From Virgibacillus sp. AGTR (GTDB lineage Bacteria > Bacillota > Bacilli > Bacillales > Amphibacillaceae), in contig NZ_JAJERH010000019.1 of NCBI RefSeq assembly GCF_016919725.2, forward strand, positions 1-57,880: a stretch of 57,880 nucleotides of DNA. Reading direction: 5' to 3'. Made by a program: the position numbers and the translations under genes. The notes beneath the pieces were generated by a model. That model saw nothing but the letters and a program-made list of their open reading frames with translations, ran no database searches and was not told where the DNA came from. Positions 1 to 57,880 of this stretch are shown piece after piece. How positions within the stretch are numbered: the stretch's first letter is position 1; every line of letters starts with the position of its first letter.

Positions 1-30
1 AAAAAAGAGCTTGAATTTTTTCAAGCTCTT
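1..30 (-). terminator. rho-independent terminator of dnaI
   Basis: Read on the minus strand, an 11-bp perfect stem (AAGAGCTTGAA with TTCAAGCTCTT, loop of four A) is followed by six T. It starts 7 bases beyond the dnaI stop codon, so it ends the dnaB-dnaI transcript. Confidence 0.85.
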
Positions 31-37
31 TACTAGA

Positions 38-964
38 TTATTGTCTTCTATTTTCGGAATTTATATGGACTTCTTTACTAACTTGTTTCATTCTTTCAAT
101 AATACGACCAGCTTTGACTTGCTCTACACCACTTTTCGTTTGAGCAAGGTGATCTTCCAGCTGCCCCATACTATAATTGGAAGTGAAAAAAACTGGGAGT
201 CCTTCCATCATTCGATATTGTAGCAACGAACCGAGAATCTCATCTCGAAACCAGGAAGATTGCATTTCCGCGCCAATATCATCAAGCATTAAAACATCTG
301 CTTTTTTGAAGTAATCCAATTTTTTATTAACGGTATCGTCTTTCATCGAGGATTTTATCTCGCGTACAAACTCTGGCATATAAATGAGTGTAGAGGAAAT
401 ATGAAGTTCTTTTAATTTATTAGCCAATGCTCCTAAAAAATATGTTTTTCCTACTCCAAACGGGCCATAAAAGTAAATACCTTTTTCAGGTATTCCAGAT
501 TTTGCTTCTTCAACAAATTGCAACAAGTCTCGGACTGCCTTACTACGTTTTGGATCTGTATCGATATCATCAATAGCTGCTTCTAAGATTTGCTTAGGCA
601 TGTATAAGCTTTGCACTAACTTTTGTTGCTCTTGTTGTCTCTCATGATCTATACGAAGATGGCATTTTTCATAAGATAAATGTATCTCTTTTCCCTCTAC
701 ATATAGATTTGGAGAATATCCCTGAAGCATATTTTTACATTCAGCGAAGCAAGTACAATTATCACACTGTTTTGATTGTGACTTGTATTCATATAGTTTC
801 ATTAAGTTTTTATCAATTTCAGACTGTGGTAATTGAGGATGCTGAGATAGAAATACCGATATTTCAGGGTCACTTAAAATTTCATGCTTAATTTTTGTAT
901 AGTTTTCTTGAAAATTATTATTTCCCCTCATCCACTTTTTTAGTGAAGATTGTACTGGCTTCAT
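38..964 (-). CDS. dnaI: primosomal protein DnaI (helicase loader)
   Basis: AAA+ ATPase that loads the replicative helicase during chromosome initiation and restart, working with DnaB and DnaD. From the start chosen here (308 aa) a cysteine cluster in the N-terminal helicase-binding domain is seen at C67, C70, C72 and C76, with a further C101. The Walker A motif GPFGVGKT is at about 167-174 and Walker B VLMLDD at about 224-229. An in-frame ATG three codons upstream directly abuts the AAGGA ribosome site, so the ATG at 964, with a 9-base spacer, is the better start. It lies downstream of dnaB with a gap of about 20 bases, and this pair is the standard Bacillus arrangement. The family is clear; only the start is uncertain. 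Confidence 0.95.
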   Translation of the reverse strand: MKPVQSSLKKWMRGNNNFQENYTKIKHEILSDPEISVFLSQHPQLPQSEIDKNLMKLYEYKSQSKQCDNCTCFAECKNMLQGYSPNLYVEGKEIHLSYEKCHLRIDHERQQEQQKLVQSLYMPKQILEAAIDDIDTDPKRSKAVRDLLQFVEEAKSGIPEKGIYFYGPFGVGKTYFLGALANKLKELHISSTLIYMPEFVREIKSSMKDDTVNKKLDYFKKADVLMLDDIGAEMQSSWFRDEILGSLLQYRMMEGLPVFFTSNYSMGQLEDHLAQTKSGVEQVKAGRIIERMKQVSKEVHINSENRRQ

Positions 965-985
965 TTCAATCATCCTTAATCATGC

Positions 986-2329
986 TTATTTATTGTTACT
1001 AGAATATTGCCTTAGCAATTCCTCTAATTCACGCTGTTCCTTCGCTTCGTCGATTTCCTCTTCTTTGGTAGCAGTCGCCTGTAGTTGTTTTTTCTTTTGC
1101 TCTTTAAACCAGTCTGGAATAACCTCTTTTTTGTTTCTTACACCATAACCACTATTGGTTTTTTTAACTTTTTGGTAGCTATCTTTTTCTTTCTTTGCAA
1201 ATGCCATAGCCTCTTTTGCAGTTTGTAAATTCGCTCTTGACCAATGACTGGCAATTTTTTCTACATATGCTTTAGATAATTTCATATTGGATTGCAGCAA
1301 AACGTAATGAATTAACACATTCATAACTGGTGATGGCAGACCTTGTGACGTCATAATATCACGAATCAATCGCAAATCTTGCTCTGAAGCATGGTTCCCG
1401 CTAGATAAATCTTCTAGCAATTGTCTAGGAGAAATGGTTTCTAATTGCTCAATTAATTGCTCCTCTTTAGTGAGTGGCTGTTTGGATTTTGAAGTAGCGT
1501 TTTTCATTTGACTTGTTTTAGCTGAAAGTCTTATATTATTCCCTCTATACTTTTGCTTAAATACATCGTGACACGCCGCTTTAAACTCTTCTGTATTTAA
1601 ACAATTTTCCTCCGTTAAAGCCCATAATACCGATTTTTCAATATCATGGGACTCTAAATTATACAGAAACATCATTTGCGAAATGAGTTTTCGATTTTGA
1701 GTAGTAAGTACTTTTCTTATAGGTATCATACGCTGTTTTAAAGCATGCTCCATCCACGAAAAATCTACATCCAGCATATCCAATTCAGCTTCTTCCACAT
1801 CCATATTTTCTTGCTGGTACGATGGTGTTACCGTTTCAAAGACATCCTGGAACGTAGCTGTAATGTTTACACCAAAGGACTCGTTTGGTGATGGAGTGAA
1901 ATGCTGCTTTAAAAATTGAAATTTATCATTACCTATATGATGATACAGCAGCTGTGAAAGCATTGGATCTTTAAAAAAATGCGCTGGTGAAAATAACTGT
2001 TGTAATTCATACGTAAAAACATTATTCGACCCTTCCGATCTTTTAAATGTTTTTAACATTCCAATTGCTTCTAGTTTTAATCTGGCGCTATAGATCTCAT
2101 CTAATGGTAAATTTAAATAATTCATCAATGTATGGTGTGTTTGGGGTTCTGATTTATTAAGCTGTAATTCGATTTCATGAAGAAGTGTTTGATATAATGT
2201 GACCGCTTGAATTCCAATTAACGGTTGGTACAAATGCGTTAGGGATTTAGCATAATCTACCGGTAGTGTTTCTTTAAGTACAACATAATATCCTTCAACA
2301 GGTAAAATCTTTCCTATCCTGTTCACCAT
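986..2329 (-). CDS. dnaB: replication initiation and membrane attachment protein DnaB
   Basis: Gram-positive DnaB (not the helicase) acts with DnaD and DnaI to load the helicase at oriC and at stalled forks, and is membrane associated. The 447-residue length is close to the usual 450-475. The C-terminal DDBH2 domain carries the signature Tyr-x3-Ile-x3-Trp at 355-363 (YVEKIASHW). The C-terminus is rich in Lys, Glu and Gln, as in the family. An AAAGGA site precedes the ATG. It sits between nrdR and dnaI, 32 bases after nrdR, and is probably one transcription unit with both. No truncation is seen. Confidence 0.93.
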   Translation of the reverse strand: MVNRIGKILPVEGYYVVLKETLPVDYAKSLTHLYQPLIGIQAVTLYQTLLHEIELQLNKSEPQTHHTLMNYLNLPLDEIYSARLKLEAIGMLKTFKRSEGSNNVFTYELQQLFSPAHFFKDPMLSQLLYHHIGNDKFQFLKQHFTPSPNESFGVNITATFQDVFETVTPSYQQENMDVEEAELDMLDVDFSWMEHALKQRMIPIRKVLTTQNRKLISQMMFLYNLESHDIEKSVLWALTEENCLNTEEFKAACHDVFKQKYRGNNIRLSAKTSQMKNATSKSKQPLTKEEQLIEQLETISPRQLLEDLSSGNHASEQDLRLIRDIMTSQGLPSPVMNVLIHYVLLQSNMKLSKAYVEKIASHWSRANLQTAKEAMAFAKKEKDSYQKVKKTNSGYGVRNKKEVIPDWFKEQKKKQLQATATKEEEIDEAKEQRELEELLRQYSSNNK

Positions 2330-2361
2330 TGCTCTAATCCTTTCATTTAAGCATATAATGT

Positions 2362-2823
2362 TTATTTATTCTCTGTATTAATTAAGTCTTTTAATTCATC
2401 AAGAAAAACGCTAATATCTTTAAATTGACGGTACACAGAAGCAAAACGAACATAAGCTACTTCATCCACTTTTGAAAGTCGATCCATAACCCTTTCGCCT
2501 ACCTCTTTACTATCAATTTCTGATACTCCTTCATTACGCAGTTCTTTTTCTACCTCAACTGCAATTTCCTCTATTTTTTCTAGTGGAACCGGTCGTTTTT
2601 CACAAGCTCTGATTAAGCCTCGTATTAATTTCTCACGATTGAATTCTTGGCGCACTCCATCCTTCTTTACAACAATTAAGGGAACATCTTCAATTCGTTC
2701 AAATGTTGTAAATCGAAAGCCACACTGCTCACATTCCCTACGTCTACGGATGGATTGTCCTTCTTCAATTGGTCTCGAATCTAGTACCTTTGTGCTTTTG
2801 TTATGGCAATTTGAACACCTCAT
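2362..2823 (-). CDS. nrdR: transcriptional repressor NrdR
   Basis: NrdR represses ribonucleotide reductase genes by sensing ATP/dATP through an ATP-cone. The protein begins MRCSNC and has the zinc ribbon C3, C6, C31 and C34, the SRP and RRRREC stretch typical of the family, then an ATP-cone over about residues 49-139. Length is 153 aa against 152 in B. subtilis. Upstream in-frame TTG (2832) and GTG (2838) codons exist; the GTG overlaps the GAGGAG site and is unlikely, while the TTG has reasonable spacing. I chose the ATG because family members start at the zinc ribbon. It is co-directional with dnaB-dnaI. Confidence 0.95.
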
Positions 2824-2847
2824 ACCGTTCAACCCCACTCCTCATGT

Positions 2848-3246
2848 CTACCTATGCATGTCTTGTTTTGTAATGATTGGTAACTCTTTACTTATTTCGT
2901 TATAAAGTCGCTGTATTACCTTTGTACTATAGCCAAAATCAAATGGTAAAATCGATTCCGTAGTTACGGAAAAATCTATTGCAGTTTGATAGGGACGTAC
3001 CATTATAATAGTTGCAATGATAAATGCCTTTTTTCCCTTTTTTATATTTACACTGATTTCACCATGTTCTTTCGATATTGAATGTAGTTGATACGTATCA
3101 GAACGTCTGAACATATCTTCTAGCGTACCCATTCCTTTATCTCTGGTTGTTTTATAATAATGTGTTTGGAGTGAGGTATCCCAATGGTTATCTCTAGTTT
3201 CAGCATGGTTGCTAAAAAATTTGGCCATCGTATTTCGTAACGACAT
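2848..3246 (-). CDS. conserved small cytosolic protein, function unknown
   Basis: A 132-residue soluble protein with no signal peptide or membrane segment. I recognise it only as a conserved Bacillaceae cytosolic protein near nrdR. The first ~40 residues are polar (His/Thr/Lys rich), followed by a hydrophobic beta-rich core around AFIIATIIMV. The start ATG at 3246 has a GGGGTG site; an in-frame start three codons earlier overlaps that site. It is the first gene of the nrdR-dnaB-dnaI group, 24 bases before the chosen nrdR start. No catalytic motif is visible. Confidence 0.8.
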   Translation of the reverse strand: MSLRNTMAKFFSNHAETRDNHWDTSLQTHYYKTTRDKGMGTLEDMFRRSDTYQLHSISKEHGEISVNIKKGKKAFIIATIIMVRPYQTAIDFSVTTESILPFDFGYSTKVIQRLYNEISKELPIITKQDMHR

Positions 3247-3360
3247 TCTCAACACCCCAATTGCGTATATTTTTCATATGTATAGTATTACTATATTAAC
3301 ATGTTTTGCTTAAAACCTCTAACAGAAATAATTCGCTGTTAACTTCATAGTTTCAGAGAA

Positions 3361-3552
3361 CAAAAGCCCAAGCGCTCGATTAGAAACGTAGTGACTGGAG
3401 CGAGGCAACGGAGATAAAGGTATTACGGTGAGCTTGCGAGCCGATGATAACTTAGATTAGGGTGATTCGTGGAGTCGCCTCGTTTCTGGAGCTGGACGTA
3501 GCTCAACACGCGCCTATTTATCCACACGACTAATTTTATAATTTCTTAGACA
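3361..3552. repeat. dispersed repeat family A, copy 1
   Basis: About 192 bp sharing strings such as AGAAACGTAG, CAACGGAGATAAAGG, GAGCTTGCGAGCC and CTATTTATCCA with copies at 10364, 32549 and 48094, all in this orientation. It contains an internal hairpin (GGYGA/TCGCC) and a pairing AGAAACG/CGTTTCT. It fills the gene-free stretch 3256-3554 and ends 3 bases before the speD terminator. No ORF and no clear terminal inverted repeat are seen. Confidence 0.85.
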
Positions 3553-3554
3553 GT

Positions 3555-3603
3555 AAAAAAGGTCGATATTCTGCTGCAAGTTCCACAGACCATCGACCTT
3601 TTT
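3555..3603 (-). terminator. terminator of speD
   Basis: AAAAAGGTCGAT at 3556-3567 pairs with ATCGACCTTTTT at 3592-3603; the A/T tracts make it usable on both strands. It lies 20 bases past the speD stop. Confidence 0.8.
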
Positions 3604-3622
3604 GTACTTATTGAACTATTCA

Positions 3623-4003
3623 TTAAGCCTTTTTACGACTTTCCTTTATATTAACAGAACCTAGCCCTCGTGGTATTTCAACTTTTTCAAAACGCTTTGC
3701 CTCAAGTGCATTTGCAATATACTGAGCCGCTATATTCGGATCGATAACCTCCCCGCATGTGTATACATCTATACTCGCATACCCATGTTCAGGAAAGCTA
3801 TGAATCGTTAAATGCGATTCTGAAATAATGACTACACCGCTCACGCCATGTGGGGCAAATTTGTGAAAAGCAACCTCACGAATCTCAGCTCCTGCTTTTA
3901 AAGCAGCATCCACAAAAATTCGTTCGATTAAACGCATATCATTTAATTTATTAACATTGCACTGCCAAAGTTCCGCAATAACGTGCCTTCCCATTGTATC
4001 CAT
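3623..4003 (-). CDS. speD: S-adenosylmethionine decarboxylase proenzyme
   Basis: Makes decarboxylated AdoMet for spermidine synthesis. The 126-residue proenzyme belongs to the short bacterial (class 1B) type. The self-cleavage serine S63 lies in [10 protein letters not shown]; the processing and catalytic residues H68 and C83 are also present at the expected numbers. Cleavage before S63 would give a pyruvoyl group. The start is fixed by MDTMGRHV, conserved in Bacillus, and an AGGGGG ribosome site with a 7-base spacer. It lies downstream of gapB, as in B. subtilis, but after a 203-base gap with a structured leader. Confidence 0.97.
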
Positions 4004-4010
4004 GTATTTA

Positions 4011-4098
4011 TCCCCCTCATGGTATTGTTTCTTGAAGCCCTACTTTCTGCCACGGGGGAAAGTTAGTCCGATGAGGTCCTAACCCTTTAAGCAGAAAA
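4011..4098 (-). promoter_or_regulatory. candidate structured 5' leader of speD
   Basis: Between gapB and speD, read on the minus strand, TTTCTGC (4097-4091) pairs with GCAGAAA (4050-4044), and inside it GTTAG (4083-4079) pairs with CTAAC (4066-4062). A TTCCCCC segment (4060-4054) is complementary to the GGGGGA ribosome site of speD at 4011-4016, so an alternative fold could hide the site. The pairings are seen; the regulatory role and any ligand are inference. Confidence 0.5.
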
Positions 4099-4206
4099 AC
4101 AAATTAATCAAGAATACAACGAAAAGTATAACCTGTTTCACAGACATTTGCAATATTTTTCACATTGCTTAGACAGTACATGTATATGCACTAATGAACA
4201 TTCCAG

Positions 4207-5238
4207 TTAGCTAATTTGCGCTTGTTTTTGATAAAGGTAACTTCCAACATACTTTGTTAAATCGATCACTCGTTTGGAGTAACCCCACTCATTATCATAC
4301 CAAGCAAGAACCTTTACTTTATGATTATCCATTACCATCGTAGATAAACCATCAACAACTGCTGAAAAATCAGTTGTAGTATAATCAATTGAAACCAATG
4401 GTTCTTCACTATAGCTAACTATACCTTTAAAATCTGTTTCTTGAGCTTGTTTAAAAATATGATTAACCTCTTCAACCGAAATGGAATTCTTTACATCGAC
4501 AACCAAATCAACTAGGGATACATTAGGTGTTGGTACACGTAATGCCATTCCATGTAATCTTCCGTTTAAGTGTGGGATTACTTCTCCTAGTGCCTTCGCA
4601 GCACCAGTAGACGTAGGAATAATAGATTGTGTGCAACCCCGAGCTCGTCTAAGATCCTTGTGCGGGTTATCTATATTCTTTTGATCATTTGTAAATGCAT
4701 GCACTGTGGTCATTAATCCATTTTCAATTGAAAAATGGTCGTCAATTATTTTGACAATCGGTGCTAAACAGTTTGTTGTACATGATGCATTTGATATTAC
4801 ATCATCCTTTTCTGGATTATATACTCCTTCGTTTACTCCCATAACAATAGTTTGATCAACTTCCTTACCAGGTGCAGTAATCACTACTTTTTTCGCTCCA
4901 GCACGAATGTGCCCTCCTGCACTTTCTTTCGTTTTAAATTTTCCTGTTGCTTCAATAACAATATCGATATTTAACTCATCCCACGGTAAATTTTCAGGAA
5001 CACGAGAATTTACAAGTTTAATTTTCTTATCACTAATCATAATTCCTTCATTAACCGCTTTCACTTCTTTATCAAAAATACCGTGAACACTATCGTATTT
5101 AATAAGATGCGCCAGTGTCTCTGCAGGATAACTTGCATTTATAGCAACAACTTCAAGTTGTTCATCCAAAATCGCTTGACGAAATACCATTCGTCCGATT
5201 CGTCCAAATCCATTTATAGCAACACGAGTTTTATTCAT
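4207..5238 (-). CDS. gapB: glyceraldehyde-3-phosphate dehydrogenase 2, gluconeogenic (GapB type)
   Basis: Oxidoreductase of central carbon metabolism; the GapB type works in gluconeogenesis and prefers NADP. The 343-residue protein has the N-terminal Rossmann motif INGFGRIGR and the catalytic ASCTTNCLAP with C153. The segment INASYPAETLAHLIKYDS, where NAD-type GapA usually has an Asp-containing NDL stretch, is the GapB signature. The start at 5238 has GGGAGG with a 7-base spacer; an in-frame codon upstream lies in front of that site. A CcpN-like operator overlaps the likely -10 box. It probably shares a transcript with speD. Confidence 0.96.
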   Translation of the reverse strand: MNKTRVAINGFGRIGRMVFRQAILDEQLEVVAINASYPAETLAHLIKYDSVHGIFDKEVKAVNEGIMISDKKIKLVNSRVPENLPWDELNIDIVIEATGKFKTKESAGGHIRAGAKKVVITAPGKEVDQTIVMGVNEGVYNPEKDDVISNASCTTNCLAPIVKIIDDHFSIENGLMTTVHAFTNDQKNIDNPHKDLRRARGCTQSIIPTSTGAAKALGEVIPHLNGRLHGMALRVPTPNVSLVDLVVDVKNSISVEEVNHIFKQAQETDFKGIVSYSEEPLVSIDYTTTDFSAVVDGLSTMVMDNHKVKVLAWYDNEWGYSKRVIDLTKYVGSYLYQKQAQIS

Positions 5239-5287
5239 ACAAAGTCCTCCCACTATAAGTTATACTTTTTCTCTTTATTTATTAATT

Positions 5288-5298
5288 AGTATAACACA
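5288..5298 (-). promoter_or_regulatory. CcpN-like operator / -10 region of gapB
   Basis: On the minus strand TGTGTTATACT matches every position of the published CcpN consensus TRTGHYATAYW. It lies 50 bases upstream of the gapB start and includes TATACT, a plausible -10 box. CcpN represses gapB during growth on glucose in B. subtilis. Only one site was found. Confidence 0.5.
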
Positions 5299-5418
5299 TT
5301 AGGAGGTATATGTGTGTTTTATTTTAGATTTATCCAGATATTTTAGTTTTCAAACAATTAACCAAAGGTATTAATGTGTTTGAGATTAAAAAAGAGCAAG
5401 AACAAACGTATGTAATAT

Positions 5419-5555
5419 TGTGAAATTTAAATCAGTTGGGGTAAGCAATACCTCAACTGATTGTTAGTGGAACCAATCGGACATTTACTGGCAGTCGATC
5501 CATATTGGGTTCACTTTATTGCTTAAAGTGGGGATCTTACTGCCAGTAAATACGA
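5419..5555 (-). repeat. dispersed structured repeat family C, copy 1
   Basis: Read on the minus strand, a long hairpin (TTTACTGGCAGT at 5550-5539 with ACTGCCAGTAAA at 5495-5484, 12 perfect pairs) contains a smaller one (CACTTTA/TAAAGTG). It is followed by GTCCGATTGGTTC and a second hairpin, AATCAGTTG with CAACTGATT (5462-5454 and 5438-5430). Related to copies at 17499, 34580 and 36750. It occupies much of the gene-free stretch 5239-5831. Confidence 0.75.
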
Positions 5556-5583
5556 GATCCATTTATAAGCCAAACAACATAAT

Positions 5584-5631
5584 ACCGACCCTCGGAAGTT
5601 AGATTTTTCACTCTAACTTCACGGGGTCGGT
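5584..5631 (-). terminator. probable terminator downstream of coaE
   Basis: A long two-part hairpin: ACCGACCC (5584-5591) with GGGTCGGT (5624-5631) and, inside, GAAGTTAGA with TCTAACTTC. There is no strong U-tract, so it may stabilise a 3' end rather than terminate. The stretch 5632-5831 shows only a weak GAGAAGT/ACTTCTC pairing. Confidence 0.5.
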
Positions 5632-5831
5632 ATCAATCCGTTCGACTTTAGTTATGAAATGATGATTAGCTCCATTTAGTAATGGAAAATATCTAGACGA
5701 CTCCTTGAGGGAAAAGGGCACGGTAAGATCTATACTGAATGAGAAGTATTTACGCTACATTACTCAAGCACTTCTCTCATACTACACAAATCGGTTATAA
5801 TTTTTTTAGAAATGTAGGGTTTCTTTACAAG

Positions 5832-6431
5832 TTAACGAATTCCCCAAGTACGTAAGATTTCCTCCAGTTGTTCATAAGAAGCATGTTTTGTTCCATTGTT
5901 ATCAATAACAGCATCTGCCATAGCAGCTTTTTCTTTAACAGGTATTTGTGAAGCGATCCGCTGCTTGGCTTCTTTCTCAGAATAACCATTTCGCTTCATC
6001 AGTCTTTCGATTTGCACATGCTCATCAACATAGACAACAATTGTTTTATCAACTAGATAGGCTAGTTTGCTTTCAAATAGTAGTGGAATATCTAGAACGA
6101 CACACGCTGCTCCCGCTTTTACATAACCTTCTTTTCGCATTAGCATTTTTTCTCTTACGGCCGGATGAACGATATCGTTTAATTGCTTTCGCTTCGCTTC
6201 ATCTGCAAAAATAATTTCGCCTAATTTTTCACGATTGAGCGTTTTATCCTCTCGTAATACCTGTTTGCCAAAGGCTTCAATGATTTGATCGTAAGCTATC
6301 TCTCCCGGATTAACCACTTCTCTTGAGATTTTGTCGGCGTCGACAACTGGTATGTTATGATCGTCAAACATAAGGGATACGGTACTTTTACCACTAGCAA
6401 TACTTCCGGTTAATCCAATAATTAGTGCCAT
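5832..6431 (-). CDS. coaE: dephospho-CoA kinase
   Basis: Catalyses the last step of coenzyme A synthesis, phosphorylating the 3'-OH of dephospho-CoA with ATP. The 199-residue cytosolic enzyme has its P-loop GLTGSIASGKS at 6-16, followed by the substrate-site VVDADKI. The ribosome site AGAGGTGAGGA overlaps the mutM stop codon, 4 bases away, so translation is probably coupled to mutM. In B. subtilis ytaF lies between mutM and coaE; it is absent here. Confidence 0.96.
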   Translation of the reverse strand: MALIIGLTGSIASGKSTVSLMFDDHNIPVVDADKISREVVNPGEIAYDQIIEAFGKQVLREDKTLNREKLGEIIFADEAKRKQLNDIVHPAVREKMLMRKEGYVKAGAACVVLDIPLLFESKLAYLVDKTIVVYVDEHVQIERLMKRNGYSEKEAKQRIASQIPVKEKAAMADAVIDNNGTKHASYEQLEEILRTWGIR

Positions 6432-6435
6432 GTCC

Positions 6436-7269
6436 TCACCTCTTTAGTAGTTGGCAGGTTGTACAGATATGAGTGCCTCGTCCACCTATCTTCATTTTAA
6501 TAATTTGTTTACCACATTTTTTACATGCCTTATCCTCTTGTCCATAAACGAATAACTCTTGTTGAAACATCCCCATTTCTCCTTGACCATTTACATAAGA
6601 ACGTATCGTTGTCCCACCCTGTTTTACTGCTTCCTGAATGGTTACAATTGCCTGTTTGCGAACTTCTGTAATTTCTTTATGCGTTAGCTTATTAGCTTGC
6701 CGCAATGGGTGAACTCCTGCACGAAATAATGTTTCATCAACATAAATATTTCCCAATCCAGCGACAATTCCCTGATCAAGTAAGGCCGATTTAATAACTC
6801 GTTCTGTTTTTTTTAAATTATTTATAAAGTAATCCGTTGTAAATGCAGGATCAAAAGGATCTGGCCCTAATAAGTTTAATGGTTTACTTTTCATTTCTTC
6901 CCCTTTTTTGAAAAGGTGCATTGTTCCAAACTTACGAACATCATTATACCGAAGCTCTTCCCCATTCGTAAAAGAAAAAATAATATGGGTATGTTTCTTT
7001 AGTGGTTCAGACGACTTCGTAACACGATATTTACCTTCCATCCGTAAATGTGAAACTAATACGTAATCATCTAATTGGAATAATAGAAACTTTCCTTTCC
7101 GCAAAATATCATGTATTGTCTGTCCAACAAGTTCCATTTTAAATTGTTCCAAGTCATCAGGCCGTTTTATTATTTTTCCCCAATGAACATCAACATGATC
7201 GATTGTTTTATTTAAAACGAACTGTTTTAACGTTTTTCTAATCGTTTCAACTTCTGGTAATTCAGGCAT
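6436..7269 (-). CDS. mutM: formamidopyrimidine-DNA glycosylase
   Basis: Excises oxidised purines such as 8-oxoguanine and cleaves the abasic site. The protein begins MPELPEVE, with the catalytic N-terminal Pro (P2 of the ORF) and Glu (E3). The C-terminal zinc finger has C249, C252, C269 and C272 with the DNA-contacting R264 between them. Length 277 aa is normal. It has a GGAGAT-type site and lies 12 bases behind polA and 4 before coaE, forming a polA-mutM-coaE operon. Confidence 0.96.
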   Translation of the reverse strand: MPELPEVETIRKTLKQFVLNKTIDHVDVHWGKIIKRPDDLEQFKMELVGQTIHDILRKGKFLLFQLDDYVLVSHLRMEGKYRVTKSSEPLKKHTHIIFSFTNGEELRYNDVRKFGTMHLFKKGEEMKSKPLNLLGPDPFDPAFTTDYFINNLKKTERVIKSALLDQGIVAGLGNIYVDETLFRAGVHPLRQANKLTHKEITEVRKQAIVTIQEAVKQGGTTIRSYVNGQGEMGMFQQELFVYGQEDKACKKCGKQIIKMKIGGRGTHICTTCQLLKR

Positions 7270-7281
7270 CTTATTATCTCC

Positions 7282-9921
7282 TTATTTTGCATCAAACCAG
7301 CTATCACCAAAGGCATAATCAACCTTTAATGGAACCATTAATTCTACAGTGTTTTCCATCATAGCTGGGACTATTTCTTTTAGTTTTTCTATTTCTGATT
7401 TTGGTGCTTCTAAAATGAGTTCATCATGAACTTGAAGCAGCATACGTGCCTGTAGTTTTTCATCTTTTAGCTTTCCATGCAGGTCGATCATCGCTTTTTT
7501 TATAATATCAGCAGCACTTCCTTGAATCGGCGTATTCATGGCAGTCCTTTCGGCAAAGCTCCGCAAATTAAAATTCCTACTTGTGATTTCTGGTAAATAC
7601 CTTCTCCGATTCATCAATGTACTTACGAAGCCTTTGTGCTTCGCTTCTTGTACGATTTCATCCATATATGTTTTAACACCCGGATAGCTCTCGAAGTATC
7701 GCTCAATGAATTGCTTAGCTTCCTTCCTTGTAATTCCAAGGTTTTGAGAGAGTCCATAATCACTAATTCCATAAACAATACCAAAGTTTACAGCTTTTGC
7801 TTGACGGCGCATATTAGCAGTTACTTCGTCTTTATCAACATGGAATACATCCATCGCTGTTTGTGTGTGGATATCTGAGTCATTTTTAAAAGCAGCAATC
7901 AATTTTTCATCTTTAGCAATATGTGCTAATACCCGTAATTCTATCTGTGAGTAATCAGCTGCAAACATAACCCAATCCTCATTTGCAGGTATAAATGCAT
8001 GACGTATTTTTCTACCTTCCTCTAAACGAATAGGTATGTTTTGCAGATTTGGATCAATGGAGCTTAACCTGCCAGTTTGCGTTAACGCCTGGTTAAATCG
8101 GGTATGGATTTTATTAGACTGTTTATTTACTACTTTTAATAAACCTTCAATATACGTAGATTGTAACTTTCCAAGCTGACGATATAACAACAGCTTTGGA
8201 ATTATTTCGTGCTCACCTTGCAGCTGCTCTAAAACATCAGCAGCAGTAGAATAACCTGTCTTCGTTTTTTTTATAACAGGAAGCTTTAGCTTTTCAAATA
8301 GGATAGGGCCTAGCTGTTTGGGAGAATTTAAATTAAATGACTCGCCTGCCAATTCATGCACTTCTCGCTCAAGATCCGCTAATCGCTCTTTTAAATCAGT
8401 ACGCATTTCTTCCAAACGATCCGCGTCCACTAAAACTCCGGTATGCTCCATTTCTCCTAAAATTAATGCTAATGGCATCTCAAGCTCTTTAAACAGCTCA
8501 TATTGTTCGTTATCTTTTAGTTGTTGTTGCATCGTATCTCTTAAGCTAAACAATATGTTGGCTTTTCGAGCTACATGCTCCGCTAAAATATCCAATTCCG
8601 GTACCTTTTGTTTAGCACCCTTACCATACACTTCTTCATCAAATAGACAATCAGCCTGTCCCAGTCGGTTCGCTATCGCGGGAATATCGTGATTATTCTC
8701 AGATGGATTCAGTAAATACGATGCTAGTAGCATATCAAAGATTATGCCTTTTGTATGAATGTCATACCTCAGCAAAGAAACCAGTGTTTTTTTCGCATCA
8801 AATACGACCTTATGTTTACTCGCATCCTCCAACCAATTTTTAAATGCTTCAGAATTCAAGGCATTTTCAGTGGATATAAAGTAGGCATTGTCCTTATTGA
8901 CTATACCAAACCCTTCAATTGCTGACTGATGGTAGTTTTCTCCTAGCATCTCTATAATCAATGCCTCTTCACCTGTAAACGTATCATTAGTAACGTTTGA
9001 TAGAATAGTGTAATCTATTTCTTTCTTTGGAACATGATTACTTCCTACTTCTACTTCTCCTCCGTCAATTCGATTTAGTAGGGATTGAAAGCCTAGTTGC
9101 TTAAAAATATTAGTTACATTGTTTTGCTGATAGCCTTTGTAAGGAATATCATCTGTAGAAATAGTTATAGGCGAATCTTGATTTATTGTTACTAGCTCTT
9201 TACTCATAAATGCGTCATCTTTATGCGTAATGAGCTTTTCTTTTAATTTCTTACCACCAATATCATCAATATTTTCGTAGACTTGTTCTAAGGTATGAAA
9301 TTGTTTTAAAAGTTTTACTGCAGTCTTTTCTCCAACACCAGGAACACCGGGTATATTATCCGATTTATCACCCATTAATGCCTTTAAATCGATAATCTGA
9401 TCTTGGGTGATTTCCATTTTCTCTTTTAAAAATTGAGGTGTATATCGTTCAACATCACTAATTCCCTTTTTCGTCAAACTAACAGTAACCTTGTCGGAAA
9501 CAAGCTGTAACAAATCCTTATCACCAGAAATGACCGTTACATTCCATTCATCTGGTGTTACAAGCTTCGATAACGTTCCGATGATGTCATCCGCTTCATA
9601 ATTCTCCAGTTGGTAATGGGCAATTTCAAATGCGTCCAATACTTCCTTAAGTAATGGAAATTGTTCCGATAACTCCGGTGGTGTTTTTTGGCGTCCCCCT
9701 TTATATTCTTTATATGTAGCATGTCTAAAGGTTGTTTTACCTGCATCAAATGCTACTAACATATGTGTTGGCTTTTCTTCTTCTAGTATTCTTAACAGCA
9801 TTGTGGTAAACCCATATACAGCGTTCGTGTAAACACCTTTATCATTATTTAATAATGGCAACGCAAAGAATGCTCGATAGATAATACTGTTCCCGTCAAT
9901 TAAAACCAGTTTATTGCCCAT
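7282..9921 (-). CDS. polA: DNA polymerase I
   Basis: Fills gaps and removes RNA primers during lagging-strand synthesis and repair. The 879 aa match the Bacillus length. The N-terminal 5' nuclease (about 1-290) has LVLIDGNS and the DNA-binding GVPGVGEKTA segment. The middle domain keeps the 3'-5' exonuclease fold but lacks the acidic metal ligands (for example ALIIEML where E. coli has a Asp-x-Glu), so proofreading is probably absent, as in other Bacillus PolA. The polymerase domain has motif A DYSQIELRVLAH, the O-helix RRQAKAVNFGIVYG and motif C VHDELILE. The start at 9921 follows GGAGGCGAGAAG; an in-frame upstream ATG lies before that site. Confidence 0.96.
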   Translation of the reverse strand: MGNKLVLIDGNSIIYRAFFALPLLNNDKGVYTNAVYGFTTMLLRILEEEKPTHMLVAFDAGKTTFRHATYKEYKGGRQKTPPELSEQFPLLKEVLDAFEIAHYQLENYEADDIIGTLSKLVTPDEWNVTVISGDKDLLQLVSDKVTVSLTKKGISDVERYTPQFLKEKMEITQDQIIDLKALMGDKSDNIPGVPGVGEKTAVKLLKQFHTLEQVYENIDDIGGKKLKEKLITHKDDAFMSKELVTINQDSPITISTDDIPYKGYQQNNVTNIFKQLGFQSLLNRIDGGEVEVGSNHVPKKEIDYTILSNVTNDTFTGEEALIIEMLGENYHQSAIEGFGIVNKDNAYFISTENALNSEAFKNWLEDASKHKVVFDAKKTLVSLLRYDIHTKGIIFDMLLASYLLNPSENNHDIPAIANRLGQADCLFDEEVYGKGAKQKVPELDILAEHVARKANILFSLRDTMQQQLKDNEQYELFKELEMPLALILGEMEHTGVLVDADRLEEMRTDLKERLADLEREVHELAGESFNLNSPKQLGPILFEKLKLPVIKKTKTGYSTAADVLEQLQGEHEIIPKLLLYRQLGKLQSTYIEGLLKVVNKQSNKIHTRFNQALTQTGRLSSIDPNLQNIPIRLEEGRKIRHAFIPANEDWVMFAADYSQIELRVLAHIAKDEKLIAAFKNDSDIHTQTAMDVFHVDKDEVTANMRRQAKAVNFGIVYGISDYGLSQNLGITRKEAKQFIERYFESYPGVKTYMDEIVQEAKHKGFVSTLMNRRRYLPEITSRNFNLRSFAERTAMNTPIQGSAADIIKKAMIDLHGKLKDEKLQARMLLQVHDELILEAPKSEIEKLKEIVPAMMENTVELMVPLKVDYAFGDSWFDAK

Positions 9922-10363
9922 CTTCTCGCCTCCGTTAATTTCTTCATTAACCATATTTTATCATCCTAGCTTCATAAAGTGAAACGACATTCTCTATGTA
10001 AGCATATAACAGAAAAGATTACTGCCTTCCTTATCATTTTGTTCTTTCTTACTATGATGTGACTTCTTTCTAAACAGCTGCTAAAAAAGAAGAAGATGGG
10101 ACAAAACAAAACTTCATTACTCAAATACGAATAATCATGTTATCAATGGGAGCATCACCGACGCATCATGAAAATATACTCGCTTTCCGCAGGAACGGCC
10201 TTAGCTAACTTGGTAAAGAAAAACACGTTACCAAGTGGAGCTTCGAACTCGTGCTGTTCCTGCTAGATAAGGAAGGCTTCGGCAGCGATACATCGGCGCA
10301 GAAAAACGTTCTTCTTTTGAAGGAGCATTGCATTTTCAGGTGCTTCATTAATTATTCTAAGAA

Positions 10364-10556
10364 CAAAAGCGCAAGCACCCGATTAGAAACGTAGCGAATG
10401 ATGCGAGTCAACGGAGATAAAAGAATCACGGTGTGCTTGCGAGCCGAATTAGATTAGGGCGATTCGTGAAGTCGCCTTGTTTCTGGGTGCTGGAGCTGGG
10501 CGCGGCTCAACACGCCCCTATTTATCCACATCGGCACATTTTATACTTTCCTAGAC
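10364..10556. repeat. dispersed repeat family A, copy 2 (nested in family B)
   Basis: Same sequence and orientation as the copies at 3361, 32549 and 48094, ending TTTCCTAGAC. The flanks on both sides match the continuous family B copy at 39563-39859, which shows that A was inserted into (or lost from) this position. No target duplication is obvious. Confidence 0.85.
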
Positions 10557-10560
10557 CACC

Positions 10561-10607
10561 AAAAAACGAACGATAATTAGTTTTAACTAATTATCGTTCG
10601 CTTTTTA
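10561..10607 (-). terminator. terminator of phoPR (family B end hairpin)
   Basis: A perfect 16-bp stem, CGAACGATAATTAGTT (10567-10582) with its complement at 10585-10600, flanked by A6 and T5 so it can work on both strands. It lies 31 bases past the phoR stop and is homologous to the hairpin at 39785-39821. Confidence 0.85.
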
Positions 10608-10637
10608 TTGTTTATTCATTACTTTTGTCGTATGCTG

Positions 10638-12017
10638 TTAGTCATCTATTCTCACCTTTGGTAAATACACAGTTACAGCTGTCCCTTGCCCAGGTTCGCT
10701 TTCTATTTGTATGTCTCCGTCATGAACCTCAACAATATGTTTAACGATGGCGAGGCCAAGCCCTGTACCACCTGTATTTCTACTCCGTGCTTTATCTACC
10801 CGGTAAAAACGCTCGAAGATACGAGGAAGTGCATCTTTTTCAATCCCAATTCCAGAATCTTTCACTTGAATACTAACGGTGTCATCACTTCGCTTTACTT
10901 CCAAGTTAACTCTACCTTTTTCGGGGGTATAATTAATAGCATTATCTAATAAGTTAATCATAATTTGTTTTATTTTTTCCATATCTGCAGTTAATTCTAA
11001 CCCCTCTTCTACATCAACAGAAAATGATAGGTCCTTTTTTTTCATCTTATGTTCTACAATTAGCTTAACTTCTCGAACGAGCTCCTTCACATTAAATGTC
11101 GTTAAAACCAATTGAAAATTTTCTTTCTCCAGCCTCGAAAGTATTAGTAAATCCTCTATTAACAGCTGGAGGCGATGACTTTCTTTATAAATAATTTCTA
11201 GAAATTCCTTGTTATCTTCTGAATGTGGCATGGAGTTATCCAAAAGCGTTTCAGCGAATCCTTTAATAGAAGTAATCGGCGTTTTTAACTCATGGGATAC
11301 ATTTGCTACAAAATCCTTACGCATTAATTCAAGCTTCTTCATTTCTGTAATATCGTATAAAACTAACACAGCTCCTTTTAGCATATTTCGATCATTAAAA
11401 ATAGGAGCACCAACGATTTCAATATAAAACTTATCAATTCCTTTAAAATGCGTGAATTCCTCTTTTACATTTCGTTCGTATAAGAAGGTTTTTTGGACTG
11501 TTTCATGGATAATTTCATTGTCCAACACATCATAATATAAATAACCTTGATAATCCTTTGCGGTTAATCCGAATAACGAAATAAATTTACCGTTAACGAA
11601 ATGGATGTAGCCTTTTGAATCAATTAAAACGAGCCCACTTTGTGTATTTTCTATAATCGTAGACAGCTGTTCAGACTGCATTTGTTCTTGAATAGATAAT
11701 TCGCTTAAGTTCCGCGCTAACGAATTGATCTTATTACTTAACATACCAATACTGTCTCCACTTGGGTGATGAAATCTAGCACGGTAATTACCTTTAACAA
11801 TCTCATCCACAGTCTTCGTTGCTTTTTTAATTGGTTTTATAAATCTTTCATGAAAATGAAGTAAAAACAGTAATAATATTATAAATTGAATGAATAACAC
11901 TGCAGTTAGCGTAACATAGTTTCCTAGTAATACGCTTAATAAAATTCCTGTTATCGCAACAACCATAAAGATTCCGATAACATAACCAAAAATTGGCTTC
12001 CTAAATAAAAATTGCAT
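10638..12017 (-). CDS. phoR: phosphate-sensing histidine kinase PhoR
   Basis: Membrane sensor kinase that phosphorylates PhoP in phosphate limitation. Two membrane segments lie at about 11-32 and 35-54 with almost nothing between them. They are followed by HAMP (57-108), PAS (115-225), the H-box FVANVSHELKTP with H242, and an ATPase domain with NLLDNAINY and GTGLGLAI near the C-terminus. Length is 459 aa against about 580 in B. subtilis: the missing part is the extracellular sensor domain. It overlaps phoP by one base (TAATG), so translation is coupled. Identity as PhoR rests on the phoP partner and the polA/mdh neighbourhood. Confidence 0.9.
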   Translation of the reverse strand: MQFLFRKPIFGYVIGIFMVVAITGILLSVLLGNYVTLTAVLFIQFIILLLFLLHFHERFIKPIKKATKTVDEIVKGNYRARFHHPSGDSIGMLSNKINSLARNLSELSIQEQMQSEQLSTIIENTQSGLVLIDSKGYIHFVNGKFISLFGLTAKDYQGYLYYDVLDNEIIHETVQKTFLYERNVKEEFTHFKGIDKFYIEIVGAPIFNDRNMLKGAVLVLYDITEMKKLELMRKDFVANVSHELKTPITSIKGFAETLLDNSMPHSEDNKEFLEIIYKESHRLQLLIEDLLILSRLEKENFQLVLTTFNVKELVREVKLIVEHKMKKKDLSFSVDVEEGLELTADMEKIKQIMINLLDNAINYTPEKGRVNLEVKRSDDTVSIQVKDSGIGIEKDALPRIFERFYRVDKARSRNTGGTGLGLAIVKHIVEVHDGDIQIESEPGQGTAVTVYLPKVRIDD

Positions 12018-12709
12018 TAACTAGGGTCCTCCATTTTATACCCCAGACCCCTTACCGTTTTAATATAAACAGGTTTTTTAGAATCTGGTTCTATTTTATC
12101 GCGAAGATGAGAAACATGAACATCCACAATTCGCGTATCACCAACAAAATCATAATCCCAAACACCGCTAAGCAGTTGATCTCTAGAGATGACTTTCCCT
12201 TTATTTTTCGCCAGATAGTAAAGGAGTTCAAACTCCTTTCGCGTAAATGTAATTACTTTATCATTCATTTCTGCCTCGTATCTCTCAGGATAGACTGTCA
12301 AATCTCCAATTTGTATATAAGAAAAATTTGATTTCTCTACTTTATTCGATCTTCTTAATATCGCTTTTATTCGTGCTATTACTTCCTTCGGACTAAAAGG
12401 CTTTGTTAAGTAATCATCAGCGCCAAGCTCAAGTCCGAGCACCTTATCAAACTCTTCATCCTTTGCAGTTAACATTAAGATTGGTGTATCTATTTTATTG
12501 TTACGCAAATACCTACAAACTTCCATTCCATCCATTTCAGGAAGCATAAGGTCTAGAACAATTAAATCATAATCATTTCCTTCAGCTTTCTTTACAGCCT
12601 CTGCTCCATCATAGGCAACATCGGTAATAAAGCCTGCTTTTCCAATATTAAAGTTTAGTAATGTAACAATCGACTTTTCATCATCGACAATTAAGATTTT
12701 CTCGTTCAT
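12017..12709 (-). CDS. phoP: phosphate response regulator PhoP
   Basis: OmpR-type regulator of the phosphate regulon. The receiver domain begins KILIVDDE with D53 as phosphoacceptor (LIVLDLMLP), a conserved Thr in MLTAKD and the Lys in YLTKPF. The winged helix spans about 130-228 and contains the recognition-helix region DTRIVDVHVSHLRDKI. Length 230 aa is normal. The ATG follows a GGGGA site. It precedes phoR with a one-base overlap. In B. subtilis phoP is next to mdh; here a MaoC-like gene lies between. Confidence 0.95.
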   Translation of the reverse strand: MNEKILIVDDEKSIVTLLNFNIGKAGFITDVAYDGAEAVKKAEGNDYDLIVLDLMLPEMDGMEVCRYLRNNKIDTPILMLTAKDEEFDKVLGLELGADDYLTKPFSPKEVIARIKAILRRSNKVEKSNFSYIQIGDLTVYPERYEAEMNDKVITFTRKEFELLYYLAKNKGKVISRDQLLSGVWDYDFVGDTRIVDVHVSHLRDKIEPDSKKPVYIKTVRGLGYKMEDPS

Positions 12710-12820
12710 GTACAGTCCCCGTTTCTGTTCGCAAGTAGAATATTTGGTACACCTTTCATCTTACAATGAATAGTAGTTAATGTGAACAAGTTAGGAGTTT
12801 GTAAATTATTTTTTACAAAA

Positions 12821-12860
12821 TCAAAAAGAAATACTACCCCTCTTTAGAATAGTATTTCCT
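12821..12860 (-). terminator. terminator of the MaoC-like gene
   Basis: On the minus strand GAAATACTA and TAGTATTTC form a 9-bp stem followed by TTTTTGATTTTG, 17 bases past the stop codon at 12875. Confidence 0.75.
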
Positions 12861-12874
12861 AACATTAGAAATTA

Positions 12875-13351
12875 TTAAAAAAAGTTTTCTAATGATTTTG
12901 CAGTCAATGAATTAGGTTTACAAGCTGGACTTACATACAGCTTACCGCGAACGACAATCTCATTTTCATGATTCGTTCCAGTCACACTCATAGCAACTTG
13001 CTTGTTCTGGTAATCGATTGCAATTACTTCTAACGTAAAAGCTACTGTTGTACTATGGTAAACTGGAGCAGGAAAAGTCATTTCATGTTGTGTAATGTGG
13101 CTACCAGGTCCCGGAAGAGACATAGATACTAATGATGAGACCATGCCAAATAACATAACAGATGGTACAATCGGCTTTTCATAAGCAGTTAATGATGCAT
13201 AATCATGTTGAAGATACAAAGGGTTTGCATCACCTGTTAAACCTAAATATAATAATAAGTCCCTATCATCCATTTTTTTCGTTTCTGAGTAAGTATCTCC
13301 CACTTGAATTTCATTTAATTCTTTTCCTAATGGTCGTTTCTTACCTAGCAT
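12875..13351 (-). CDS. MaoC-like hot-dog dehydratase
   Basis: A 158-residue hot-dog protein. The hydratase-2 motif is visible near the start: GLTGDANPLYLQHDYA contains the Asp and His expected for an (R)-specific enoyl hydratase. Related proteins hydrate enoyl-CoA or act as thioesterases. It carries FPAPVYHSTTVAF, the second strand of the fold. The last ~20 residues are an unusual tail (KPNSLTAKSLENFF). It is a single gene with its own terminator between mdh and phoP. The substrate cannot be told from the sequence. Confidence 0.8.
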   Translation of the reverse strand: MLGKKRPLGKELNEIQVGDTYSETKKMDDRDLLLYLGLTGDANPLYLQHDYASLTAYEKPIVPSVMLFGMVSSLVSMSLPGPGSHITQHEMTFPAPVYHSTTVAFTLEVIAIDYQNKQVAMSVTGTNHENEIVVRGKLYVSPACKPNSLTAKSLENFF

Positions 13352-13790
13352 AACTACACCCCCGTAATGTAAGCGCTTTCTATTATAACAAAAACTCAGC
13401 TATATTACCACTTTTTACAGATAAAACGAGCGAAGAGCCATTAAGAAACATAGCTAAACAGAGTAATATCTAAAGCCGAAATAATCCTTATTCAATCATC
13501 GCATCGCAAACGGAAGTATGGGGCAGCGGGGTCTAGCTACGTGACTAAGCAAAATTATTGTAGTTGCATAAACCTGCAAATTCGTGCTGTTTTCCGCAAT
13601 TCGTAGGTCGGCTCGGATTTGATTAACGGACCATTGTATCCATGCTTTGGCAGTAATCATCACTATGTCGAAAAAGAGGAATAATAAAACACCCTCCAAG
13701 TGTCAGATTGTATTTTTTAATCTGTCTACTTAGAGGGAGCATTCAGTATAACTTCGTATCCTAAGATTGTGCTCTTTATATATACAATAA
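13352..13790. other. gene-free stretch; possible decayed family B remnant
   Basis: Apart from the terminator at 13689-13740 I see no convincing gene. The stretch 13588-13610 (TTCGTGCTGTTTTCCGC) resembles the core CTCGTGCTGTTCCCGC of repeat family B, so this could be a worn copy. A 67-codon minus-strand ORF here has no ribosome site and no family features. Confidence 0.3.
13689..13740 (-). terminator. terminator of citZ-icd-mdh
   Basis: On the minus strand CTCCCTCTAAGT pairs with ACTTGGAGGG and CAGATT with AATCTG inside; TGTTTTATTATT follows. It lies 50 bases past the mdh stop. Confidence 0.8.
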
Positions 13791-14729
13791 TTAATCTAAT
13801 ATGTTTAAAACATTTTTAACAGAGTCAGCTGATTTATCTAAAGCTGCTTTCTCTTCATCTGTTAAGTCTAACTCAATGATCTCTTCAATTCCTTTTCCGC
13901 CTAGCACAGTAGGAACCCCTAGGTAAATATCAGAATAGCCGTATTCACCTTCTAAATATGCAATTGCTGGAAGAACGCGACGCTGATCCTTCAGAATAGC
14001 CTCGGCCATAACTGTTAATGATGCAGCAGGAGCATAATAGGCACTTCCATTCCCTAATAGACCGACAATTTCTCCCCCGCCTTTACGTGTACGTTCCACA
14101 ATTGCATCTAAGCGATCCTTCGAAATTAGCTTTTCTAATGGAATTCCACCTGCATAGGAATAACGAATTAATGGCACCATGTCATCACCGTGTCCACCTA
14201 ACACAAATCCAGTAACATCTTTAACCGATAAATTAAGTTCTTGGGCAACAAATGTACGGAACCTTGCTGTATCAAGTACACCAGACTGACCAATAACACG
14301 TTCTTTTGGAAGACCAGATTCTTTGAAAATTGTATAAGTCATAGCATCAACAGGATTTGTTAACACTACAATATACGTTTCAGGCGAATAGTTAACAACT
14401 TCTTTTGCAACGGATTTCATGATTTTAGCATTTGTATTAACTAAATCATCACGGCTCATACCTGGTTTTCGAGCAATTCCAGCTGTAATGATTACCAGGT
14501 CAGAGTCTTTTGTATCTTCATAATTTGATGTTCCACTAATGGAAGCATCAAAGCCCTGTACAGGACTAGCTTCTAGCATATCAAGGGCTTTTCCTTTTGT
14601 TGGGTCTTCCATGTTTGGAATATCAACAAGGACTATATCTCCTAGTTCTTTTTGAGCTAGCATTAAAGCAGTAGTTGCCCCTGTAAAGCCTGAGCCAATT
14701 ACAGATATCTTACTTCTCTTTATAGCCAT
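13791..14729 (-). CDS. mdh: malate dehydrogenase
   Basis: NAD-dependent oxidation of malate to oxaloacetate in the TCA cycle. The LDH-like fold has the nucleotide loop GSGFTGAT at 12-19 with D36 ending the second strand. Substrate arginines are R87, R93 and R157, and the catalytic pair is D153 and H180 (GGHGDDM). Arg at 87 supports malate over lactate as substrate. Length 312 aa is standard. It is last in citZ-icd-mdh, 20 bases after icd. Confidence 0.97.
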
Positions 14730-14749
14730 TTAAAAATCCCCTTTGTGTA

Positions 14750-16021
14750 TTAATCCATGTTTTTAATAAGTTCGTTACCAAATTCTGAACATTTAACCTC
14801 TGTTGCACCATCCATCAAGCGAGCGAAATCATAGGTTACCACTTTAGAAGCAATTGTTTTATCCATTGCATTTGTAATAAGATCAGCTGCTTCTCTCCAT
14901 CCTAAATGCTCTAACATAAGAACAGCTGATAAAATAACAGATGACGGATTTACTTTATCTAACCCTGCATATTTAGGAGCTGTACCATGAGTAGCTTCAA
15001 AAATAGCATGACCTGTATCGTAATTAATATTAGCGCCTGGTGCTATACCAATTCCACCTACTTGTGCAGCAAGTGCATCTGAAATGTAGTCCCCATTTAA
15101 GTTCATTGTCGCTACAACATCAAACTCATTTGGACGAGTAAGAATTTGTTGTAGGAAAATATCAGCGATTGCATCTTTAACTAAAATTTTACCAGCTGCT
15201 AATGCATCATCTTGCGCTTTGTTAGCTACATCTTTTCCTTCTTTTTCAACAATACGATCATACTCTGCCCATGTAAATACTTTATCACCAAACTCTTCTT
15301 CTGCTACTTCATAGCCCCAAGCTTTAAATGCACCTTCTGTAAACTTCATGATGTTACCTTTATGTACTAAAGTAACACTTTTACGCCCTTCATTTAATGC
15401 GTATTGAATACTTGAGCGTACAAGTCGTTTTGTACCTTCTTCAGAAACTGGTTTTACTCCAATACCAGAAGTTTCCGGGAATCGGATATTAGAAACGTTC
15501 ATTTCATTTTTTAGAAACTTAATCACTTTCTTAACTTCATCCGAGCCTTTTTGCCATTCAATTCCAGCGTAGATGTCCTCCGTATTTTCACGGAAAATTA
15601 CCATGTCCACATCTTCTGGACGTTTAACTGGTGACGGAACACCTTCAAAATAACGAACTGGGCGTAAGCAAGTAAATAGATCTAATTCTTGACGAAGCGC
15701 TACATTAAGAGAACGAATTCCTCCACCAATCGGTGTTGTAAGCGGACCTTTAATCGCAATCTTATATTCATTAATTTTATCAAGTGTATCCTTTGGTAAC
15801 CACTCACCTGTTTTGTCATAGGCTTTTTGACCAGCATAAACTTCTAACCATTCAATTTTTTTCGTTCCATTGTAAGCTTTCTCAACCGCAGCTTCAATTA
15901 CTTTACTAGCAGCAGCCCAAATATCCGGACCAGTACCATCCCCTTCAATAAACGGTACAATCGGTGTATCTGGAACATTCATTTTTCCATTTTCTACAAT
16001 AATTTTTTCCCCTTGTGTCAT
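14750..16021 (-). CDS. icd: isocitrate dehydrogenase (NADP)
   Basis: Oxidatively decarboxylates isocitrate to 2-oxoglutarate. The 423 aa show the N-terminal [14 protein letters not shown], the substrate helix [13 protein letters not shown] with S104 (the B. subtilis substrate-site Ser, target of kinase in enteric bacteria), and the nucleotide-site [11 protein letters not shown] near the C-terminus. The ATG has a clean TAGGAGGT site. It follows citZ after 147 bases that contain a small hairpin, suggesting differential expression within the operon. Confidence 0.97.
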
Positions 16022-16150
16022 AGCAATCGTTACCTCCTATAATTCATTCTGCATCTATAGTTTAGCAAAGATTTACTTATGTGAAAATCTTTGCTTGCTA
16101 CCAAACTAGTAGTGATGTTGTTTCTTTCCCCTCATAACGGCATAAAGATT

Positions 16151-16175
16151 ACGCTAATAAACACGATATTAGCGT
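16151..16175 (-). terminator. weak hairpin between citZ and icd (possible attenuator)
   Basis: ACGCTAAT (16175-16168 on minus) pairs with ATTAGCGT (16158-16151); the 5' arm overlaps the citZ stop codon. It is followed only by AATCTTTATG, so it may be an mRNA-stabilising or partial terminator. Confidence 0.35.
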
Positions 16176-17287
16176 TTGTCTATAGCTACATATTCGGGCG
16201 ATTTTGGACCAATGTAATCAGCACGAGGGCGAATTAATCGGTTATTATCGTATTGTTCAAGAATATGAGCTAACCATCCCGAAACACGGCTTATGGCAAA
16301 TATCGGTGTAAATAAGTCGTGGTCTATTCCCAAGCTGTGGTATACAGAAGCCGAATAGAAATCTACGTTTGCAGGAAGCCCTTTATGCTCTTTAATGTAA
16401 TCTTCAATTTTAACGGACATATTATACCATTTCGGTTGACCAGTTAATTCTGTGAGCTGTCTTGACATTTCTTTTAAAAACTTGGCACGTGGATCACCAT
16501 TACGATAAACGCGGTGTCCCATACCCATGATTTTCTCTTTGCTTTCTAGTTTTTTCTTAATATATGGTATAGCATTTTCCTCTTCGCCAATTTCGGTTAG
16601 CATTTTCATAACACCTTCATTGGCTCCCCCATGAAGTGGGCCTTTTAAAGCACCTATTGCAGCAGTAACGCCTGAGTAGATATCAGATAACGTTGCCACA
16701 CATACACGAGCAGTAAATGTGGAAGCATTCAATTCATGATCTGCATGAAGTACGAATGCTTTATTAATTGCTTCTACTTCGACATCTTTTGGTTCTACAC
16801 CGTTAAGCATATACAAGAAGTTCTCGGAGTAACTATATTCTTTTTTTGGCTTAATAGGGTCTTTACCCTGACGAATTCTTGCAAAAGCAGTAACAATTGT
16901 AGAGATTTTCGCTTGTATACGGATTGCTTTCTTCTTATTGACTTCCCTCTCCATGACATCTGCCTCTTCATCATAAAGCCCTAATAAAGAAATAGCAGTT
17001 CGCAGCGCTGCCATTGGGTGAACAGAAGAAAGATCATAGGATCGTAGATGATTAAGTACTGCATCAGGCAATTCCATATTTGCAGCAAGCTCTTTTTTCA
17101 TAGCATCTAATTCAGCTTTTGTTGGAAGTTTTTGATTCCATAACAGGTAAATGATCTCTTCAAAGCTCGAATTCTCGGCTAAATCATCAATCTTATATCC
17201 AACATATGTCAGCTGGTCATCTATGATAGAACTAATTGACGATTGAGTTGCTACAACTCCTTCAAGGCCTTTCGTTGTTGCTGTCAT
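16169..17287 (-). CDS. citZ: citrate synthase
   Basis: Condenses acetyl-CoA with oxaloacetate at the entry of the TCA cycle. The short Gram-positive type (372 aa) has the catalytic triad H219 (GPLHGGANEG), H258 (GMGHRVY) and D309 (NVDFYSA). An AAAGGAGAGGG site precedes the ATG. It is first in the citZ-icd-mdh block. A perfect 12-bp inverted repeat covers the -10 box of the only good upstream promoter, so a repressor or activator is expected to act there. Confidence 0.97.
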   Translation of the reverse strand: MTATTKGLEGVVATQSSISSIIDDQLTYVGYKIDDLAENSSFEEIIYLLWNQKLPTKAELDAMKKELAANMELPDAVLNHLRSYDLSSVHPMAALRTAISLLGLYDEEADVMEREVNKKKAIRIQAKISTIVTAFARIRQGKDPIKPKKEYSYSENFLYMLNGVEPKDVEVEAINKAFVLHADHELNASTFTARVCVATLSDIYSGVTAAIGALKGPLHGGANEGVMKMLTEIGEEENAIPYIKKKLESKEKIMGMGHRVYRNGDPRAKFLKEMSRQLTELTGQPKWYNMSVKIEDYIKEHKGLPANVDFYSASVYHSLGIDHDLFTPIFAISRVSGWLAHILEQYDNNRLIRPRADYIGPKSPEYVAIDKR

Positions 17288-17352
17288 AACAAACCCTCTC
17301 CTTTATTAATTATTCAGGATATTATCTTTTTTTCGACAATATTCTTACAAAA

Positions 17353-17402
17353 TTATAATTATCCCCATGGATAATTATAAAGTATTATGAATCTAATGTG
17401 AA
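17353..17402 (-). promoter_or_regulatory. citZ promoter with palindromic operator
   Basis: On the minus strand TTCACA (17402-17397), a 17-base spacer and TATAAT (17379-17374) form a sigma-A promoter. A perfect inverted repeat with 12-bp arms (17353-17364 and 17369-17380, arm TTATAATTATCC, loop of 4) covers the -10 and presumed start site. In B. subtilis CcpC binds a dyad at the citZ promoter; that the same protein acts here is inference. Confidence 0.65.
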
Positions 17403-17498
17403 TTGAAACCGATTAATTTTACCAATAAATTTTACAAGAACCACGTATTTCTTGCAAAAAATGGATTTACTTCAATAAATATTCCCCATTAAATTCAT

Positions 17499-17668
17499 AT
17501 AAAGTGAAGCTTCAATCCTTAGGGTTTTGTTTATCCCCCAAGGATGTTAGTACCACAAGAGGTATGACCTAAAGGCCTTTGAACCACTCGGACATTTACT
17601 GGCAGTCGATTTCCACTTACATATCGCTTGATTGCTTAAAGTCAAGGTTTCACTTTCAGTTATATGTA
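17499..17668 (-). repeat. dispersed structured repeat family C, copy 2
   Basis: Read on the minus strand it carries ACTGCCAGTAAATGTCCGA, CTTTAGGTCATACC, TTGTGGTACTAAC and GGATTGAAGCTTCACTTTAT, shared with the copy at 36750. Its second hairpin is ATCCTTGGGG with CCCTAAGGAT (17545-17536 and 17524-17515), a different stem sequence from copies 1 and 4. It occupies most of the spacer between the citZ promoter and ytvI. Confidence 0.75.
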
Positions 17669-17798
17669 GAAAAAAAGAAAACCAACGCTCGTTTGTACAA
17701 TGAACATCGACTTTACTAATTTATACGTCTATTCTTCATTAAAATTTCATATGTAATTAAAAGAAGCTATTAGAATTCTATAAAAATGAGGTTACATT

Positions 17799-18905
17799 AT
17801 GTACAAGCCAATTTTATTTCAAACATTACGTTTTTTTATTGTTGCTATCGTCTTCATTGTTTTGTGCATCGTTGTTACGAAAAGCTTTGCATATTTATAC
17901 CCTTTAGTGATTGCAATACTTCTATCAGCTCTAATAAATCCAGTAGTATCAATCCTTGAAAGAAAGCTGAAATTCCCTAGAATGCTAGCAGTTACCTTTA
18001 TCATGATTATAATCATTGCCACTCTAGGGGGTATTCTACTATTCATTTTTTCCGAGCTATTACAAGGCACACAATTTTTAGCAGATGAGATACCACAGCA
18101 TTTCCAAACAATTAGTCTCTTCGTAACAGATTTTATTAATAACACCATCATACCATTATATCAGAAAATTATTTCTTATGTTCGCATGTTAGACACTTCT
18201 CAACAATTAGCGATCAGTGAAAATATAAAACAGTTTGTTACTAATCTTACTGCAAGCGGAACCACTTTTGTACAAGATCTACTCTTCAAGATACCAGCTT
18301 TCATTACTAGCTTACCTAGTTCTATCACTGTCATTCTCTTTATTCTTCTTGCGGTTTTTTTAATTACAAATGATTATGACAGCCTAAAGCATCTTTTAAA
18401 GAATTTGAGTCCAAGCTTCGCCAAGCAACCAATGGCTAATATCGCGAGGCATCTAAAAAGCACAATATCTGGATATATCAAAGCTCAATGTATTCTTGTA
18501 TTGATAACTGCTTTACTCGTTTATGTTGGTTTATTACTATTAAACATCGAACATGCTTTTACAATTGCACTCTACTCGGCAATGATGGACATCCTCCCAT
18601 ATATTGGCTCGGGAATTATCTTTATTCCTTGGATGGTCTACGTATTCCTAATTGGTAATTATTCTATGACTATTAGTTTAGCTATTCTATATGGTTTAAT
18701 TATTATTATTCGTCAGTTTATTGAGCCAAAAATCCTTGCTTCAAGTATGGGACTTCACCCTTTAGCAGCATTAATTACATTATTTGTAGGTATACAGCTT
18801 TGGGGCGTAGTTGGATTTATACTAGCGCCTGTCTTCTTGATCATCATAAATGCATTACATCAAGCAGGTACATTTCAAGAAATTTTGCAGTTTATTAAAG
18901 GCTAA
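17799..18905 (+). CDS. ytvI: AI-2E family transporter-like membrane protein YtvI
   Basis: A 368-residue integral membrane protein of the AI-2E exporter/PerM-like family; YtvI is annotated as a sporulation membrane protein. About seven to eight hydrophobic segments are visible, including residues 8-30, 34-52, 60-85, 155-185, 215-240 and 280-360, with a long partly soluble section at about 85-150. The GAGGT site is 6 bases from the ATG. It is a lone plus-strand gene converging on fxsA with 2 bases between the stop codons and no clear terminator. Substrate unknown. Confidence 0.85.
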   Translation: MYKPILFQTLRFFIVAIVFIVLCIVVTKSFAYLYPLVIAILLSALINPVVSILERKLKFPRMLAVTFIMIIIIATLGGILLFIFSELLQGTQFLADEIPQHFQTISLFVTDFINNTIIPLYQKIISYVRMLDTSQQLAISENIKQFVTNLTASGTTFVQDLLFKIPAFITSLPSSITVILFILLAVFLITNDYDSLKHLLKNLSPSFAKQPMANIARHLKSTISGYIKAQCILVLITALLVYVGLLLLNIEHAFTIALYSAMMDILPYIGSGIIFIPWMVYVFLIGNYSMTISLAILYGLIIIIRQFIEPKILASSMGLHPLAALITLFVGIQLWGVVGFILAPVFLIIINALHQAGTFQEILQFIKG

Positions 18906-18907
18906 TA

Positions 18908-19297
18908 TTACCATCTACGGTAGATTATCTTTCGATTTGTAATCCATCGTTTTATAAATTGCTCTATCTTTTTCCTAAACGGTCTCCGTGTTGTTGGGAT
19001 TACTAACATAAACCCAATAAAATCTGATATAAAACCTGGCGTTACTAATAAAACAGCACCAATTAAAATACAGATGCCATCAATAATGTAGCCAGTAGGC
19101 GCTTCTCCTTTCTGCATAGAAAGTTGTGCGCGCTTCCATGTTTCAATACCCTGTTGCTTCGCTAATAAAAACCCTACTGCACCAGTTAGTAATATTAATA
19201 GAACAACCCACCATGCGCCTATCATACCACCAACCCATATAAATACACCTATCTCTAACGCGGATAATAAAAACGCTATCAACAAAAACCAACGCAT
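18908..19297 (-). CDS. fxsA: FxsA family membrane protein
   Basis: A 129-residue membrane protein of the FxsA family, named for suppressing F-plasmid exclusion of phage T7 in E. coli; the normal role is unknown. Hydrophobic segments lie at about 3-22, 27-46 and 70-100, and the segment LLVTPGFISDFIGFMLVIP is the family hallmark. The C-terminus is basic (RKKIEQFIKRWITNRKIIYRRW region, partly quoted as RRPFRKK). A GAGGGAG site precedes the ATG. It follows pyk, as in B. subtilis. Confidence 0.88.
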   Translation of the reverse strand: MRWFLLIAFLLSALEIGVFIWVGGMIGAWWVVLLILLTGAVGFLLAKQQGIETWKRAQLSMQKGEAPTGYIIDGICILIGAVLLVTPGFISDFIGFMLVIPTTRRPFRKKIEQFIKRWITNRKIIYRRW

Positions 19298-19350
19298 AGA
19301 TTTAGCTCCCTCTACAAAGTATTGTCATAATATGATACGAATTAAAGAAA

Positions 19351-19393
19351 AAAGTAAACAGTGAAAAAGGATTATCGTCCTTTTTCACTGTTT
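19351..19393 (-). terminator. terminator of pfkA-pyk
   Basis: AAACAGTGAAAAAGGA (19393-19378 on minus) pairs perfectly with 19371-19356 (16 bp), followed by ACTTTTTT. It lies just past the pyk stop and before fxsA, so fxsA is likely to need its own promoter or read-through. Confidence 0.85.
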
Positions 19394-19398
19394 CTTCG

Positions 19399-21159
19399 TT
19401 AAAGGACTCTTGTATGTCCTTGATAAATATCGCCTTTTGCGCCATCAATTGTAATATCTTCTGCATTTTTGATAACATCAAATACGTTTTTAACACCTAC
19501 AACAACCGGAATACCAAGGCTTAAACCAACAACAGCCGCATGAGAAGTTAAGCCACCTTCTTCTGTTATGATGCCACTGGCTTTTTCAATTGCTGGCATC
19601 ATTTCTCTGTCTGTACCATATGTTACTAAAATATCTCCTTCTTGTACTTGCTTCACTGCTTCTTCAGCAGATTTCACAACGACTGCTTTGCCATATGCAC
19701 TTTTTCTCCCAATTCCTTGTCCCTTTGCGATAACGTCACCTATCACGTGTACCTTCATCAGATTTGTTGTACCACTTTCACCAACGGGAACTCCAGCTGT
19801 AATGATTACTCTATTCCCGTGTTCAACAATCCCTGATTGCAATCCACGCTCAACTGCGACATCGAGCATTTCGTCCGTTGAATTTGCTCGATCACCCATT
19901 ACTGCATGAATTCCCCAGACCAATGCTAGTTGACGATTTACCCTTTCTGAGAAGGTTACTGCCAATATTGGTACCTGTGGACGATATTTGGAAATCATGC
20001 GTGCGGTATGCCCACTCTCTGTTGGTGTAATAATGGAACTAACAGACAAATTCATTGCCGTATGCGTAACCGACTGACTAATAGCATCTGTGATTGTCAT
20101 ATCAACGTGTTTGGATCGATCTCGTAAAATAGAATGATGATCTAAACCAGTTTCTGCTTTTATTGCAATATTGCTCATTGTTTGTACCGATTCAACTGGA
20201 TAATCACCAGCAGCGGTTTCTCCTGATAGCATAATTGCGTCCGTACCATCGAATATAGCATTTGCAACATCAGATGCCTCTGCTCTTGTGGGACGTGGAT
20301 TTCGTTGCATAGAATCTAACATTTGCGTTGCTGTAATCACTGGTTTACCTGCTGTATTACATTGTTTAATTAATTTTTTCTGTACTAACGGCACATCTTC
20401 AGCAGGAATTTCTACTCCCAAATCTCCACGTGCAACCATTAGTCCATCGCTCACTTCAAGAATACTGTCGATATTATCAACACCTTCTTGATTTTCAATT
20501 TTAGGGATAATTTGTATATGTGTAGCATGATGTTTTTCTAAAAGCTCTTTAATTTCTAATATATCAGATGGACGTCTGACAAATGATGCGGCAATGAAAT
20601 CGACATTTTGTTCAATACCGAACTCAATATCCTTAGCATCCTTTTCAGTAATACCTGGAAGGTTTACGGATACATTTGGCACGTTTACCCCTTTTTTATT
20701 TTTTATTAGTCCAGAATTTAAGGCTGTCGTCTTTAATTCTTGGTTCGCTTTATCAACATCGGTAACCTCTAGTTCAATAAGACCGTCATCTAATAGTATC
20801 TTAGAACCTTCGTGTACATCATTTATTAATCCCGGATACGTGATAGAAAAACGCTCAGCAGTACCTTCAACTTCTTTCATGGAAACATATACATCATTAC
20901 CTTGAACAAGCTCTGCCTTTCCATCTTTAAAGTTCCCTGTACGAATTTCTGGCCCTTTTGTATCTAATAGTATACCTACTGTTTTCCCTGTTTTTTCGGC
21001 AGCCTTACGAATATTACGTATACGAGCACCATGCTCTTCAAAATCACCATGCGAAAAGTTTAACCTAGCAACATTCATACCTGCTTCAATCAGTTTTTCT
21101 AATTTGTCGATTGATTCCGAAGCGGGTCCAATCGTACATACAATCTTTGTATTTCTCAT
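19399..21159 (-). CDS. pyk: pyruvate kinase
   Basis: Transfers phosphate from PEP to ADP, the last glycolytic step. The 586 aa are longer than the usual ~475 because of a C-terminal PEP-utilising mobile domain with the motif [10 protein letters not shown], as in other Bacillus pyruvate kinases. The N-terminus [10 protein letters not shown], the catalytic-site [12 protein letters not shown] and [11 protein letters not shown] are all present. The site GGAGGAAG precedes the ATG. It follows pfkA after 167 bases. Confidence 0.96.
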
Positions 21160-21326
21160 TTCTTGCTTCCTCCTTAGCTAATACCAATAAAGTAACACTT
21201 ATTTAAAAGAATTCATTCCCTTAGAGAAACGGTGCTAACGGCAGTTCTTTTATCGTCTATACGTCAATAAAAATATGTTGAGTGAAAATAAATTACAATT
21301 CGTTACCATCCGAAAAAACAACTAAA

Positions 21327-22295
<969 letters not shown>

Positions 22296-22343
22296 TCACC
22301 TCTAGTCGAACTTTTTATCTATGTTTAATAATACCCTCTCTTA

Positions 22344-22372
22344 AAGATAATTGGAATTTAGTAAAATAGCAA
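22344..22372 (-). promoter_or_regulatory. probable sigma-A promoter of pfkA-pyk
   Basis: On the minus strand TTGCTA (22372-22367), 17 bases, then TATCTT (22349-22344), about 60 bases before the pfkA start. Only a moderate match to consensus. Confidence 0.4.
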
Positions 22373-22418
22373 TTGAAAGCATGTAGAACATAGAGAATTT
22401 CATCAAAAACACGAAGAT

Positions 22419-22443
22419 GAGGTTGACATAAAATGTCAACCTC
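22419..22443 (-). terminator. hairpin downstream of accA
   Basis: GAGGTTGACAT and ATGTCAACCTC form an 11-bp perfect stem with a 3-base loop, 84 bases past the accA stop. The minus strand continues ATCTTCGTGTTTTTG, a delayed T-tract. Confidence 0.45.
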
Positions 22444-22526
22444 TAAAAATAATGTACGCGCCTGATATGCTTAACACTTTACAAACTGCCTTGCAATCTT
22501 TAAAAGAAGAAAGAACAGCACTTGAG

Positions 22527-23483
22527 TTATAACAGATTATAATCACCGATCTGTTTATATTTTTGCCATCTATTCTCAAGCAATGTGTCTGCAGAGCATT
22601 TACTTAACGTATGCAACGATTGCTCTAATACCTCATCCAAATAAGCCGCTTGTTGGTCTAAATCTCGATGTGCTCCACCTTTAGGCTCAGGTACTATCTT
22701 ATCAATCACTTGCAATTTCTTCAAATCATATGCGGTAATTTTCATTGATTCAGCTGCACGCTGAGCATATGCCGAATCTTTCCACAGGATGGATGCAGCT
22801 CCCTCCGGAGATATAACAGAGTACGTACTGTTTTCCAGCATATGTATCTCATCACCAACTCCTAAGGCAAGGGCACCACCGCTGCCTCCTTCGCCAATAA
22901 CCACACATACGATGGGGACTCTTAAGCCTGCCATTTCCATTAGATTACGGGCTATCGCCTCACTTTGGCCTCTTTCTTCAGCAGCTTTTCCTGGATATGC
23001 ACCCTTTGTATCTATAAAACAAATGATTGGTCGTCCGAACTTCTCTGCCTGCTTCATATGTCTTAATGCCTTACGGTAGCCTTCTGGATGTGGCATACCG
23101 AAATTTCTTCGTAAATTTTCTTTTGTATCTTTCCCACGTTGATGCCCTATAACAGTAACTGGATTATCTTTATAATATGCTATTCCAGCAATTATTGCCT
23201 CATCATCACCAAATAACCGATCTCCATGAAATTCAATAAAATCGGTGAACAGTTTATGAACATAGTCTAATGTAGTCGGACGCTCTGAATGTCTTGCAAG
23301 TTGGACTCGATCCCAGGGTTTTAAGTTTCCGTAAATATCATTTTCTAATACAGCTAGCCTTTTCTCTAATGTTGTAATTTCATCCGATAAATCAATCTCA
23401 CTATCCTGTGTAAATCGCTTAAGTTCAGAGATTTTCTCTTTTAAATCAACGATGGGTTTCTCAAATTCTAAAACTTGTTTCAC
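22527..23483 (-). CDS. accA: acetyl-CoA carboxylase carboxyltransferase, alpha subunit
   Basis: With AccD it moves carboxyl from biotin-BCCP to acetyl-CoA, making malonyl-CoA. The 318 aa are standard; the crotonase-like core has [18 protein letters not shown] and the oxyanion loop [10 protein letters not shown]. It starts with GTG, overlapping the accD stop codon (GTGA), so translation is coupled and subunits are made in balance. The C-terminus contains the acyl-CoA carboxylase helix with KGGAHRD. Confidence 0.96.
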
Positions 23484-24340
23484 GCTTCTTCCCCACCTTT
23501 CTGATGAAACTTAAGCAACTTTGATAATAGTTCCTGCATTTCTTGACGGTGAACAACCTTATCGAGCTGTCCATGCTTTAATTGAAACTCAGCAGTCTGA
23601 AAATCTTCTGGTAATTTTTCCCTAATTGTTTGTTCAATAATTCGTCTACCTGCAAATCCGATTAACGCTCCAGGTTCTGCGATATTATAATCACCTATTG
23701 ATGCAAAACTTGCAGATACTCCGCCAGTTGTAGGATGCGTCATGACAGAAACCATAAACCCACCTGCATCGCTAAAACGTTTCACGGCAATAGAAGTCTT
23801 TGTCATTTGCATTAAGCTTAATAAACCTTCCTGCATCCTCGCTCCACCAGATGCAGTAAATATAATAAAGGGCAGTCCTTCATTCTTTGCGTTTTCTAAT
23901 GCTCTTGCAATTTTTTCACCGATTACAGATCCCATACTTCCCATTCGAAAAGTCGAATCCATGACAGCAAACGCTGTAGCTTGTCCTTCAATTGTACCTT
24001 TTCCTGTAACGACACCCTCATTTAAACCTGTTTTTTTACGATCTTTTACCACTTTTTCTTCATAACCAGGAAACTGAAGTGGGTTACTCGTAATAAGATC
24101 ATTATCCCATTCTTCAAAGCTGTTTTCATCAAATAATGTATCGATACGATCCCAAGCTTGTAAGGGGTGATGATACCCACAATTTGGACAAACTTGTAAA
24201 TTCTTATTCATTTCTTTTCGATAATATATTTTATGACATCCGTTACATTTTTGCATTAGCCCTTCTGGAACATCTGCTTTTGCTTGTTCGCTAGGAATGG
24301 ATGCGTATTTTCTTCGCTTGCCAAAAAAATCCTTAAGCAA
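23480..24340 (-). CDS. accD: acetyl-CoA carboxylase carboxyltransferase, beta subunit
   Basis: Partner of AccA in malonyl-CoA synthesis. The N-terminal zinc ribbon has C32, C35, C51 and C54; the core has SGGARMQEG and the [11 protein letters not shown] loop. The start is a TTG at 24340 preceded by AAAGGAGG with a 7-base spacer, giving MLKDFFGK as in B. subtilis (286 aa). The ATG at 24370 lies upstream of that ribosome site and is not a credible start. It overlaps accA by 4 bases. Confidence 0.95.
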
Positions 24341-24484
24341 GGCAATTCCTCCTTTTTTCAACAAAACCATGGCATACGAGCAACAAAGCCTGGTGCCTTA
24401 AAGACAGCAAGAATGAAACCCTATAATATATAGTATAGCGAACTCAAATTAAAAAAATTGTCATAATCCGCCGTCTAAAAACCT

Positions 24485-25108
24485 TTATTTATCAGCTAAA
24501 GCGTCGAATAACGTTTCAATCGAATTAAAATCTCGTTCAACGTACAGCTGAATGAGTTCTTGATAAAATATGGAACTCGTATAAACATCCTCTACGGTGA
24601 TAGCAAATTCATACATTAAACGCCATACCTTCGTAAATAACAAATTATCTGTTCTTTCAAAGATATAACTAAAAAAAGCAGCGTGCCTATCGTTTGGCTT
24701 TCGTTCATCACTAGTTATAATCGTTTTCAACGCTTTGATTTCTGTTTCATGTATCCTATCAAAAGCAAGTTTTGCTGCCTCTTTTTCTAATATTCGAATA
24801 GTAAGTAATAATTCAACCTTTATTTGATCTCCTTGTAATATAAAAGAAGAGAGCAATTCAACCGTCTGATAAGAACGATAAGCACTTAAATAAGTACCCT
24901 CACCATGCCGTGTCTCAATTAAACCTAGTAGTTCCATTGCGCGTAATGCCTCACGTATGGAAGACCTTCCGGCTTGGAGCTTTTCAGCAAGCTCTCTTTC
25001 CGAAGGAAGCTTGTCTCCTGGTTGTAAATTATTACTATTAATAAAGTGTCGAATCTCGGTTAATACACCGTGATATACTTTTTGTTTTGATGGCATGGAC
25101 ACAGCCAT
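24485..25108 (-). CDS. GntR family (FadR subfamily) transcriptional regulator
   Basis: DNA-binding regulator of 207 aa. The N-terminal winged helix (about 10-75) has the GntR signature LQPGDKLPSERELAEKLQ and the recognition helix RSSIREALRAMELLGL. The C-terminal ~125 residues are alpha-helical, like the FadR ligand domain. An AAGGAG site fixes the start. It lies 20 bases after the malic enzyme gene and 144 before accD, so it may control malic enzyme (NADPH, pyruvate) or malonyl-CoA supply. The metal-binding His residues typical of FCD domains are not obvious. The ligand is unknown. Confidence 0.85.
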   Translation of the reverse strand: MAVSMPSKQKVYHGVLTEIRHFINSNNLQPGDKLPSERELAEKLQAGRSSIREALRAMELLGLIETRHGEGTYLSAYRSYQTVELLSSFILQGDQIKVELLLTIRILEKEAAKLAFDRIHETEIKALKTIITSDERKPNDRHAAFFSYIFERTDNLLFTKVWRLMYEFAITVEDVYTSSIFYQELIQLYVERDFNSIETLFDALADK

Positions 25109-25128
25109 GACTCACTCCTTTTAACACA

Positions 25129-26367
25129 TCATTTTTCATCAATCTGTGTTAATCTTCTCGTTTTCTCCGCTACGTCTTCTGGATCAACTTCTATTCTAGC
25201 CACACCTGATTCCATTGCGGCAAGTGCGACACTTTTGGCGACGATAGGCGCAACTCTAGCATCAAATGGAGCAGGAATTACATAGTCCTCATTTAACTCA
25301 CTTTCTGAAATTAGCGAAGCAATAGCATTTGCTGCTGCAACCTTCATACGTTCGTTAATTCTAGTAGCTCGGACATCCAATGCACCACGAAAGATCCCAG
25401 GAAAGGCAAGTACATTATTAACTTGGTTCGGAAAGTCAGAACGGCCAGTCCCAATCACCTTTGCGCCAGCTTCCTTAGCCAACTCCGGCATGATTTCAGG
25501 ATCAGGGTTTGCCATCGCAAATATAATCGAATCATCATTCATTTTCTCTACCATTTCCTTCGTTAGTGCACCACCTACGGATACACCAATAAATACGTCA
25601 GCACCATCAAGCATTTCTTCAAGACTACCTTCTTTTTTAGCCTGATTCGTATATTTTGCCACTTTTTCTTTCACGTCGTTCATACCATATGAACGTCCCT
25701 CAAATATGGCACCTCTAGAGTCACACATAACCATATCACGTACGCCAAAGCTATATAATAATTTAATAATTGCAATCCCAGCTGCTCCAGCTCCGTTTGC
25801 TACAACTTTAATATCCGAAAAAGACTTACCGACTAATTTAAGTGCATTGATTAATCCTGCAACAGTTACAATAGCAGTCCCATGCTGATCATCGTGGAAT
25901 ATAGGTATATTTGTTTCCTTTTTAAGACGCTCTTCAATGATAAAACAATTTGGTGCTGCTATATCCTCTAGATTCACTCCACCAAATGTAGGCTCCATCA
26001 GCTTTACAGCATTTACAATTTCTTCTACATTTTGGGTAGCCAAGCAAATAGGAAAGGAATCTACACCAGCAAAGCTTTTAAATAAGACAGACTTCCCTTC
26101 CATTACTGGAAGTGCTGCCTCTGGCCCAATATTTCCAAGTCCTAACACCGCTGAGCCATCACTGACAACCGCAACCATATTCCCCTTCATTGTATAATCA
26201 TAAACCGTTTCCTTATGGTCATGAATTTCCTTACAAGGTTCAGCTACTCCAGGAGAATATGCTAGACTCAACTCCTTTGCATTGGTAACTGGTATCTTTG
26301 ATTGTGTCGTTAGTTTACCTTTATTTACTTTATGCAAGTGCAACGCTTTATCTCTTAAGCTTGCCAT
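25129..26367 (-). CDS. ytsJ: NAD(P)-dependent malic enzyme (YtsJ type)
   Basis: Decarboxylates malate to pyruvate with reduction of NAD(P), a source of NADPH in Bacillus. The 412-residue short type has the tyrosine region SLAYSPGVAEPC, the Lys/Asp region GNMVAVVSDGSAVLGLGNIGP, the catalytic FHDDQHGTA, and the dinucleotide loop NGAGAAGIA. There is no phosphotransacetylase extension. The GGGAG site is 11 bases from the ATG. It follows dnaE and precedes the GntR gene. Confidence 0.94.
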   Translation of the reverse strand: MASLRDKALHLHKVNKGKLTTQSKIPVTNAKELSLAYSPGVAEPCKEIHDHKETVYDYTMKGNMVAVVSDGSAVLGLGNIGPEAALPVMEGKSVLFKSFAGVDSFPICLATQNVEEIVNAVKLMEPTFGGVNLEDIAAPNCFIIEERLKKETNIPIFHDDQHGTAIVTVAGLINALKLVGKSFSDIKVVANGAGAAGIAIIKLLYSFGVRDMVMCDSRGAIFEGRSYGMNDVKEKVAKYTNQAKKEGSLEEMLDGADVFIGVSVGGALTKEMVEKMNDDSIIFAMANPDPEIMPELAKEAGAKVIGTGRSDFPNQVNNVLAFPGIFRGALDVRATRINERMKVAAANAIASLISESELNEDYVIPAPFDARVAPIVAKSVALAAMESGVARIEVDPEDVAEKTRRLTQIDEK

Positions 26368-26483
26368 CTTTACTAATCGCTCCCTTTCGCAGAAAAAATA
26401 CTAATTACCTTCGATGCTTATAGTGGTCTGACCACCCTTAACCTCTCCATTATAACAGATGGTTCGTGTCTGTAAAGTAATGA

Positions 26484-29400
26484 TTATTGTTTGTCTGAAT
26501 CGAACACAACAGATTCTTTTCCAAAGTATGTTTCCAAGTTTTTGATGCTTTCTCTATTTGGATGAATGAAATATTCCTCAGAAAGCTGATATGTCCTTCT
26601 TGTATCTTCCTGAAAAATAATGATTGGCGTATTACCAGGGTTATGATTCGCTATTTGCTTGATCTTTTTTAATTCCGACTCACTACTATTCCCAGAAATT
26701 TTTATAAACAGCCTACCTGTTGTTAATTTGTATAGCACCTCCTCCGATAACAGCTCTACTGATGAGAGTAACCATTGTATTCGTTGATTTCGAGATTCTA
26801 TTTTCCCTTCCATAATAACAAGCAACTCTTCCTTCAACCACCGATTAATTTGACGATATAAATCTGGGAAGACCACTGCCTCCATTTCACCTGTTTCATC
26901 TCCTAATGTAAGAAAAGCCATTGGGTCTCCACGCTTTGTCCGAATCGTTTTAATTTGTTGAATAACAGCCGCACTCTTTACGTTTCTTTTTCCAATTAAC
27001 TTACGTGCATGTGCTAGCCTTATATAGCCACTTCGCTGTAACTGTTTTCTGTACGAAGTTAATGGATGATCAGAGACATAGATACCTAGTAATTCTTTTT
27101 CATCTGCTAGCTTTTTTATTTGCGTAAAGTCTTCAATTAGTACATACTCACCTTCTAATTCTATTTGATCATCGAATAAACGAGGCTGTCCTTGAAACTC
27201 TTTAAAGAGCTCACCTTGTTCTATTGCTTGATCAATAGTTGCCATCAAGCTAGCTCGGTTGCCATGGAATTCATCCATTGCGCCTGACATAACCAAAAGT
27301 TCAATTGTTTGTCTGTTCACTGTCTTTAATGAAATACGTAAACAAAAATCAAAAAGATTCTTAAATGGACGTTCTTTGCGGGCTTGGACAATCTCATGTA
27401 CTACTTGCTTCCCAATACCTTTGATTTGAAGAAGGCCTATGCGAATACAATCCCCTTCTACCGAATAACGCCCGTAGCTTTTATTGATAGATGGTGGTAA
27501 CAGCGTTAATTGTAACTCCTTCATTTCCCTTACATACGTTTGTAGTTTGTCATGTTGATTAACGGAAGAGCTTAAGAGTTCAGCAAAAAAAGCAGCAGGA
27601 AAATGTGTTTTTAAATAAGCTAATTGATAAGTTATTTTACTATATGCTACTGCATGACTGCGATTAAATCCATAATTAGAAAATTTAACAATCCAAGCGA
27701 ATAGCTCTTCAGCAACAGATAGATCATAGCCATTTCCAATACAGCCATCAATGAATTTCCCTTTTTGTTCCTCCATTACCGATTCCTGTTTTTTACTTAC
27801 TGCTCTACGTAATATATCAGCTTCCCCTAGAGAAAAACCAGCAATCTTACTAGCAATTTGCATAATTTGCTCTTGATAAACAAGGACTCCGTAAGTTTTA
27901 ACCAAAATGGAAGCAAGATCAGGATGTGGATAAACAATAGCTTCTTGCTGATGTTTTCGTTTTATATATGTCGGAATATATTCCATCGGACCAGGCCGAT
28001 ATAGTGCGTTAACAGCTACGATATCCTCAAATGTTGATGGTTGTAATTCGCGAAGTACTTGTTTCATCCCTTGGGATTCAAGCTGAAATACACCATTGGT
28101 TTTCCCCTCTTTAAGCAAAGCAAATGTTTCCTGATCATCAGCAGGGATTTCGTTCAGATGAATTGTTTTATTTTTCGAGTAATTTATCGTTCTATTAACA
28201 CGCTCCATTAATGTTAAATTTCGTAGCCCTAGTAAATCAATTTTTAATAATCCTATATCCTCTAAATCATTCATTGGAAATTGAGTTAGCCAGATATCTG
28301 ACCCGCTTGTTGCTAAAGGAATATACTCTACAAGCGGATCCTGTGTTATGACAATTCCAGCAGCATGTGTCGAAATATGCCTAGGAATTCCCTCTAATGT
28401 TGTTGCAACGGTAAACAGCACTTTTAATTGTTCAGATCCCTTTACATACTCTTTTAATTCCTTTGATTCGTTAACAATGTGAACAATACTTTTCTTTGAC
28501 TGAACTGGAATATGTCGCAAAATGAAGGATGCATCCTGTTGATTGATATCCATTGTCTTTATGAGCTCCCTCAGCAATGAACGAGCTGCATAGGTTCCAA
28601 ATGTTATGATCTGAGCCACATGATCATGCCCGTATTTCTCACGAATGTACATCAACACTTCGTCGCGTCTAGTATCAGAAAAATCTATATCGATATCCGG
28701 CATGGTCATGCGCTCTGGATTTAGAAAACGTTCAAATAGAAGGTCATATTCTATCGGATCTATCTCCGTAATCCCCAGAATATAAGCGACTAATGAGCCT
28801 GCAGCAGATCCCCTACCTGGTCCAACAAAAATATTATTTTGTTTAGCGAAACGAATGAAATCTGCCACAATAAGAAAATAATCACTAAACTGCATAGATT
28901 CAATGACACGTAGTTCATAGGTTAACCGACTACGTAGTTCATCTGTTAGCAAGGTATATTTAGAGTTTACTGCCTTCCAGCATAACTTTTCTAAAAACTC
29001 ATGTGCATCCTCATTCCCATTTGGAAGTGGAAAAGATGGAAGATGACGTTGATTAAATTGAAAGTTAACGTCACATTTGGCTTTTATGTTTTCCGTTTCT
29101 GTCAATACTTCTGGCCAGGAAATAAATATATGATCCATCTCTACTTTAGAACGAAGATGATGATGCTGAAGATGCGTACTTATTTGTTTTCCATTCCACT
29201 TTTCATTCATTTTCATCGCTTGTAAGCAATCAAAGGCAATGGCATCCTTCTCCTCTAAATAGCGAACATCATTTAATGCAACTACAGGAATGGAGTATTG
29301 ATCCTTGAACTCCATTCCTTTTTGAATCAGTACCGTGTCTATTTCAGTGCGACTAGCTTCGATGCCAAGATAGAAATCTCCTTGCTTAAACAAGTTCATA

Positions 29401-29849
29401 AATCCTGATAAAAGTGTATGAATATCCTCATATAGGTTTGATGATAGTGTTTTTGCTATAGAGGAATGATTAATCGAAAGAATACCAACACAATCCGTCA
29501 CATAAGGAGATAGGTCATTTATAGTAATACCTTCTTCTCCATTTTTCTGAATGTGTGTACTTAGCTTAGCTAAGTTCTGATAACCGTGATTATTTTTAGC
29601 TAATAATGTTACTTGTTCTTTATCATTATTTTTCTCGCCTCTCACTGTGATAATCATCCCTATGATAGGCTTGATCCCATACGCTTTGCATTGCCTATAA
29701 AAATCAATTGCTCCGTACAGCACCTGATAATCCGTAAGTGCTAAAGCATCATACTCTAACTCAATAGCTTTTTTCACTAATTTTTCGATTGTAATCGTAC
29801 TGTCCAGCAAACTATAGCTGCTACGTACTTGTAAATGTGTAAACGACAT
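26484..29849 (-). CDS. dnaE: DNA polymerase III alpha subunit DnaE
   Basis: Replicative polymerase; in Gram-positives DnaE extends RNA primers before handing over to PolC. The 1121 aa show an N-terminal PHP domain (FTHLQVRSSYSLLDS), the catalytic PDIDIDFSDTRRDE with its aspartates, the GRGSAAGSLV loop, helix-hairpin-helix, and the OB-fold AFLTLGDETGEMEAVVFPDLY near the C-terminus. The usual PHP metal ligands are partly replaced, for example LRSSYS with Ser at the expected His-x-His, so PHP nuclease activity is doubtful. It is divergent from ytrH. Confidence 0.95.
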   Translation of the reverse strand: MSFTHLQVRSSYSLLDSTITIEKLVKKAIELEYDALALTDYQVLYGAIDFYRQCKAYGIKPIIGMIITVRGEKNNDKEQVTLLAKNNHGYQNLAKLSTHIQKNGEEGITINDLSPYVTDCVGILSINHSSIAKTLSSNLYEDIHTLLSGFMNLFKQGDFYLGIEASRTEIDTVLIQKGMEFKDQYSIPVVALNDVRYLEEKDAIAFDCLQAMKMNEKWNGKQISTHLQHHHLRSKVEMDHIFISWPEVLTETENIKAKCDVNFQFNQRHLPSFPLPNGNEDAHEFLEKLCWKAVNSKYTLLTDELRSRLTYELRVIESMQFSDYFLIVADFIRFAKQNNIFVGPGRGSAAGSLVAYILGITEIDPIEYDLLFERFLNPERMTMPDIDIDFSDTRRDEVLMYIREKYGHDHVAQIITFGTYAARSLLRELIKTMDINQQDASFILRHIPVQSKKSIVHIVNESKELKEYVKGSEQLKVLFTVATTLEGIPRHISTHAAGIVITQDPLVEYIPLATSGSDIWLTQFPMNDLEDIGLLKIDLLGLRNLTLMERVNRTINYSKNKTIHLNEIPADDQETFALLKEGKTNGVFQLESQGMKQVLRELQPSTFEDIVAVNALYRPGPMEYIPTYIKRKHQQEAIVYPHPDLASILVKTYGVLVYQEQIMQIASKIAGFSLGEADILRRAVSKKQESVMEEQKGKFIDGCIGNGYDLSVAEELFAWIVKFSNYGFNRSHAVAYSKITYQLAYLKTHFPAAFFAELLSSSVNQHDKLQTYVREMKELQLTLLPPSINKSYGRYSVEGDCIRIGLLQIKGIGKQVVHEIVQARKERPFKNLFDFCLRISLKTVNRQTIELLVMSGAMDEFHGNRASLMATIDQAIEQGELFKEFQGQPRLFDDQIELEGEYVLIEDFTQIKKLADEKELLGIYVSDHPLTSYRKQLQRSGYIRLAHARKLIGKRNVKSAAVIQQIKTIRTKRGDPMAFLTLGDETGEMEAVVFPDLYRQINRWLKEELLVIMEGKIESRNQRIQWLLSSVELLSEEVLYKLTTGRLFIKISGNSSESELKKIKQIANHNPGNTPIIIFQEDTRRTYQLSEEYFIHPNRESIKNLETYFGKESVVFDSDKQ

Positions 29850-29928
29850 CGTATCCCGTCCTTTAAAATCTCTACTTCTTATTATACCAATCTAGATAGA
29901 ACATGCATACGGAAAAGCTGATTCAAAA

Positions 29929-29957
29929 GCATAACCTGTCCTTATTAATCATACAAT
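29929..29957 (+). promoter_or_regulatory. candidate sigma-E promoter of ytrHI
   Basis: GCATAAC (29929-29935), 14 bases, then CATACAAT (29950-29957). The -10 fits the sigma-E consensus CATACANT fully and the -35 fits five of seven positions of KMATATT. It lies 33 bases before the ytrH start; ytrHI is sigma-E dependent in B. subtilis. Confidence 0.6.
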
Positions 29958-29990
29958 GGAATTAACATGGCTCACGAGGAGTGCGTTCTT

Positions 29991-30323
29991 ATGGAAGAAC
30001 GATTTTTTGAGACGTTTATACATTGTTACTTTATTGCTTTTGGTGTCATAATTGGTGGATCAATTATCGGAAGTATCGGTGCATTTGTCACTGGAGATGC
30101 ACCAATATATGATATTGGTCGAATTGCTAACCGTTTACGTATTTGGGCAATAGTAGCTGCGATTGGTGGAACCTTTGATGCAATTGCGAATTTTGAAAAG
30201 GGTATCTATGATGGATCAACCATGGATTTAGTAAAACAGGCATTATTTATTCTTTCCGCAATGGGTGGCGTGAAAACAGCGATACTTTTGTTAAATTGGC
30301 TTATTCAGGAGGAAATTAATTGA
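29991..30323 (+). CDS. ytrH: sporulation membrane protein YtrH
   Basis: A 110-residue membrane protein needed for efficient sporulation in B. subtilis. Three hydrophobic segments are seen at about 10-32, 48-65 and 82-100; the stretch NRLRIWAIVAAIGGTFDA is the family core. The start at 29991 follows GAGGAG with a 9-base spacer; an ATG 24 bases upstream lies before that site. It overlaps the next gene by one base. A sigma-E-like promoter precedes it. Confidence 0.88.
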   Translation: MEERFFETFIHCYFIAFGVIIGGSIIGSIGAFVTGDAPIYDIGRIANRLRIWAIVAAIGGTFDAIANFEKGIYDGSTMDLVKQALFILSAMGGVKTAILLLNWLIQEEIN

Positions 30324-30826
30324 TGCATATCCCTCCTTATCATAAAAAAGTAACTTGGCAGCGTTTTTTTGTTGGAGTAATGATCGGTGGTGTAATTGCC
30401 TACTGTACCCTTCTTTATATGTATGGATCGATGTATGAATCATTACTTGAGGAAAACAATCAATTTCGCAGTAAAATAAATGATTTACAAAATCAAAACG
30501 AATCCTTATTAGAAGATAACGATGAGTTAAGCGAAAAATCGCAGAAGGCGGTAACTATTGAGTCCGTATCGTTAACCATTGAAAATACAGATGAGTTGCC
30601 TTTGGATCGACTTATTATTGATAATTTAGAAGAGATGGTAAAAACCGAGTTAAAACATATTTACGGAAAGGATCTTTCTCTTATCGCAGAAAGTGAAAAA
30701 TTACTTGTATCCACCATTGAAAACAAAGCCTATACTGTAGACGAGTTTACCTACAACTTTACAATAACAAAGCTAGTTATATCCAAACATATTAAAATAA
30801 CCGTTAAAGCAGATCTTGCTAACTAA
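30323..30826 (+). CDS. ytrI: sporulation membrane protein YtrI
   Basis: A 167-residue protein with one N-terminal membrane helix (about 14-36), a coiled coil rich in Glu, Asn and Gln (about 40-75), and a C-terminal beta-rich domain predicted outside the mother-cell membrane. The ytrH stop and this ATG overlap (TGATG); the AGGAGG site is 10 bases from the ATG and 7 from an in-frame TTG one codon earlier, so either could start. Partner of YtrH; sequence diverges quickly in this family, and context supports the name. Confidence 0.82.
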   Translation: MHIPPYHKKVTWQRFFVGVMIGGVIAYCTLLYMYGSMYESLLEENNQFRSKINDLQNQNESLLEDNDELSEKSQKAVTIESVSLTIENTDELPLDRLIIDNLEEMVKTELKHIYGKDLSLIAESEKLLVSTIENKAYTVDEFTYNFTITKLVISKHIKITVKADLAN

Positions 30827-30954
30827 TGTGAACGTTTTATGAAATATTTGAAAATTTATGGTAATATCGTTATTTTTTGTTTAAAATAAAAATAAGAAAA
30901 GAACATTTGCGATTAACTTTCATATACTGCTTAAGATGAAAGGAGTGGATTTTC

Positions 30955-31152
30955 ATGTTGGTAATGAATCATAGACGGATGCGTGATGAAAAAATAGCTC
31001 GACTAAAAGAGGGCCATTCCGCTTATGCTGAATCACATGAGCTCATTCGCTTAATAAAACGTGATATTGAGAAGGAACACTTGGACGTCATTTATGACAA
31101 CACAAATTCAGGTTGCTGGTTTATCCCGAACTCCAATAGAAAAAGTAGTTAA
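30955..31152 (+). CDS. small hypothetical protein
   Basis: A 65-residue polar, charged protein (MRDEKIARLKEGHSAYAES then a helical stretch of alternating Arg/Lys and Glu/Asp), ending in a more ordered segment with one Cys and one Trp. It has a strong AAAGGAG site 9 bases from the ATG and its own terminator, which supports real expression. Similar small proteins lie near nrnA in other Bacillaceae. No function is recognisable. Confidence 0.75.
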   Translation: MLVMNHRRMRDEKIARLKEGHSAYAESHELIRLIKRDIEKEHLDVIYDNTNSGCWFIPNSNRKSS

Positions 31153-31170
31153 TTACTTACGATGAATAAA

Positions 31171-31197
31171 CGAGCCGGTACTTTCGGCTCGTTTTTT
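31171..31197 (+). terminator. bidirectional terminator between the small gene and nrnA
   Basis: CGAGCCG (31171-31177) with CGGCTCG (31185-31191), followed by T6 on the plus strand. The T-tract overlaps the nrnA stop codon; the minus strand is followed by TTTATT. Confidence 0.88.
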
Positions 31198-32140
31198 ATG
31201 CGTTATTATATGTTACACATATTTCATCTAATTCACGTACTAGTCTATCCGCTTCCTCCCACGTACTTACAGAAGCGCCCGATGCCATGGGATGACCTCC
31301 ACCATTAAATTTAGCGGCTAACTCATTAATAACAGGTCCCTTCGACCGCAAGCGAACTCGGATGATCTCATCTTCTTCAATAAATATTACCCATGCACAA
31401 ATTCCTTCAACATCTCCTAAAGCTGTTACCAATTGACCTGTATCGGTTGGTTGTACTTGAAATTCTTCTAAAATTTGTTTTGTTAGCTTAACAGAAGACA
31501 TACCTGATGGAGATAATGTAAAGTTTTGCAAAATATAGCCACGTAACTTCGCTATATTCGCTTTCACATTATATATTCCATCATATAATGCTGTGCGATC
31601 AAATGAATAGGTTACTAGTTCTGCAGCATATTGGAACGTTTTTTTCGATGTGCTCGGATATAAAAATCTACCCGTGTCTCCTACTATGCCTGCATAAAGA
31701 AGACGTGCTGCTTCATGATTACATGAAAAGCCATGATTCTTTGCTTGTATAAAAAATTCATAGATCATTTCACTTGTAGAGCTAGCCCCAATATTTATCC
31801 ACTGTATATCACCGTATTCATCCGTATTGGGGTGATGATCAATTTTAATCCATTTACTACCTAATTGATAACGTTCATCAGATATTCGCTCCGTATTTGC
31901 TGTGTCACATACAATAACAAGTGCGCCTCGATATTGCTCATCAGAAATAGTATCCATTCTTGCTAAAAAAGTTAATGTATCCTCTTCTTCACCAACAGCA
32001 TAGACATTTTTTTCTGGAAATGAATGCTTAATAAGTGCTTTTAATCCTACTTGTGATCCAATGGCGTCTGGATCTGGGCGAACGTGTCGATGAATAATGA
32101 TTGTATTATACTGTTTTATTGCTTCAATTATTTCCTGCAA
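31196..32140 (-). CDS. nrnA: oligoribonuclease / pAp-phosphatase NrnA
   Basis: DHH/DHHA1 phosphoesterase that degrades very short RNA and removes the 3' phosphate of pAp. The DHH domain has the metal motifs HRHVRPDPDAIGSQ, VCDTAN and KIDHHPN; the C-terminal DHHA1 substrate motif is FNGGGHPMASGAS. Length 314 aa matches B. subtilis YtqI. The start is TTG behind an AAAGGTGAT site; no better ATG exists nearby. Convergent with the small gene before it. Confidence 0.94.
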   Translation of the reverse strand: MQEIIEAIKQYNTIIIHRHVRPDPDAIGSQVGLKALIKHSFPEKNVYAVGEEEDTLTFLARMDTISDEQYRGALVIVCDTANTERISDERYQLGSKWIKIDHHPNTDEYGDIQWINIGASSTSEMIYEFFIQAKNHGFSCNHEAARLLYAGIVGDTGRFLYPSTSKKTFQYAAELVTYSFDRTALYDGIYNVKANIAKLRGYILQNFTLSPSGMSSVKLTKQILEEFQVQPTDTGQLVTALGDVEGICAWVIFIEEDEIIRVRLRSKGPVINELAAKFNGGGHPMASGASVSTWEEADRLVRELDEICVTYNNA

Positions 32141-32248
32141 AATATCACCTTTTTCGTAGCTTTTATTCTCTCATTGTAGCTAAAATTTAAGAAAAACGTT
32201 ACAATTAATTTTGTGGATAATGGTAATTTAGATTAGGGGCGATTACAT

Positions 32249-32542
32249 ATGTTTATATTTTCTATATTTATTGTAATATCTATTGTACTTTATGTATATT
32301 ATAAAGTTGCTATTGTAAAAAGCAAGGATGGTCTAACACAGGCATACTTCAATGCTAAATCCAGAATATGTCTTGGTAGTTTTGTGCTTTTCTTCACAGC
32401 TAATCAATATATTCTTTACCAAACAAAGCTATCATTATTTATAGGTATAGTTCTCCTCATCGTCGGAGTTCCACAGATTTATCGAGGTATAAAAGAAGTA
32501 AAACACTATCGAAATGAATGGAAGAGATTAAATCCATCCTAA
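32249..32542 (+). CDS. ytpI: YtpI family membrane protein
   Basis: A 97-residue protein with three hydrophobic stretches (about 3-21, 44-56 and 60-80) and a basic C-terminus, matching the YtpI family in size and layout and in its place between nrnA and ytoI. The site is a weak GGGGCGAT before ATG. Function unknown. Confidence 0.75.
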   Translation: MFIFSIFIVISIVLYVYYKVAIVKSKDGLTQAYFNAKSRICLGSFVLFFTANQYILYQTKLSLFIGIVLLIVGVPQIYRGIKEVKHYRNEWKRLNPS

Positions 32543-32548
32543 ACAAAT

Positions 32549-32740
32549 AAAAGCGCAAGCGCGAATAGAAACGTAGCGACTGGAGAGAGTCAACGGAGAT
32601 AAAGGAATCACGGTTAGCTTTCGAGCCAATGATAACTTAGATTAGGGCGATTCATGAAGTCGCCTAGTTTCTGGGCACTGGATCTGGACGTGGCTCAACA
32701 CGCCCGTATTTATCCATAGGCTCAAATTTTATAATTGACT
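32549..32740. repeat. dispersed repeat family A, copy 3
   Basis: 192 bp, same orientation as the other copies, beginning AAAGCGCAAGCG and ending before the hairpin at 32742. It fills the space between the ytpI stop and the ytoI 3' end. Confidence 0.85.
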
Positions 32741-32741
32741 T

Positions 32742-32799
32742 ATAAAGCTACCGGAGTGAGTGCTTCTTATCCATTAAGCACTCCCCCCAGTAGCTTTAT
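32742..32799 (-). terminator. long hairpin next to repeat A copy 3
   Basis: ATAAAGCTAC (32742-32751) with GTAGCTTTAT (32790-32799) and an inner GAGTGCTT/AAGCACTC. T-tracts are weak on both strands. It may serve ytpI, ytoI or both. Confidence 0.55.
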
Positions 32800-32828
32800 T
32801 CCTTCAGTCCCTACTGATCAACACAAAC

Positions 32829-32874
32829 CTCATTAACCGTTTTATTACTGATAGATTAATTAACGGTTAATGAG
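32829..32874 (-). terminator. inverted repeat at the ytoI stop codon
   Basis: A perfect 13-bp inverted repeat, CTCATTAACCGTT (32829-32841) and AACGGTTAATGAG (32862-32874). One arm codes for the last residues of YtoI. The minus strand continues GTTTGTGTT, so it may be the ytoI terminator. Confidence 0.5.
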
Positions 32875-34167
32875 CTGAGCCATCAGCAATCCTTTACCAA
32901 CTAGTTTTCTCTCGTCAAATACTTCCACATCAATTTTTGCATACATCCTACCGATTTCAAGCAGCTTCGGTTTTATTTTCAATGTGCTGTCAATTTGTAC
33001 TGGCTTAATAAAATACACGGACAGATTTTCCGCTACAAGATCACCTTTTTTATACTGAAGAAGCATTCTCCTACTCGCTTCTGTTATTAATGATGTAAAT
33101 ACTCCATTTGATAATGTTCCAAGTTGATTCGTCATCTGTGGTGCAACGGTTGTTAAATAGGTATCCTTCTGATTGTCCGCTTCTCGCAAATTACGAGAAA
33201 CAATATCATCTATTGTCTCACCAACCTGAGGCTGCCTTTGTATTTGTTGTAATGCTTTTAATACATCCTGTCGAGAAATGACTCCTTGTAAATGATTGGA
33301 TTCATCTGCTACTGGCATTACTTCTATACCTTCCCAAACCATCATGTGGGCCACAGAAGCTAAAGAAGTCTTTGTCTGAACAATCTTCGGATGCCTACTC
33401 ATTACTTTTTCGATAGTTGTCTGATTCTCTTTCCCAATGATATCTTTTGAAGTAGCCATACCAATAACACGTTTTTTTTCATCAACTACCGGAAAACGAG
33501 TATGTGTCGATCTATGATTAAGTTCATACCAATCATGTATGGTGTCCTTTGCACGTAAATAAAACGATCGTTCAAATGGAGTAAAAATATCGCCCACTAA
33601 TACGATTTCTTTTTTTATTAATTGATCATAAATCGCTCTATTTATCATCGCAGCCACTGTAAACGTATCATAACTAGTAGAAATAATTGGAAGCTGTCTT
33701 TCATCAGCTAACCGCTTAATATAGTCCTCCGTATCAAACCCACCAGTTATAAGTACTGCCGCACCCTCTTTCAAAGCTAATTCATGCGCTTTAATACGAT
33801 TTCCTACGATCAGTAAAGATCCTGCCTCAGTATAACGCATCATCGCATCAAGTTGCATAGCTCCAATTACAAATTTCGATAATGTCTTATGAAGCCCTTC
33901 TCTACCACCTAGAACCTGTCCATCAACAATATTGATTACCTCTGCAAACGTAAGGCGCTCGAAGTTTTCTTTTTTCTTCCGTTCAATACGAATTGTACCT
34001 ACACGTTCGATTGTGCTTACAAGTCCTTGATTTTCAGCTTCTTTAATCGCTCGATATGCTGTGCCATCACTTACATTTAAATCCTTAGCGATTTGTCTTA
34101 CCGATATCTTATGACCAATTTCCAATGATATAATATGCTGAATTATTTGCTCATGTTTACTCGCCAT
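32860..34167 (-). CDS. ytoI: YtoI: HTH, DRTGG, CBS pair and hot-dog domain protein
   Basis: A 435-residue multidomain protein, probably a ligand-responsive regulator. In order: an N-terminal winged helix (about 1-65; VSDGTAYRAIKEAENQGL), a DRTGG domain (about 75-180), two CBS domains (about 190-310; HTRFPVVDEKKRVIGMATS and VMPVADESNHLQGVIS), and a hot-dog thioesterase-like domain (about 335-435; SVYFIKPVQID). CBS pairs commonly bind adenine nucleotides. The start is taken at MASKHEQ, as in B. subtilis; five further in-frame codons exist upstream and neither start has a strong ribosome site. Target unknown. Confidence 0.88.
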   Translation of the reverse strand: MASKHEQIIQHIISLEIGHKISVRQIAKDLNVSDGTAYRAIKEAENQGLVSTIERVGTIRIERKKKENFERLTFAEVINIVDGQVLGGREGLHKTLSKFVIGAMQLDAMMRYTEAGSLLIVGNRIKAHELALKEGAAVLITGGFDTEDYIKRLADERQLPIISTSYDTFTVAAMINRAIYDQLIKKEIVLVGDIFTPFERSFYLRAKDTIHDWYELNHRSTHTRFPVVDEKKRVIGMATSKDIIGKENQTTIEKVMSRHPKIVQTKTSLASVAHMMVWEGIEVMPVADESNHLQGVISRQDVLKALQQIQRQPQVGETIDDIVSRNLREADNQKDTYLTTVAPQMTNQLGTLSNGVFTSLITEASRRMLLQYKKGDLVAENLSVYFIKPVQIDSTLKIKPKLLEIGRMYAKIDVEVFDERKLVGKGLLMAQLINR

Positions 34168-34240
34168 TGGTACATACACCATCTTTCAACTGTACTAATG
34201 AATTATTTACCATTTATTATACAGTTGAAAAAGCTGAAAC

Positions 34241-34471
34241 TCAATAATTATAGGTTTGACGCTGTCTTTCCTTTTGCTGTTCCATAATTGGTGGTTGAAT
34301 CATTTGTAAAAGTGAAGCAATATTTGCTCCAACAATTAATAAGAAAAAAATTAACCATCCACCCCAAAAAGCAAGTTCAATCGGCGTAACAGCATATGGT
34401 ATAGAGGGCCACGCCATGTATAAGAAGAAACCTGCAAGCAATAATCGTAGTACTGCATAATGTCTCACCAT
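34241..34471 (-). CDS. small membrane protein, function unknown
   Basis: A 76-residue protein with two hydrophobic segments (about 5-22 and 32-53) and a polar Gln/Arg-rich tail. A strong AAGGAGGT site 8 bases before ATG supports expression. It is upstream of ytoI on the same strand with about 70 bases between. I do not recognise the family. Confidence 0.7.
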   Translation of the reverse strand: MVRHYAVLRLLLAGFFLYMAWPSIPYAVTPIELAFWGGWLIFFLLIVGANIASLLQMIQPPIMEQQKERQRQTYNY

Positions 34472-34579
34472 TATTGTCTACCTCCTTGGTAACAATGTAT
34501 GAAAGAATCCATGCATTAAGAACTTACACGGTTCTTCTATTCATCATATTGTCCATAATAAAGTGAGCGTTCATTTAGT

Positions 34580-34655
34580 AGGGGGGTTATACCACCAATA
34601 GTGGTTTCACCTTATTACTTGAAGTGGGGGTTTTACTGCCAATTATATATGGGAT
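34580..34655 (-). repeat. dispersed structured repeat family C, copy 3 (partial)
   Basis: Read on minus, only the first part is present: ATTGGCAGTAAAACCCCCACTTCAAG, here split as the motif TTGGCAGTAAAA, then CACTTCA/TAAGGTG and GTGAAACCA. The ACTGCCAGT return arm and second hairpin are missing, so the copy is truncated. Confidence 0.6.
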
Positions 34656-34694
34656 AAAACAGATCTAAATAGCAATATTCATAACTACCAGTAT

Positions 34695-35447
34695 CTAAAG
34701 GTATCTAAAATACCAATCGATAATAGCATCTCCATAAAAATAGGTAATTAAAGTCGCAATTACTATATATGGTCCAAATGCTACAGGCTGCTTACGTTGA
34801 ATTTTTTTGATTACTAGTAACAACATTCCAAAGACAGCCCCAACTACACAAGATAGAAAAAAGCAAAGCAATAGTTTCTCATACCCCAATACAATACCTA
34901 GTACACCGAAAAGTTTCATATCCCCTGCTCCCATACCACCACGACTAATTAAAATGATGAACATAGTGATACATACACCCAATAGTCCTCCAAGTAATGG
35001 CGACCACCATGGCGTTAATGGATAGATAATTCGCAGTATAAAAAATAGCGGAAGAAAGAATAGCAATAACTTATTAGGTATGACCATATATGTTAAGTCG
35101 GAAACTGTAATGATCATCAGCATGGAAACTAATAGCAATGCTATAATTAGCTCGCTATTCCAACCTAACATCAAATAACTATATACAAATAATAATCCAG
35201 TAGAGATTTCAATCAATGGATAGAGATAGGATATACGGTTACTACATTTACTACATCTACCTTTTAAACACAAGAAGGATAAAATGGGTATTAGCTCATA
35301 CCAGTGAAGCTGATGACTACAATGTATACAATTAGAACGGTTCATGATAAACGATAATTGTTTAGGTAATCGCAATCCTACTACATTATAAAAAGATCCA
35401 AACAGTAAACCAACTAGAAAAAATAACGAGAGCGTAAAAGTGTTCAA
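34695..35447 (-). CDS. comC: prepilin leader peptidase / methylase (ComC type)
   Basis: Membrane aspartyl protease that cleaves and N-methylates type IV pilin-like proteins for the DNA-uptake pseudopilus. The 250 aa include two CxxC pairs (C40/C43 and C65/C68) in the cytoplasmic methylase part, the first catalytic D117 (VSDLTYMVIPN) and the second D176 in GAGDMKLFG. About eight hydrophobic helices are seen. It starts with TTG after an AAGGTG site. It is alone; in B. subtilis comC lies by folC instead. Confidence 0.9.
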   Translation of the reverse strand: MNTFTLSLFFLVGLLFGSFYNVVGLRLPKQLSFIMNRSNCIHCSHQLHWYELIPILSFLCLKGRCSKCSNRISYLYPLIEISTGLLFVYSYLMLGWNSELIIALLLVSMLMIITVSDLTYMVIPNKLLLFFLPLFFILRIIYPLTPWWSPLLGGLLGVCITMFIILISRGGMGAGDMKLFGVLGIVLGYEKLLLCFFLSCVVGAVFGMLLLVIKKIQRKQPVAFGPYIVIATLITYFYGDAIIDWYFRYL

Positions 35448-35681
35448 TCGGATTTCACCTTATTTCTACTTGAATATCTTTTAATAAAATAAAATATAGC
35501 TTTTTCAGAGAGACGGGATAAAGTGTTTTGAATGGATCGTTTTTAATAGTGTCCCAACCCCAATATACGTTTGCCACTTTATCTATTTCTGCTACGACAT
35601 ATGCTACTTTATGCCTAAATTATAGTATAAAAAGATGGAAATAACTAGTAGCAAAAAGGGAATATTTGCATGCTTCTACAG

Positions 35682-35959
35682 CAAGGGGCTGGCAAGAAAA
35701 AAGTTAACCCAAAAGCCGAACGATAAAACGATAAAATAAAATAAAACTTCAATCAGCGTGCGATGTAACGCTGCCGATTCCCTTATCCTATCGGTAAAAA
35801 GCGCGAGCTGAAGATCGTGCAAGAAAGTGGTCCTTAGGAGCCGCGTCACGGAAGGCGAAGTATTTTATAGAGGGTGATAGAACCTGTTTGACGTAAACAA
35901 ATCATCCGAACTGAATCCGTTCGGATGATGATGTGAATAAGATACTTTTTTCTCAGTCT
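35682..35959. repeat. dispersed repeat family B, divergent copy 3
   Basis: Starts GGGGCTGGCAAGAAAA and ends CTTTTTTCTCAGTCT, degenerate versions of the inverted ends seen at 39563/39859. The inner segment 35748-35795, read on minus, has GATAAGGGAATCGGCAGCG followed by TTACATCG, matching 10269-10293 of copy 1. It ends about 6 bases from the ytkL stop and contains that gene's terminator. I see nothing in 35448-35681. Confidence 0.6.
35901..35929 (-). terminator. terminator of ytkL
   Basis: ATCATCCGAAC (35901-35911) pairs perfectly with GTTCGGATGAT (35919-35929); the minus strand then reads TTGTTTACG. It sits inside repeat B copy 3. Confidence 0.7.
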
Positions 35960-35965
35960 AAACGA

Positions 35966-36646
35966 TTATAATTGCAACGCATCGCCAATCTCCATTACTT
36001 TTCCTTCTCCCGATTTAATTTGACTGATGAACTTGTGCGGGTCCTGTTCAATGACAGGAAAGGTATTATAATGTATAGGAACCGTTACATCTGCATGAAT
36101 CCATTCCGAGGCAATTAGCGCATCTTCGGGCCCCATTGTAAAATTATCCCCGATTGGAACAAACGCAATATCAATATTATTCATATCACCTATTAATTTT
36201 AAATCTGAAAATAAACCAGTATCTCCAACATGGTAGATCGTTTTCTCATTCACCGTTAGAAGGATTCCTGCTGGCATACCAGTGTATACAATTGAACCAT
36301 CATCCTCTGTAAACGCCGAGCCATGAAAGGCCTGGGTGAGCTTGACTGTACCAAAATCAAATTCATGCTTCCCACCTATATGCATCGGATGTACACGTAA
36401 TCCTTTTGAACCCATATAGTCTGCTAATTCATTAGGAGCAACGATTAAAGCATTTGTCCGCTTTGCGATATCTATCGTATCACCGACATGGTCATTATGA
36501 CCATGTGTCAACAGGATAACATCTGGATTTACTGAGTTTGCATCCAAATCACATTTTTCATTTCCAGTAATAAAGGGATCAATTAAAATCTGATGTGTAT
36601 CCGTTTTAACCATTACTACTGAATGTCCATGATAAGAAATTTGCAC
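35966..36646 (-). CDS. ytkL: metallo-beta-lactamase fold hydrolase YtkL (UPF0173)
   Basis: A 226-residue metal-dependent hydrolase. The metallo-beta-lactamase ligand motif HGHNDHVGD is near residue 50, with further ligands in [20 protein letters not shown] and PIHYNTFP. The start is a GTG at 36646 with GAGGAG eight bases upstream; the GTG three codons earlier overlaps that site. The resulting length equals B. subtilis YtkL. Substrate unknown. Divergent from the Xaa-Pro peptidase across a family C repeat. Confidence 0.9.
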
Positions 36647-36749
36647 GATTACCACTCCTCTGATAAAACATTATACTATCTATCTTAAACAAGCATTCTT
36701 ATTTTTTCTACCCGAAATTAGTTATTTTCATGCTAGTTATTCGTATTTT

Positions 36750-36935
36750 TTTATCCCACCTATAACTGGCAATAATATCCCCGCTTCAATCATTAAAGTA
36801 AAACCAATATGGATAAGCGGGGGATCGAGTCGGTAAATGTCCGTTTGGTTCCAAGGTCTATAGGTCATACCCTTGTGGTGCTAACAATCCGCAGGGATAA
36901 ACACCCCCCACGGATTGAAGTTTCACTTTATATTG
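36750..36935 (+). repeat. dispersed structured repeat family C, copy 4 (most complete)
   Basis: ACTGGCAATAATATCCCCGC starts a hairpin with CCCCGCTT (36779-36786) pairing AAGCGGGG (36815-36822). Then come AATGTCCGTTTGGTTC, TATAGGTCATACCC and TTGTGGTGCTAAC, and a second hairpin AATCCG...CGGATT (36886-36891 with 36911-36916, extended by GGG/CCC), then GAAGTTTCACTTTATAT. It fills the gene-free stretch 36647-37060. A short ORF across it is not credible. Confidence 0.75.
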
Positions 36936-37060
36936 CCTGTTCAATCTATGTATATATTATCAGCTTTCTTATCACAGTAATAGTTTTGGAAACAAATATT
37001 AAAAATACGTTGCCATCAACTTGTCGTTAATGTCATCCATTTTAATTCCATACACTATTT

Positions 37061-37070
37061 TTGCTATAAT
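37061..37070 (+). promoter_or_regulatory. extended -10 promoter of the Xaa-Pro peptidase gene
   Basis: TTGCTATAAT is an extended -10 (TGn then TATAAT at 37065-37070) with a poor -35 (TTAATT, 17 bases away). The likely transcript start near 37077 excludes the upstream in-frame start codon. Confidence 0.5.
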
Positions 37071-37104
37071 AAAAATATTACATATTAAAGAGGTGTACAA
37101 AGAA

Positions 37105-38202
37105 ATGGCAGAAAGAATTCAAGCATTATTAAAAAGCATGAAAAAACAGAATATCGATAGTATGTTTATTACATCTAAGGCGAATGTATACTATATTACT
37201 AATTACTATACAGAACCACATGAAAGGCTAGTGGCTGTCTACATTAGTAATCATTTTGATCCATTATTAATTATTCCGGCAATGGAAGAAGAGGATGCAA
37301 AAGCAGCTGGATGGCGTTATCAAATAATCACCTATCATGATCATGAAAATCCTTGGGAGATGTTTTACCAGAAATTAAAAACGAATGAACATATTCCAAA
37401 TACAATTAGCGTCGAGCATACAAATCTAACATTAGATCGATATCAACTGATGCAGCAACTCTTTTCAAATACACGTATTGTAAATGGTGAAGAACTATTA
37501 GCAAACCTACGTGTCATTAAAAGTGAGAAGGAATATAATTTATTAAAACATGCTGCTGAATTAGCTGACTTTGGAATAAAGACTGGGATAGCGGCAATTC
37601 AGGAAGGCGTAGGTGAACTCGAAGTAATTGCTAAAATTGAGTATGAGCTTAAAAAACAAGGAATTCAGGAAATGTCCTTCTCTACAATGACACTTTCTGG
37701 TACAAAGACCGCTTCACCGCATGGGACACCTTCCATGAAAAAGATAAAATCAGGTGATATCGTATTATTTGATCTTGGTGTAGTGTATGAGGGCTATTGT
37801 TCAGATATATCCAGAACAGTAGCATTTAAATCAATAACCGAGCAACAAAAAAAGATATACAATACCGTTTTAGAGGCGGAACAAAAAGCGATAGCTGCAT
37901 CTAAGATTGGTGTAGCAACTGGTAAATTAGACCAAATAGCAAGAAATCATATTGCAGATGCAGGCTTTGGTGAATACTTCACACATCGCATTGGACATGG
38001 ATTAGGAATTGAAACACATGAGTATCCTTCTATGCATAGCAACAATGATCTACCGTTACAAGCAGGAATGTGCTATACCATTGAGCCAGGTATTTATGTA
38101 CCAGGGGTTGCCGGTGTTCGGATCGAAGACATGATTTATATGACAGAACAAGGGCCAGAAGTTTTAACTACATCTCCAAAAGAATTAATGATTTTGGAAT
38201 AA
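37105..38202 (+). CDS. Xaa-Pro dipeptidase / aminopeptidase P family (M24)
   Basis: Cytosolic metallopeptidase that splits peptides at proline. The 365 aa have a creatinase-like N-terminal domain (1-135) and a pita-bread catalytic domain with all five metal ligands: D223, D234, H298, E327 and E341. H294 (THRIGHG region) supports catalysis. The start at 37105 follows AGAGGTG and lies just downstream of a promoter; an upstream in-frame codon at 37021 precedes the promoter. Similar to B. subtilis YkvY/YqhT; the exact orthologue is not certain. Confidence 0.9.
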   Translation: MAERIQALLKSMKKQNIDSMFITSKANVYYITNYYTEPHERLVAVYISNHFDPLLIIPAMEEEDAKAAGWRYQIITYHDHENPWEMFYQKLKTNEHIPNTISVEHTNLTLDRYQLMQQLFSNTRIVNGEELLANLRVIKSEKEYNLLKHAAELADFGIKTGIAAIQEGVGELEVIAKIEYELKKQGIQEMSFSTMTLSGTKTASPHGTPSMKKIKSGDIVLFDLGVVYEGYCSDISRTVAFKSITEQQKKIYNTVLEAEQKAIAASKIGVATGKLDQIARNHIADAGFGEYFTHRIGHGLGIETHEYPSMHSNNDLPLQAGMCYTIEPGIYVPGVAGVRIEDMIYMTEQGPEVLTTSPKELMILE

Positions 38203-38270
38203 CTTAGCATGCGTATAAGTTTAGTAATTTTTAGATTAACCTAAACCGGCTCCATATTCATATTTATTGA

Positions 38271-38320
38271 AAAAGGGCTTTCTTCCAAATTCTACGTTAG
38301 ATTTTGGAGACCGCCCTTAT
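38271..38320 (-). terminator. terminator of ald
   Basis: AAGGGC and GCCCTT (38273-38278 with 38313-38318) with an inner CCAAA/TTTGG; on the minus strand GCCCTTTTTCAAT follows. Located 19 bases past the ald stop, and the A-tract also allows use by the convergent peptidase gene. Confidence 0.7.
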
Positions 38321-38338
38321 CTTCTTATATTACTATCT

Positions 38339-39457
38339 TTAGTTATCCAATAGCGTATGTGGATCCGCGTATTCCAAGCTATGAGATGTTGCTACTGCTT
38401 GATATGTTACATACCCATCGAGTGTATTAAATCCCTTTAATAACGCCTCGTTATCCTTGCATGCACCTACATAGCCTTTATTTGCTAATTGTAATGCGTA
38501 AGGAACAGTAACATTGGTTAAACCAATTGTCGAGGTTCTTGGAACTGCTCCAGGCATATTTGCAACGGAATAATGCAATACACCATGTTTGGTATATGTT
38601 GGATTATCATGCGTAGTAACATGGTCACTTGTTTCAAATATTCCGCCTTGATCAATTGCTACATCAACAATCACTGAACCGGCTGTCATAGCTTGAACCA
38701 TTTCTTCAGTCACCAACTTCGGAGCTTTGGCACCTGGTATTAACACTGCACCAATAACAAGATCCGACTCTGCTAAAGCGAGACTAATATTCAGCGGGTT
38801 CGACATCATTGTATTAATAGATGATCCAAAAATATCATCCAACTGACGCAATCGCTCTGGATTTAAATCAATTATTGTAACGTCTGCACCTAAACCAACC
38901 GCAATTTTTGCTGCATTTGTACCAACAACACCACCGCCAATAACCGTAACCTTGCCACGTTTAACTCCTGGTATTCCACTTAAAAGGATTCCCTTTCCAC
39001 CTTTTGTCTTCTCTAGAAACTGAGCACCAAGTTGCGAAGCCATCCTTCCTGCTACTTCACTCATAGGTGTTAGAAGCGGTAGTGAATTATTTGGTAACTG
39101 CACCGTTTCATAGGCGATCCCAGTTACCTTTTTATCAATCAGCGCCTTTGTTAAGCTAGGTTCCGCTGCTAAATGCAAATATGTAAACAAAATAAGCCCT
39201 TCATAGAAGTAATCATATTCTTCAGGTAGTGGTTCTTTTACCTTCATTACCATTTCCTGTTCCCAAGCTTCCTTGGCTGTAGCTACGATAATTGCACCGG
39301 CTTCCGCATATTGTTGGTCCGTGAATCCAGAACCTAAACCAGCCTCTGTCTCAATATAAATAGTATGACCGGCATTTTTCAAAGTTAGGACACCAGAAGG
39401 CGCCATAGCAACCCTATTCTCATTATTTTTTATTTCTTTTGGAACACCGATATTCAT
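38339..39457 (-). CDS. ald: alanine dehydrogenase
   Basis: NAD-dependent interconversion of alanine and pyruvate, used for alanine catabolism and during sporulation. The 372 aa have substrate residues R15, K74 and H95, the nucleotide loop [15 protein letters not shown], and the conserved [18 protein letters not shown] site is 6 bases from the ATG. It is monocistronic with its own terminator. The upstream 39480-39560 shows no clear operator. Confidence 0.97.
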
Positions 39458-39562
39458 TTAACTACCTCCAATTCTCTAATATAACACTTTTTTGAAAGCA
39501 CTTTCATACTTCATATACGTATATTGTAACAGTACCAAATTTTTTCTCAAAGTAAAAGGGAA

Positions 39563-39859
39563 ATGAGGCTGACAAAACACAACTTCTTTACTCAAAATAC
39601 GAATAATCATGTTATCAATAGGAGGATCATCGCCACACTGTGAAACTATACGCGCTTTCCACGGGCACGGCCTCAGCTAACTTGGTAAAGAAAAACACGT
39701 TACCACGTGAATCTTCGGACTCGTGCTGTTCCCGCCGGAGTCTCGCTTATTTCAGGTGCTAAATGAATGATTCTGATCAAAAAACGAGCGATGATTAATT
39801 TCATCAACTAATCATCGTTCGTTTTTTATTGTTTCTTCATTCTTTTGTCTCAGCCTCAT
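39563..39859. repeat. dispersed repeat family B, copy 2 (intact ends)
   Basis: 297 bp bounded by imperfect inverted ends: ATGAGGCTGACAAAA at the left and CTTTTGTCTCAGCCTCAT at the right. The core is shared with 10096-10363; the right part carries the hairpin 39785-39821. There is no ORF, so it looks like a non-autonomous element. The right end is 8 bases from the stop of the small gene at 39868. Confidence 0.8.
39779..39827 (-). terminator. terminator supplied by repeat B copy 2
   Basis: CGAGCGATGATTA (39785-39797) pairs with TAATCATCGTTCG (39809-39821; one G-T pair), flanked by A6 and T6. It is homologous to the phoR terminator at 10567-10600, but stem bases differ in matched pairs. Confidence 0.75.
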
Positions 39860-39867
39860 TCTCCACT

Positions 39868-40029
39868 TTAATTTTTACGATTATTAAACGTGTAGATTCC
39901 CTTATTATTGTGCCTTTCTTCAATGACACCACTTTGGTAACTTTCATTTAACTGATTCTGTACAGCCGCAACACCTTTTTCATCCTCAAAAATGTTTTGT
40001 GGCTGATTATCACGCTTCTCTTTGGACAA
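39868..40029 (-). CDS. small hydrophilic protein of 53 residues, unknown
   Basis: An ORF too short for usual cut-offs. It starts with TTG behind GGGGGTGAT, close to the ideal GGAGGTGAT, and reads MSKEKRDNQPQN then a Gln/Asn/Glu-rich sequence ending IYTFNNRKN, with no Cys or hydrophobic segment. A terminator hairpin follows within 50 bases. An in-frame ATG five codons upstream lacks a ribosome site. The composition resembles small spore-associated or stress proteins of Bacillaceae, but I recognise no family. Possibly missed by automated annotation. Confidence 0.6.
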   Translation of the reverse strand: MSKEKRDNQPQNIFEDEKGVAAVQNQLNESYQSGVIEERHNNKGIYTFNNRKN

Positions 40030-40160
40030 TCTAATCACCCCCATTTATAGTATGTCCACAATACTGCAACACTCTCTAAAATTTAATTAGTAAAAGTGGC
40101 AAATTTTGATTGTTGTCCTTAAAATACGGGTATATAATTTATATGAAAGGGGAGATCTAT

Positions 40161-40589
40161 ATGGAATATAAGAATATTGTAGTAGCAGTTGATGGATCAG
40201 AAGCATCTGAGAAAGCTTTTACTAAATCATTAGATATCGCAAAACGAAATGATGCACGCATTATTTTAGCTCATGTTGTTGATTCACGGACATTTGCCAC
40301 TGCCGAAGCCTATGATCGTACATTAGCAGATCGTGCAGAGGAATATGCTAAGGAATTATTAGACAGCTATGTAGACAATGCAAAATCAGCAGGTATTGAT
40401 AATTTAATTCGATGTGTAGAATATGGGTCTCCAAAAGTAAAAATTGCAAAAGATATTGCTAATGACTTTCATGCGGACCTTATTATCTGTGGGGCAACAG
40501 GGATGAATGCTGTTGAACGTTTTCTTATAGGAAGTGTTTCTGAGAGCATAACAAGATACGCTTCATGTGATGTATTAGTTGTCAGATAA
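40161..40589 (+). CDS. universal stress protein (UspA family)
   Basis: A 142-residue alpha/beta protein with the ATP-binding type signature: VAVDGSE at the start and GATGMNAVERFLIGSVSE (G-2x-G-9x-G-S) near the C-terminus. Such proteins aid survival in starvation and stress. The start at 40161 follows AAAGGGGAG by 7 bases; upstream in-frame codons lack a site. Upstream, GGGTAT (40128-40133 region) is like a sigma-B -10 but no good -35 fits. Confidence 0.92.
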   Translation: MEYKNIVVAVDGSEASEKAFTKSLDIAKRNDARIILAHVVDSRTFATAEAYDRTLADRAEEYAKELLDSYVDNAKSAGIDNLIRCVEYGSPKVKIAKDIANDFHADLIICGATGMNAVERFLIGSVSESITRYASCDVLVVR

Positions 40590-40645
40590 CTATATAACAT
40601 TAAAACGATATACTCACTACATCACTAAGAATATTCCTCAATTAC

Positions 40646-40686
40646 ATTAGAAGCACTTCCACATTATTGTTGGAAGCGCTTCTAAT
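40646..40686 (+). terminator. hairpin shared by the convergent usp and moaB genes
   Basis: A 16-bp stem with one mismatch: ATTAGAAGCACTTCCA (40646-40661) with TGGAAGCGCTTCTAAT (40671-40686). It overlaps the last codons of moaB. T-tracts are weak (GTGGTGATTCTTTT). Confidence 0.6.
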
Positions 40687-41197
40687 GTGGTGATTCTTTT
40701 CTTAATTCGTGGATGATATGAGATAATTCTGGAATGATTAATTTTTCCATGGCTAACTTTACCGCTCCAGTAGAACCAGGGAGTGCAAAAATAACTGTTT
40801 GGTTTCGAGTACCTGCAACTGCTCTTGAAAGAATAGCGGCTGACCCAATATCTTCTTTGTAACTCAACATTCGAAATATCTCTCCAAAGCCAGGGATTTC
40901 TTTCGTAAAAAGTTCTTTTATTGCTTCAATGGTAACGTCTCTATCAGCAATACCAGTTCCACCATTACAAATGATTACTTCAACACCGGGATTGACACAA
41001 GCTCTCGTAACTATTTTTTGAATGTCATTTCGATCATCTTTAATAATATCTCTGACACTTATCCAATGTCCGTTCGCCTTCAATTGTTCTTCAATAAGCC
41101 CTCCACTCATATCAGTTTCCAATGTCCGTGTATCGCTAATAGTTAAAATCATGCAATTTACTACGTGGTTTTCACGCTTATGTTCCTTTACTGACAA
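40682..41197 (-). CDS. moaB: molybdenum cofactor biosynthesis protein MoaB
   Basis: MoaB/MogA-type protein that adenylylates molybdopterin. The 171 aa include the signature [11 protein letters not shown] and the C-terminal [19 protein letters not shown]. The start is TTG behind GGAGAGGT; the first internal Met (MILTISD) would remove a conserved N-terminal stretch. No other cofactor gene is in the window, so it stands alone between usp and ackA. Confidence 0.93.
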
Positions 41198-41230
41198 TTA
41201 ATACCTCTCCCATCCATTATGATTTTATAA

Positions 41231-41269
41231 AAAAGGTTTTGCTATGGTTCAACCACACCAAAACCTTTT
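41231..41269 (-). terminator. terminator of ytxK-ackA
   Basis: AAAAGGTTTTG and CAAAACCTTTT form an 11-bp stem followed by TTTATAAAATC on the minus strand, directly after the ackA stop. Confidence 0.85.
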
Positions 41270-41271
41270 AA

Positions 41272-42462
41272 CTAACTAATTTGTGAAAGTCTGATTGTAT
41301 CTCTGGCAATCATAACCTCTTCATTTGTAGGGATTACGATTACTTTAACTGGAGAGTGTGGATAATTAATAAATTGTTCTTTTCCTCGAACTTTATTGAG
41401 TGCTTGATCCCAGTAAACCCCCATAAATTCAAGACCATGTAAAACCTTTTCTCGGATCACATCACTATTTTCTCCAACTCCAGCAGTAAAGATAATGGCA
41501 TCTACGCCAGACATTTTTGCTGCATAGGAACCTAAATATTTATGAATACGACCTGCAAATACTTCTAAAGCTAATTCTGCTCGCTTATTCTCTTGAGCTG
41601 TCTGTTCAATATCTCTTAAATCACTTGAGAATCCAGATAAAGCTAGCATACCACTTTCCTTATTCAACACATGAATCACTTCATCCGCGGACTTTCCTGT
41701 TTTTTCCATAATATAAGGGATAAGCGCCGGATCTATATTACCTGAGCGTGTTCCCATAGTTACCCCAGCTAATGGAGTGAAGCCCATTGATGTGTCAATT
41801 GACTTACCACCTTGAATAGCTGCAATACTTGCACCATTACCAAGGTGACAAGATATAAGGCGCAGGTTCTCCAATGGCAGACCCATCAGATCCGCTGCTC
41901 GCTGCGAAACATACTTATGTGATGTACCATGAAATCCGTATTTACGTATGCCATAATCTTTATAGTACTCATATGGTAAGCTATAAAGATAAGATGACTC
42001 TGGCATCGTTTGATGGAATGCAGTATCAAACACAGCCACCATTGGTACCTCCGGTAAAATTTCACGGAAAGCATGAATTCCCGTCAAATTTGCAGGGTTA
42101 TGCAAAGGTGCCAATTCCGACACTTGTTCAATCGTTTCAATAACTTTGTCGTTAATGACAACTGAATCACTAAAACGTTCCCCACCATGAACTACGCGAT
42201 GACCAACTGCATTTATTTCATCAAGTGAAGTAATGACCCCAGAAGACGTTAATGATGCTAGTAGTTTCTTTACTGCTTCTTCATGGTTTGGAATCTCTTC
42301 CACAAATTTATCTTTTTCACCTTGAACATCCATTGTAAATACTGACTCATTTAGACCAATTCGTTCCACTAGCCCTTTTGCTAGAACGCGCTCGTTTGGC
42401 ATTTGTATTAATTGGAATTTCAAAGATGAACTACCGGCGTTTATTGCCAATACATTACTCAT
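41272..42462 (-). CDS. ackA: acetate kinase
   Basis: Converts acetyl phosphate and ADP to acetate and ATP in overflow metabolism. The 396 aa begin [15 protein letters not shown] (phosphate loop) and contain [10 protein letters not shown], the family signature [20 protein letters not shown], and the second phosphate loop [10 protein letters not shown]. The ATG lies within ytxK, overlapping its end by 8 bases (ATGAGTAATG), so the two are coupled. It has an AAAGGAG site inside ytxK. Confidence 0.97.
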
Positions 42463-43456
42463 TGCTGTTCAACTCCTTTTTATACGTTTGGAACCAATTA
42501 TTTATTTGACCTAAAATATCTCCCATTGCTCTCGTATTGTTGAAAGAAGGCATTTTAACCAATAGTGGTTGTTTAGGAGATGCTGTCTGCTGTCCTTTTT
42601 TTTGTAGTATTAAGATACTTTTTCGATGCTTATCAGATTTGAAGGCACTTTCTGGCAACCTTAGGATGCCAACCATATGAGCATAATCATGAATAAATTG
42701 TTGAAGCTTGTCTGATTGATCACTATCAAATAAAAATTCTGGAATAACTAGAATAAGGTATCCGCCTGGTTTTGTGTAATTAAGACTTTGCTCTATAAAT
42801 AAGTGATGCGCATAAGAATGACCTTTATCGGCCTTAAGTTTAAAGTCACTCGCACGTAAGTCGTCTGGATAGTATCCAACAGGTAGATCAGCTACGATTA
42901 AATCTACAGGGTCCAATAAAAATGGACGAAGACTATCTTGATGGAAAAACTCAATATTCTTTTTCTGCAAGTTCGCATTCCAAACAGCTAGTTGAATTAA
43001 CGTTGAATCAACTTCACTTGCAAATGCTTCTTTGATTTGTGGTAGTTGACTTAGAACCGCAGTTATTAAATTTCCAGTTCCACCAGCTGGATCAAACAAG
43101 CGAATGTTTTCGGCGTCATCGAATAATTTATTTGCCAAATACGCAATCATTAGCGATACTGTTTCTGGTGTCATTAAATGCTGCTGTTGAATAGAGCCTT
43201 TCATTCCTTTTAGAATAGCAAGCTGATTAGCTTTTCTTACTTCCTCAGCTGAGAATGAATCTATTTTTAATTCGACTAAAGCTTGCTGTAATTTGATTGC
43301 TAGGCTTTCATCTATATTATCTGGCACTTCTTGCATAAATACGATTTCCATCGTATAACCTAAGCTTTCCAGATATGGTTCATTAACATACTGTTGAATC
43401 TTATTTGTCGTTTCATCTATCCATTCATACAATGTTTCGACATTTGATTTCTCCAT
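42455..43456 (-). CDS. ytxK: class I methyltransferase-like protein YtxK
   Basis: A 333-residue protein shaped like the N6-adenine DNA methyltransferases. A helical N-terminal third is followed by a Rossmann domain with the AdoMet motif DPAGGTGN at 122-129. The catalytic motif, normally Asn/Asp-Pro-Pro-Tyr/Phe, is DLPVGY at 190-195, so base flipping and adenine methylation are doubtful. It is always found upstream of ackA in Bacillus; no restriction enzyme is nearby. Real substrate unknown. Confidence 0.88.
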
Positions 43457-43593
43457 ATAGCATCCTCCATTCGTTCCTTCAGAGCGTTTCTATTGTACCA
43501 AAGGAAATGGGACTATGTACAAAATAATGCTAATTAAGTTCTGTAGCACACAGTAAAAATCCCCCTCATTTACTGAGAGAGATTCCGTTCGAG

Positions 43594-44094
43594 TTATTTA
43601 GCTTGTCTGGCAGCTTCCAGGGCAGCATCATAATCCGGATGATTACTCACTTCTTTAACATATTCTACATAAGTAACTATATTATTGGAGTCAACAACAA
43701 ATATAGATCTTGCTAGCAGACGTAACTCCTCTATAAGAACACCATAGTTCTTTCCAAAATGAGCATCTCGGTGGTCTGACAATGTATCAAGCTTCTTAAT
43801 ATCATGTTGGTTAACCCAGCGTTTTTGTGCAAATGGTAAATCCATACTCACCGTTAAAACTTTAACATTTTCAATCTGATCAGCTTCTTCATTAAAACGT
43901 TTTGTTTGCTCTGCACATACACCTGTATCAATGGAAGGAACAACACTAATCAGCTTAACCTTCTCTTTATAATCAGTTAATGTAACTTCTTCTAAATCAT
44001 TAGATAGTACTTTAAAAGAAGGTGCTTCATCACCAACTTTCACTTCATTACCTACAAGTGTGACAGGTTCTTGTTGGAATGTAACATTTGCCAT
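43594..44094 (-). CDS. tpx: thiol peroxidase (Tpx type), resolving cysteine absent
   Basis: Peroxiredoxin that reduces hydroperoxides. The 166 aa have the peroxidatic site PSIDTGVC with C60, the conserved T57, and the R in ELRLLARSIF. The usual Tpx resolving Cys at about 94 (in RWC) is V94 (FAQKRWVNQHD), and C60 is the only Cys in the protein. So the normal C60-C94 disulphide cannot form. The codon is GTT, so this is not a borderline reading. The start at 44094 follows AGGAGG by 10 bases; upstream in-frame codons overlap or precede that site. Confidence 0.93.
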   Translation of the reverse strand: MANVTFQQEPVTLVGNEVKVGDEAPSFKVLSNDLEEVTLTDYKEKVKLISVVPSIDTGVCAEQTKRFNEEADQIENVKVLTVSMDLPFAQKRWVNQHDIKKLDTLSDHRDAHFGKNYGVLIEELRLLARSIFVVDSNNIVTYVEYVKEVSNHPDYDAALEAARQAK

Positions 44095-44253
44095 ATGAAT
44101 CATTCCTCCTAAATAATTGTATTCCTTCTTCATTATGAATTGAATAGCGGTGCATGTCCAATAATTTATGGCTATGAAATCTAGAAATATTTGTGAACGG
44201 AATTAGCTACGCTTACATTATAGAATGGTGTATGAGTTGCATTTATACAACCA

Positions 44254-44727
44254 TTAAATATCATATTGGGTAGGCATCTCTTTAGGTTTCTTATTTTCTT
44301 GTTTCTTTGAACCTTGCTGTTGACTTGATTCTTTCATTATCTGTTGCACCTTTTCTACAACCTGTGGCGCAAAATCAATCATTTTTTCATAGATATGTGT
44401 ATGATGATCTAAATGAACCATCTTAATTCCTCTTTCACTGACAATCAAAAATGCTACCGGTGTAATTGATACTCCTCCACCGCTACCTCCTCCAAATGGA
44501 AGTGTTGCTTCACCACTTTCACTACTGCTATCGGATTGGGATTGACTACTTGTAGAATTAAACTCACTACCACCTGCAGCAAATCCAAAACCAACTTTGG
44601 ACACAGGTATAATAACACTGCCATCCGGAGATTGAACAGGATCTCCAATAATTGTGTTTACCTCTACCATATCCTTCAAATTTTCCATTGCAGTAGTCAT
44701 TAGCCCTTGAATAGGATGCTCTTCCAT
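44254..44727 (-). CDS. ytfJ: GerW family sporulation protein YtfJ
   Basis: A 157-residue protein needed for proper spore germination in B. subtilis (GerW). The N-terminal MTTAMENLKDMVEVNTIIGDP and IPVSKVGFGFAAGG are conserved. A low-complexity Ser/Gln/Gly section (about 60-90) is followed by SITPVAFLIVSERGIKMV. The C-terminal tail is Lys/Gln/Pro rich. The start follows AAGGAG by 9 bases. It overlaps or abuts ytfI, its usual partner. Confidence 0.9.
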   Translation of the reverse strand: MEEHPIQGLMTTAMENLKDMVEVNTIIGDPVQSPDGSVIIPVSKVGFGFAAGGSEFNSTSSQSQSDSSSESGEATLPFGGGSGGGVSITPVAFLIVSERGIKMVHLDHHTHIYEKMIDFAPQVVEKVQQIMKESSQQQGSKKQENKKPKEMPTQYDI

Positions 44728-44732
44728 CACAA

Positions 44733-45332
44733 TCAACTCCTTTTATACATTTGTGCTTGATGTATCAATAGCTTCTTATTATTAGCCATTATTCTCATGA
44801 CTTGAAGAAATCCACTTATAGCTTGTGCTATTCGAATAGAAACAATACAATAAATTTCGGATTGTATATATTTCTGTTGAAAAAGTGGTACAACTTTAAT
44901 ATCTGGATGACAATTAAAAATCCCATGTTCTTGAAGCCATGCTATGATAACACCTTTTACTGTCCAGACACCTCCTGATACAATACCTGTAAGTGATGCA
45001 TCACCAGTACCACCTACCGTATGCCACTTCATTTGTTTGAATTTCATCTTCTGTAGCATAACCGAAATTGCTTTATGACCTTGACGTAGGATATGAAGCG
45101 CCTCATTAAGTTTACTCGGTAATTCACGAAAATTAATAGCAGGCGTGTTACTTTCGAAATCATCTAACATCATCGTTCGTCTTATAATCGGAATTTTCCA
45201 CCAATAAATCCGTATCGTTATAGAAGTATTTGCTTGGCAATATGCTCCTTGAACATGAATGATTAGCTTTGAGAATAAAAAGATAACAGCAATCGCGATC
45301 ACGGTTATCATAAATATAGCCCACCCCCACAT
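44733..45332 (-). CDS. ytfI: DUF2953 protein YtfI
   Basis: A 199-residue protein with an N-terminal membrane helix (about 3-22) and a second hydrophobic stretch near 120-140, matching DUF2953 of Bacillus. The start at 45332 has GAGGTG with a 6-base spacer; two in-frame codons upstream (45338 and 45428) fit less well, the first being part of the ribosome site. Its stop lies 5 bases before the ytfJ start. Function unknown, presumably spore related because of ytfJ. Confidence 0.82.
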   Translation of the reverse strand: MWGWAIFMITVIAIAVIFLFSKLIIHVQGAYCQANTSITIRIYWWKIPIIRRTMMLDDFESNTPAINFRELPSKLNEALHILRQGHKAISVMLQKMKFKQMKWHTVGGTGDASLTGIVSGGVWTVKGVIIAWLQEHGIFNCHPDIKVVPLFQQKYIQSEIYCIVSIRIAQAISGFLQVMRIMANNKKLLIHQAQMYKRS

Positions 45333-45524
45333 TTTCATCACCTCAGTTTCATAGCTGTTCCTATTTTTCCTCAAATTTCCTATTTTAATCATTCGTTTTA
45401 CTCCACTAGGATAATAGCAACAAAACATGATAGAATATGGTTATACTGCTTTGCTTAATAGCTTAAAGTAGATAGTAGTATAAAGTGCATCTCGTCATCA
45501 CATTTGGGAGGGTATCAAAAGAAT

Positions 45525-46325
45525 ATGACTGATCGAAAAAATATTTTCTTCTATTATTTAAGTGACCAAGGGCTTGAAGATAAATTAAATGCCCTATACC
45601 AATTAGCAGAGTCAAATGGTTTTACAATTGTAAACGATTTCGAACATGCTAATATTATTGTAAGTATTGGAGGTGACGGTGCTTTCTTACAAGCTGTACG
45701 TAAGACAGGCTTTCGTCAAGATTGCCTTTATACAGGAATAACTCGTTCGGGGGAATCAGGTCTATATTGCGATTTTAATATGGATAATGTTGATGAAATG
45801 TTGAAGACAATCCAATATGAAGAAATGGAAGTTCGTCGTTTTCCTGTGATTAATGCGGAATTAAATGGTGAGACGAGTTTTTATTGCCTTAATGAAATTA
45901 GTGTCCGCTCGACTATTATTAAATCCATCGTTATGGATGTGTTTATTGATGACATTCACTTCGAAACCTTCAGAGGGGACGGACTAATTGTTGCAACACC
46001 AACAGGAAGTACAGGTTATAATAAATCTACGAATGGAGCGGTCATTGACCCAAAAATTCCTTGTTTTCAAGTTACCGAGTTAGCATCCATAAATAATAAT
46101 CGTTATCGCACCCTGGGTTCTTCTTTTGTTCTTAATAGTGATAGAAAGTTAACGTTATCAGTCCAGCAGGATGGTAATGATTATCCAATTATCGGTCTTG
46201 ACAATGAAGCATACTCCATTCGAAATATAAGGGATATTTCTGTTACATTAAGTGACCATGTTATTAAAACCGTGAAATTAAAAAATAACTCCTATTGGGA
46301 CAGAGTAAAACGTACGTTTTTATAA
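45525..46325 (+). CDS. nadK2: NAD kinase 2
   Basis: Phosphorylates NAD to NADP. The 266-residue protein has the ATP/metal loop VSIGGDGAFL with G49-G52, the NAD motif LNEISVR, and the glycine loop TPTGSTGYNKSTNGA. Length and place next to ytfI match B. subtilis YtdI. The start at 45525 follows GGGAGGGT by 11 bases. Single gene, divergent from ytfI. Confidence 0.95.
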   Translation: MTDRKNIFFYYLSDQGLEDKLNALYQLAESNGFTIVNDFEHANIIVSIGGDGAFLQAVRKTGFRQDCLYTGITRSGESGLYCDFNMDNVDEMLKTIQYEEMEVRRFPVINAELNGETSFYCLNEISVRSTIIKSIVMDVFIDDIHFETFRGDGLIVATPTGSTGYNKSTNGAVIDPKIPCFQVTELASINNNRYRTLGSSFVLNSDRKLTLSVQQDGNDYPIIGLDNEAYSIRNIRDISVTLSDHVIKTVKLKNNSYWDRVKRTFL

Positions 46326-46359
46326 CTAGAGCGTGAAGCAGCATATAACGTATAATACG

Positions 46360-46400
46360 GACAAGAACCGATCTAATTAAATAGAAGAAAGGTTCTTGTC
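46360..46400 (-). terminator. hairpin at the 3' end of ytcJ
   Basis: GACAAGAACC (46360-46369) pairs perfectly with GGTTCTTGTC (46391-46400), overlapping the last ytcJ codons. No T-tract follows on either strand, so termination is uncertain. Confidence 0.35.
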
Positions 46401-47987
46401 ATATACAATTTTCCCGTCAATTACTGTCATTGCAACGTCAATTTCGTGAATCTCATTTGGATTGACTTGGAAAATATCTTTCTCCAAAATAGTGAAATCA
46501 GCGTGATAACCTTCCGTAATCAAACCTCTACTATTCTCTTGATTAATTACATAAGCACTACCAGTCGTATATAATTGTACGGCTTCAAATATAGTCAGCG
46601 CTTCTTTAGGTAAGTATGTTTTTCCATCAAAAGAGGATTTACGAATAACCGCAGCTTGAATTCCAAGTAACGGATCCACTTTCTCAATTGGTGCATCGGA
46701 CCCACCAGCACAATGTATTCCGTGCTGAAGCATAGATTTCCAAGCATACGCTAAGTCTAGCCGTTTTTGTCCCAGCCGATCAATTACCCAAGGGAAATCT
46801 GAAGCAACAAAGGTCGGTTGGATGTCTACGACAGCAGGAAGCTCCTTTAGTAATTCAAAGGCTTGTTTATTTAAAATTTGTCCATGGATAATTCGATCGC
46901 GAGCATTCGTTGCTAACGGATATTTACTCAATATGGATGCAATTTCTAAAACGGCTTGATCTCCAATGGCGTGAACTGCTACTGGCAACTGATAGACACG
47001 TGCCCTAGCCACGAGTTCCTCTAACTCAGGTATGCTGTGAATTGCAAAACCTCTGTTTCCAATGTCATCCGCATAATCTGTAGACAACCATGCTGTCCTC
47101 CCCCCCAATGCTCCGTCCGAAAATATTTTGACTGCGCCAAGCTCTGCATAACGTGGCCCCTTCAAATACCCTAGCCCAGCATGAATCATGTCTTCCATAA
47201 CTTCATGATGGACGAGTAAATGCGCTTTAAATATTTTCTCCTTCCCATCCAACACATGTTTAAAAGCACCAAAAGTCTTATCAAATCCACCAAAATAATT
47301 AAGGTCTTCACTGTGTCCTCCAACTAAGCCCTTTGAAAGAAGATCATCTATAGCGATTGAGATTACTTGTTCTAGATAAGCCTGTGAAACAGTTGGCATT
47401 GCTTGCTTTATTAATTCCTGAGCAGTATCCAAGAAATAACCCGTTGTCTCTTCATCATCATCTCGTTCAATAACGCCACCTTTTGGATTAGCTGTTTTAT
47501 TTACAGTATCAATACCTGCCAGTTCTATTGCTTTGCTGTTAGCTAAAATAGCGTGACGGCATACTCGAGATAACATGACAGGATTATGAGGTACAATTTC
47601 GTCAAGTGCAGTTTTGTGAATAATGAGTGGTTCATCCCAATGGTTTTCATTCCAGCCCTCACCCACGAGCCACTCTCCCTCAGAAAGATTTGTAGCTCGG
47701 TTAAACAGTGCTTCTAATACTTCTTCGGCTGATTGCATTTGGGAAAGATCAAGCCGAAGTAATTTCTCACCATGCCAAATAATATGCAAATGACTATCAA
47801 CAAATCCTGGTAACATTGTTTTTCCGTTCAAATTTATTGCTTCATCTATTTGATTAAAATAAGTATGATACAAATATTCATACGTTCCAATAGCAACTAT
47901 TTGATGTTCCTCGGTAAATACAGCATCTACCACTACATCCTCACGTTCCATCGTGTAGATCGGTCCACCAAACCATAGTGTTCCCAT
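46377..47987 (-). CDS. ytcJ: amidohydrolase family protein YtcJ
   Basis: A 536-residue metal-dependent amidohydrolase of the imidazolonepropionase-like group. The metal site GFVDSHLHIIWHG (about 60) has both His ligands; further ligands are in VHAIGD, HGQ and GGSDAPIE. It ends with the small beta domain (HADFTILEKD). The substrate is unknown. The start at 47987 follows AAGGAG by 12 bases; the GTG seven codons upstream includes that site. No signal peptide. Confidence 0.88.
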   Translation of the reverse strand: MGTLWFGGPIYTMEREDVVVDAVFTEEHQIVAIGTYEYLYHTYFNQIDEAINLNGKTMLPGFVDSHLHIIWHGEKLLRLDLSQMQSAEEVLEALFNRATNLSEGEWLVGEGWNENHWDEPLIIHKTALDEIVPHNPVMLSRVCRHAILANSKAIELAGIDTVNKTANPKGGVIERDDDEETTGYFLDTAQELIKQAMPTVSQAYLEQVISIAIDDLLSKGLVGGHSEDLNYFGGFDKTFGAFKHVLDGKEKIFKAHLLVHHEVMEDMIHAGLGYLKGPRYAELGAVKIFSDGALGGRTAWLSTDYADDIGNRGFAIHSIPELEELVARARVYQLPVAVHAIGDQAVLEIASILSKYPLATNARDRIIHGQILNKQAFELLKELPAVVDIQPTFVASDFPWVIDRLGQKRLDLAYAWKSMLQHGIHCAGGSDAPIEKVDPLLGIQAAVIRKSSFDGKTYLPKEALTIFEAVQLYTTGSAYVINQENSRGLITEGYHADFTILEKDIFQVNPNEIHEIDVAMTVIDGKIVYDKNLSSI

Positions 47988-48093
47988 AGCTTCTTCGATC
48001 TCCTTCACTAGAAAAATGTTATATACATACCTTACTTATTTTCTGAATAGGAATCAAGAGGGATTATAGTCATAATAGGTTTACCAATGAGAA

Positions 48094-48280
48094 CAAAGCG
48101 CAAGCGACTGGAGCGAGTCAACGGGGATAAAGGAATCACGGTGAGCTTGCGAGCAGATGATGACTTATGTAGGGCGATTCATGAAGTCACCTCGTTTCTG
48201 GGCACTGGCGCTGGACGCAGTTCAACACACCCCTATTTATCCATATGGGCAAATGTTATAATTTCCTTCATTTCCTAGAC
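48094..48280. repeat. dispersed repeat family A, copy 4
   Basis: 187 bp, with a 20-bp internal loss near the left end (GCGCAAGCGACTGGAGCG joins parts separated in other copies) and a 7-base duplication near the right end. Same orientation as the others; lies just beyond the sspA terminator. Confidence 0.85.
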
Positions 48281-48283
48281 AAT

Positions 48284-48314
48284 TAAAAAGGACTACCCGA
48301 AACCGGATAGCCCT
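48284..48314 (-). terminator. terminator of sspA
   Basis: On minus AGGGCTA pairs TAGTCCT (one G-T) with inner CCG/CGG, followed by TTTTTAATT. 28 bases past the stop codon. Confidence 0.8.
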
Positions 48315-48341
48315 ATAGCCATTTTAACTATTTAATTTAAG

Positions 48342-48542
48342 TTATTTTGTTCCACCAAATTGTTGTTCAGCCATTTGAACAAGACGTTTAGTGATTTCAC
48401 CACCAACAGAACCGTTGGAACGAGATGTTGAATCCGGTCCTAATTGTACACCAAATTCCTGAGCAATCTCATATTTCATTTGATCTAGAGCTTGTTGAAC
48501 ACCAGGGACTACTAATTGATTTGAAGAATTATTTGCTGCCAT
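48342..48542 (-). CDS. sspA: alpha/beta-type small acid-soluble spore protein
   Basis: Coats and protects spore DNA. The 66-residue protein has both family blocks: [13 protein letters not shown], which includes the Glu-Ile/Phe-type cleavage region of the GPR germination protease, and [20 protein letters not shown]. No Trp or Cys. AAGGAGGTGA precedes the ATG. A sigma-G promoter lies just upstream. Located by thiI, as sspA in B. subtilis; other alpha/beta SASP genes elsewhere cannot be excluded as the closer match. Confidence 0.93.
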
Positions 48543-48552
48543 GTTAACTCAC

Positions 48553-48597
48553 CTCCTTGGTACTTATAGAATGTGTACCAAGGAGAGAAAGCATACA
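48553..48597 (-). promoter_or_regulatory. sigma-G promoter of sspA with overlapping inverted repeat
   Basis: TGTATG (48597-48592), 18 bases, CATTCTA (48573-48567) fit the sigma-G consensus TGHATR / CATWMTA at every position. A perfect 11-bp inverted repeat, CTCCTTGGTAC (48585-48575) and GTACCAAGGAG (48563-48553), has the -10 in its loop and the ribosome site in its right arm. Confidence 0.7.
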
Positions 48598-48670
48598 TAT
48601 TTTTAAATGGTAGTTCCTGACAAATTAAGGGATATGGTCAGACATCAATAATCCAGTCTTCTACCTTTCC

Positions 48671-49870
48671 TTAGAACAAACCATCAAACTTGGTCTCTGT
48701 ATCTCGTGCTGATACTTTTATCGTTTCTATTCCAGCAATTGCTTCATCCATTAATTTTGTAAAATCCTTCTTCGATTCAAACAAATTTGCTTTTTCCCTT
48801 TTTGGTTTCGTTTTTGGCGACTTAGGTACAAATATCGTACAACAATCCTCATAAGGTAAAATAGACGTGTCGTAGGTACCAATCTCTCTTGATATGTTAA
48901 TGATCTCTGTTTTGTCCATTGTTATCAATGGTCGAATAATCGGATAGTTAGTTACTTCATTAATTGTATTCATACTTTGCATGGTTTGACTCGCTACTTG
49001 TCCAAGATTTTCACCAGTAGTCAACGATAAGATCTCTTGGTTCACACATACTCGTTCACTTATACGCATCATCATTCTCCGCATGATTGTCATTGCATAA
49101 CCGTCAGGCATTTCTCGAAAAATTTCTTGCTGGAGTTTGGTAAACGGTACGATATGCACTTGAATCGATTTACCATACTTTGTTAATTGTTTAGCTAAGT
49201 CCAGAACTTTTTGCTTTGCACGTTCACTTGTAAATGGCGGTGAATGAAAATGAATAGCTTCAATCTGCACCCCTCGCTTCATTGCTAGGTAGCCAGCAAC
49301 AGGACTATCAATACCACCTGAAAGTAATAATAGTGATTTACCAGATGTGCCTACCGGAAGACCTCCAAGTCCCTGAATAACACTTGACGTAATATAAGCT
49401 GCTTCTAGTCTTATTTCGACTTTAATTTCTAAATCAGGATGATGCACATCCACTTTAATTTCATTCGTATTGATTAATAAATGTCTACCTAATACTTGGT
49501 TCATTTCCTGTGAAGCAATGGGGAAATCTTTATTAATCCGCTTCACAGATACCTTAAATGTGTTTACATTTGTAGCATTTTTTAAAGCATATAAAGCGGC
49601 TTCTTTTATTTTATCGGGATCATTCTCCACCTTAATTGCCAAACTCATACTTTGAATTCCGAAGATATTCTTACATTTTTCGATAATTGGCTCAGGATCA
49701 TGACCGTTTAGTAAAATAAACATTCTCCCTTGTGTTCGTTTTACTTTTATGTTTGGAAATGCAGCTAATTTATGTTGAATATTTTCTTGTAGACGGATAA
49801 TAAATTGTTTTATATTTTTACCCTTTAACGCCATTTCTCCGTAGCGTATTAAAATATGATCATATTGCAT
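48671..49870 (-). CDS. thiI: tRNA 4-thiouridine synthase ThiI
   Basis: Adds sulphur to U8 of tRNA. The 399-residue short type has a ferredoxin-like N-terminus, THUMP domain (about 60-165) and PP-loop domain with SGGIDSP at 184-190. It lacks the rhodanese domain of E. coli ThiI, so it must receive sulphur from a dedicated cysteine desulfurase, which is encoded directly upstream with a 5-base gap. Confidence 0.96.
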   Translation of the reverse strand: MQYDHILIRYGEMALKGKNIKQFIIRLQENIQHKLAAFPNIKVKRTQGRMFILLNGHDPEPIIEKCKNIFGIQSMSLAIKVENDPDKIKEAALYALKNATNVNTFKVSVKRINKDFPIASQEMNQVLGRHLLINTNEIKVDVHHPDLEIKVEIRLEAAYITSSVIQGLGGLPVGTSGKSLLLLSGGIDSPVAGYLAMKRGVQIEAIHFHSPPFTSERAKQKVLDLAKQLTKYGKSIQVHIVPFTKLQQEIFREMPDGYAMTIMRRMMMRISERVCVNQEILSLTTGENLGQVASQTMQSMNTINEVTNYPIIRPLITMDKTEIINISREIGTYDTSILPYEDCCTIFVPKSPKTKPKREKANLFESKKDFTKLMDEAIAGIETIKVSARDTETKFDGLF

Positions 49871-49875
49871 GTTAT

Positions 49876-51015
49876 CTACTCCATTACTTCTTTAAATTGT
49901 TGAATTTTCTCTTTCAGTACGTGAATAAAATTAGTTAATTCTTCCTCTGTATTTTGATAAGAAAGACTTACTCGTAAAGCAGATACTGCTCTATCATCAG
50001 AAAACCCACAAGCCGCGAGAATTTTGCTTTCATCTGACTTTTTAGAAGAGCAAGCTGATTTTGTTGATATATAAATTTCTTCTTCACTGAGCATGTGTAT
50101 CATTACCTCTGGTTTAATCCCTGGTATCGAAAAATTAATAATATGCGGTGCCGCATGTATAGGCGTATTTACTTTAACAGCTTCTATTTTTTCCAGTTCC
50201 TCACGAAGAAAACGTTGTAATTCATATAACCTCTGCTTGTATAAGCGTTCCTTTTCCATGATTAAGCGTAAGGCTTTCACTATCGAAACTGCTCCAGCTA
50301 AATTCTCCGTTCCCGAACGTATCGCCTGCTCCTGTTCTCCGCCATGAAATAACGGAAAAAGAGTTGTTCTATTCTTTACAAACAATAAGCCTGTTCCTTT
50401 TAAACCATGAATTTTGTGACCAGACATCGTACAAAGATCTATTCCACTATTTCTTAAGGTTAATGGAACTTTCCCTAACCCTTGGACATAATCGACATGG
50501 AAAAATAATTTTGGATATTGTTTTGCAATTTTTCCGATTTCTGCTATAGGTTGGATCGAACCTAGCTCATTGTTCACGTGCATAATACTAATTAAAATGG
50601 TATCATTTCTTATTGCTTGCTTTAGGTCTGATAAGGCAATTACCCCATCCCTATTCACTGGTAGATATGTTATTTCAAAGCCTAATTTTTCCAAGCTTTT
50701 ACAGGCATTATCTACAGAAGGATGTTCAATCTGAGTGGTGATAATATGTTTACCCCTGCTTTGATGCTCTAAAGCAATACCTTTAATAGCAATATTATTA
50801 CCTTCTGTACCTCCAGAAGTGAATATAATTTCATTTTCCGCTACATATAGAATTTCAGCAGCCTGTTTCTTAGCTTGAATTAAAAGTTTTTCTGCCTCTC
50901 CTCCCAATGGGTGAATAGAAGATGGATTAGCAAAAAAAGTAGTAGATACTTGTTCAAAACTTTTTAATACTGTTGAATCAGGCACTGTTGTAGCACTATT
51001 ATCTAAATAAATCAT
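49876..51015 (-). CDS. nifZ: cysteine desulfurase (NifS-like, partner of ThiI)
   Basis: PLP enzyme that takes sulphur from cysteine as a persulphide. The 379 aa start IYLDNSATT and have the PLP lysine K201 (MSGHKIHG), H98 (IEHPS) over the cofactor, and the catalytic loop C322 (STKSACSS). Place and size match B. subtilis NifZ, which feeds ThiI. It has AGGAG before ATG and is 5 bases from thiI, so the two act as a tRNA-thiolation pair. Confidence 0.92.
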   Translation of the reverse strand: MIYLDNSATTVPDSTVLKSFEQVSTTFFANPSSIHPLGGEAEKLLIQAKKQAAEILYVAENEIIFTSGGTEGNNIAIKGIALEHQSRGKHIITTQIEHPSVDNACKSLEKLGFEITYLPVNRDGVIALSDLKQAIRNDTILISIMHVNNELGSIQPIAEIGKIAKQYPKLFFHVDYVQGLGKVPLTLRNSGIDLCTMSGHKIHGLKGTGLLFVKNRTTLFPLFHGGEQEQAIRSGTENLAGAVSIVKALRLIMEKERLYKQRLYELQRFLREELEKIEAVKVNTPIHAAPHIINFSIPGIKPEVMIHMLSEEEIYISTKSACSSKKSDESKILAACGFSDDRAVSALRVSLSYQNTEEELTNFIHVLKEKIQQFKEVME

Positions 51016-51082
51016 TCAACTAACTCCTAACTTCCTAGAAGAATTACACCAAGCCGCCTTCTTAATTAATTTCTTTGCTTAG

Positions 51083-51111
51083 AAAAAAGGATATTATATA
51101 ATATCCTTTTT
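51083..51111 (-). terminator. terminator of ezrA
   Basis: AAAAAGGATATT (51111-51100 on minus) pairs with AATATCCTTTTT (51095-51084), then T. 19 bases past the ezrA stop. Confidence 0.85.
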
Positions 51112-51129
51112 CTATTAAGTCCTATTTAC

Positions 51130-52821
51130 TTAATTCAATACCTCTTGATATTCCTCAATTCGTTTTAACGCGCCAGGTTCAACTTCTTCGATTGCTTTAG
51201 CTGCATGCTCCAACGATAGTTCATACTCGTAATTTCGGAATAACCGTTCTGATTCGGCTAGCTTTGCAGCTAATAATGGATACTGACTACGATATCTATT
51301 CGCATATTGGATAACCTGCTCCGTTAAATAAGCTTGTTCCAACATAAGATCTGTTTGTTCCATGGAATACTCTACAGCATTCTTCGCATCATTTAAAGCT
51401 TGTTGCACCTCTGCCATATCTAGCGGTTGTTTTTCCAATGTTTTCATCACACGTTGATTTTTTTCTCCAGCTGTTTCTATTAAGTTCCATATATTACTTG
51501 GAATTCCAGGAACATTACTTTTCTTGAGCTTACGCTGAATACTATACAACTGATTTCGCATTTCCGTCAACTTATCCTTCGCCTCAAGCTCATCCTTACG
51601 AAGATTACGAATGCGCTTTTTAAACGCTTCATGTTTTTCTTTTAGCTCTTCAATTTGCACAAAGCCAGCTTCTAACTCATCACGTAGCTTTGTGTGTGGA
51701 GATTTCTCTTTCTCGATTTTATCTAGTAGTTCTTCAAATTGCGTGTTTAGTTTTCCGATTGCCTTTTCTAATGTTAAATACTTCTCCATATCACTATCTT
51801 CAAAATAATAAGCCTTCTTTAATAGCTCAACATCCGCTTTAGTACCAGCAAATGTGTCTGTAATTTCCTTTAACGTACTCTGATAGGTCGGAACTTTTGT
51901 TTCCACAAAATTCCTAGCTATTGCTTCTTTTTCGAGCAGCTGATACATTTCCTTTATCCGTCCATCTATCTCCTCTATGGCACCTTCTGCCTCAGAAAAG
52001 TCACCACTCTCCATAGCGCCAACTATATGTAAAAGTCTTTCCTGATATTTGCGTATTTCTTTTTCAAAAGCCAGATGATCCACACGATAACCTTCATTTT
52101 TCATTTCCTTTAAACCTGTATATAAATCATCTAACTGACTAGGTAATTCCTGCTTACATGATTTATATAATTGTGGAAAATCATCTAACTCTCCCTCTAG
52201 GCTATCCACAGATAGCTTTAATTGATCGACGAGCTGCTTCGCTTCTATATAATTTCCATTCTCGACAAGTTGATGATAATTAGTTAGCTGTGCTTCCAGT
52301 TCATCCATTTTTTTATCAAAATAGGCTTCCGCTTTTCCATATTGATATCTGTTTTGCGAAAGCTGTTTACGTAACGCCTTTACTGTAGGTTCAACATGCT
52401 CTATTTCTTTTCTACTGGACTCTTCGGATTCAAGCAGTTCTTCTACTTCCATTAAAATCTTCTCTATATCCTTTTCCACGGATTGCAATATCTGATCGAC
52501 TTTAGCCAGGATTTTTTTAGCTTTCGAGAACCGATATCGATCCGCCGCTTCTTCTGCATCAAATAAATGTTCTTCAATATCAGTAAGCTCTTTTGTTACT
52601 ATATATTCCCAGCGATCCTTCCACGCTTCAAATTTATCTTGTGTTTCCCCTGATAAGTTTAATATTTTTATACGGGAGAGCTCTGAAGCGATGTTTCGAC
52701 CCATAATGTCCATTTTCCAGGCTTCATAACGATCAACAACATCATATACCCTTTTTCGTAAGATAAGTCCTGTAATAATAAGTGCTATAACTATTAGTAT
52801 AATGCCTATGATGTATGCCAT
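51130..52821 (-). CDS. ezrA: septation ring formation regulator EzrA
   Basis: Negative regulator of FtsZ ring assembly at the membrane, also linked to PBP1 cycling. The 563 aa have one N-terminal membrane helix (about 3-22) followed by long spectrin-like coiled coils rich in Glu/Lys/Leu over the whole cytoplasmic part. The conserved YEAWKMDIMGRNIASELSR segment follows the helix. GGGAGG precedes ATG. Gene order ezrA-nifZ-thiI-sspA matches B. subtilis. Confidence 0.96.
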   Translation of the reverse strand: MAYIIGIILIVIALIITGLILRKRVYDVVDRYEAWKMDIMGRNIASELSRIKILNLSGETQDKFEAWKDRWEYIVTKELTDIEEHLFDAEEAADRYRFSKAKKILAKVDQILQSVEKDIEKILMEVEELLESEESSRKEIEHVEPTVKALRKQLSQNRYQYGKAEAYFDKKMDELEAQLTNYHQLVENGNYIEAKQLVDQLKLSVDSLEGELDDFPQLYKSCKQELPSQLDDLYTGLKEMKNEGYRVDHLAFEKEIRKYQERLLHIVGAMESGDFSEAEGAIEEIDGRIKEMYQLLEKEAIARNFVETKVPTYQSTLKEITDTFAGTKADVELLKKAYYFEDSDMEKYLTLEKAIGKLNTQFEELLDKIEKEKSPHTKLRDELEAGFVQIEELKEKHEAFKKRIRNLRKDELEAKDKLTEMRNQLYSIQRKLKKSNVPGIPSNIWNLIETAGEKNQRVMKTLEKQPLDMAEVQQALNDAKNAVEYSMEQTDLMLEQAYLTEQVIQYANRYRSQYPLLAAKLAESERLFRNYEYELSLEHAAKAIEEVEPGALKRIEEYQEVLN

Positions 52822-52947
52822 AAAATGCCTCCCAACTAAATTCCTAAAGAGGATGGACGTTTACAAAAATAAAATAATCGTCGCTAATAATAATCTAATT
52901 ATAATAATACCATGTTAAACACAATTTTTGCTAAAAAAATACAAATA

Positions 52948-52972
52948 AATTGGGGTTTCAGCCAATTTTTTA
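52948..52972 (-). terminator. weak hairpin downstream of refZ
   Basis: AATTGG and CCAATT with an 8-base loop; on minus it is followed by TATTTGTATTTTTTT. Otherwise 52822-53087 shows no feature. Confidence 0.3.
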
Positions 52973-53087
52973 TTCTACACGCTATAGGTAAGTCCGTACT
53001 CATTTATACATAATAAAAATTAGCAAGTGATTGTATAGTATTGTACGACAATCGTCAGCGTGCCTATTTCACTAGTAAATCGCGACA

Positions 53088-53729
53088 TCATCTGCCATGT
53101 GCATCCTCAGCTATTTTTTCACCTGAAACCTCGACTAAAAAGTCCAACCATCGATGAATCGTCTTTACATAATTTGTAACGAATAAATCATGCGAACCAT
53201 CACCAATAATATGATTTTTCCATTCATTATGCATAATATATGGCGTAATTAGCATGCCTTTTAACTGCATTAATAAATAATTTCGATCATTAATTGATGA
53301 ATGCTGTTTATCAAGTACACTAAAAAATGCCCTGCTAATAAAATAATTTTCCTTCGCTAAATAGGTCACAGCCATCTCTCTAACGAATACAGAATCTAGC
53401 GACAATTCTCTATGTATAAAACAAGAGAATTGATGATTACTTTGTTTATACTGTATAATGATGAAAATTAATTCCTTTAACTGATCCAAAGCATATAAGT
53501 CTTGATAATGCTCTAACGCTTCTTCCATGGTATCAAGATATTTTTCGTAATAGTCCGTAACCGCATATTCCAGCAGCCCTTGCTTTCCTTTAAAATAATA
53601 ACTAATAAGCGAAACATTAACATTGGCCTTCTCCGCAATATCCCGAACAGAAGTGCCATGAAATCCTTTTTGAAAAAATAATGCGGAAGCTGCTTCTATT
53701 ACTTTTTGTTTCGAGAGATTAGTCTTCAT
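53088..53729 (-). CDS. refZ: TetR family regulator RefZ (FtsZ-ring/chromosome capture)
   Basis: A 213-residue TetR-fold protein. The N-terminal helix-turn-helix (about 8-55; FFQKGFHGTSVRDIAEKANVNVS, in part) is followed by YYFKGKQGLLEYAV. The rest is alpha-helical. RefZ binds motifs near the origin and positions the polar septum in B. subtilis sporulation. Its place beside ytsP and ezrA supports the name over an ordinary TetR repressor. The start at 53729 follows AAGGAG by 9 bases. Confidence 0.85.
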   Translation of the reverse strand: MKTNLSKQKVIEAASALFFQKGFHGTSVRDIAEKANVNVSLISYYFKGKQGLLEYAVTDYYEKYLDTMEEALEHYQDLYALDQLKELIFIIIQYKQSNHQFSCFIHRELSLDSVFVREMAVTYLAKENYFISRAFFSVLDKQHSSINDRNYLLMQLKGMLITPYIMHNEWKNHIIGDGSHDLFVTNYVKTIHRWLDFLVEVSGEKIAEDAHGR

Positions 53730-53789
53730 ACGATTCAACTCCTTACATCTCCATTACGACATAGAGATGATTTATCCTGCAATTTTCGC

Positions 53790-53815
53790 TCGACAATATT
53801 TATCATACATGTCGA
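53790..53815. promoter_or_regulatory. inverted repeat in the refZ-ytsP divergent spacer
   Basis: TCGACA (53790-53795) and TGTCGA (53810-53815) are separated by 14 AT-rich bases. A binding site for RefZ itself is possible, since the family binds palindromes near its own gene, but I cannot confirm the motif. Confidence 0.3.
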
Positions 53816-53841
53816 AATACTAAAGAGAGAGGAAAATCTAA

Positions 53842-54324
53842 ATGTTCCAAACAAGTATATATTCTGGAAATAAACTAAAAGATTATGAGTTATTAATTCG
53901 TCAACTGCAAGCATTAAGTGAAGATGAAACGGATGCTATTGCCATACTTTCCAACGCATCAGCCTTATTAAATCAATTTCTTTCCGATACAAATTGGGTT
54001 GGTTTTTACTTATGGAAAGAAGATGAGCTTGTGTTAGGTCCGTTCCAAGGATTACCAGCATGTATCCGTATTGGTTATGGAAAAGGTGTTTGTGGAACTG
54101 CTGTTAAAGAGCAATCAACCCAACGGGTAGCTGACGTTCATAATTTTTCTGGTCATATCGCATGCGATAGTGCTACCAAATCTGAAATCGTTGTCCCTAT
54201 CATTATAGATAATAAGGTTTACGGTGTTCTTGATATTGACAGTCCGATGATGGATCGCTTTGATGAAATTGATCAGGAATATTTAGAAAAGTTTGTTCAT
54301 GCATTACAAACTTATTTACCCTAA
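53842..54324 (+). CDS. ytsP: free methionine-(R)-sulfoxide reductase (GAF domain)
   Basis: Reduces free Met-R-SO, an oxidation repair step. The 160-residue single GAF domain has the three functional cysteines C74 (LPACIRI), C84 (GVCGTA) and C108 (HIACDS), matching C84, C94 and C118 of the E. coli enzyme. GAGAGG precedes the ATG. Single gene with its own terminator; divergent from refZ. Confidence 0.93.
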   Translation: MFQTSIYSGNKLKDYELLIRQLQALSEDETDAIAILSNASALLNQFLSDTNWVGFYLWKEDELVLGPFQGLPACIRIGYGKGVCGTAVKEQSTQRVADVHNFSGHIACDSATKSEIVVPIIIDNKVYGVLDIDSPMMDRFDEIDQEYLEKFVHALQTYLP

Positions 54325-54351
54325 GTATACCTAATAATAGATCATAACTGG

Positions 54352-54390
54352 AAATCGGCTGTGCGGAAAGCCCAGCCGATTTAATTCTTC
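54352..54390 (+). terminator. terminator of ytsP (bidirectional)
   Basis: AAATCGGCTG (54352-54361) pairs perfectly with CAGCCGATTT (54373-54382); plus strand continues AATTCTT. Also in place to end the convergent GGDEF gene. Confidence 0.7.
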
Positions 54391-54403
54391 CATTTATAAG
54401 AAC

Positions 54404-56215
54404 TTATCTATCTTTTACACGCTTCACTACACTATTTTTCCCTCTATGCTTCGCTTCATATAGTGCTTTATCTGCACGAATAAAAAGCTCACTTACGGAA
54501 TCATCGAAATCCTCTGACCAAGAAGAAACGCCACAAGATAGTGTTACAGTTGGATTAGTCCGTTCCTCTACTTGCTCACGAATGCCTGCAGCTATTTGGA
54601 CCGCATCATCAATTGATAGGTTAGGAGTGTATATGGCTAATTCTTCCCCTCCCCATCTGGAAGGAATAGCATCTTGTTCAGAAAACCTCATTATTACATC
54701 AGCCACTTGTTTAAGTACTTCATCTCCAACATGATGACCGTATGTATCATTAATTCGTTTGAAATCGTCAATATCAAATAAAATTAATGAGCCCATTCTA
54801 GCTGTTTTCATTTGATTTATGACAACTTTTTCTAAATAATTCCTCGAATATAATTTTGTTAAGTAATCTGTGATAACCGCTTTTTCCAATTCCTCTTTTA
54901 AGATAGCATTAGCGAGTGCTAAAGAGCAATGTTGAATCAATGATTGCAATAATTTAAACACTTCAAACGAGAAGAAATAGGACGCTTCATGCATAATCAC
55001 AACATGACCATATGTATGGATGTCTTGTCGCAACGGAATAATCATAAGCGAATGATAAGGAAATGTTGGAATATATTCAAACTTCCCATAAAATGTTGGA
55101 TGAACGATATCCTTCAGTAATTTATCCACTAGACTCTGATTTTCTTCTTTTTTAAAGTAGGCAGTGCTCGCAGTTAGAACATCAGCATACGATCCATCAG
55201 ACCGTTGAAAAATAAAACCTATTTCCGAAGCACGACATACCTCTTTGATTTTTTTTCGAACAAATTCTGTAATATCAGTCAAATTTAAATTGGAATTCAA
55301 TTGATGTGTAACTTCATTAATTAGTTTTAAATCCGCGATCAGCAAATTTGCATTTTCGAGTAGACTTGCGTTTTCTATTGCTTTTCCAGCTGTTTGAGCA
55401 ATATGTGTTATAAAATCTACATCGCTTTTCGCGAATACATCACAGCTTTTTGAAATCAATTGGATAACACCATACACACCTTGCCTTCCCGTTAGAGGAA
55501 CATATAATTTTTCACCTGCACCTCCTTTTCTTTTCTCGATTTGAACCTCCTCAGTCATGAACGCTTTAGATCCAAAACCATTTGTACTATCATCCGTATA
55601 CGCCATCGACTTTACTGAAAAATTATAATCAACTTCCGTATCATGTGCGAGTAATAAGTGTAGCGAATGGGTTGGATATATTTCACGAATTGCATCAATG
55701 ACTTCATTTAAGATGGAAGATTTCCGTTTCATGGTAAATATACAAATGGAAAGATCATATAAAAACGGGTAGTTTATTTGTTGTGGATAATATTGATCCA
55801 ATTGCATTATCAACCTCTGAGATTCTGATTGAACAATCGCAAGTATAGTAGGATCGATTTGAAATGCTTTAAAACACACTAATACCTTGGAAAAATTTCT
55901 ATCTTTTAGCTTTAAATAAAATACAGAAGATCGATCAATTATGCACTTTCCAAACTGATTATCATTTGATATAGCATTCAATGGTAATTGGTTTAATACG
56001 TTTATTTCATTTGAAGGGTCCATCAACTGAATGTGATACGAATTAGTTGAACGTAGATAGTGATATACACCTACCCATTTTAGATGCAATACCTGCTTGA
56101 TCGCTTTTATCATATTATGTAGACTTTCTTCATAAGAGAGATGGGATAGATTAGAGGTAATTTGAAAGTATGCCTGCTGCAGGTTCCCCTGAATCAAATC
56201 TCTGTCTTTCATCAT
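54404..56215 (-). CDS. dgcP: GAF-GGDEF protein, probable diguanylate cyclase (DgcP/YtrP type)
   Basis: Likely makes cyclic di-GMP. The 603 aa have GAF-like sensory parts (about 20-160, 175-285 and 300-425) and a C-terminal GGDEF domain (about 435-600). Conserved are DYLTKLYSRNYLEK, FDIDDFKRINDTYGHHVGDE and the active loop GGEEL at 522-526, in place of GGDEF/GGEEF. No RxxD inhibitory site precedes it. In B. subtilis YtrP (DgcP) is an active cyclase at this locus. No membrane segment. GAGGTG precedes two adjacent ATGs; the first is used here. Confidence 0.86.
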   Translation of the reverse strand: MMKDRDLIQGNLQQAYFQITSNLSHLSYEESLHNMIKAIKQVLHLKWVGVYHYLRSTNSYHIQLMDPSNEINVLNQLPLNAISNDNQFGKCIIDRSSVFYLKLKDRNFSKVLVCFKAFQIDPTILAIVQSESQRLIMQLDQYYPQQINYPFLYDLSICIFTMKRKSSILNEVIDAIREIYPTHSLHLLLAHDTEVDYNFSVKSMAYTDDSTNGFGSKAFMTEEVQIEKRKGGAGEKLYVPLTGRQGVYGVIQLISKSCDVFAKSDVDFITHIAQTAGKAIENASLLENANLLIADLKLINEVTHQLNSNLNLTDITEFVRKKIKEVCRASEIGFIFQRSDGSYADVLTASTAYFKKEENQSLVDKLLKDIVHPTFYGKFEYIPTFPYHSLMIIPLRQDIHTYGHVVIMHEASYFFSFEVFKLLQSLIQHCSLALANAILKEELEKAVITDYLTKLYSRNYLEKVVINQMKTARMGSLILFDIDDFKRINDTYGHHVGDEVLKQVADVIMRFSEQDAIPSRWGGEELAIYTPNLSIDDAVQIAAGIREQVEERTNPTVTLSCGVSSWSEDFDDSVSELFIRADKALYEAKHRGKNSVVKRVKDR

Positions 56216-56335
56216 TTATCACCTCTCATTCATTATCATCAATGAGTCCAATGAACTATTTTATAGTTTTATTATATATGAAATAGTTCATTTTTCCTAT
56301 ATGAAGTTGATAATTTTTCCAAATTTTATTTATGG

Positions 56336-56364
56336 TTGACTATATTCATTAAAAATTATATACT
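56336..56364 (+). promoter_or_regulatory. sigma-A promoter of rpsD
   Basis: TTGACT (56336-56341), 17 bases, TATACT (56359-56364): near-consensus. It implies a 5' leader of about 180 bases. Confidence 0.8.
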
Positions 56365-56387
56365 AGTCTTTGTGTAAAATAATTAAG

Positions 56388-56515
56388 TAGCCTTAGTGAA
56401 CCAACACTTGTATGCATGTTGTTCCTCTGTAATGAGGTGTATCGCGTAACTCATAGCTGCTGGAGCGATGATACATGAAAACATCATGGTCAGGTGATTA
56501 GGAACACGGCTTTTT
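56388..56515 (+). promoter_or_regulatory. rpsD leader, probable S4 autoregulatory RNA
   Basis: In the leader AGCC/GGCT, TGTTCCT (56420-56426) with AGGAACA (56500-56506), and TGTATC (56438-56443) with GATACA (56470-56475) can form a nested structure ending GGCTTTTTG. In B. subtilis S4 represses its own gene through such a leader; the pairing here is seen, the binding is inferred. Confidence 0.6.
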
Positions 56516-56552
56516 GTTTTATGCAAATAAAATAAAAAGGAGGAAATGTCTT

Positions 56553-57155
56553 ATGGCTCGCTATACTGGATCAGTATGGAAAAAATCACGTCGTCTTGGC
56601 ATTTCATTAACTGGAACTGGTAAGGAATTAGATAAACGCCCTTACGCTCCTGGTCAACATGGACCTAACCAACGCAAGAAAATCTCAGAATTTGGTTTAC
56701 AACAACAAGAGAAGCAAAAGCTTCGCTTTATGTATGGATTGAACGAACGTCAATTCCGTACGTTGTTTAACAAAGCTGGTAAAATGAAAGGTATTCACGG
56801 CGAAAACTTCATGATTTTGCTTGACTCTCGTTTAGATAACCTTGTATATCGTTTAGGTCTTGCTCGTACACGCAGACAAGCACGTCAGCTTGTAAATCAT
56901 GGTCATATTACTGTAGACGGTGGTCGCGTTGATATTCCATCATACATGGTAAAACCAGGTCAAGTTATCAGCCTACGTGAAAAATCTAAGAATCTTGATA
57001 TTGTTAAAGAAGCAGTGGAAGTAAATAACTTCATCCCTGAATATTTAACATTTGATGCTGATAAATTAGAGGGTACGTTCACTCGCTATGCAGAGCGCGA
57101 AGAACTTCCAGCTGAAATTAACGAAGCGCTTATTGTTGAATTCTACTCTCGTTAA
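56553..57155 (+). CDS. rpsD: 30S ribosomal protein S4
   Basis: Primary 16S rRNA-binding protein of the small subunit. The 200 aa have the S4 N-terminus [16 protein letters not shown], the conserved [10 protein letters not shown], and the S4 RNA-binding domain with [27 protein letters not shown] (in part). The zinc-binding Cys residues of some S4 proteins are absent, as in Bacillus. AAAAGGAGG fixes the start. Strong promoter, structured leader and terminator make it monocistronic. Confidence 0.98.
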
Positions 57156-57185
57156 TTTCAGAGTATATTTTTTAACAGTTTTAAT

Positions 57186-57228
57186 AACCCTAGAAACCTT
57201 GTTAAATCAAGTGTTCTGGGGTTTTTTG
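57186..57228 (+). terminator. terminator of rpsD
   Basis: AACCC/GGGTT with AGAA/TTCT and CTTG/CAAG form an interrupted stem, followed by TTTTTTGTTTTTT. Confidence 0.85.
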
Positions 57229-57335
57229 TTTTTTATGCTTCGTAAAATAATTTATTCTCCACCAAATAATTGGGGGAGGTTTGGGGAAGTATTTTAATTA
57301 AGTGCGGACAGGTGTAACCTAATTTTAAATATCAA

Positions 57336-57367
57336 AAAAAGAGAAGGTTTCAAAGCCTTCTCTTTTT
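57336..57367 (-). terminator. terminator of the YolD-like gene
   Basis: AAAAAGAGAAGG pairs CCTTCTCTTTTT (57336-57347 with 57356-57367), T-rich on both strands; it touches the stop codon at 57367. Confidence 0.8.
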
Positions 57368-57642
57368 CATTCTACACCTACAATAATATTTACGCTGATC
57401 TTATGATGTTCGAAATTACCAACACTAAAAGTGATCATTTTCGTTTCAGGGTTTGCACTTTGGATAATACCTGTAAACTTTTCGTACTTTCCTTTTCTAT
57501 ATGTAGTAATTGTAACCTTATTCTTAAAATCCAATGCGTCAGCTAGTCGTTCAGAAATCTCCAAGAGCTTATCTTCTGTCATTTTTGGGCTGTTACTAGC
57601 CGACTTCTTTTTACCTTTAGGTGGTTTAGGTACCGCAGTCAT
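57367..57642 (-). CDS. YolD-like domain protein
   Basis: A 91-residue protein. A basic N-terminal tail (PKPPKGKKKSASNSPK) precedes a helix and a YolD-like beta domain (about 45-91): VTITTYRKGKYEKFTGIIQ, then a regular pattern ending NIIVGVE. YolD family genes often accompany Y-family polymerases (UvrX/DinB), but none is in this window. GGAGGT is 7 bases before the ATG at 57642; a longer in-frame ORF starts upstream of that site. In B. subtilis tyrS follows rpsD, so the gene order changes here. Confidence 0.75.
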   Translation of the reverse strand: MTAVPKPPKGKKKSASNSPKMTEDKLLEISERLADALDFKNKVTITTYRKGKYEKFTGIIQSANPETKMITFSVGNFEHHKISVNIIVGVE

Positions 57643-57740
57643 GTAATTACCTCCAACAAGAACATTTGTTTCTATCATTGTACAAGAACATCCATTCTGT
57701 TTTCAAGAAAAAAATAAATTAAAAATTTGTCTATTTACCC

Positions 57741-57769
57741 TTTACTACTACATTTAAATGTAGTATAAT
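57741..57769 (+). promoter_or_regulatory. promoter with a perfect 20-bp palindrome
   Basis: TTTACT (57741-57746), 17 bases, TATAAT (57764-57769). The palindrome TACTACATTTAAATGTAGTA (57746-57765) fills the spacer and reaches both boxes, a typical repressor operator layout. Confidence 0.75.
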
Positions 57770-57793
57770 GAGATTATAGAAAGGAGGTAAGAA

Positions 57794-57880
57794 ATGGTTA
57801 TACTGTTAAAAATAATAGCCGTAATAACCGGCATCGTAACGATTCGAAAAGTCTGGCACGACGGTACGAAATCGAAACGT
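57794..57880 (+). CDS. start of a membrane protein gene, cut by the window edge
   Basis: Only 29 codons are visible. AAAGGAGGT lies 5 bases before ATG. The N-terminus MVILLKIIAVITGIVTI is a membrane helix or signal anchor, followed by the basic RKVWHDGTKSKR. It is driven by the palindrome-controlled promoter. The family cannot be named from this part. Confidence 0.6.
   Translation, partial: MVILLKIIAVITGIVTIRKVWHDGTKSKR

Follow-up and report, generated by a model that had tools for sequence, protein, structure and literature searches.

Short repeats behind transcription terminators of Virgibacillus are very probably miniature derivatives of IS91-family rolling-circle transposons

Among described systems, the rolling-circle transposons of the IS91 family (IS91, IS801, ISCR) come closest to the repeats analysed here, whose full-length relatives share with them the Zn_Tnp_IS91 and Y2_Tnp domains, the HUH and YxxxY motifs and, in one of their two subtypes (type 1), an end that combines a hairpin with GTTC (GAAC in reverse complement). 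Members of the family lack terminal inverted repeats and do not duplicate their target. IS91 has two tyrosines, Y249 and Y253 (PMC5714925, excerpt), and for the left end of family members GAAC (IS801) and a GC-rich stem-loop are described (PMC3189936, excerpt). According to the same excerpt IS801 is said to move with a transposase provided in trans and to give small derivatives which, as small mobile pieces of the IS91 family, resemble our repeats but arise by one-ended transposition with the right end kept, whereas our families A and B have the two ends of full-length elements and number about 100 copies (PMC3189936). As far as the excerpted literature goes, IS801 also differs in its targets, which are tetranucleotides (GAAC, GGAC, CAAG, CGAC) and not a terminator hairpin with a T-tract as found here. 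The polarity is different as well, since the end with hairpin and GTTC here lies downstream and not upstream of the transposase gene.

Non-autonomous Helitrons are, like family A, gene-less elements of presumed rolling-circle descent with a hairpin near the 3' end, but they are eukaryotic and insert between A and T. The 190-bp repeat of B. subtilis is by description like A in being short, dispersed, mostly intergenic and of similar size. The same description fits bcr1 of the B. cereus group and Bhal-1 (PMC2267715, excerpt), and a hairpin near the 3' end of non-autonomous Helitrons is documented (PMC4778049, excerpt). Group IIC introns resemble the repeats in being inserted just 3' of rho-independent terminators (PMC8919778, excerpt) but are retroelements with ribozyme and reverse transcriptase, whereas A gave no intron match.

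The window, by which we mean the whole 57,880-nt stretch analysed (contig NZ_JAJERH010000019.1 of Virgibacillus sp. AGTR), contains four copies of family A. The first-pass annotation had described them as sharing one orientation and as lying directly beyond terminators. Their places and common orientation were confirmed, all four being on the minus strand, and their boundaries were refined by a few nucleotides. The adjoining terminator was clear for three copies, and for the fourth it was limited to a hairpin.

3358..3551, minus strand: element A copy 1, 3' of speD; leader GTCTAAG..., right end ...GGGCTTTTGTTC
3555..3600, minus strand: speD host terminator, hairpin AAGGTCGAT...ATCGACC and T-tract; passed the strict test
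10361..10556, minus strand: element A copy 2, 3' of phoR; GTCTAGG...GCGCTTTTGTTC
10561..10600, minus strand: phoR host terminator, CGAACGATAATTAG hairpin and T6; passed the strict test
32545..32743, minus strand: element A copy 3, 3' of ytoI; altered leader ATAAGTCAATTATAAAATT, right end GCGCTTTTATTT
32754..32777, minus strand: ytoI hairpin without T-tract; failed the strict test
48091..48280, minus strand: element A copy 4, 3' of sspA; short duplication inside the leader
48285..48313, minus strand: sspA host terminator, which occurs empty in four relatives

Behind speD, phoR and sspA there is a clear hairpin terminator in sense, and the copy begins a few nucleotides past its T-tract. Least convincing of the four is the ytoI copy, whose altered leader lies about 10 nt past a hairpin (about 32777-32754) that is not followed by a T-tract.

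How general is this placement? Family A (about 200 bp) has 127 core matches in the 4.7-Mb genome, split 63 to 64 between the two contig strands, and a control search with the reversed core gave 0 matches. The sample, built from 100 of the 127 core matches and 30 loci of the initial search, yielded 115 profile pieces, among them halves of single copies, and the 89 pieces whose left end was intact and preceded by 70 nt or more were submitted to a strict test for a hairpin with T-tail directly upstream of A and in sense. Such a terminator was found for 67 of 89 copies, as compared to 1, 2, 2, 5 and 2 of 88 windows shifted by 30, 60, 100, 150 and 200 nt, 8/89 in antisense orientation, 8/89 and 3/89 in the 3' flank and 27 of 600 random positions, so that the enrichment that the first-pass annotation had proposed to look for is borne out. 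Under a looser criterion, TTTT in the 14 nt before the element, 75/89 copies were positive versus 7/88 and 10/93 in controls. The nearest end of an open reading frame within 400 nt upstream of 93 A copies pointed toward the element in 67 cases and away from it in 8, with none found in 18. By eye, many of the 22 strict failures have a T-tract after a weak hairpin or another repeat, but some, for example C141:13406 and the ytoI copy of the window, are devoid of one. Apart from such failures, the check for copies that lie elsewhere than behind terminators or that face either direction, named at the outset as able to refute the pattern, came out in its favour.

Family B, with 86 matches in the genome (60 exact), behaves alike: 32 of 45 copies pass the strict test versus 3, 2 and 2 of 44 in the controls and 2/45 in antisense, and near-identical B copies stand 3' of unrelated terminators. 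Elements also follow each other. Another leader comes directly behind the right end of A in 14 of 93 cases, 15 of 49 distinct B copies landed on an A right end, and of 89 A copies, 3 had a B right end and 1 an A right end as landing site. It could be imagined that insertion is random and that only copies behind terminators, where they do little harm, survive. Survival alone leaves unexplained, however, the single orientation and the fact that 50/89 A copies begin 4-5 nt behind the last T-run, and young B copies already have TTTT within 14 nt upstream in 46 of 49 cases. We consider this explanation very unlikely.

The origin of the repeats is suggested by their ends. Full-length IS91-family elements of other Bacillaceae (Zn_Tnp_IS91 and Y2_Tnp, HUH motif) have the leader and the right end of A in common, and two end subtypes can be distinguished, the two ends being of type 1 in A and of type 2 in B. 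Over its first 20 nt the A consensus agrees with eight type-1 loci at 17-20 of 20 positions (20/20 in L317 and L331), the best match among 300 shuffled stretches of 600 nt being 15/20, and TGTGGATAA lies 6-7 nt past the leader in A and in seven type-1 leaders. The right end GCGCTTTTGTTC is found at 11-12 of 12 positions in seven of the eight type-1 loci, the eighth, L325, being a 5' fragment. For type 2, the first 20 nt of C match eleven loci at 16-20/20, and the right end of B, GTTTTTCTTAT, matches at 11/11 in six of them, at 10/11 and 9/11 in two and at 7-8/11 in three (L310, L313, L320), the motif of L310 lying at the contig end outside the scan. Likeness between A and the full-length elements is confined to the two ends; already the first 43 nt, compared ungapped, agree at only 23-26 positions. 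The terminal letters are GTTC, preceded by a hairpin, in type 1 and CTTAT in type 2. By eye the two ends of the IS91-type elements differ from each other, with a short ATAAG/CTTAT likeness in type 2, and the ends of A (GTCTAGGAAATT... and ...GCGCTTTTGTTC) are not mutual inverted repeats. A classical MITE was rejected on this visual comparison, as A lacks terminal inverted repeats.

All three proteins searched scored above the Pfam cut-offs for Zn_Tnp_IS91 and Y2_Tnp, and in those of L317 and L331 NPHIHAL (HIH), which we take to be the HUH motif, and KYIGRY (YxxxY) can be read directly. The strict terminator test was passed by 19 of 25 IS91-type loci, a count to which the shifted and antisense controls, made for the A and B sets only, do not extend and in which L334 figures as a failure even though by eye its leader follows TTTTTTT. 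The leader was missing from the scanned stretch in 10 of 35 IS91-type loci, including the multi-copy type of G013; L311 has its leader outside the scan. It was absent from two more plasmid loci, L335, which is cut by an IS5, and L339 from Cetobacterium. The terminator rule holds for part of the IS91 relatives rather than demonstrably for all. The genome itself contains a type-2 element (C137:6038-6853) that is decayed but retains its two ends, and a single Y2_Tnp fragment; no type-1 transposase was found in it, so A is not tied to a driver of its own here.

Comparison of occupied and empty orthologous terminators, likewise proposed at the outset, showed the sspA terminator without the element in all four relatives compared (G140, G141, G142, G144), and at the four orthologous gaps no A-like element of matching position and orientation was seen in any of them. 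G142 has short leader-like stretches at two of these gaps, and in the phoR-polA gap of G141 a related element lies on the other strand behind its own T-tract. In Lactobacillales plasmids the same terminator occurs both empty and occupied, with likeness stopping a few nucleotides from the T-tract; this comparison covered the left flanks of the empty sites, and L336 and L338 represent one insertion in related plasmids and are not independent. A search with the flank of L317, whose right flank is masked, revealed other terminators at the site in relatives. The relatives and plasmids compared yielded no empty site complete with its two flanks.

The core motif occurs in 55 of 156 genomes of Bacillaceae. 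A search of other genomes with a shorter core gave at least 119 stretches, 80 of which were taken further; of these, no fewer than three (L138, L152, L202) are GC-rich coding regions that have nothing to do with the repeat. The 80 loci contain 22 leader matches, 15 of which pass the terminator test (15/19 with a core downstream, 0/3 without), and 0 matches to the leader pattern read backwards. Among 14 loci of other genera Rfam gave 8 matches. One of them, to Bacillaceae-1 RNA (L174, 4085-4152, plus strand), falls within an element of the superfamily that is itself read from the opposite strand.

Of the two readings offered by the first-pass annotation, an insertion mechanism that recognises terminators gained support, as the terminators vary between copies, the sspA terminator exists without an element, and near-identical B copies and transposase-coding elements with the same ends are similarly placed. 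The other, a function that needs a transcript 3' end, did not. Functional 3'-UTR RNA elements selected next to terminators would agree with the sense orientation, the fixed distance and the finding that in 45 of 89 copies the last 70 nt of A themselves qualify as a terminator in the test. Yet orthologous terminators exist empty, near-identical B copies lie behind unrelated terminators, and transposase-coding relatives are placed alike. Furthermore, Rfam returned nothing for the window at gathering level or for four other A copies at E<=0.1, and one copy folded as DNA was no more stable than its shuffles (z -0.55; 59 of 200 as good). Such RNA elements are very unlikely to be the explanation.

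Mobilisation by a reverse transcriptase, as in group IIC introns, would fit the insertion of class C introns right after rho-independent terminators (PMC8919778, excerpt), with orientation and distance alike here. However, the sole RVT_1 match in the genome belongs to a single group II intron located elsewhere, whose ORF is 625 aa long, Rfam gave no intron match in the window or the four A loci, and both ends of A match IS91-type DNA transposons rather than introns, which makes this mechanism highly implausible. Scarcely credible is a Y1 transposase of the IS200/IS605 type, even though such enzymes are HUH enzymes too, act on asymmetric ends and account for seven Y1_Tnp matches in the genome, since six of the seven carry internal stops and the seventh is a 66-aa frame, the leader is found in only one of eight Y1 and RVT loci (L289), where it belongs to a neighbouring A copy, and the shared ends are those of Y2 elements.

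Family A thus very probably consists of miniature, non-autonomous elements derived from rolling-circle (HUH, Y2) transposons of an IS91-type family that targets terminators; that A moves we infer from sequence comparison. A transposase supplied in trans would join the left end, that is the ori-like leader abutting the target, to the sequence that directly follows a hairpin and T-tract. The right end of the element, with its short GC hairpin, T-rich tail and GTTC, is built like the target, which may be chosen because it mimics that end. Each inserted copy would then constitute a fresh landing site, giving rise to the chains of elements observed, and the preference for terminators would be tolerated because the site lies behind the stop signal of the gene. 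More tentatively, and with somewhat more doubt than confidence, we suggest that a Bacilli branch of IS91-family rolling-circle transposons, with hosts in Bacillaceae, Enterococcus, Pediococcus and Lacticaseibacillus, targets terminators as mimics of its own right end, each copy creating the next target, and that the near-perfect DnaA box TGTGGATAA of type 1 and A may point to the host initiator as starting replication of the displaced strand.

Targeting of terminators is so far known for group IIC introns. In the open-licence literature we found no report of IS91 elements targeting terminators and no explanation for the Bacillaceae repeat superfamily, and matches to the repeat core as letters were unrelated by title. 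The proposed mechanism would extend terminator targeting to rolling-circle DNA transposons and would offer a source and a mechanism for a repeat superfamily common in Bacillaceae (core motif in 55/156 genomes). Since hairpin and T-tract can be built and broken piecewise, target choice of IS91-type elements would become testable, and such elements could serve as gene-sparing insertion tools.

The four repeats of family A in the window prove, by alignment and reading, to be a single element roughly 200 bp long that is present four times, always on the minus strand, with boundaries set here as follows:

3358-3551, minus strand, A copy behind speD
10361-10556, minus strand, A copy behind phoR
32545-32743, minus strand, A copy behind ytoI
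48091-48280, minus strand, A copy behind sspA

The first-pass annotation had placed all four just beyond a terminator. In three of them the gene upstream ends in a clear intrinsic terminator, and the element begins a few nucleotides behind it; in front of the ytoI copy there is a hairpin without a T-tract. In the sspA copy a segment of the leader, the left end that abuts the target, is present twice (48261-48280), and similarly doubled leaders occur at C171:4493, C112:20706 and C112:127951 (contig and position in the same genome).

How general is this placement? A 24-nt A core, searched with up to three mismatches, matches the 4.7-Mb genome (215 contigs) 127 times and its reversed control pattern 0 times. 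Analysed were 100 listed matches of the 127 and 30 loci from an initial set, together giving 115 profile hit pieces. Terminator testing used the 89 copies whose left end is intact and whose upstream sequence covers 70 nt or more. A hairpin with T-tail in sense and ending directly at the element (strict test) precedes 67 of these 89, as compared with 1, 2, 2, 5 and 2 of 88 for windows displaced by 30 to 200 nt, 8/89 for the antisense reading, 8/89 and 3/89 for the 3' flank and 27/600 for random positions. As to orientation, among 93 copies the closest ORF in the 400 nt upstream points toward the element in 67 and away in 8, with no such ORF in 18. In a profile of 85 copies the T-tract is followed mostly by [AG]TAG and then by TCTAGGAAATTATAAAATT; in 50/89 copies, 4 or 5 nt separate the last T-run from TCTAGG. 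The copies are diverged, with a mean pairwise identity of about 79% (2000 random pairs, 76 full copies) that takes in 22 nt of flank. Some have landed at a repeat around ATGATTATTCGTATTTTGAGTAAAGAAGTTGTGTTTTGTCCCAGCCTC, often with a T-tract at its end, which is found at:

10138-10124 of the window, minus strand, repeat around ATGATTATTCGTATTTTGAGTAAAGAAGTTGTGTTTTGTCCCAGCCTC
39610-39596 of the window, minus strand, repeat around ATGATTATTCGTATTTTGAGTAAAGAAGTTGTGTTTTGTCCCAGCCTC
flanks of C183:115829, C144:19254 and C189:16038, repeat around ATGATTATTCGTATTTTGAGTAAAGAAGTTGTGTTTTGTCCCAGCCTC

Comparison of occupied with empty orthologous terminators, suggested in the first-pass annotation, gave a result at sspA, where the terminator is recognisably the same and free of the element in four same-genus relatives and is older than the insertion. 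At the speD, phoR and ytoI sites no A-like element was seen in the four relatives at the same place and in the same orientation. In genome G142 the speD and ytoI sites contain short stretches resembling the leader, and in the phoR-polA gap of genome G141 a related element lies on the opposite strand, also behind a T-tract.

A second repeat, B, starts directly behind some A copies. Its 31-nt probe gives 86 matches in this genome, 60 of them exact and a number at contig ends. B is a young family; its copies are near-identical (L257-L286; contig ends of G000, the genome under study) and may break the assembly. Lengths range from 302 to 571 bp in 12 measured copies, L273 representing a shorter form (302 bp versus about 570), and translation of two copies gave no long internal frame. 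B likewise sits behind T-tracts: 32/45 copies pass the strict test (controls 3, 2 and 2 of 44; antisense 2/45), and TTTT occurs within 14 nt upstream in 46/49. Its right end is a terminator-like hairpin of its own, GAGCGAATTTTGCTC, then a T-rich tail, often GTTTTTCTTAT. The elements also nest, with 15/49 B copies on an A right end, another leader after 14/93 A right ends, and A copies on a B right end (3/89) or an A right end (1/89). A third leader, C, is found behind right ends of both B and A.

The ends of A and B are common to transposase-coding IS91-type elements of matching subtype. Matches to Y2_Tnp were found in 24/156 genomes of the same bacterial family, Zn_Tnp_IS91 accompanies Y2_Tnp in 3/3 proteins tested, and HIH and YxxxY are visible in the transposase sequence. 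Full-length copies with a leader, read in gene direction, start behind a terminator and finish with a hairpin and T-rich tail. Type 1 starts with TCTAGGAAATTATAAAATT...TGTGGATAA and ends with GCG[AC]TTTTGTTC, the same as A; type 2 starts with AAGATAAGAAAGTATAAAA or close variants and ends with GCCCGGTTTTTCTTAT, C and B being alike in kind. Over its first 20 nt, A agrees with eight type-1 loci at 17-20 of 20 positions (best of 300 shuffled stretches, 15), and the type-1 right end fits 7/8 of these loci. For the type-2 right end, the match is perfect in 6/11 loci, covers 9-10 of 11 positions in two and is poorer in three, one of which has its right end outside the scanned stretch. The strict test is passed by 19 of 25 IS91-type loci, a set without control comprising those of 35 with a leader in the scanned stretch. 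Since the leader was not found there in the other 10/35, the G013 type among them, this behaviour does not extend demonstrably to every IS91 relative.

In the genome under study, a C leader flanks the sole Y2_Tnp fragment found (L297), and in C137:6038-6853 type-2 left and right ends enclose an interior that is broken and in part inverted. RVT_1 is matched only once in this genome, by a group II intron whose ORF has 625 aa (L287, G000:C150:110197-110937), and seven IS200-like Y1_Tnp remnants are broken or partial (L288-L294). Elsewhere, a type-2 element in another genus abuts an A-like right end, GGGCGCTTGCGCCTTTGTTC (L313, G152), and a type-1 element starts directly on a type-2 right end, a chain of two transposase-coding copies (L307/L332, G043:C1:483401-485533).

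The core GTCYAGCTCCAGYGCCYAG occurs in 55/156 genomes of the same bacterial family and also in named Neobacillus, Mesobacillus, Oceanobacillus, Pontibacillus, Virgibacillus, Lysinibacillus and others; at named-genus loci the terminator test is passed by 15/19 leaders with a core downstream and 0/3 without. An Rfam match to Bacillaceae-1 RNA (L174, 4085-4152, plus strand) lies inside an element of the superfamily (core at 4363, minus strand), and the mobile repeats may thus include this RNA family as one of their modules. Outside Bacillaceae, a related leader lies just behind a terminator in 6/8 IS91-type plasmid loci read (L334, L336, L337, L338, L343 and L344, from Enterococcus, Pediococcus and Lacticaseibacillus; L336 and L338 represent a single site), and neither L335 nor L339 shows such a leader. 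Related plasmids free of the element have the same terminator and diverge within a few nucleotides of the T-tract, a comparison that covers the left junction, the right flanks being unlike.

About 27-35 nt into the A copies (e.g., window 10530-10522, minus strand) sits TGTGGATAA, a DnaA-box-like 9-mer that corresponds to the DnaA box consensus. In 67/90 copies 8 or 9 of its 9 positions are matched (0/90 shuffles of the same stretch, 0/90 in a control stretch), a count that reflects descent and not independent events because the copies are related. The box is intact in 7/7 type-1 leaders printed, although the preceding bases vary. It is kept in A and type-1 leaders while neighbouring bases vary, and it may have a role.

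Class C group II introns are already known to target terminators (PMC8919778). For IS801, GAAC, GGAC, CAAG and CGAC are described as targets (PMC3189936); reversed, GTTC and CTTG resemble the A right end and, loosely, the bases before the A leader. The elements described here differ in their strong preference for a terminator hairpin with T-tract, and their hairpin end lies on the opposite side of the transposase gene. The best explanation for family A is a miniature element of IS91 type, which would move with a transposase acting in trans and whose target would be recognised through mimicry of the element's own right end.
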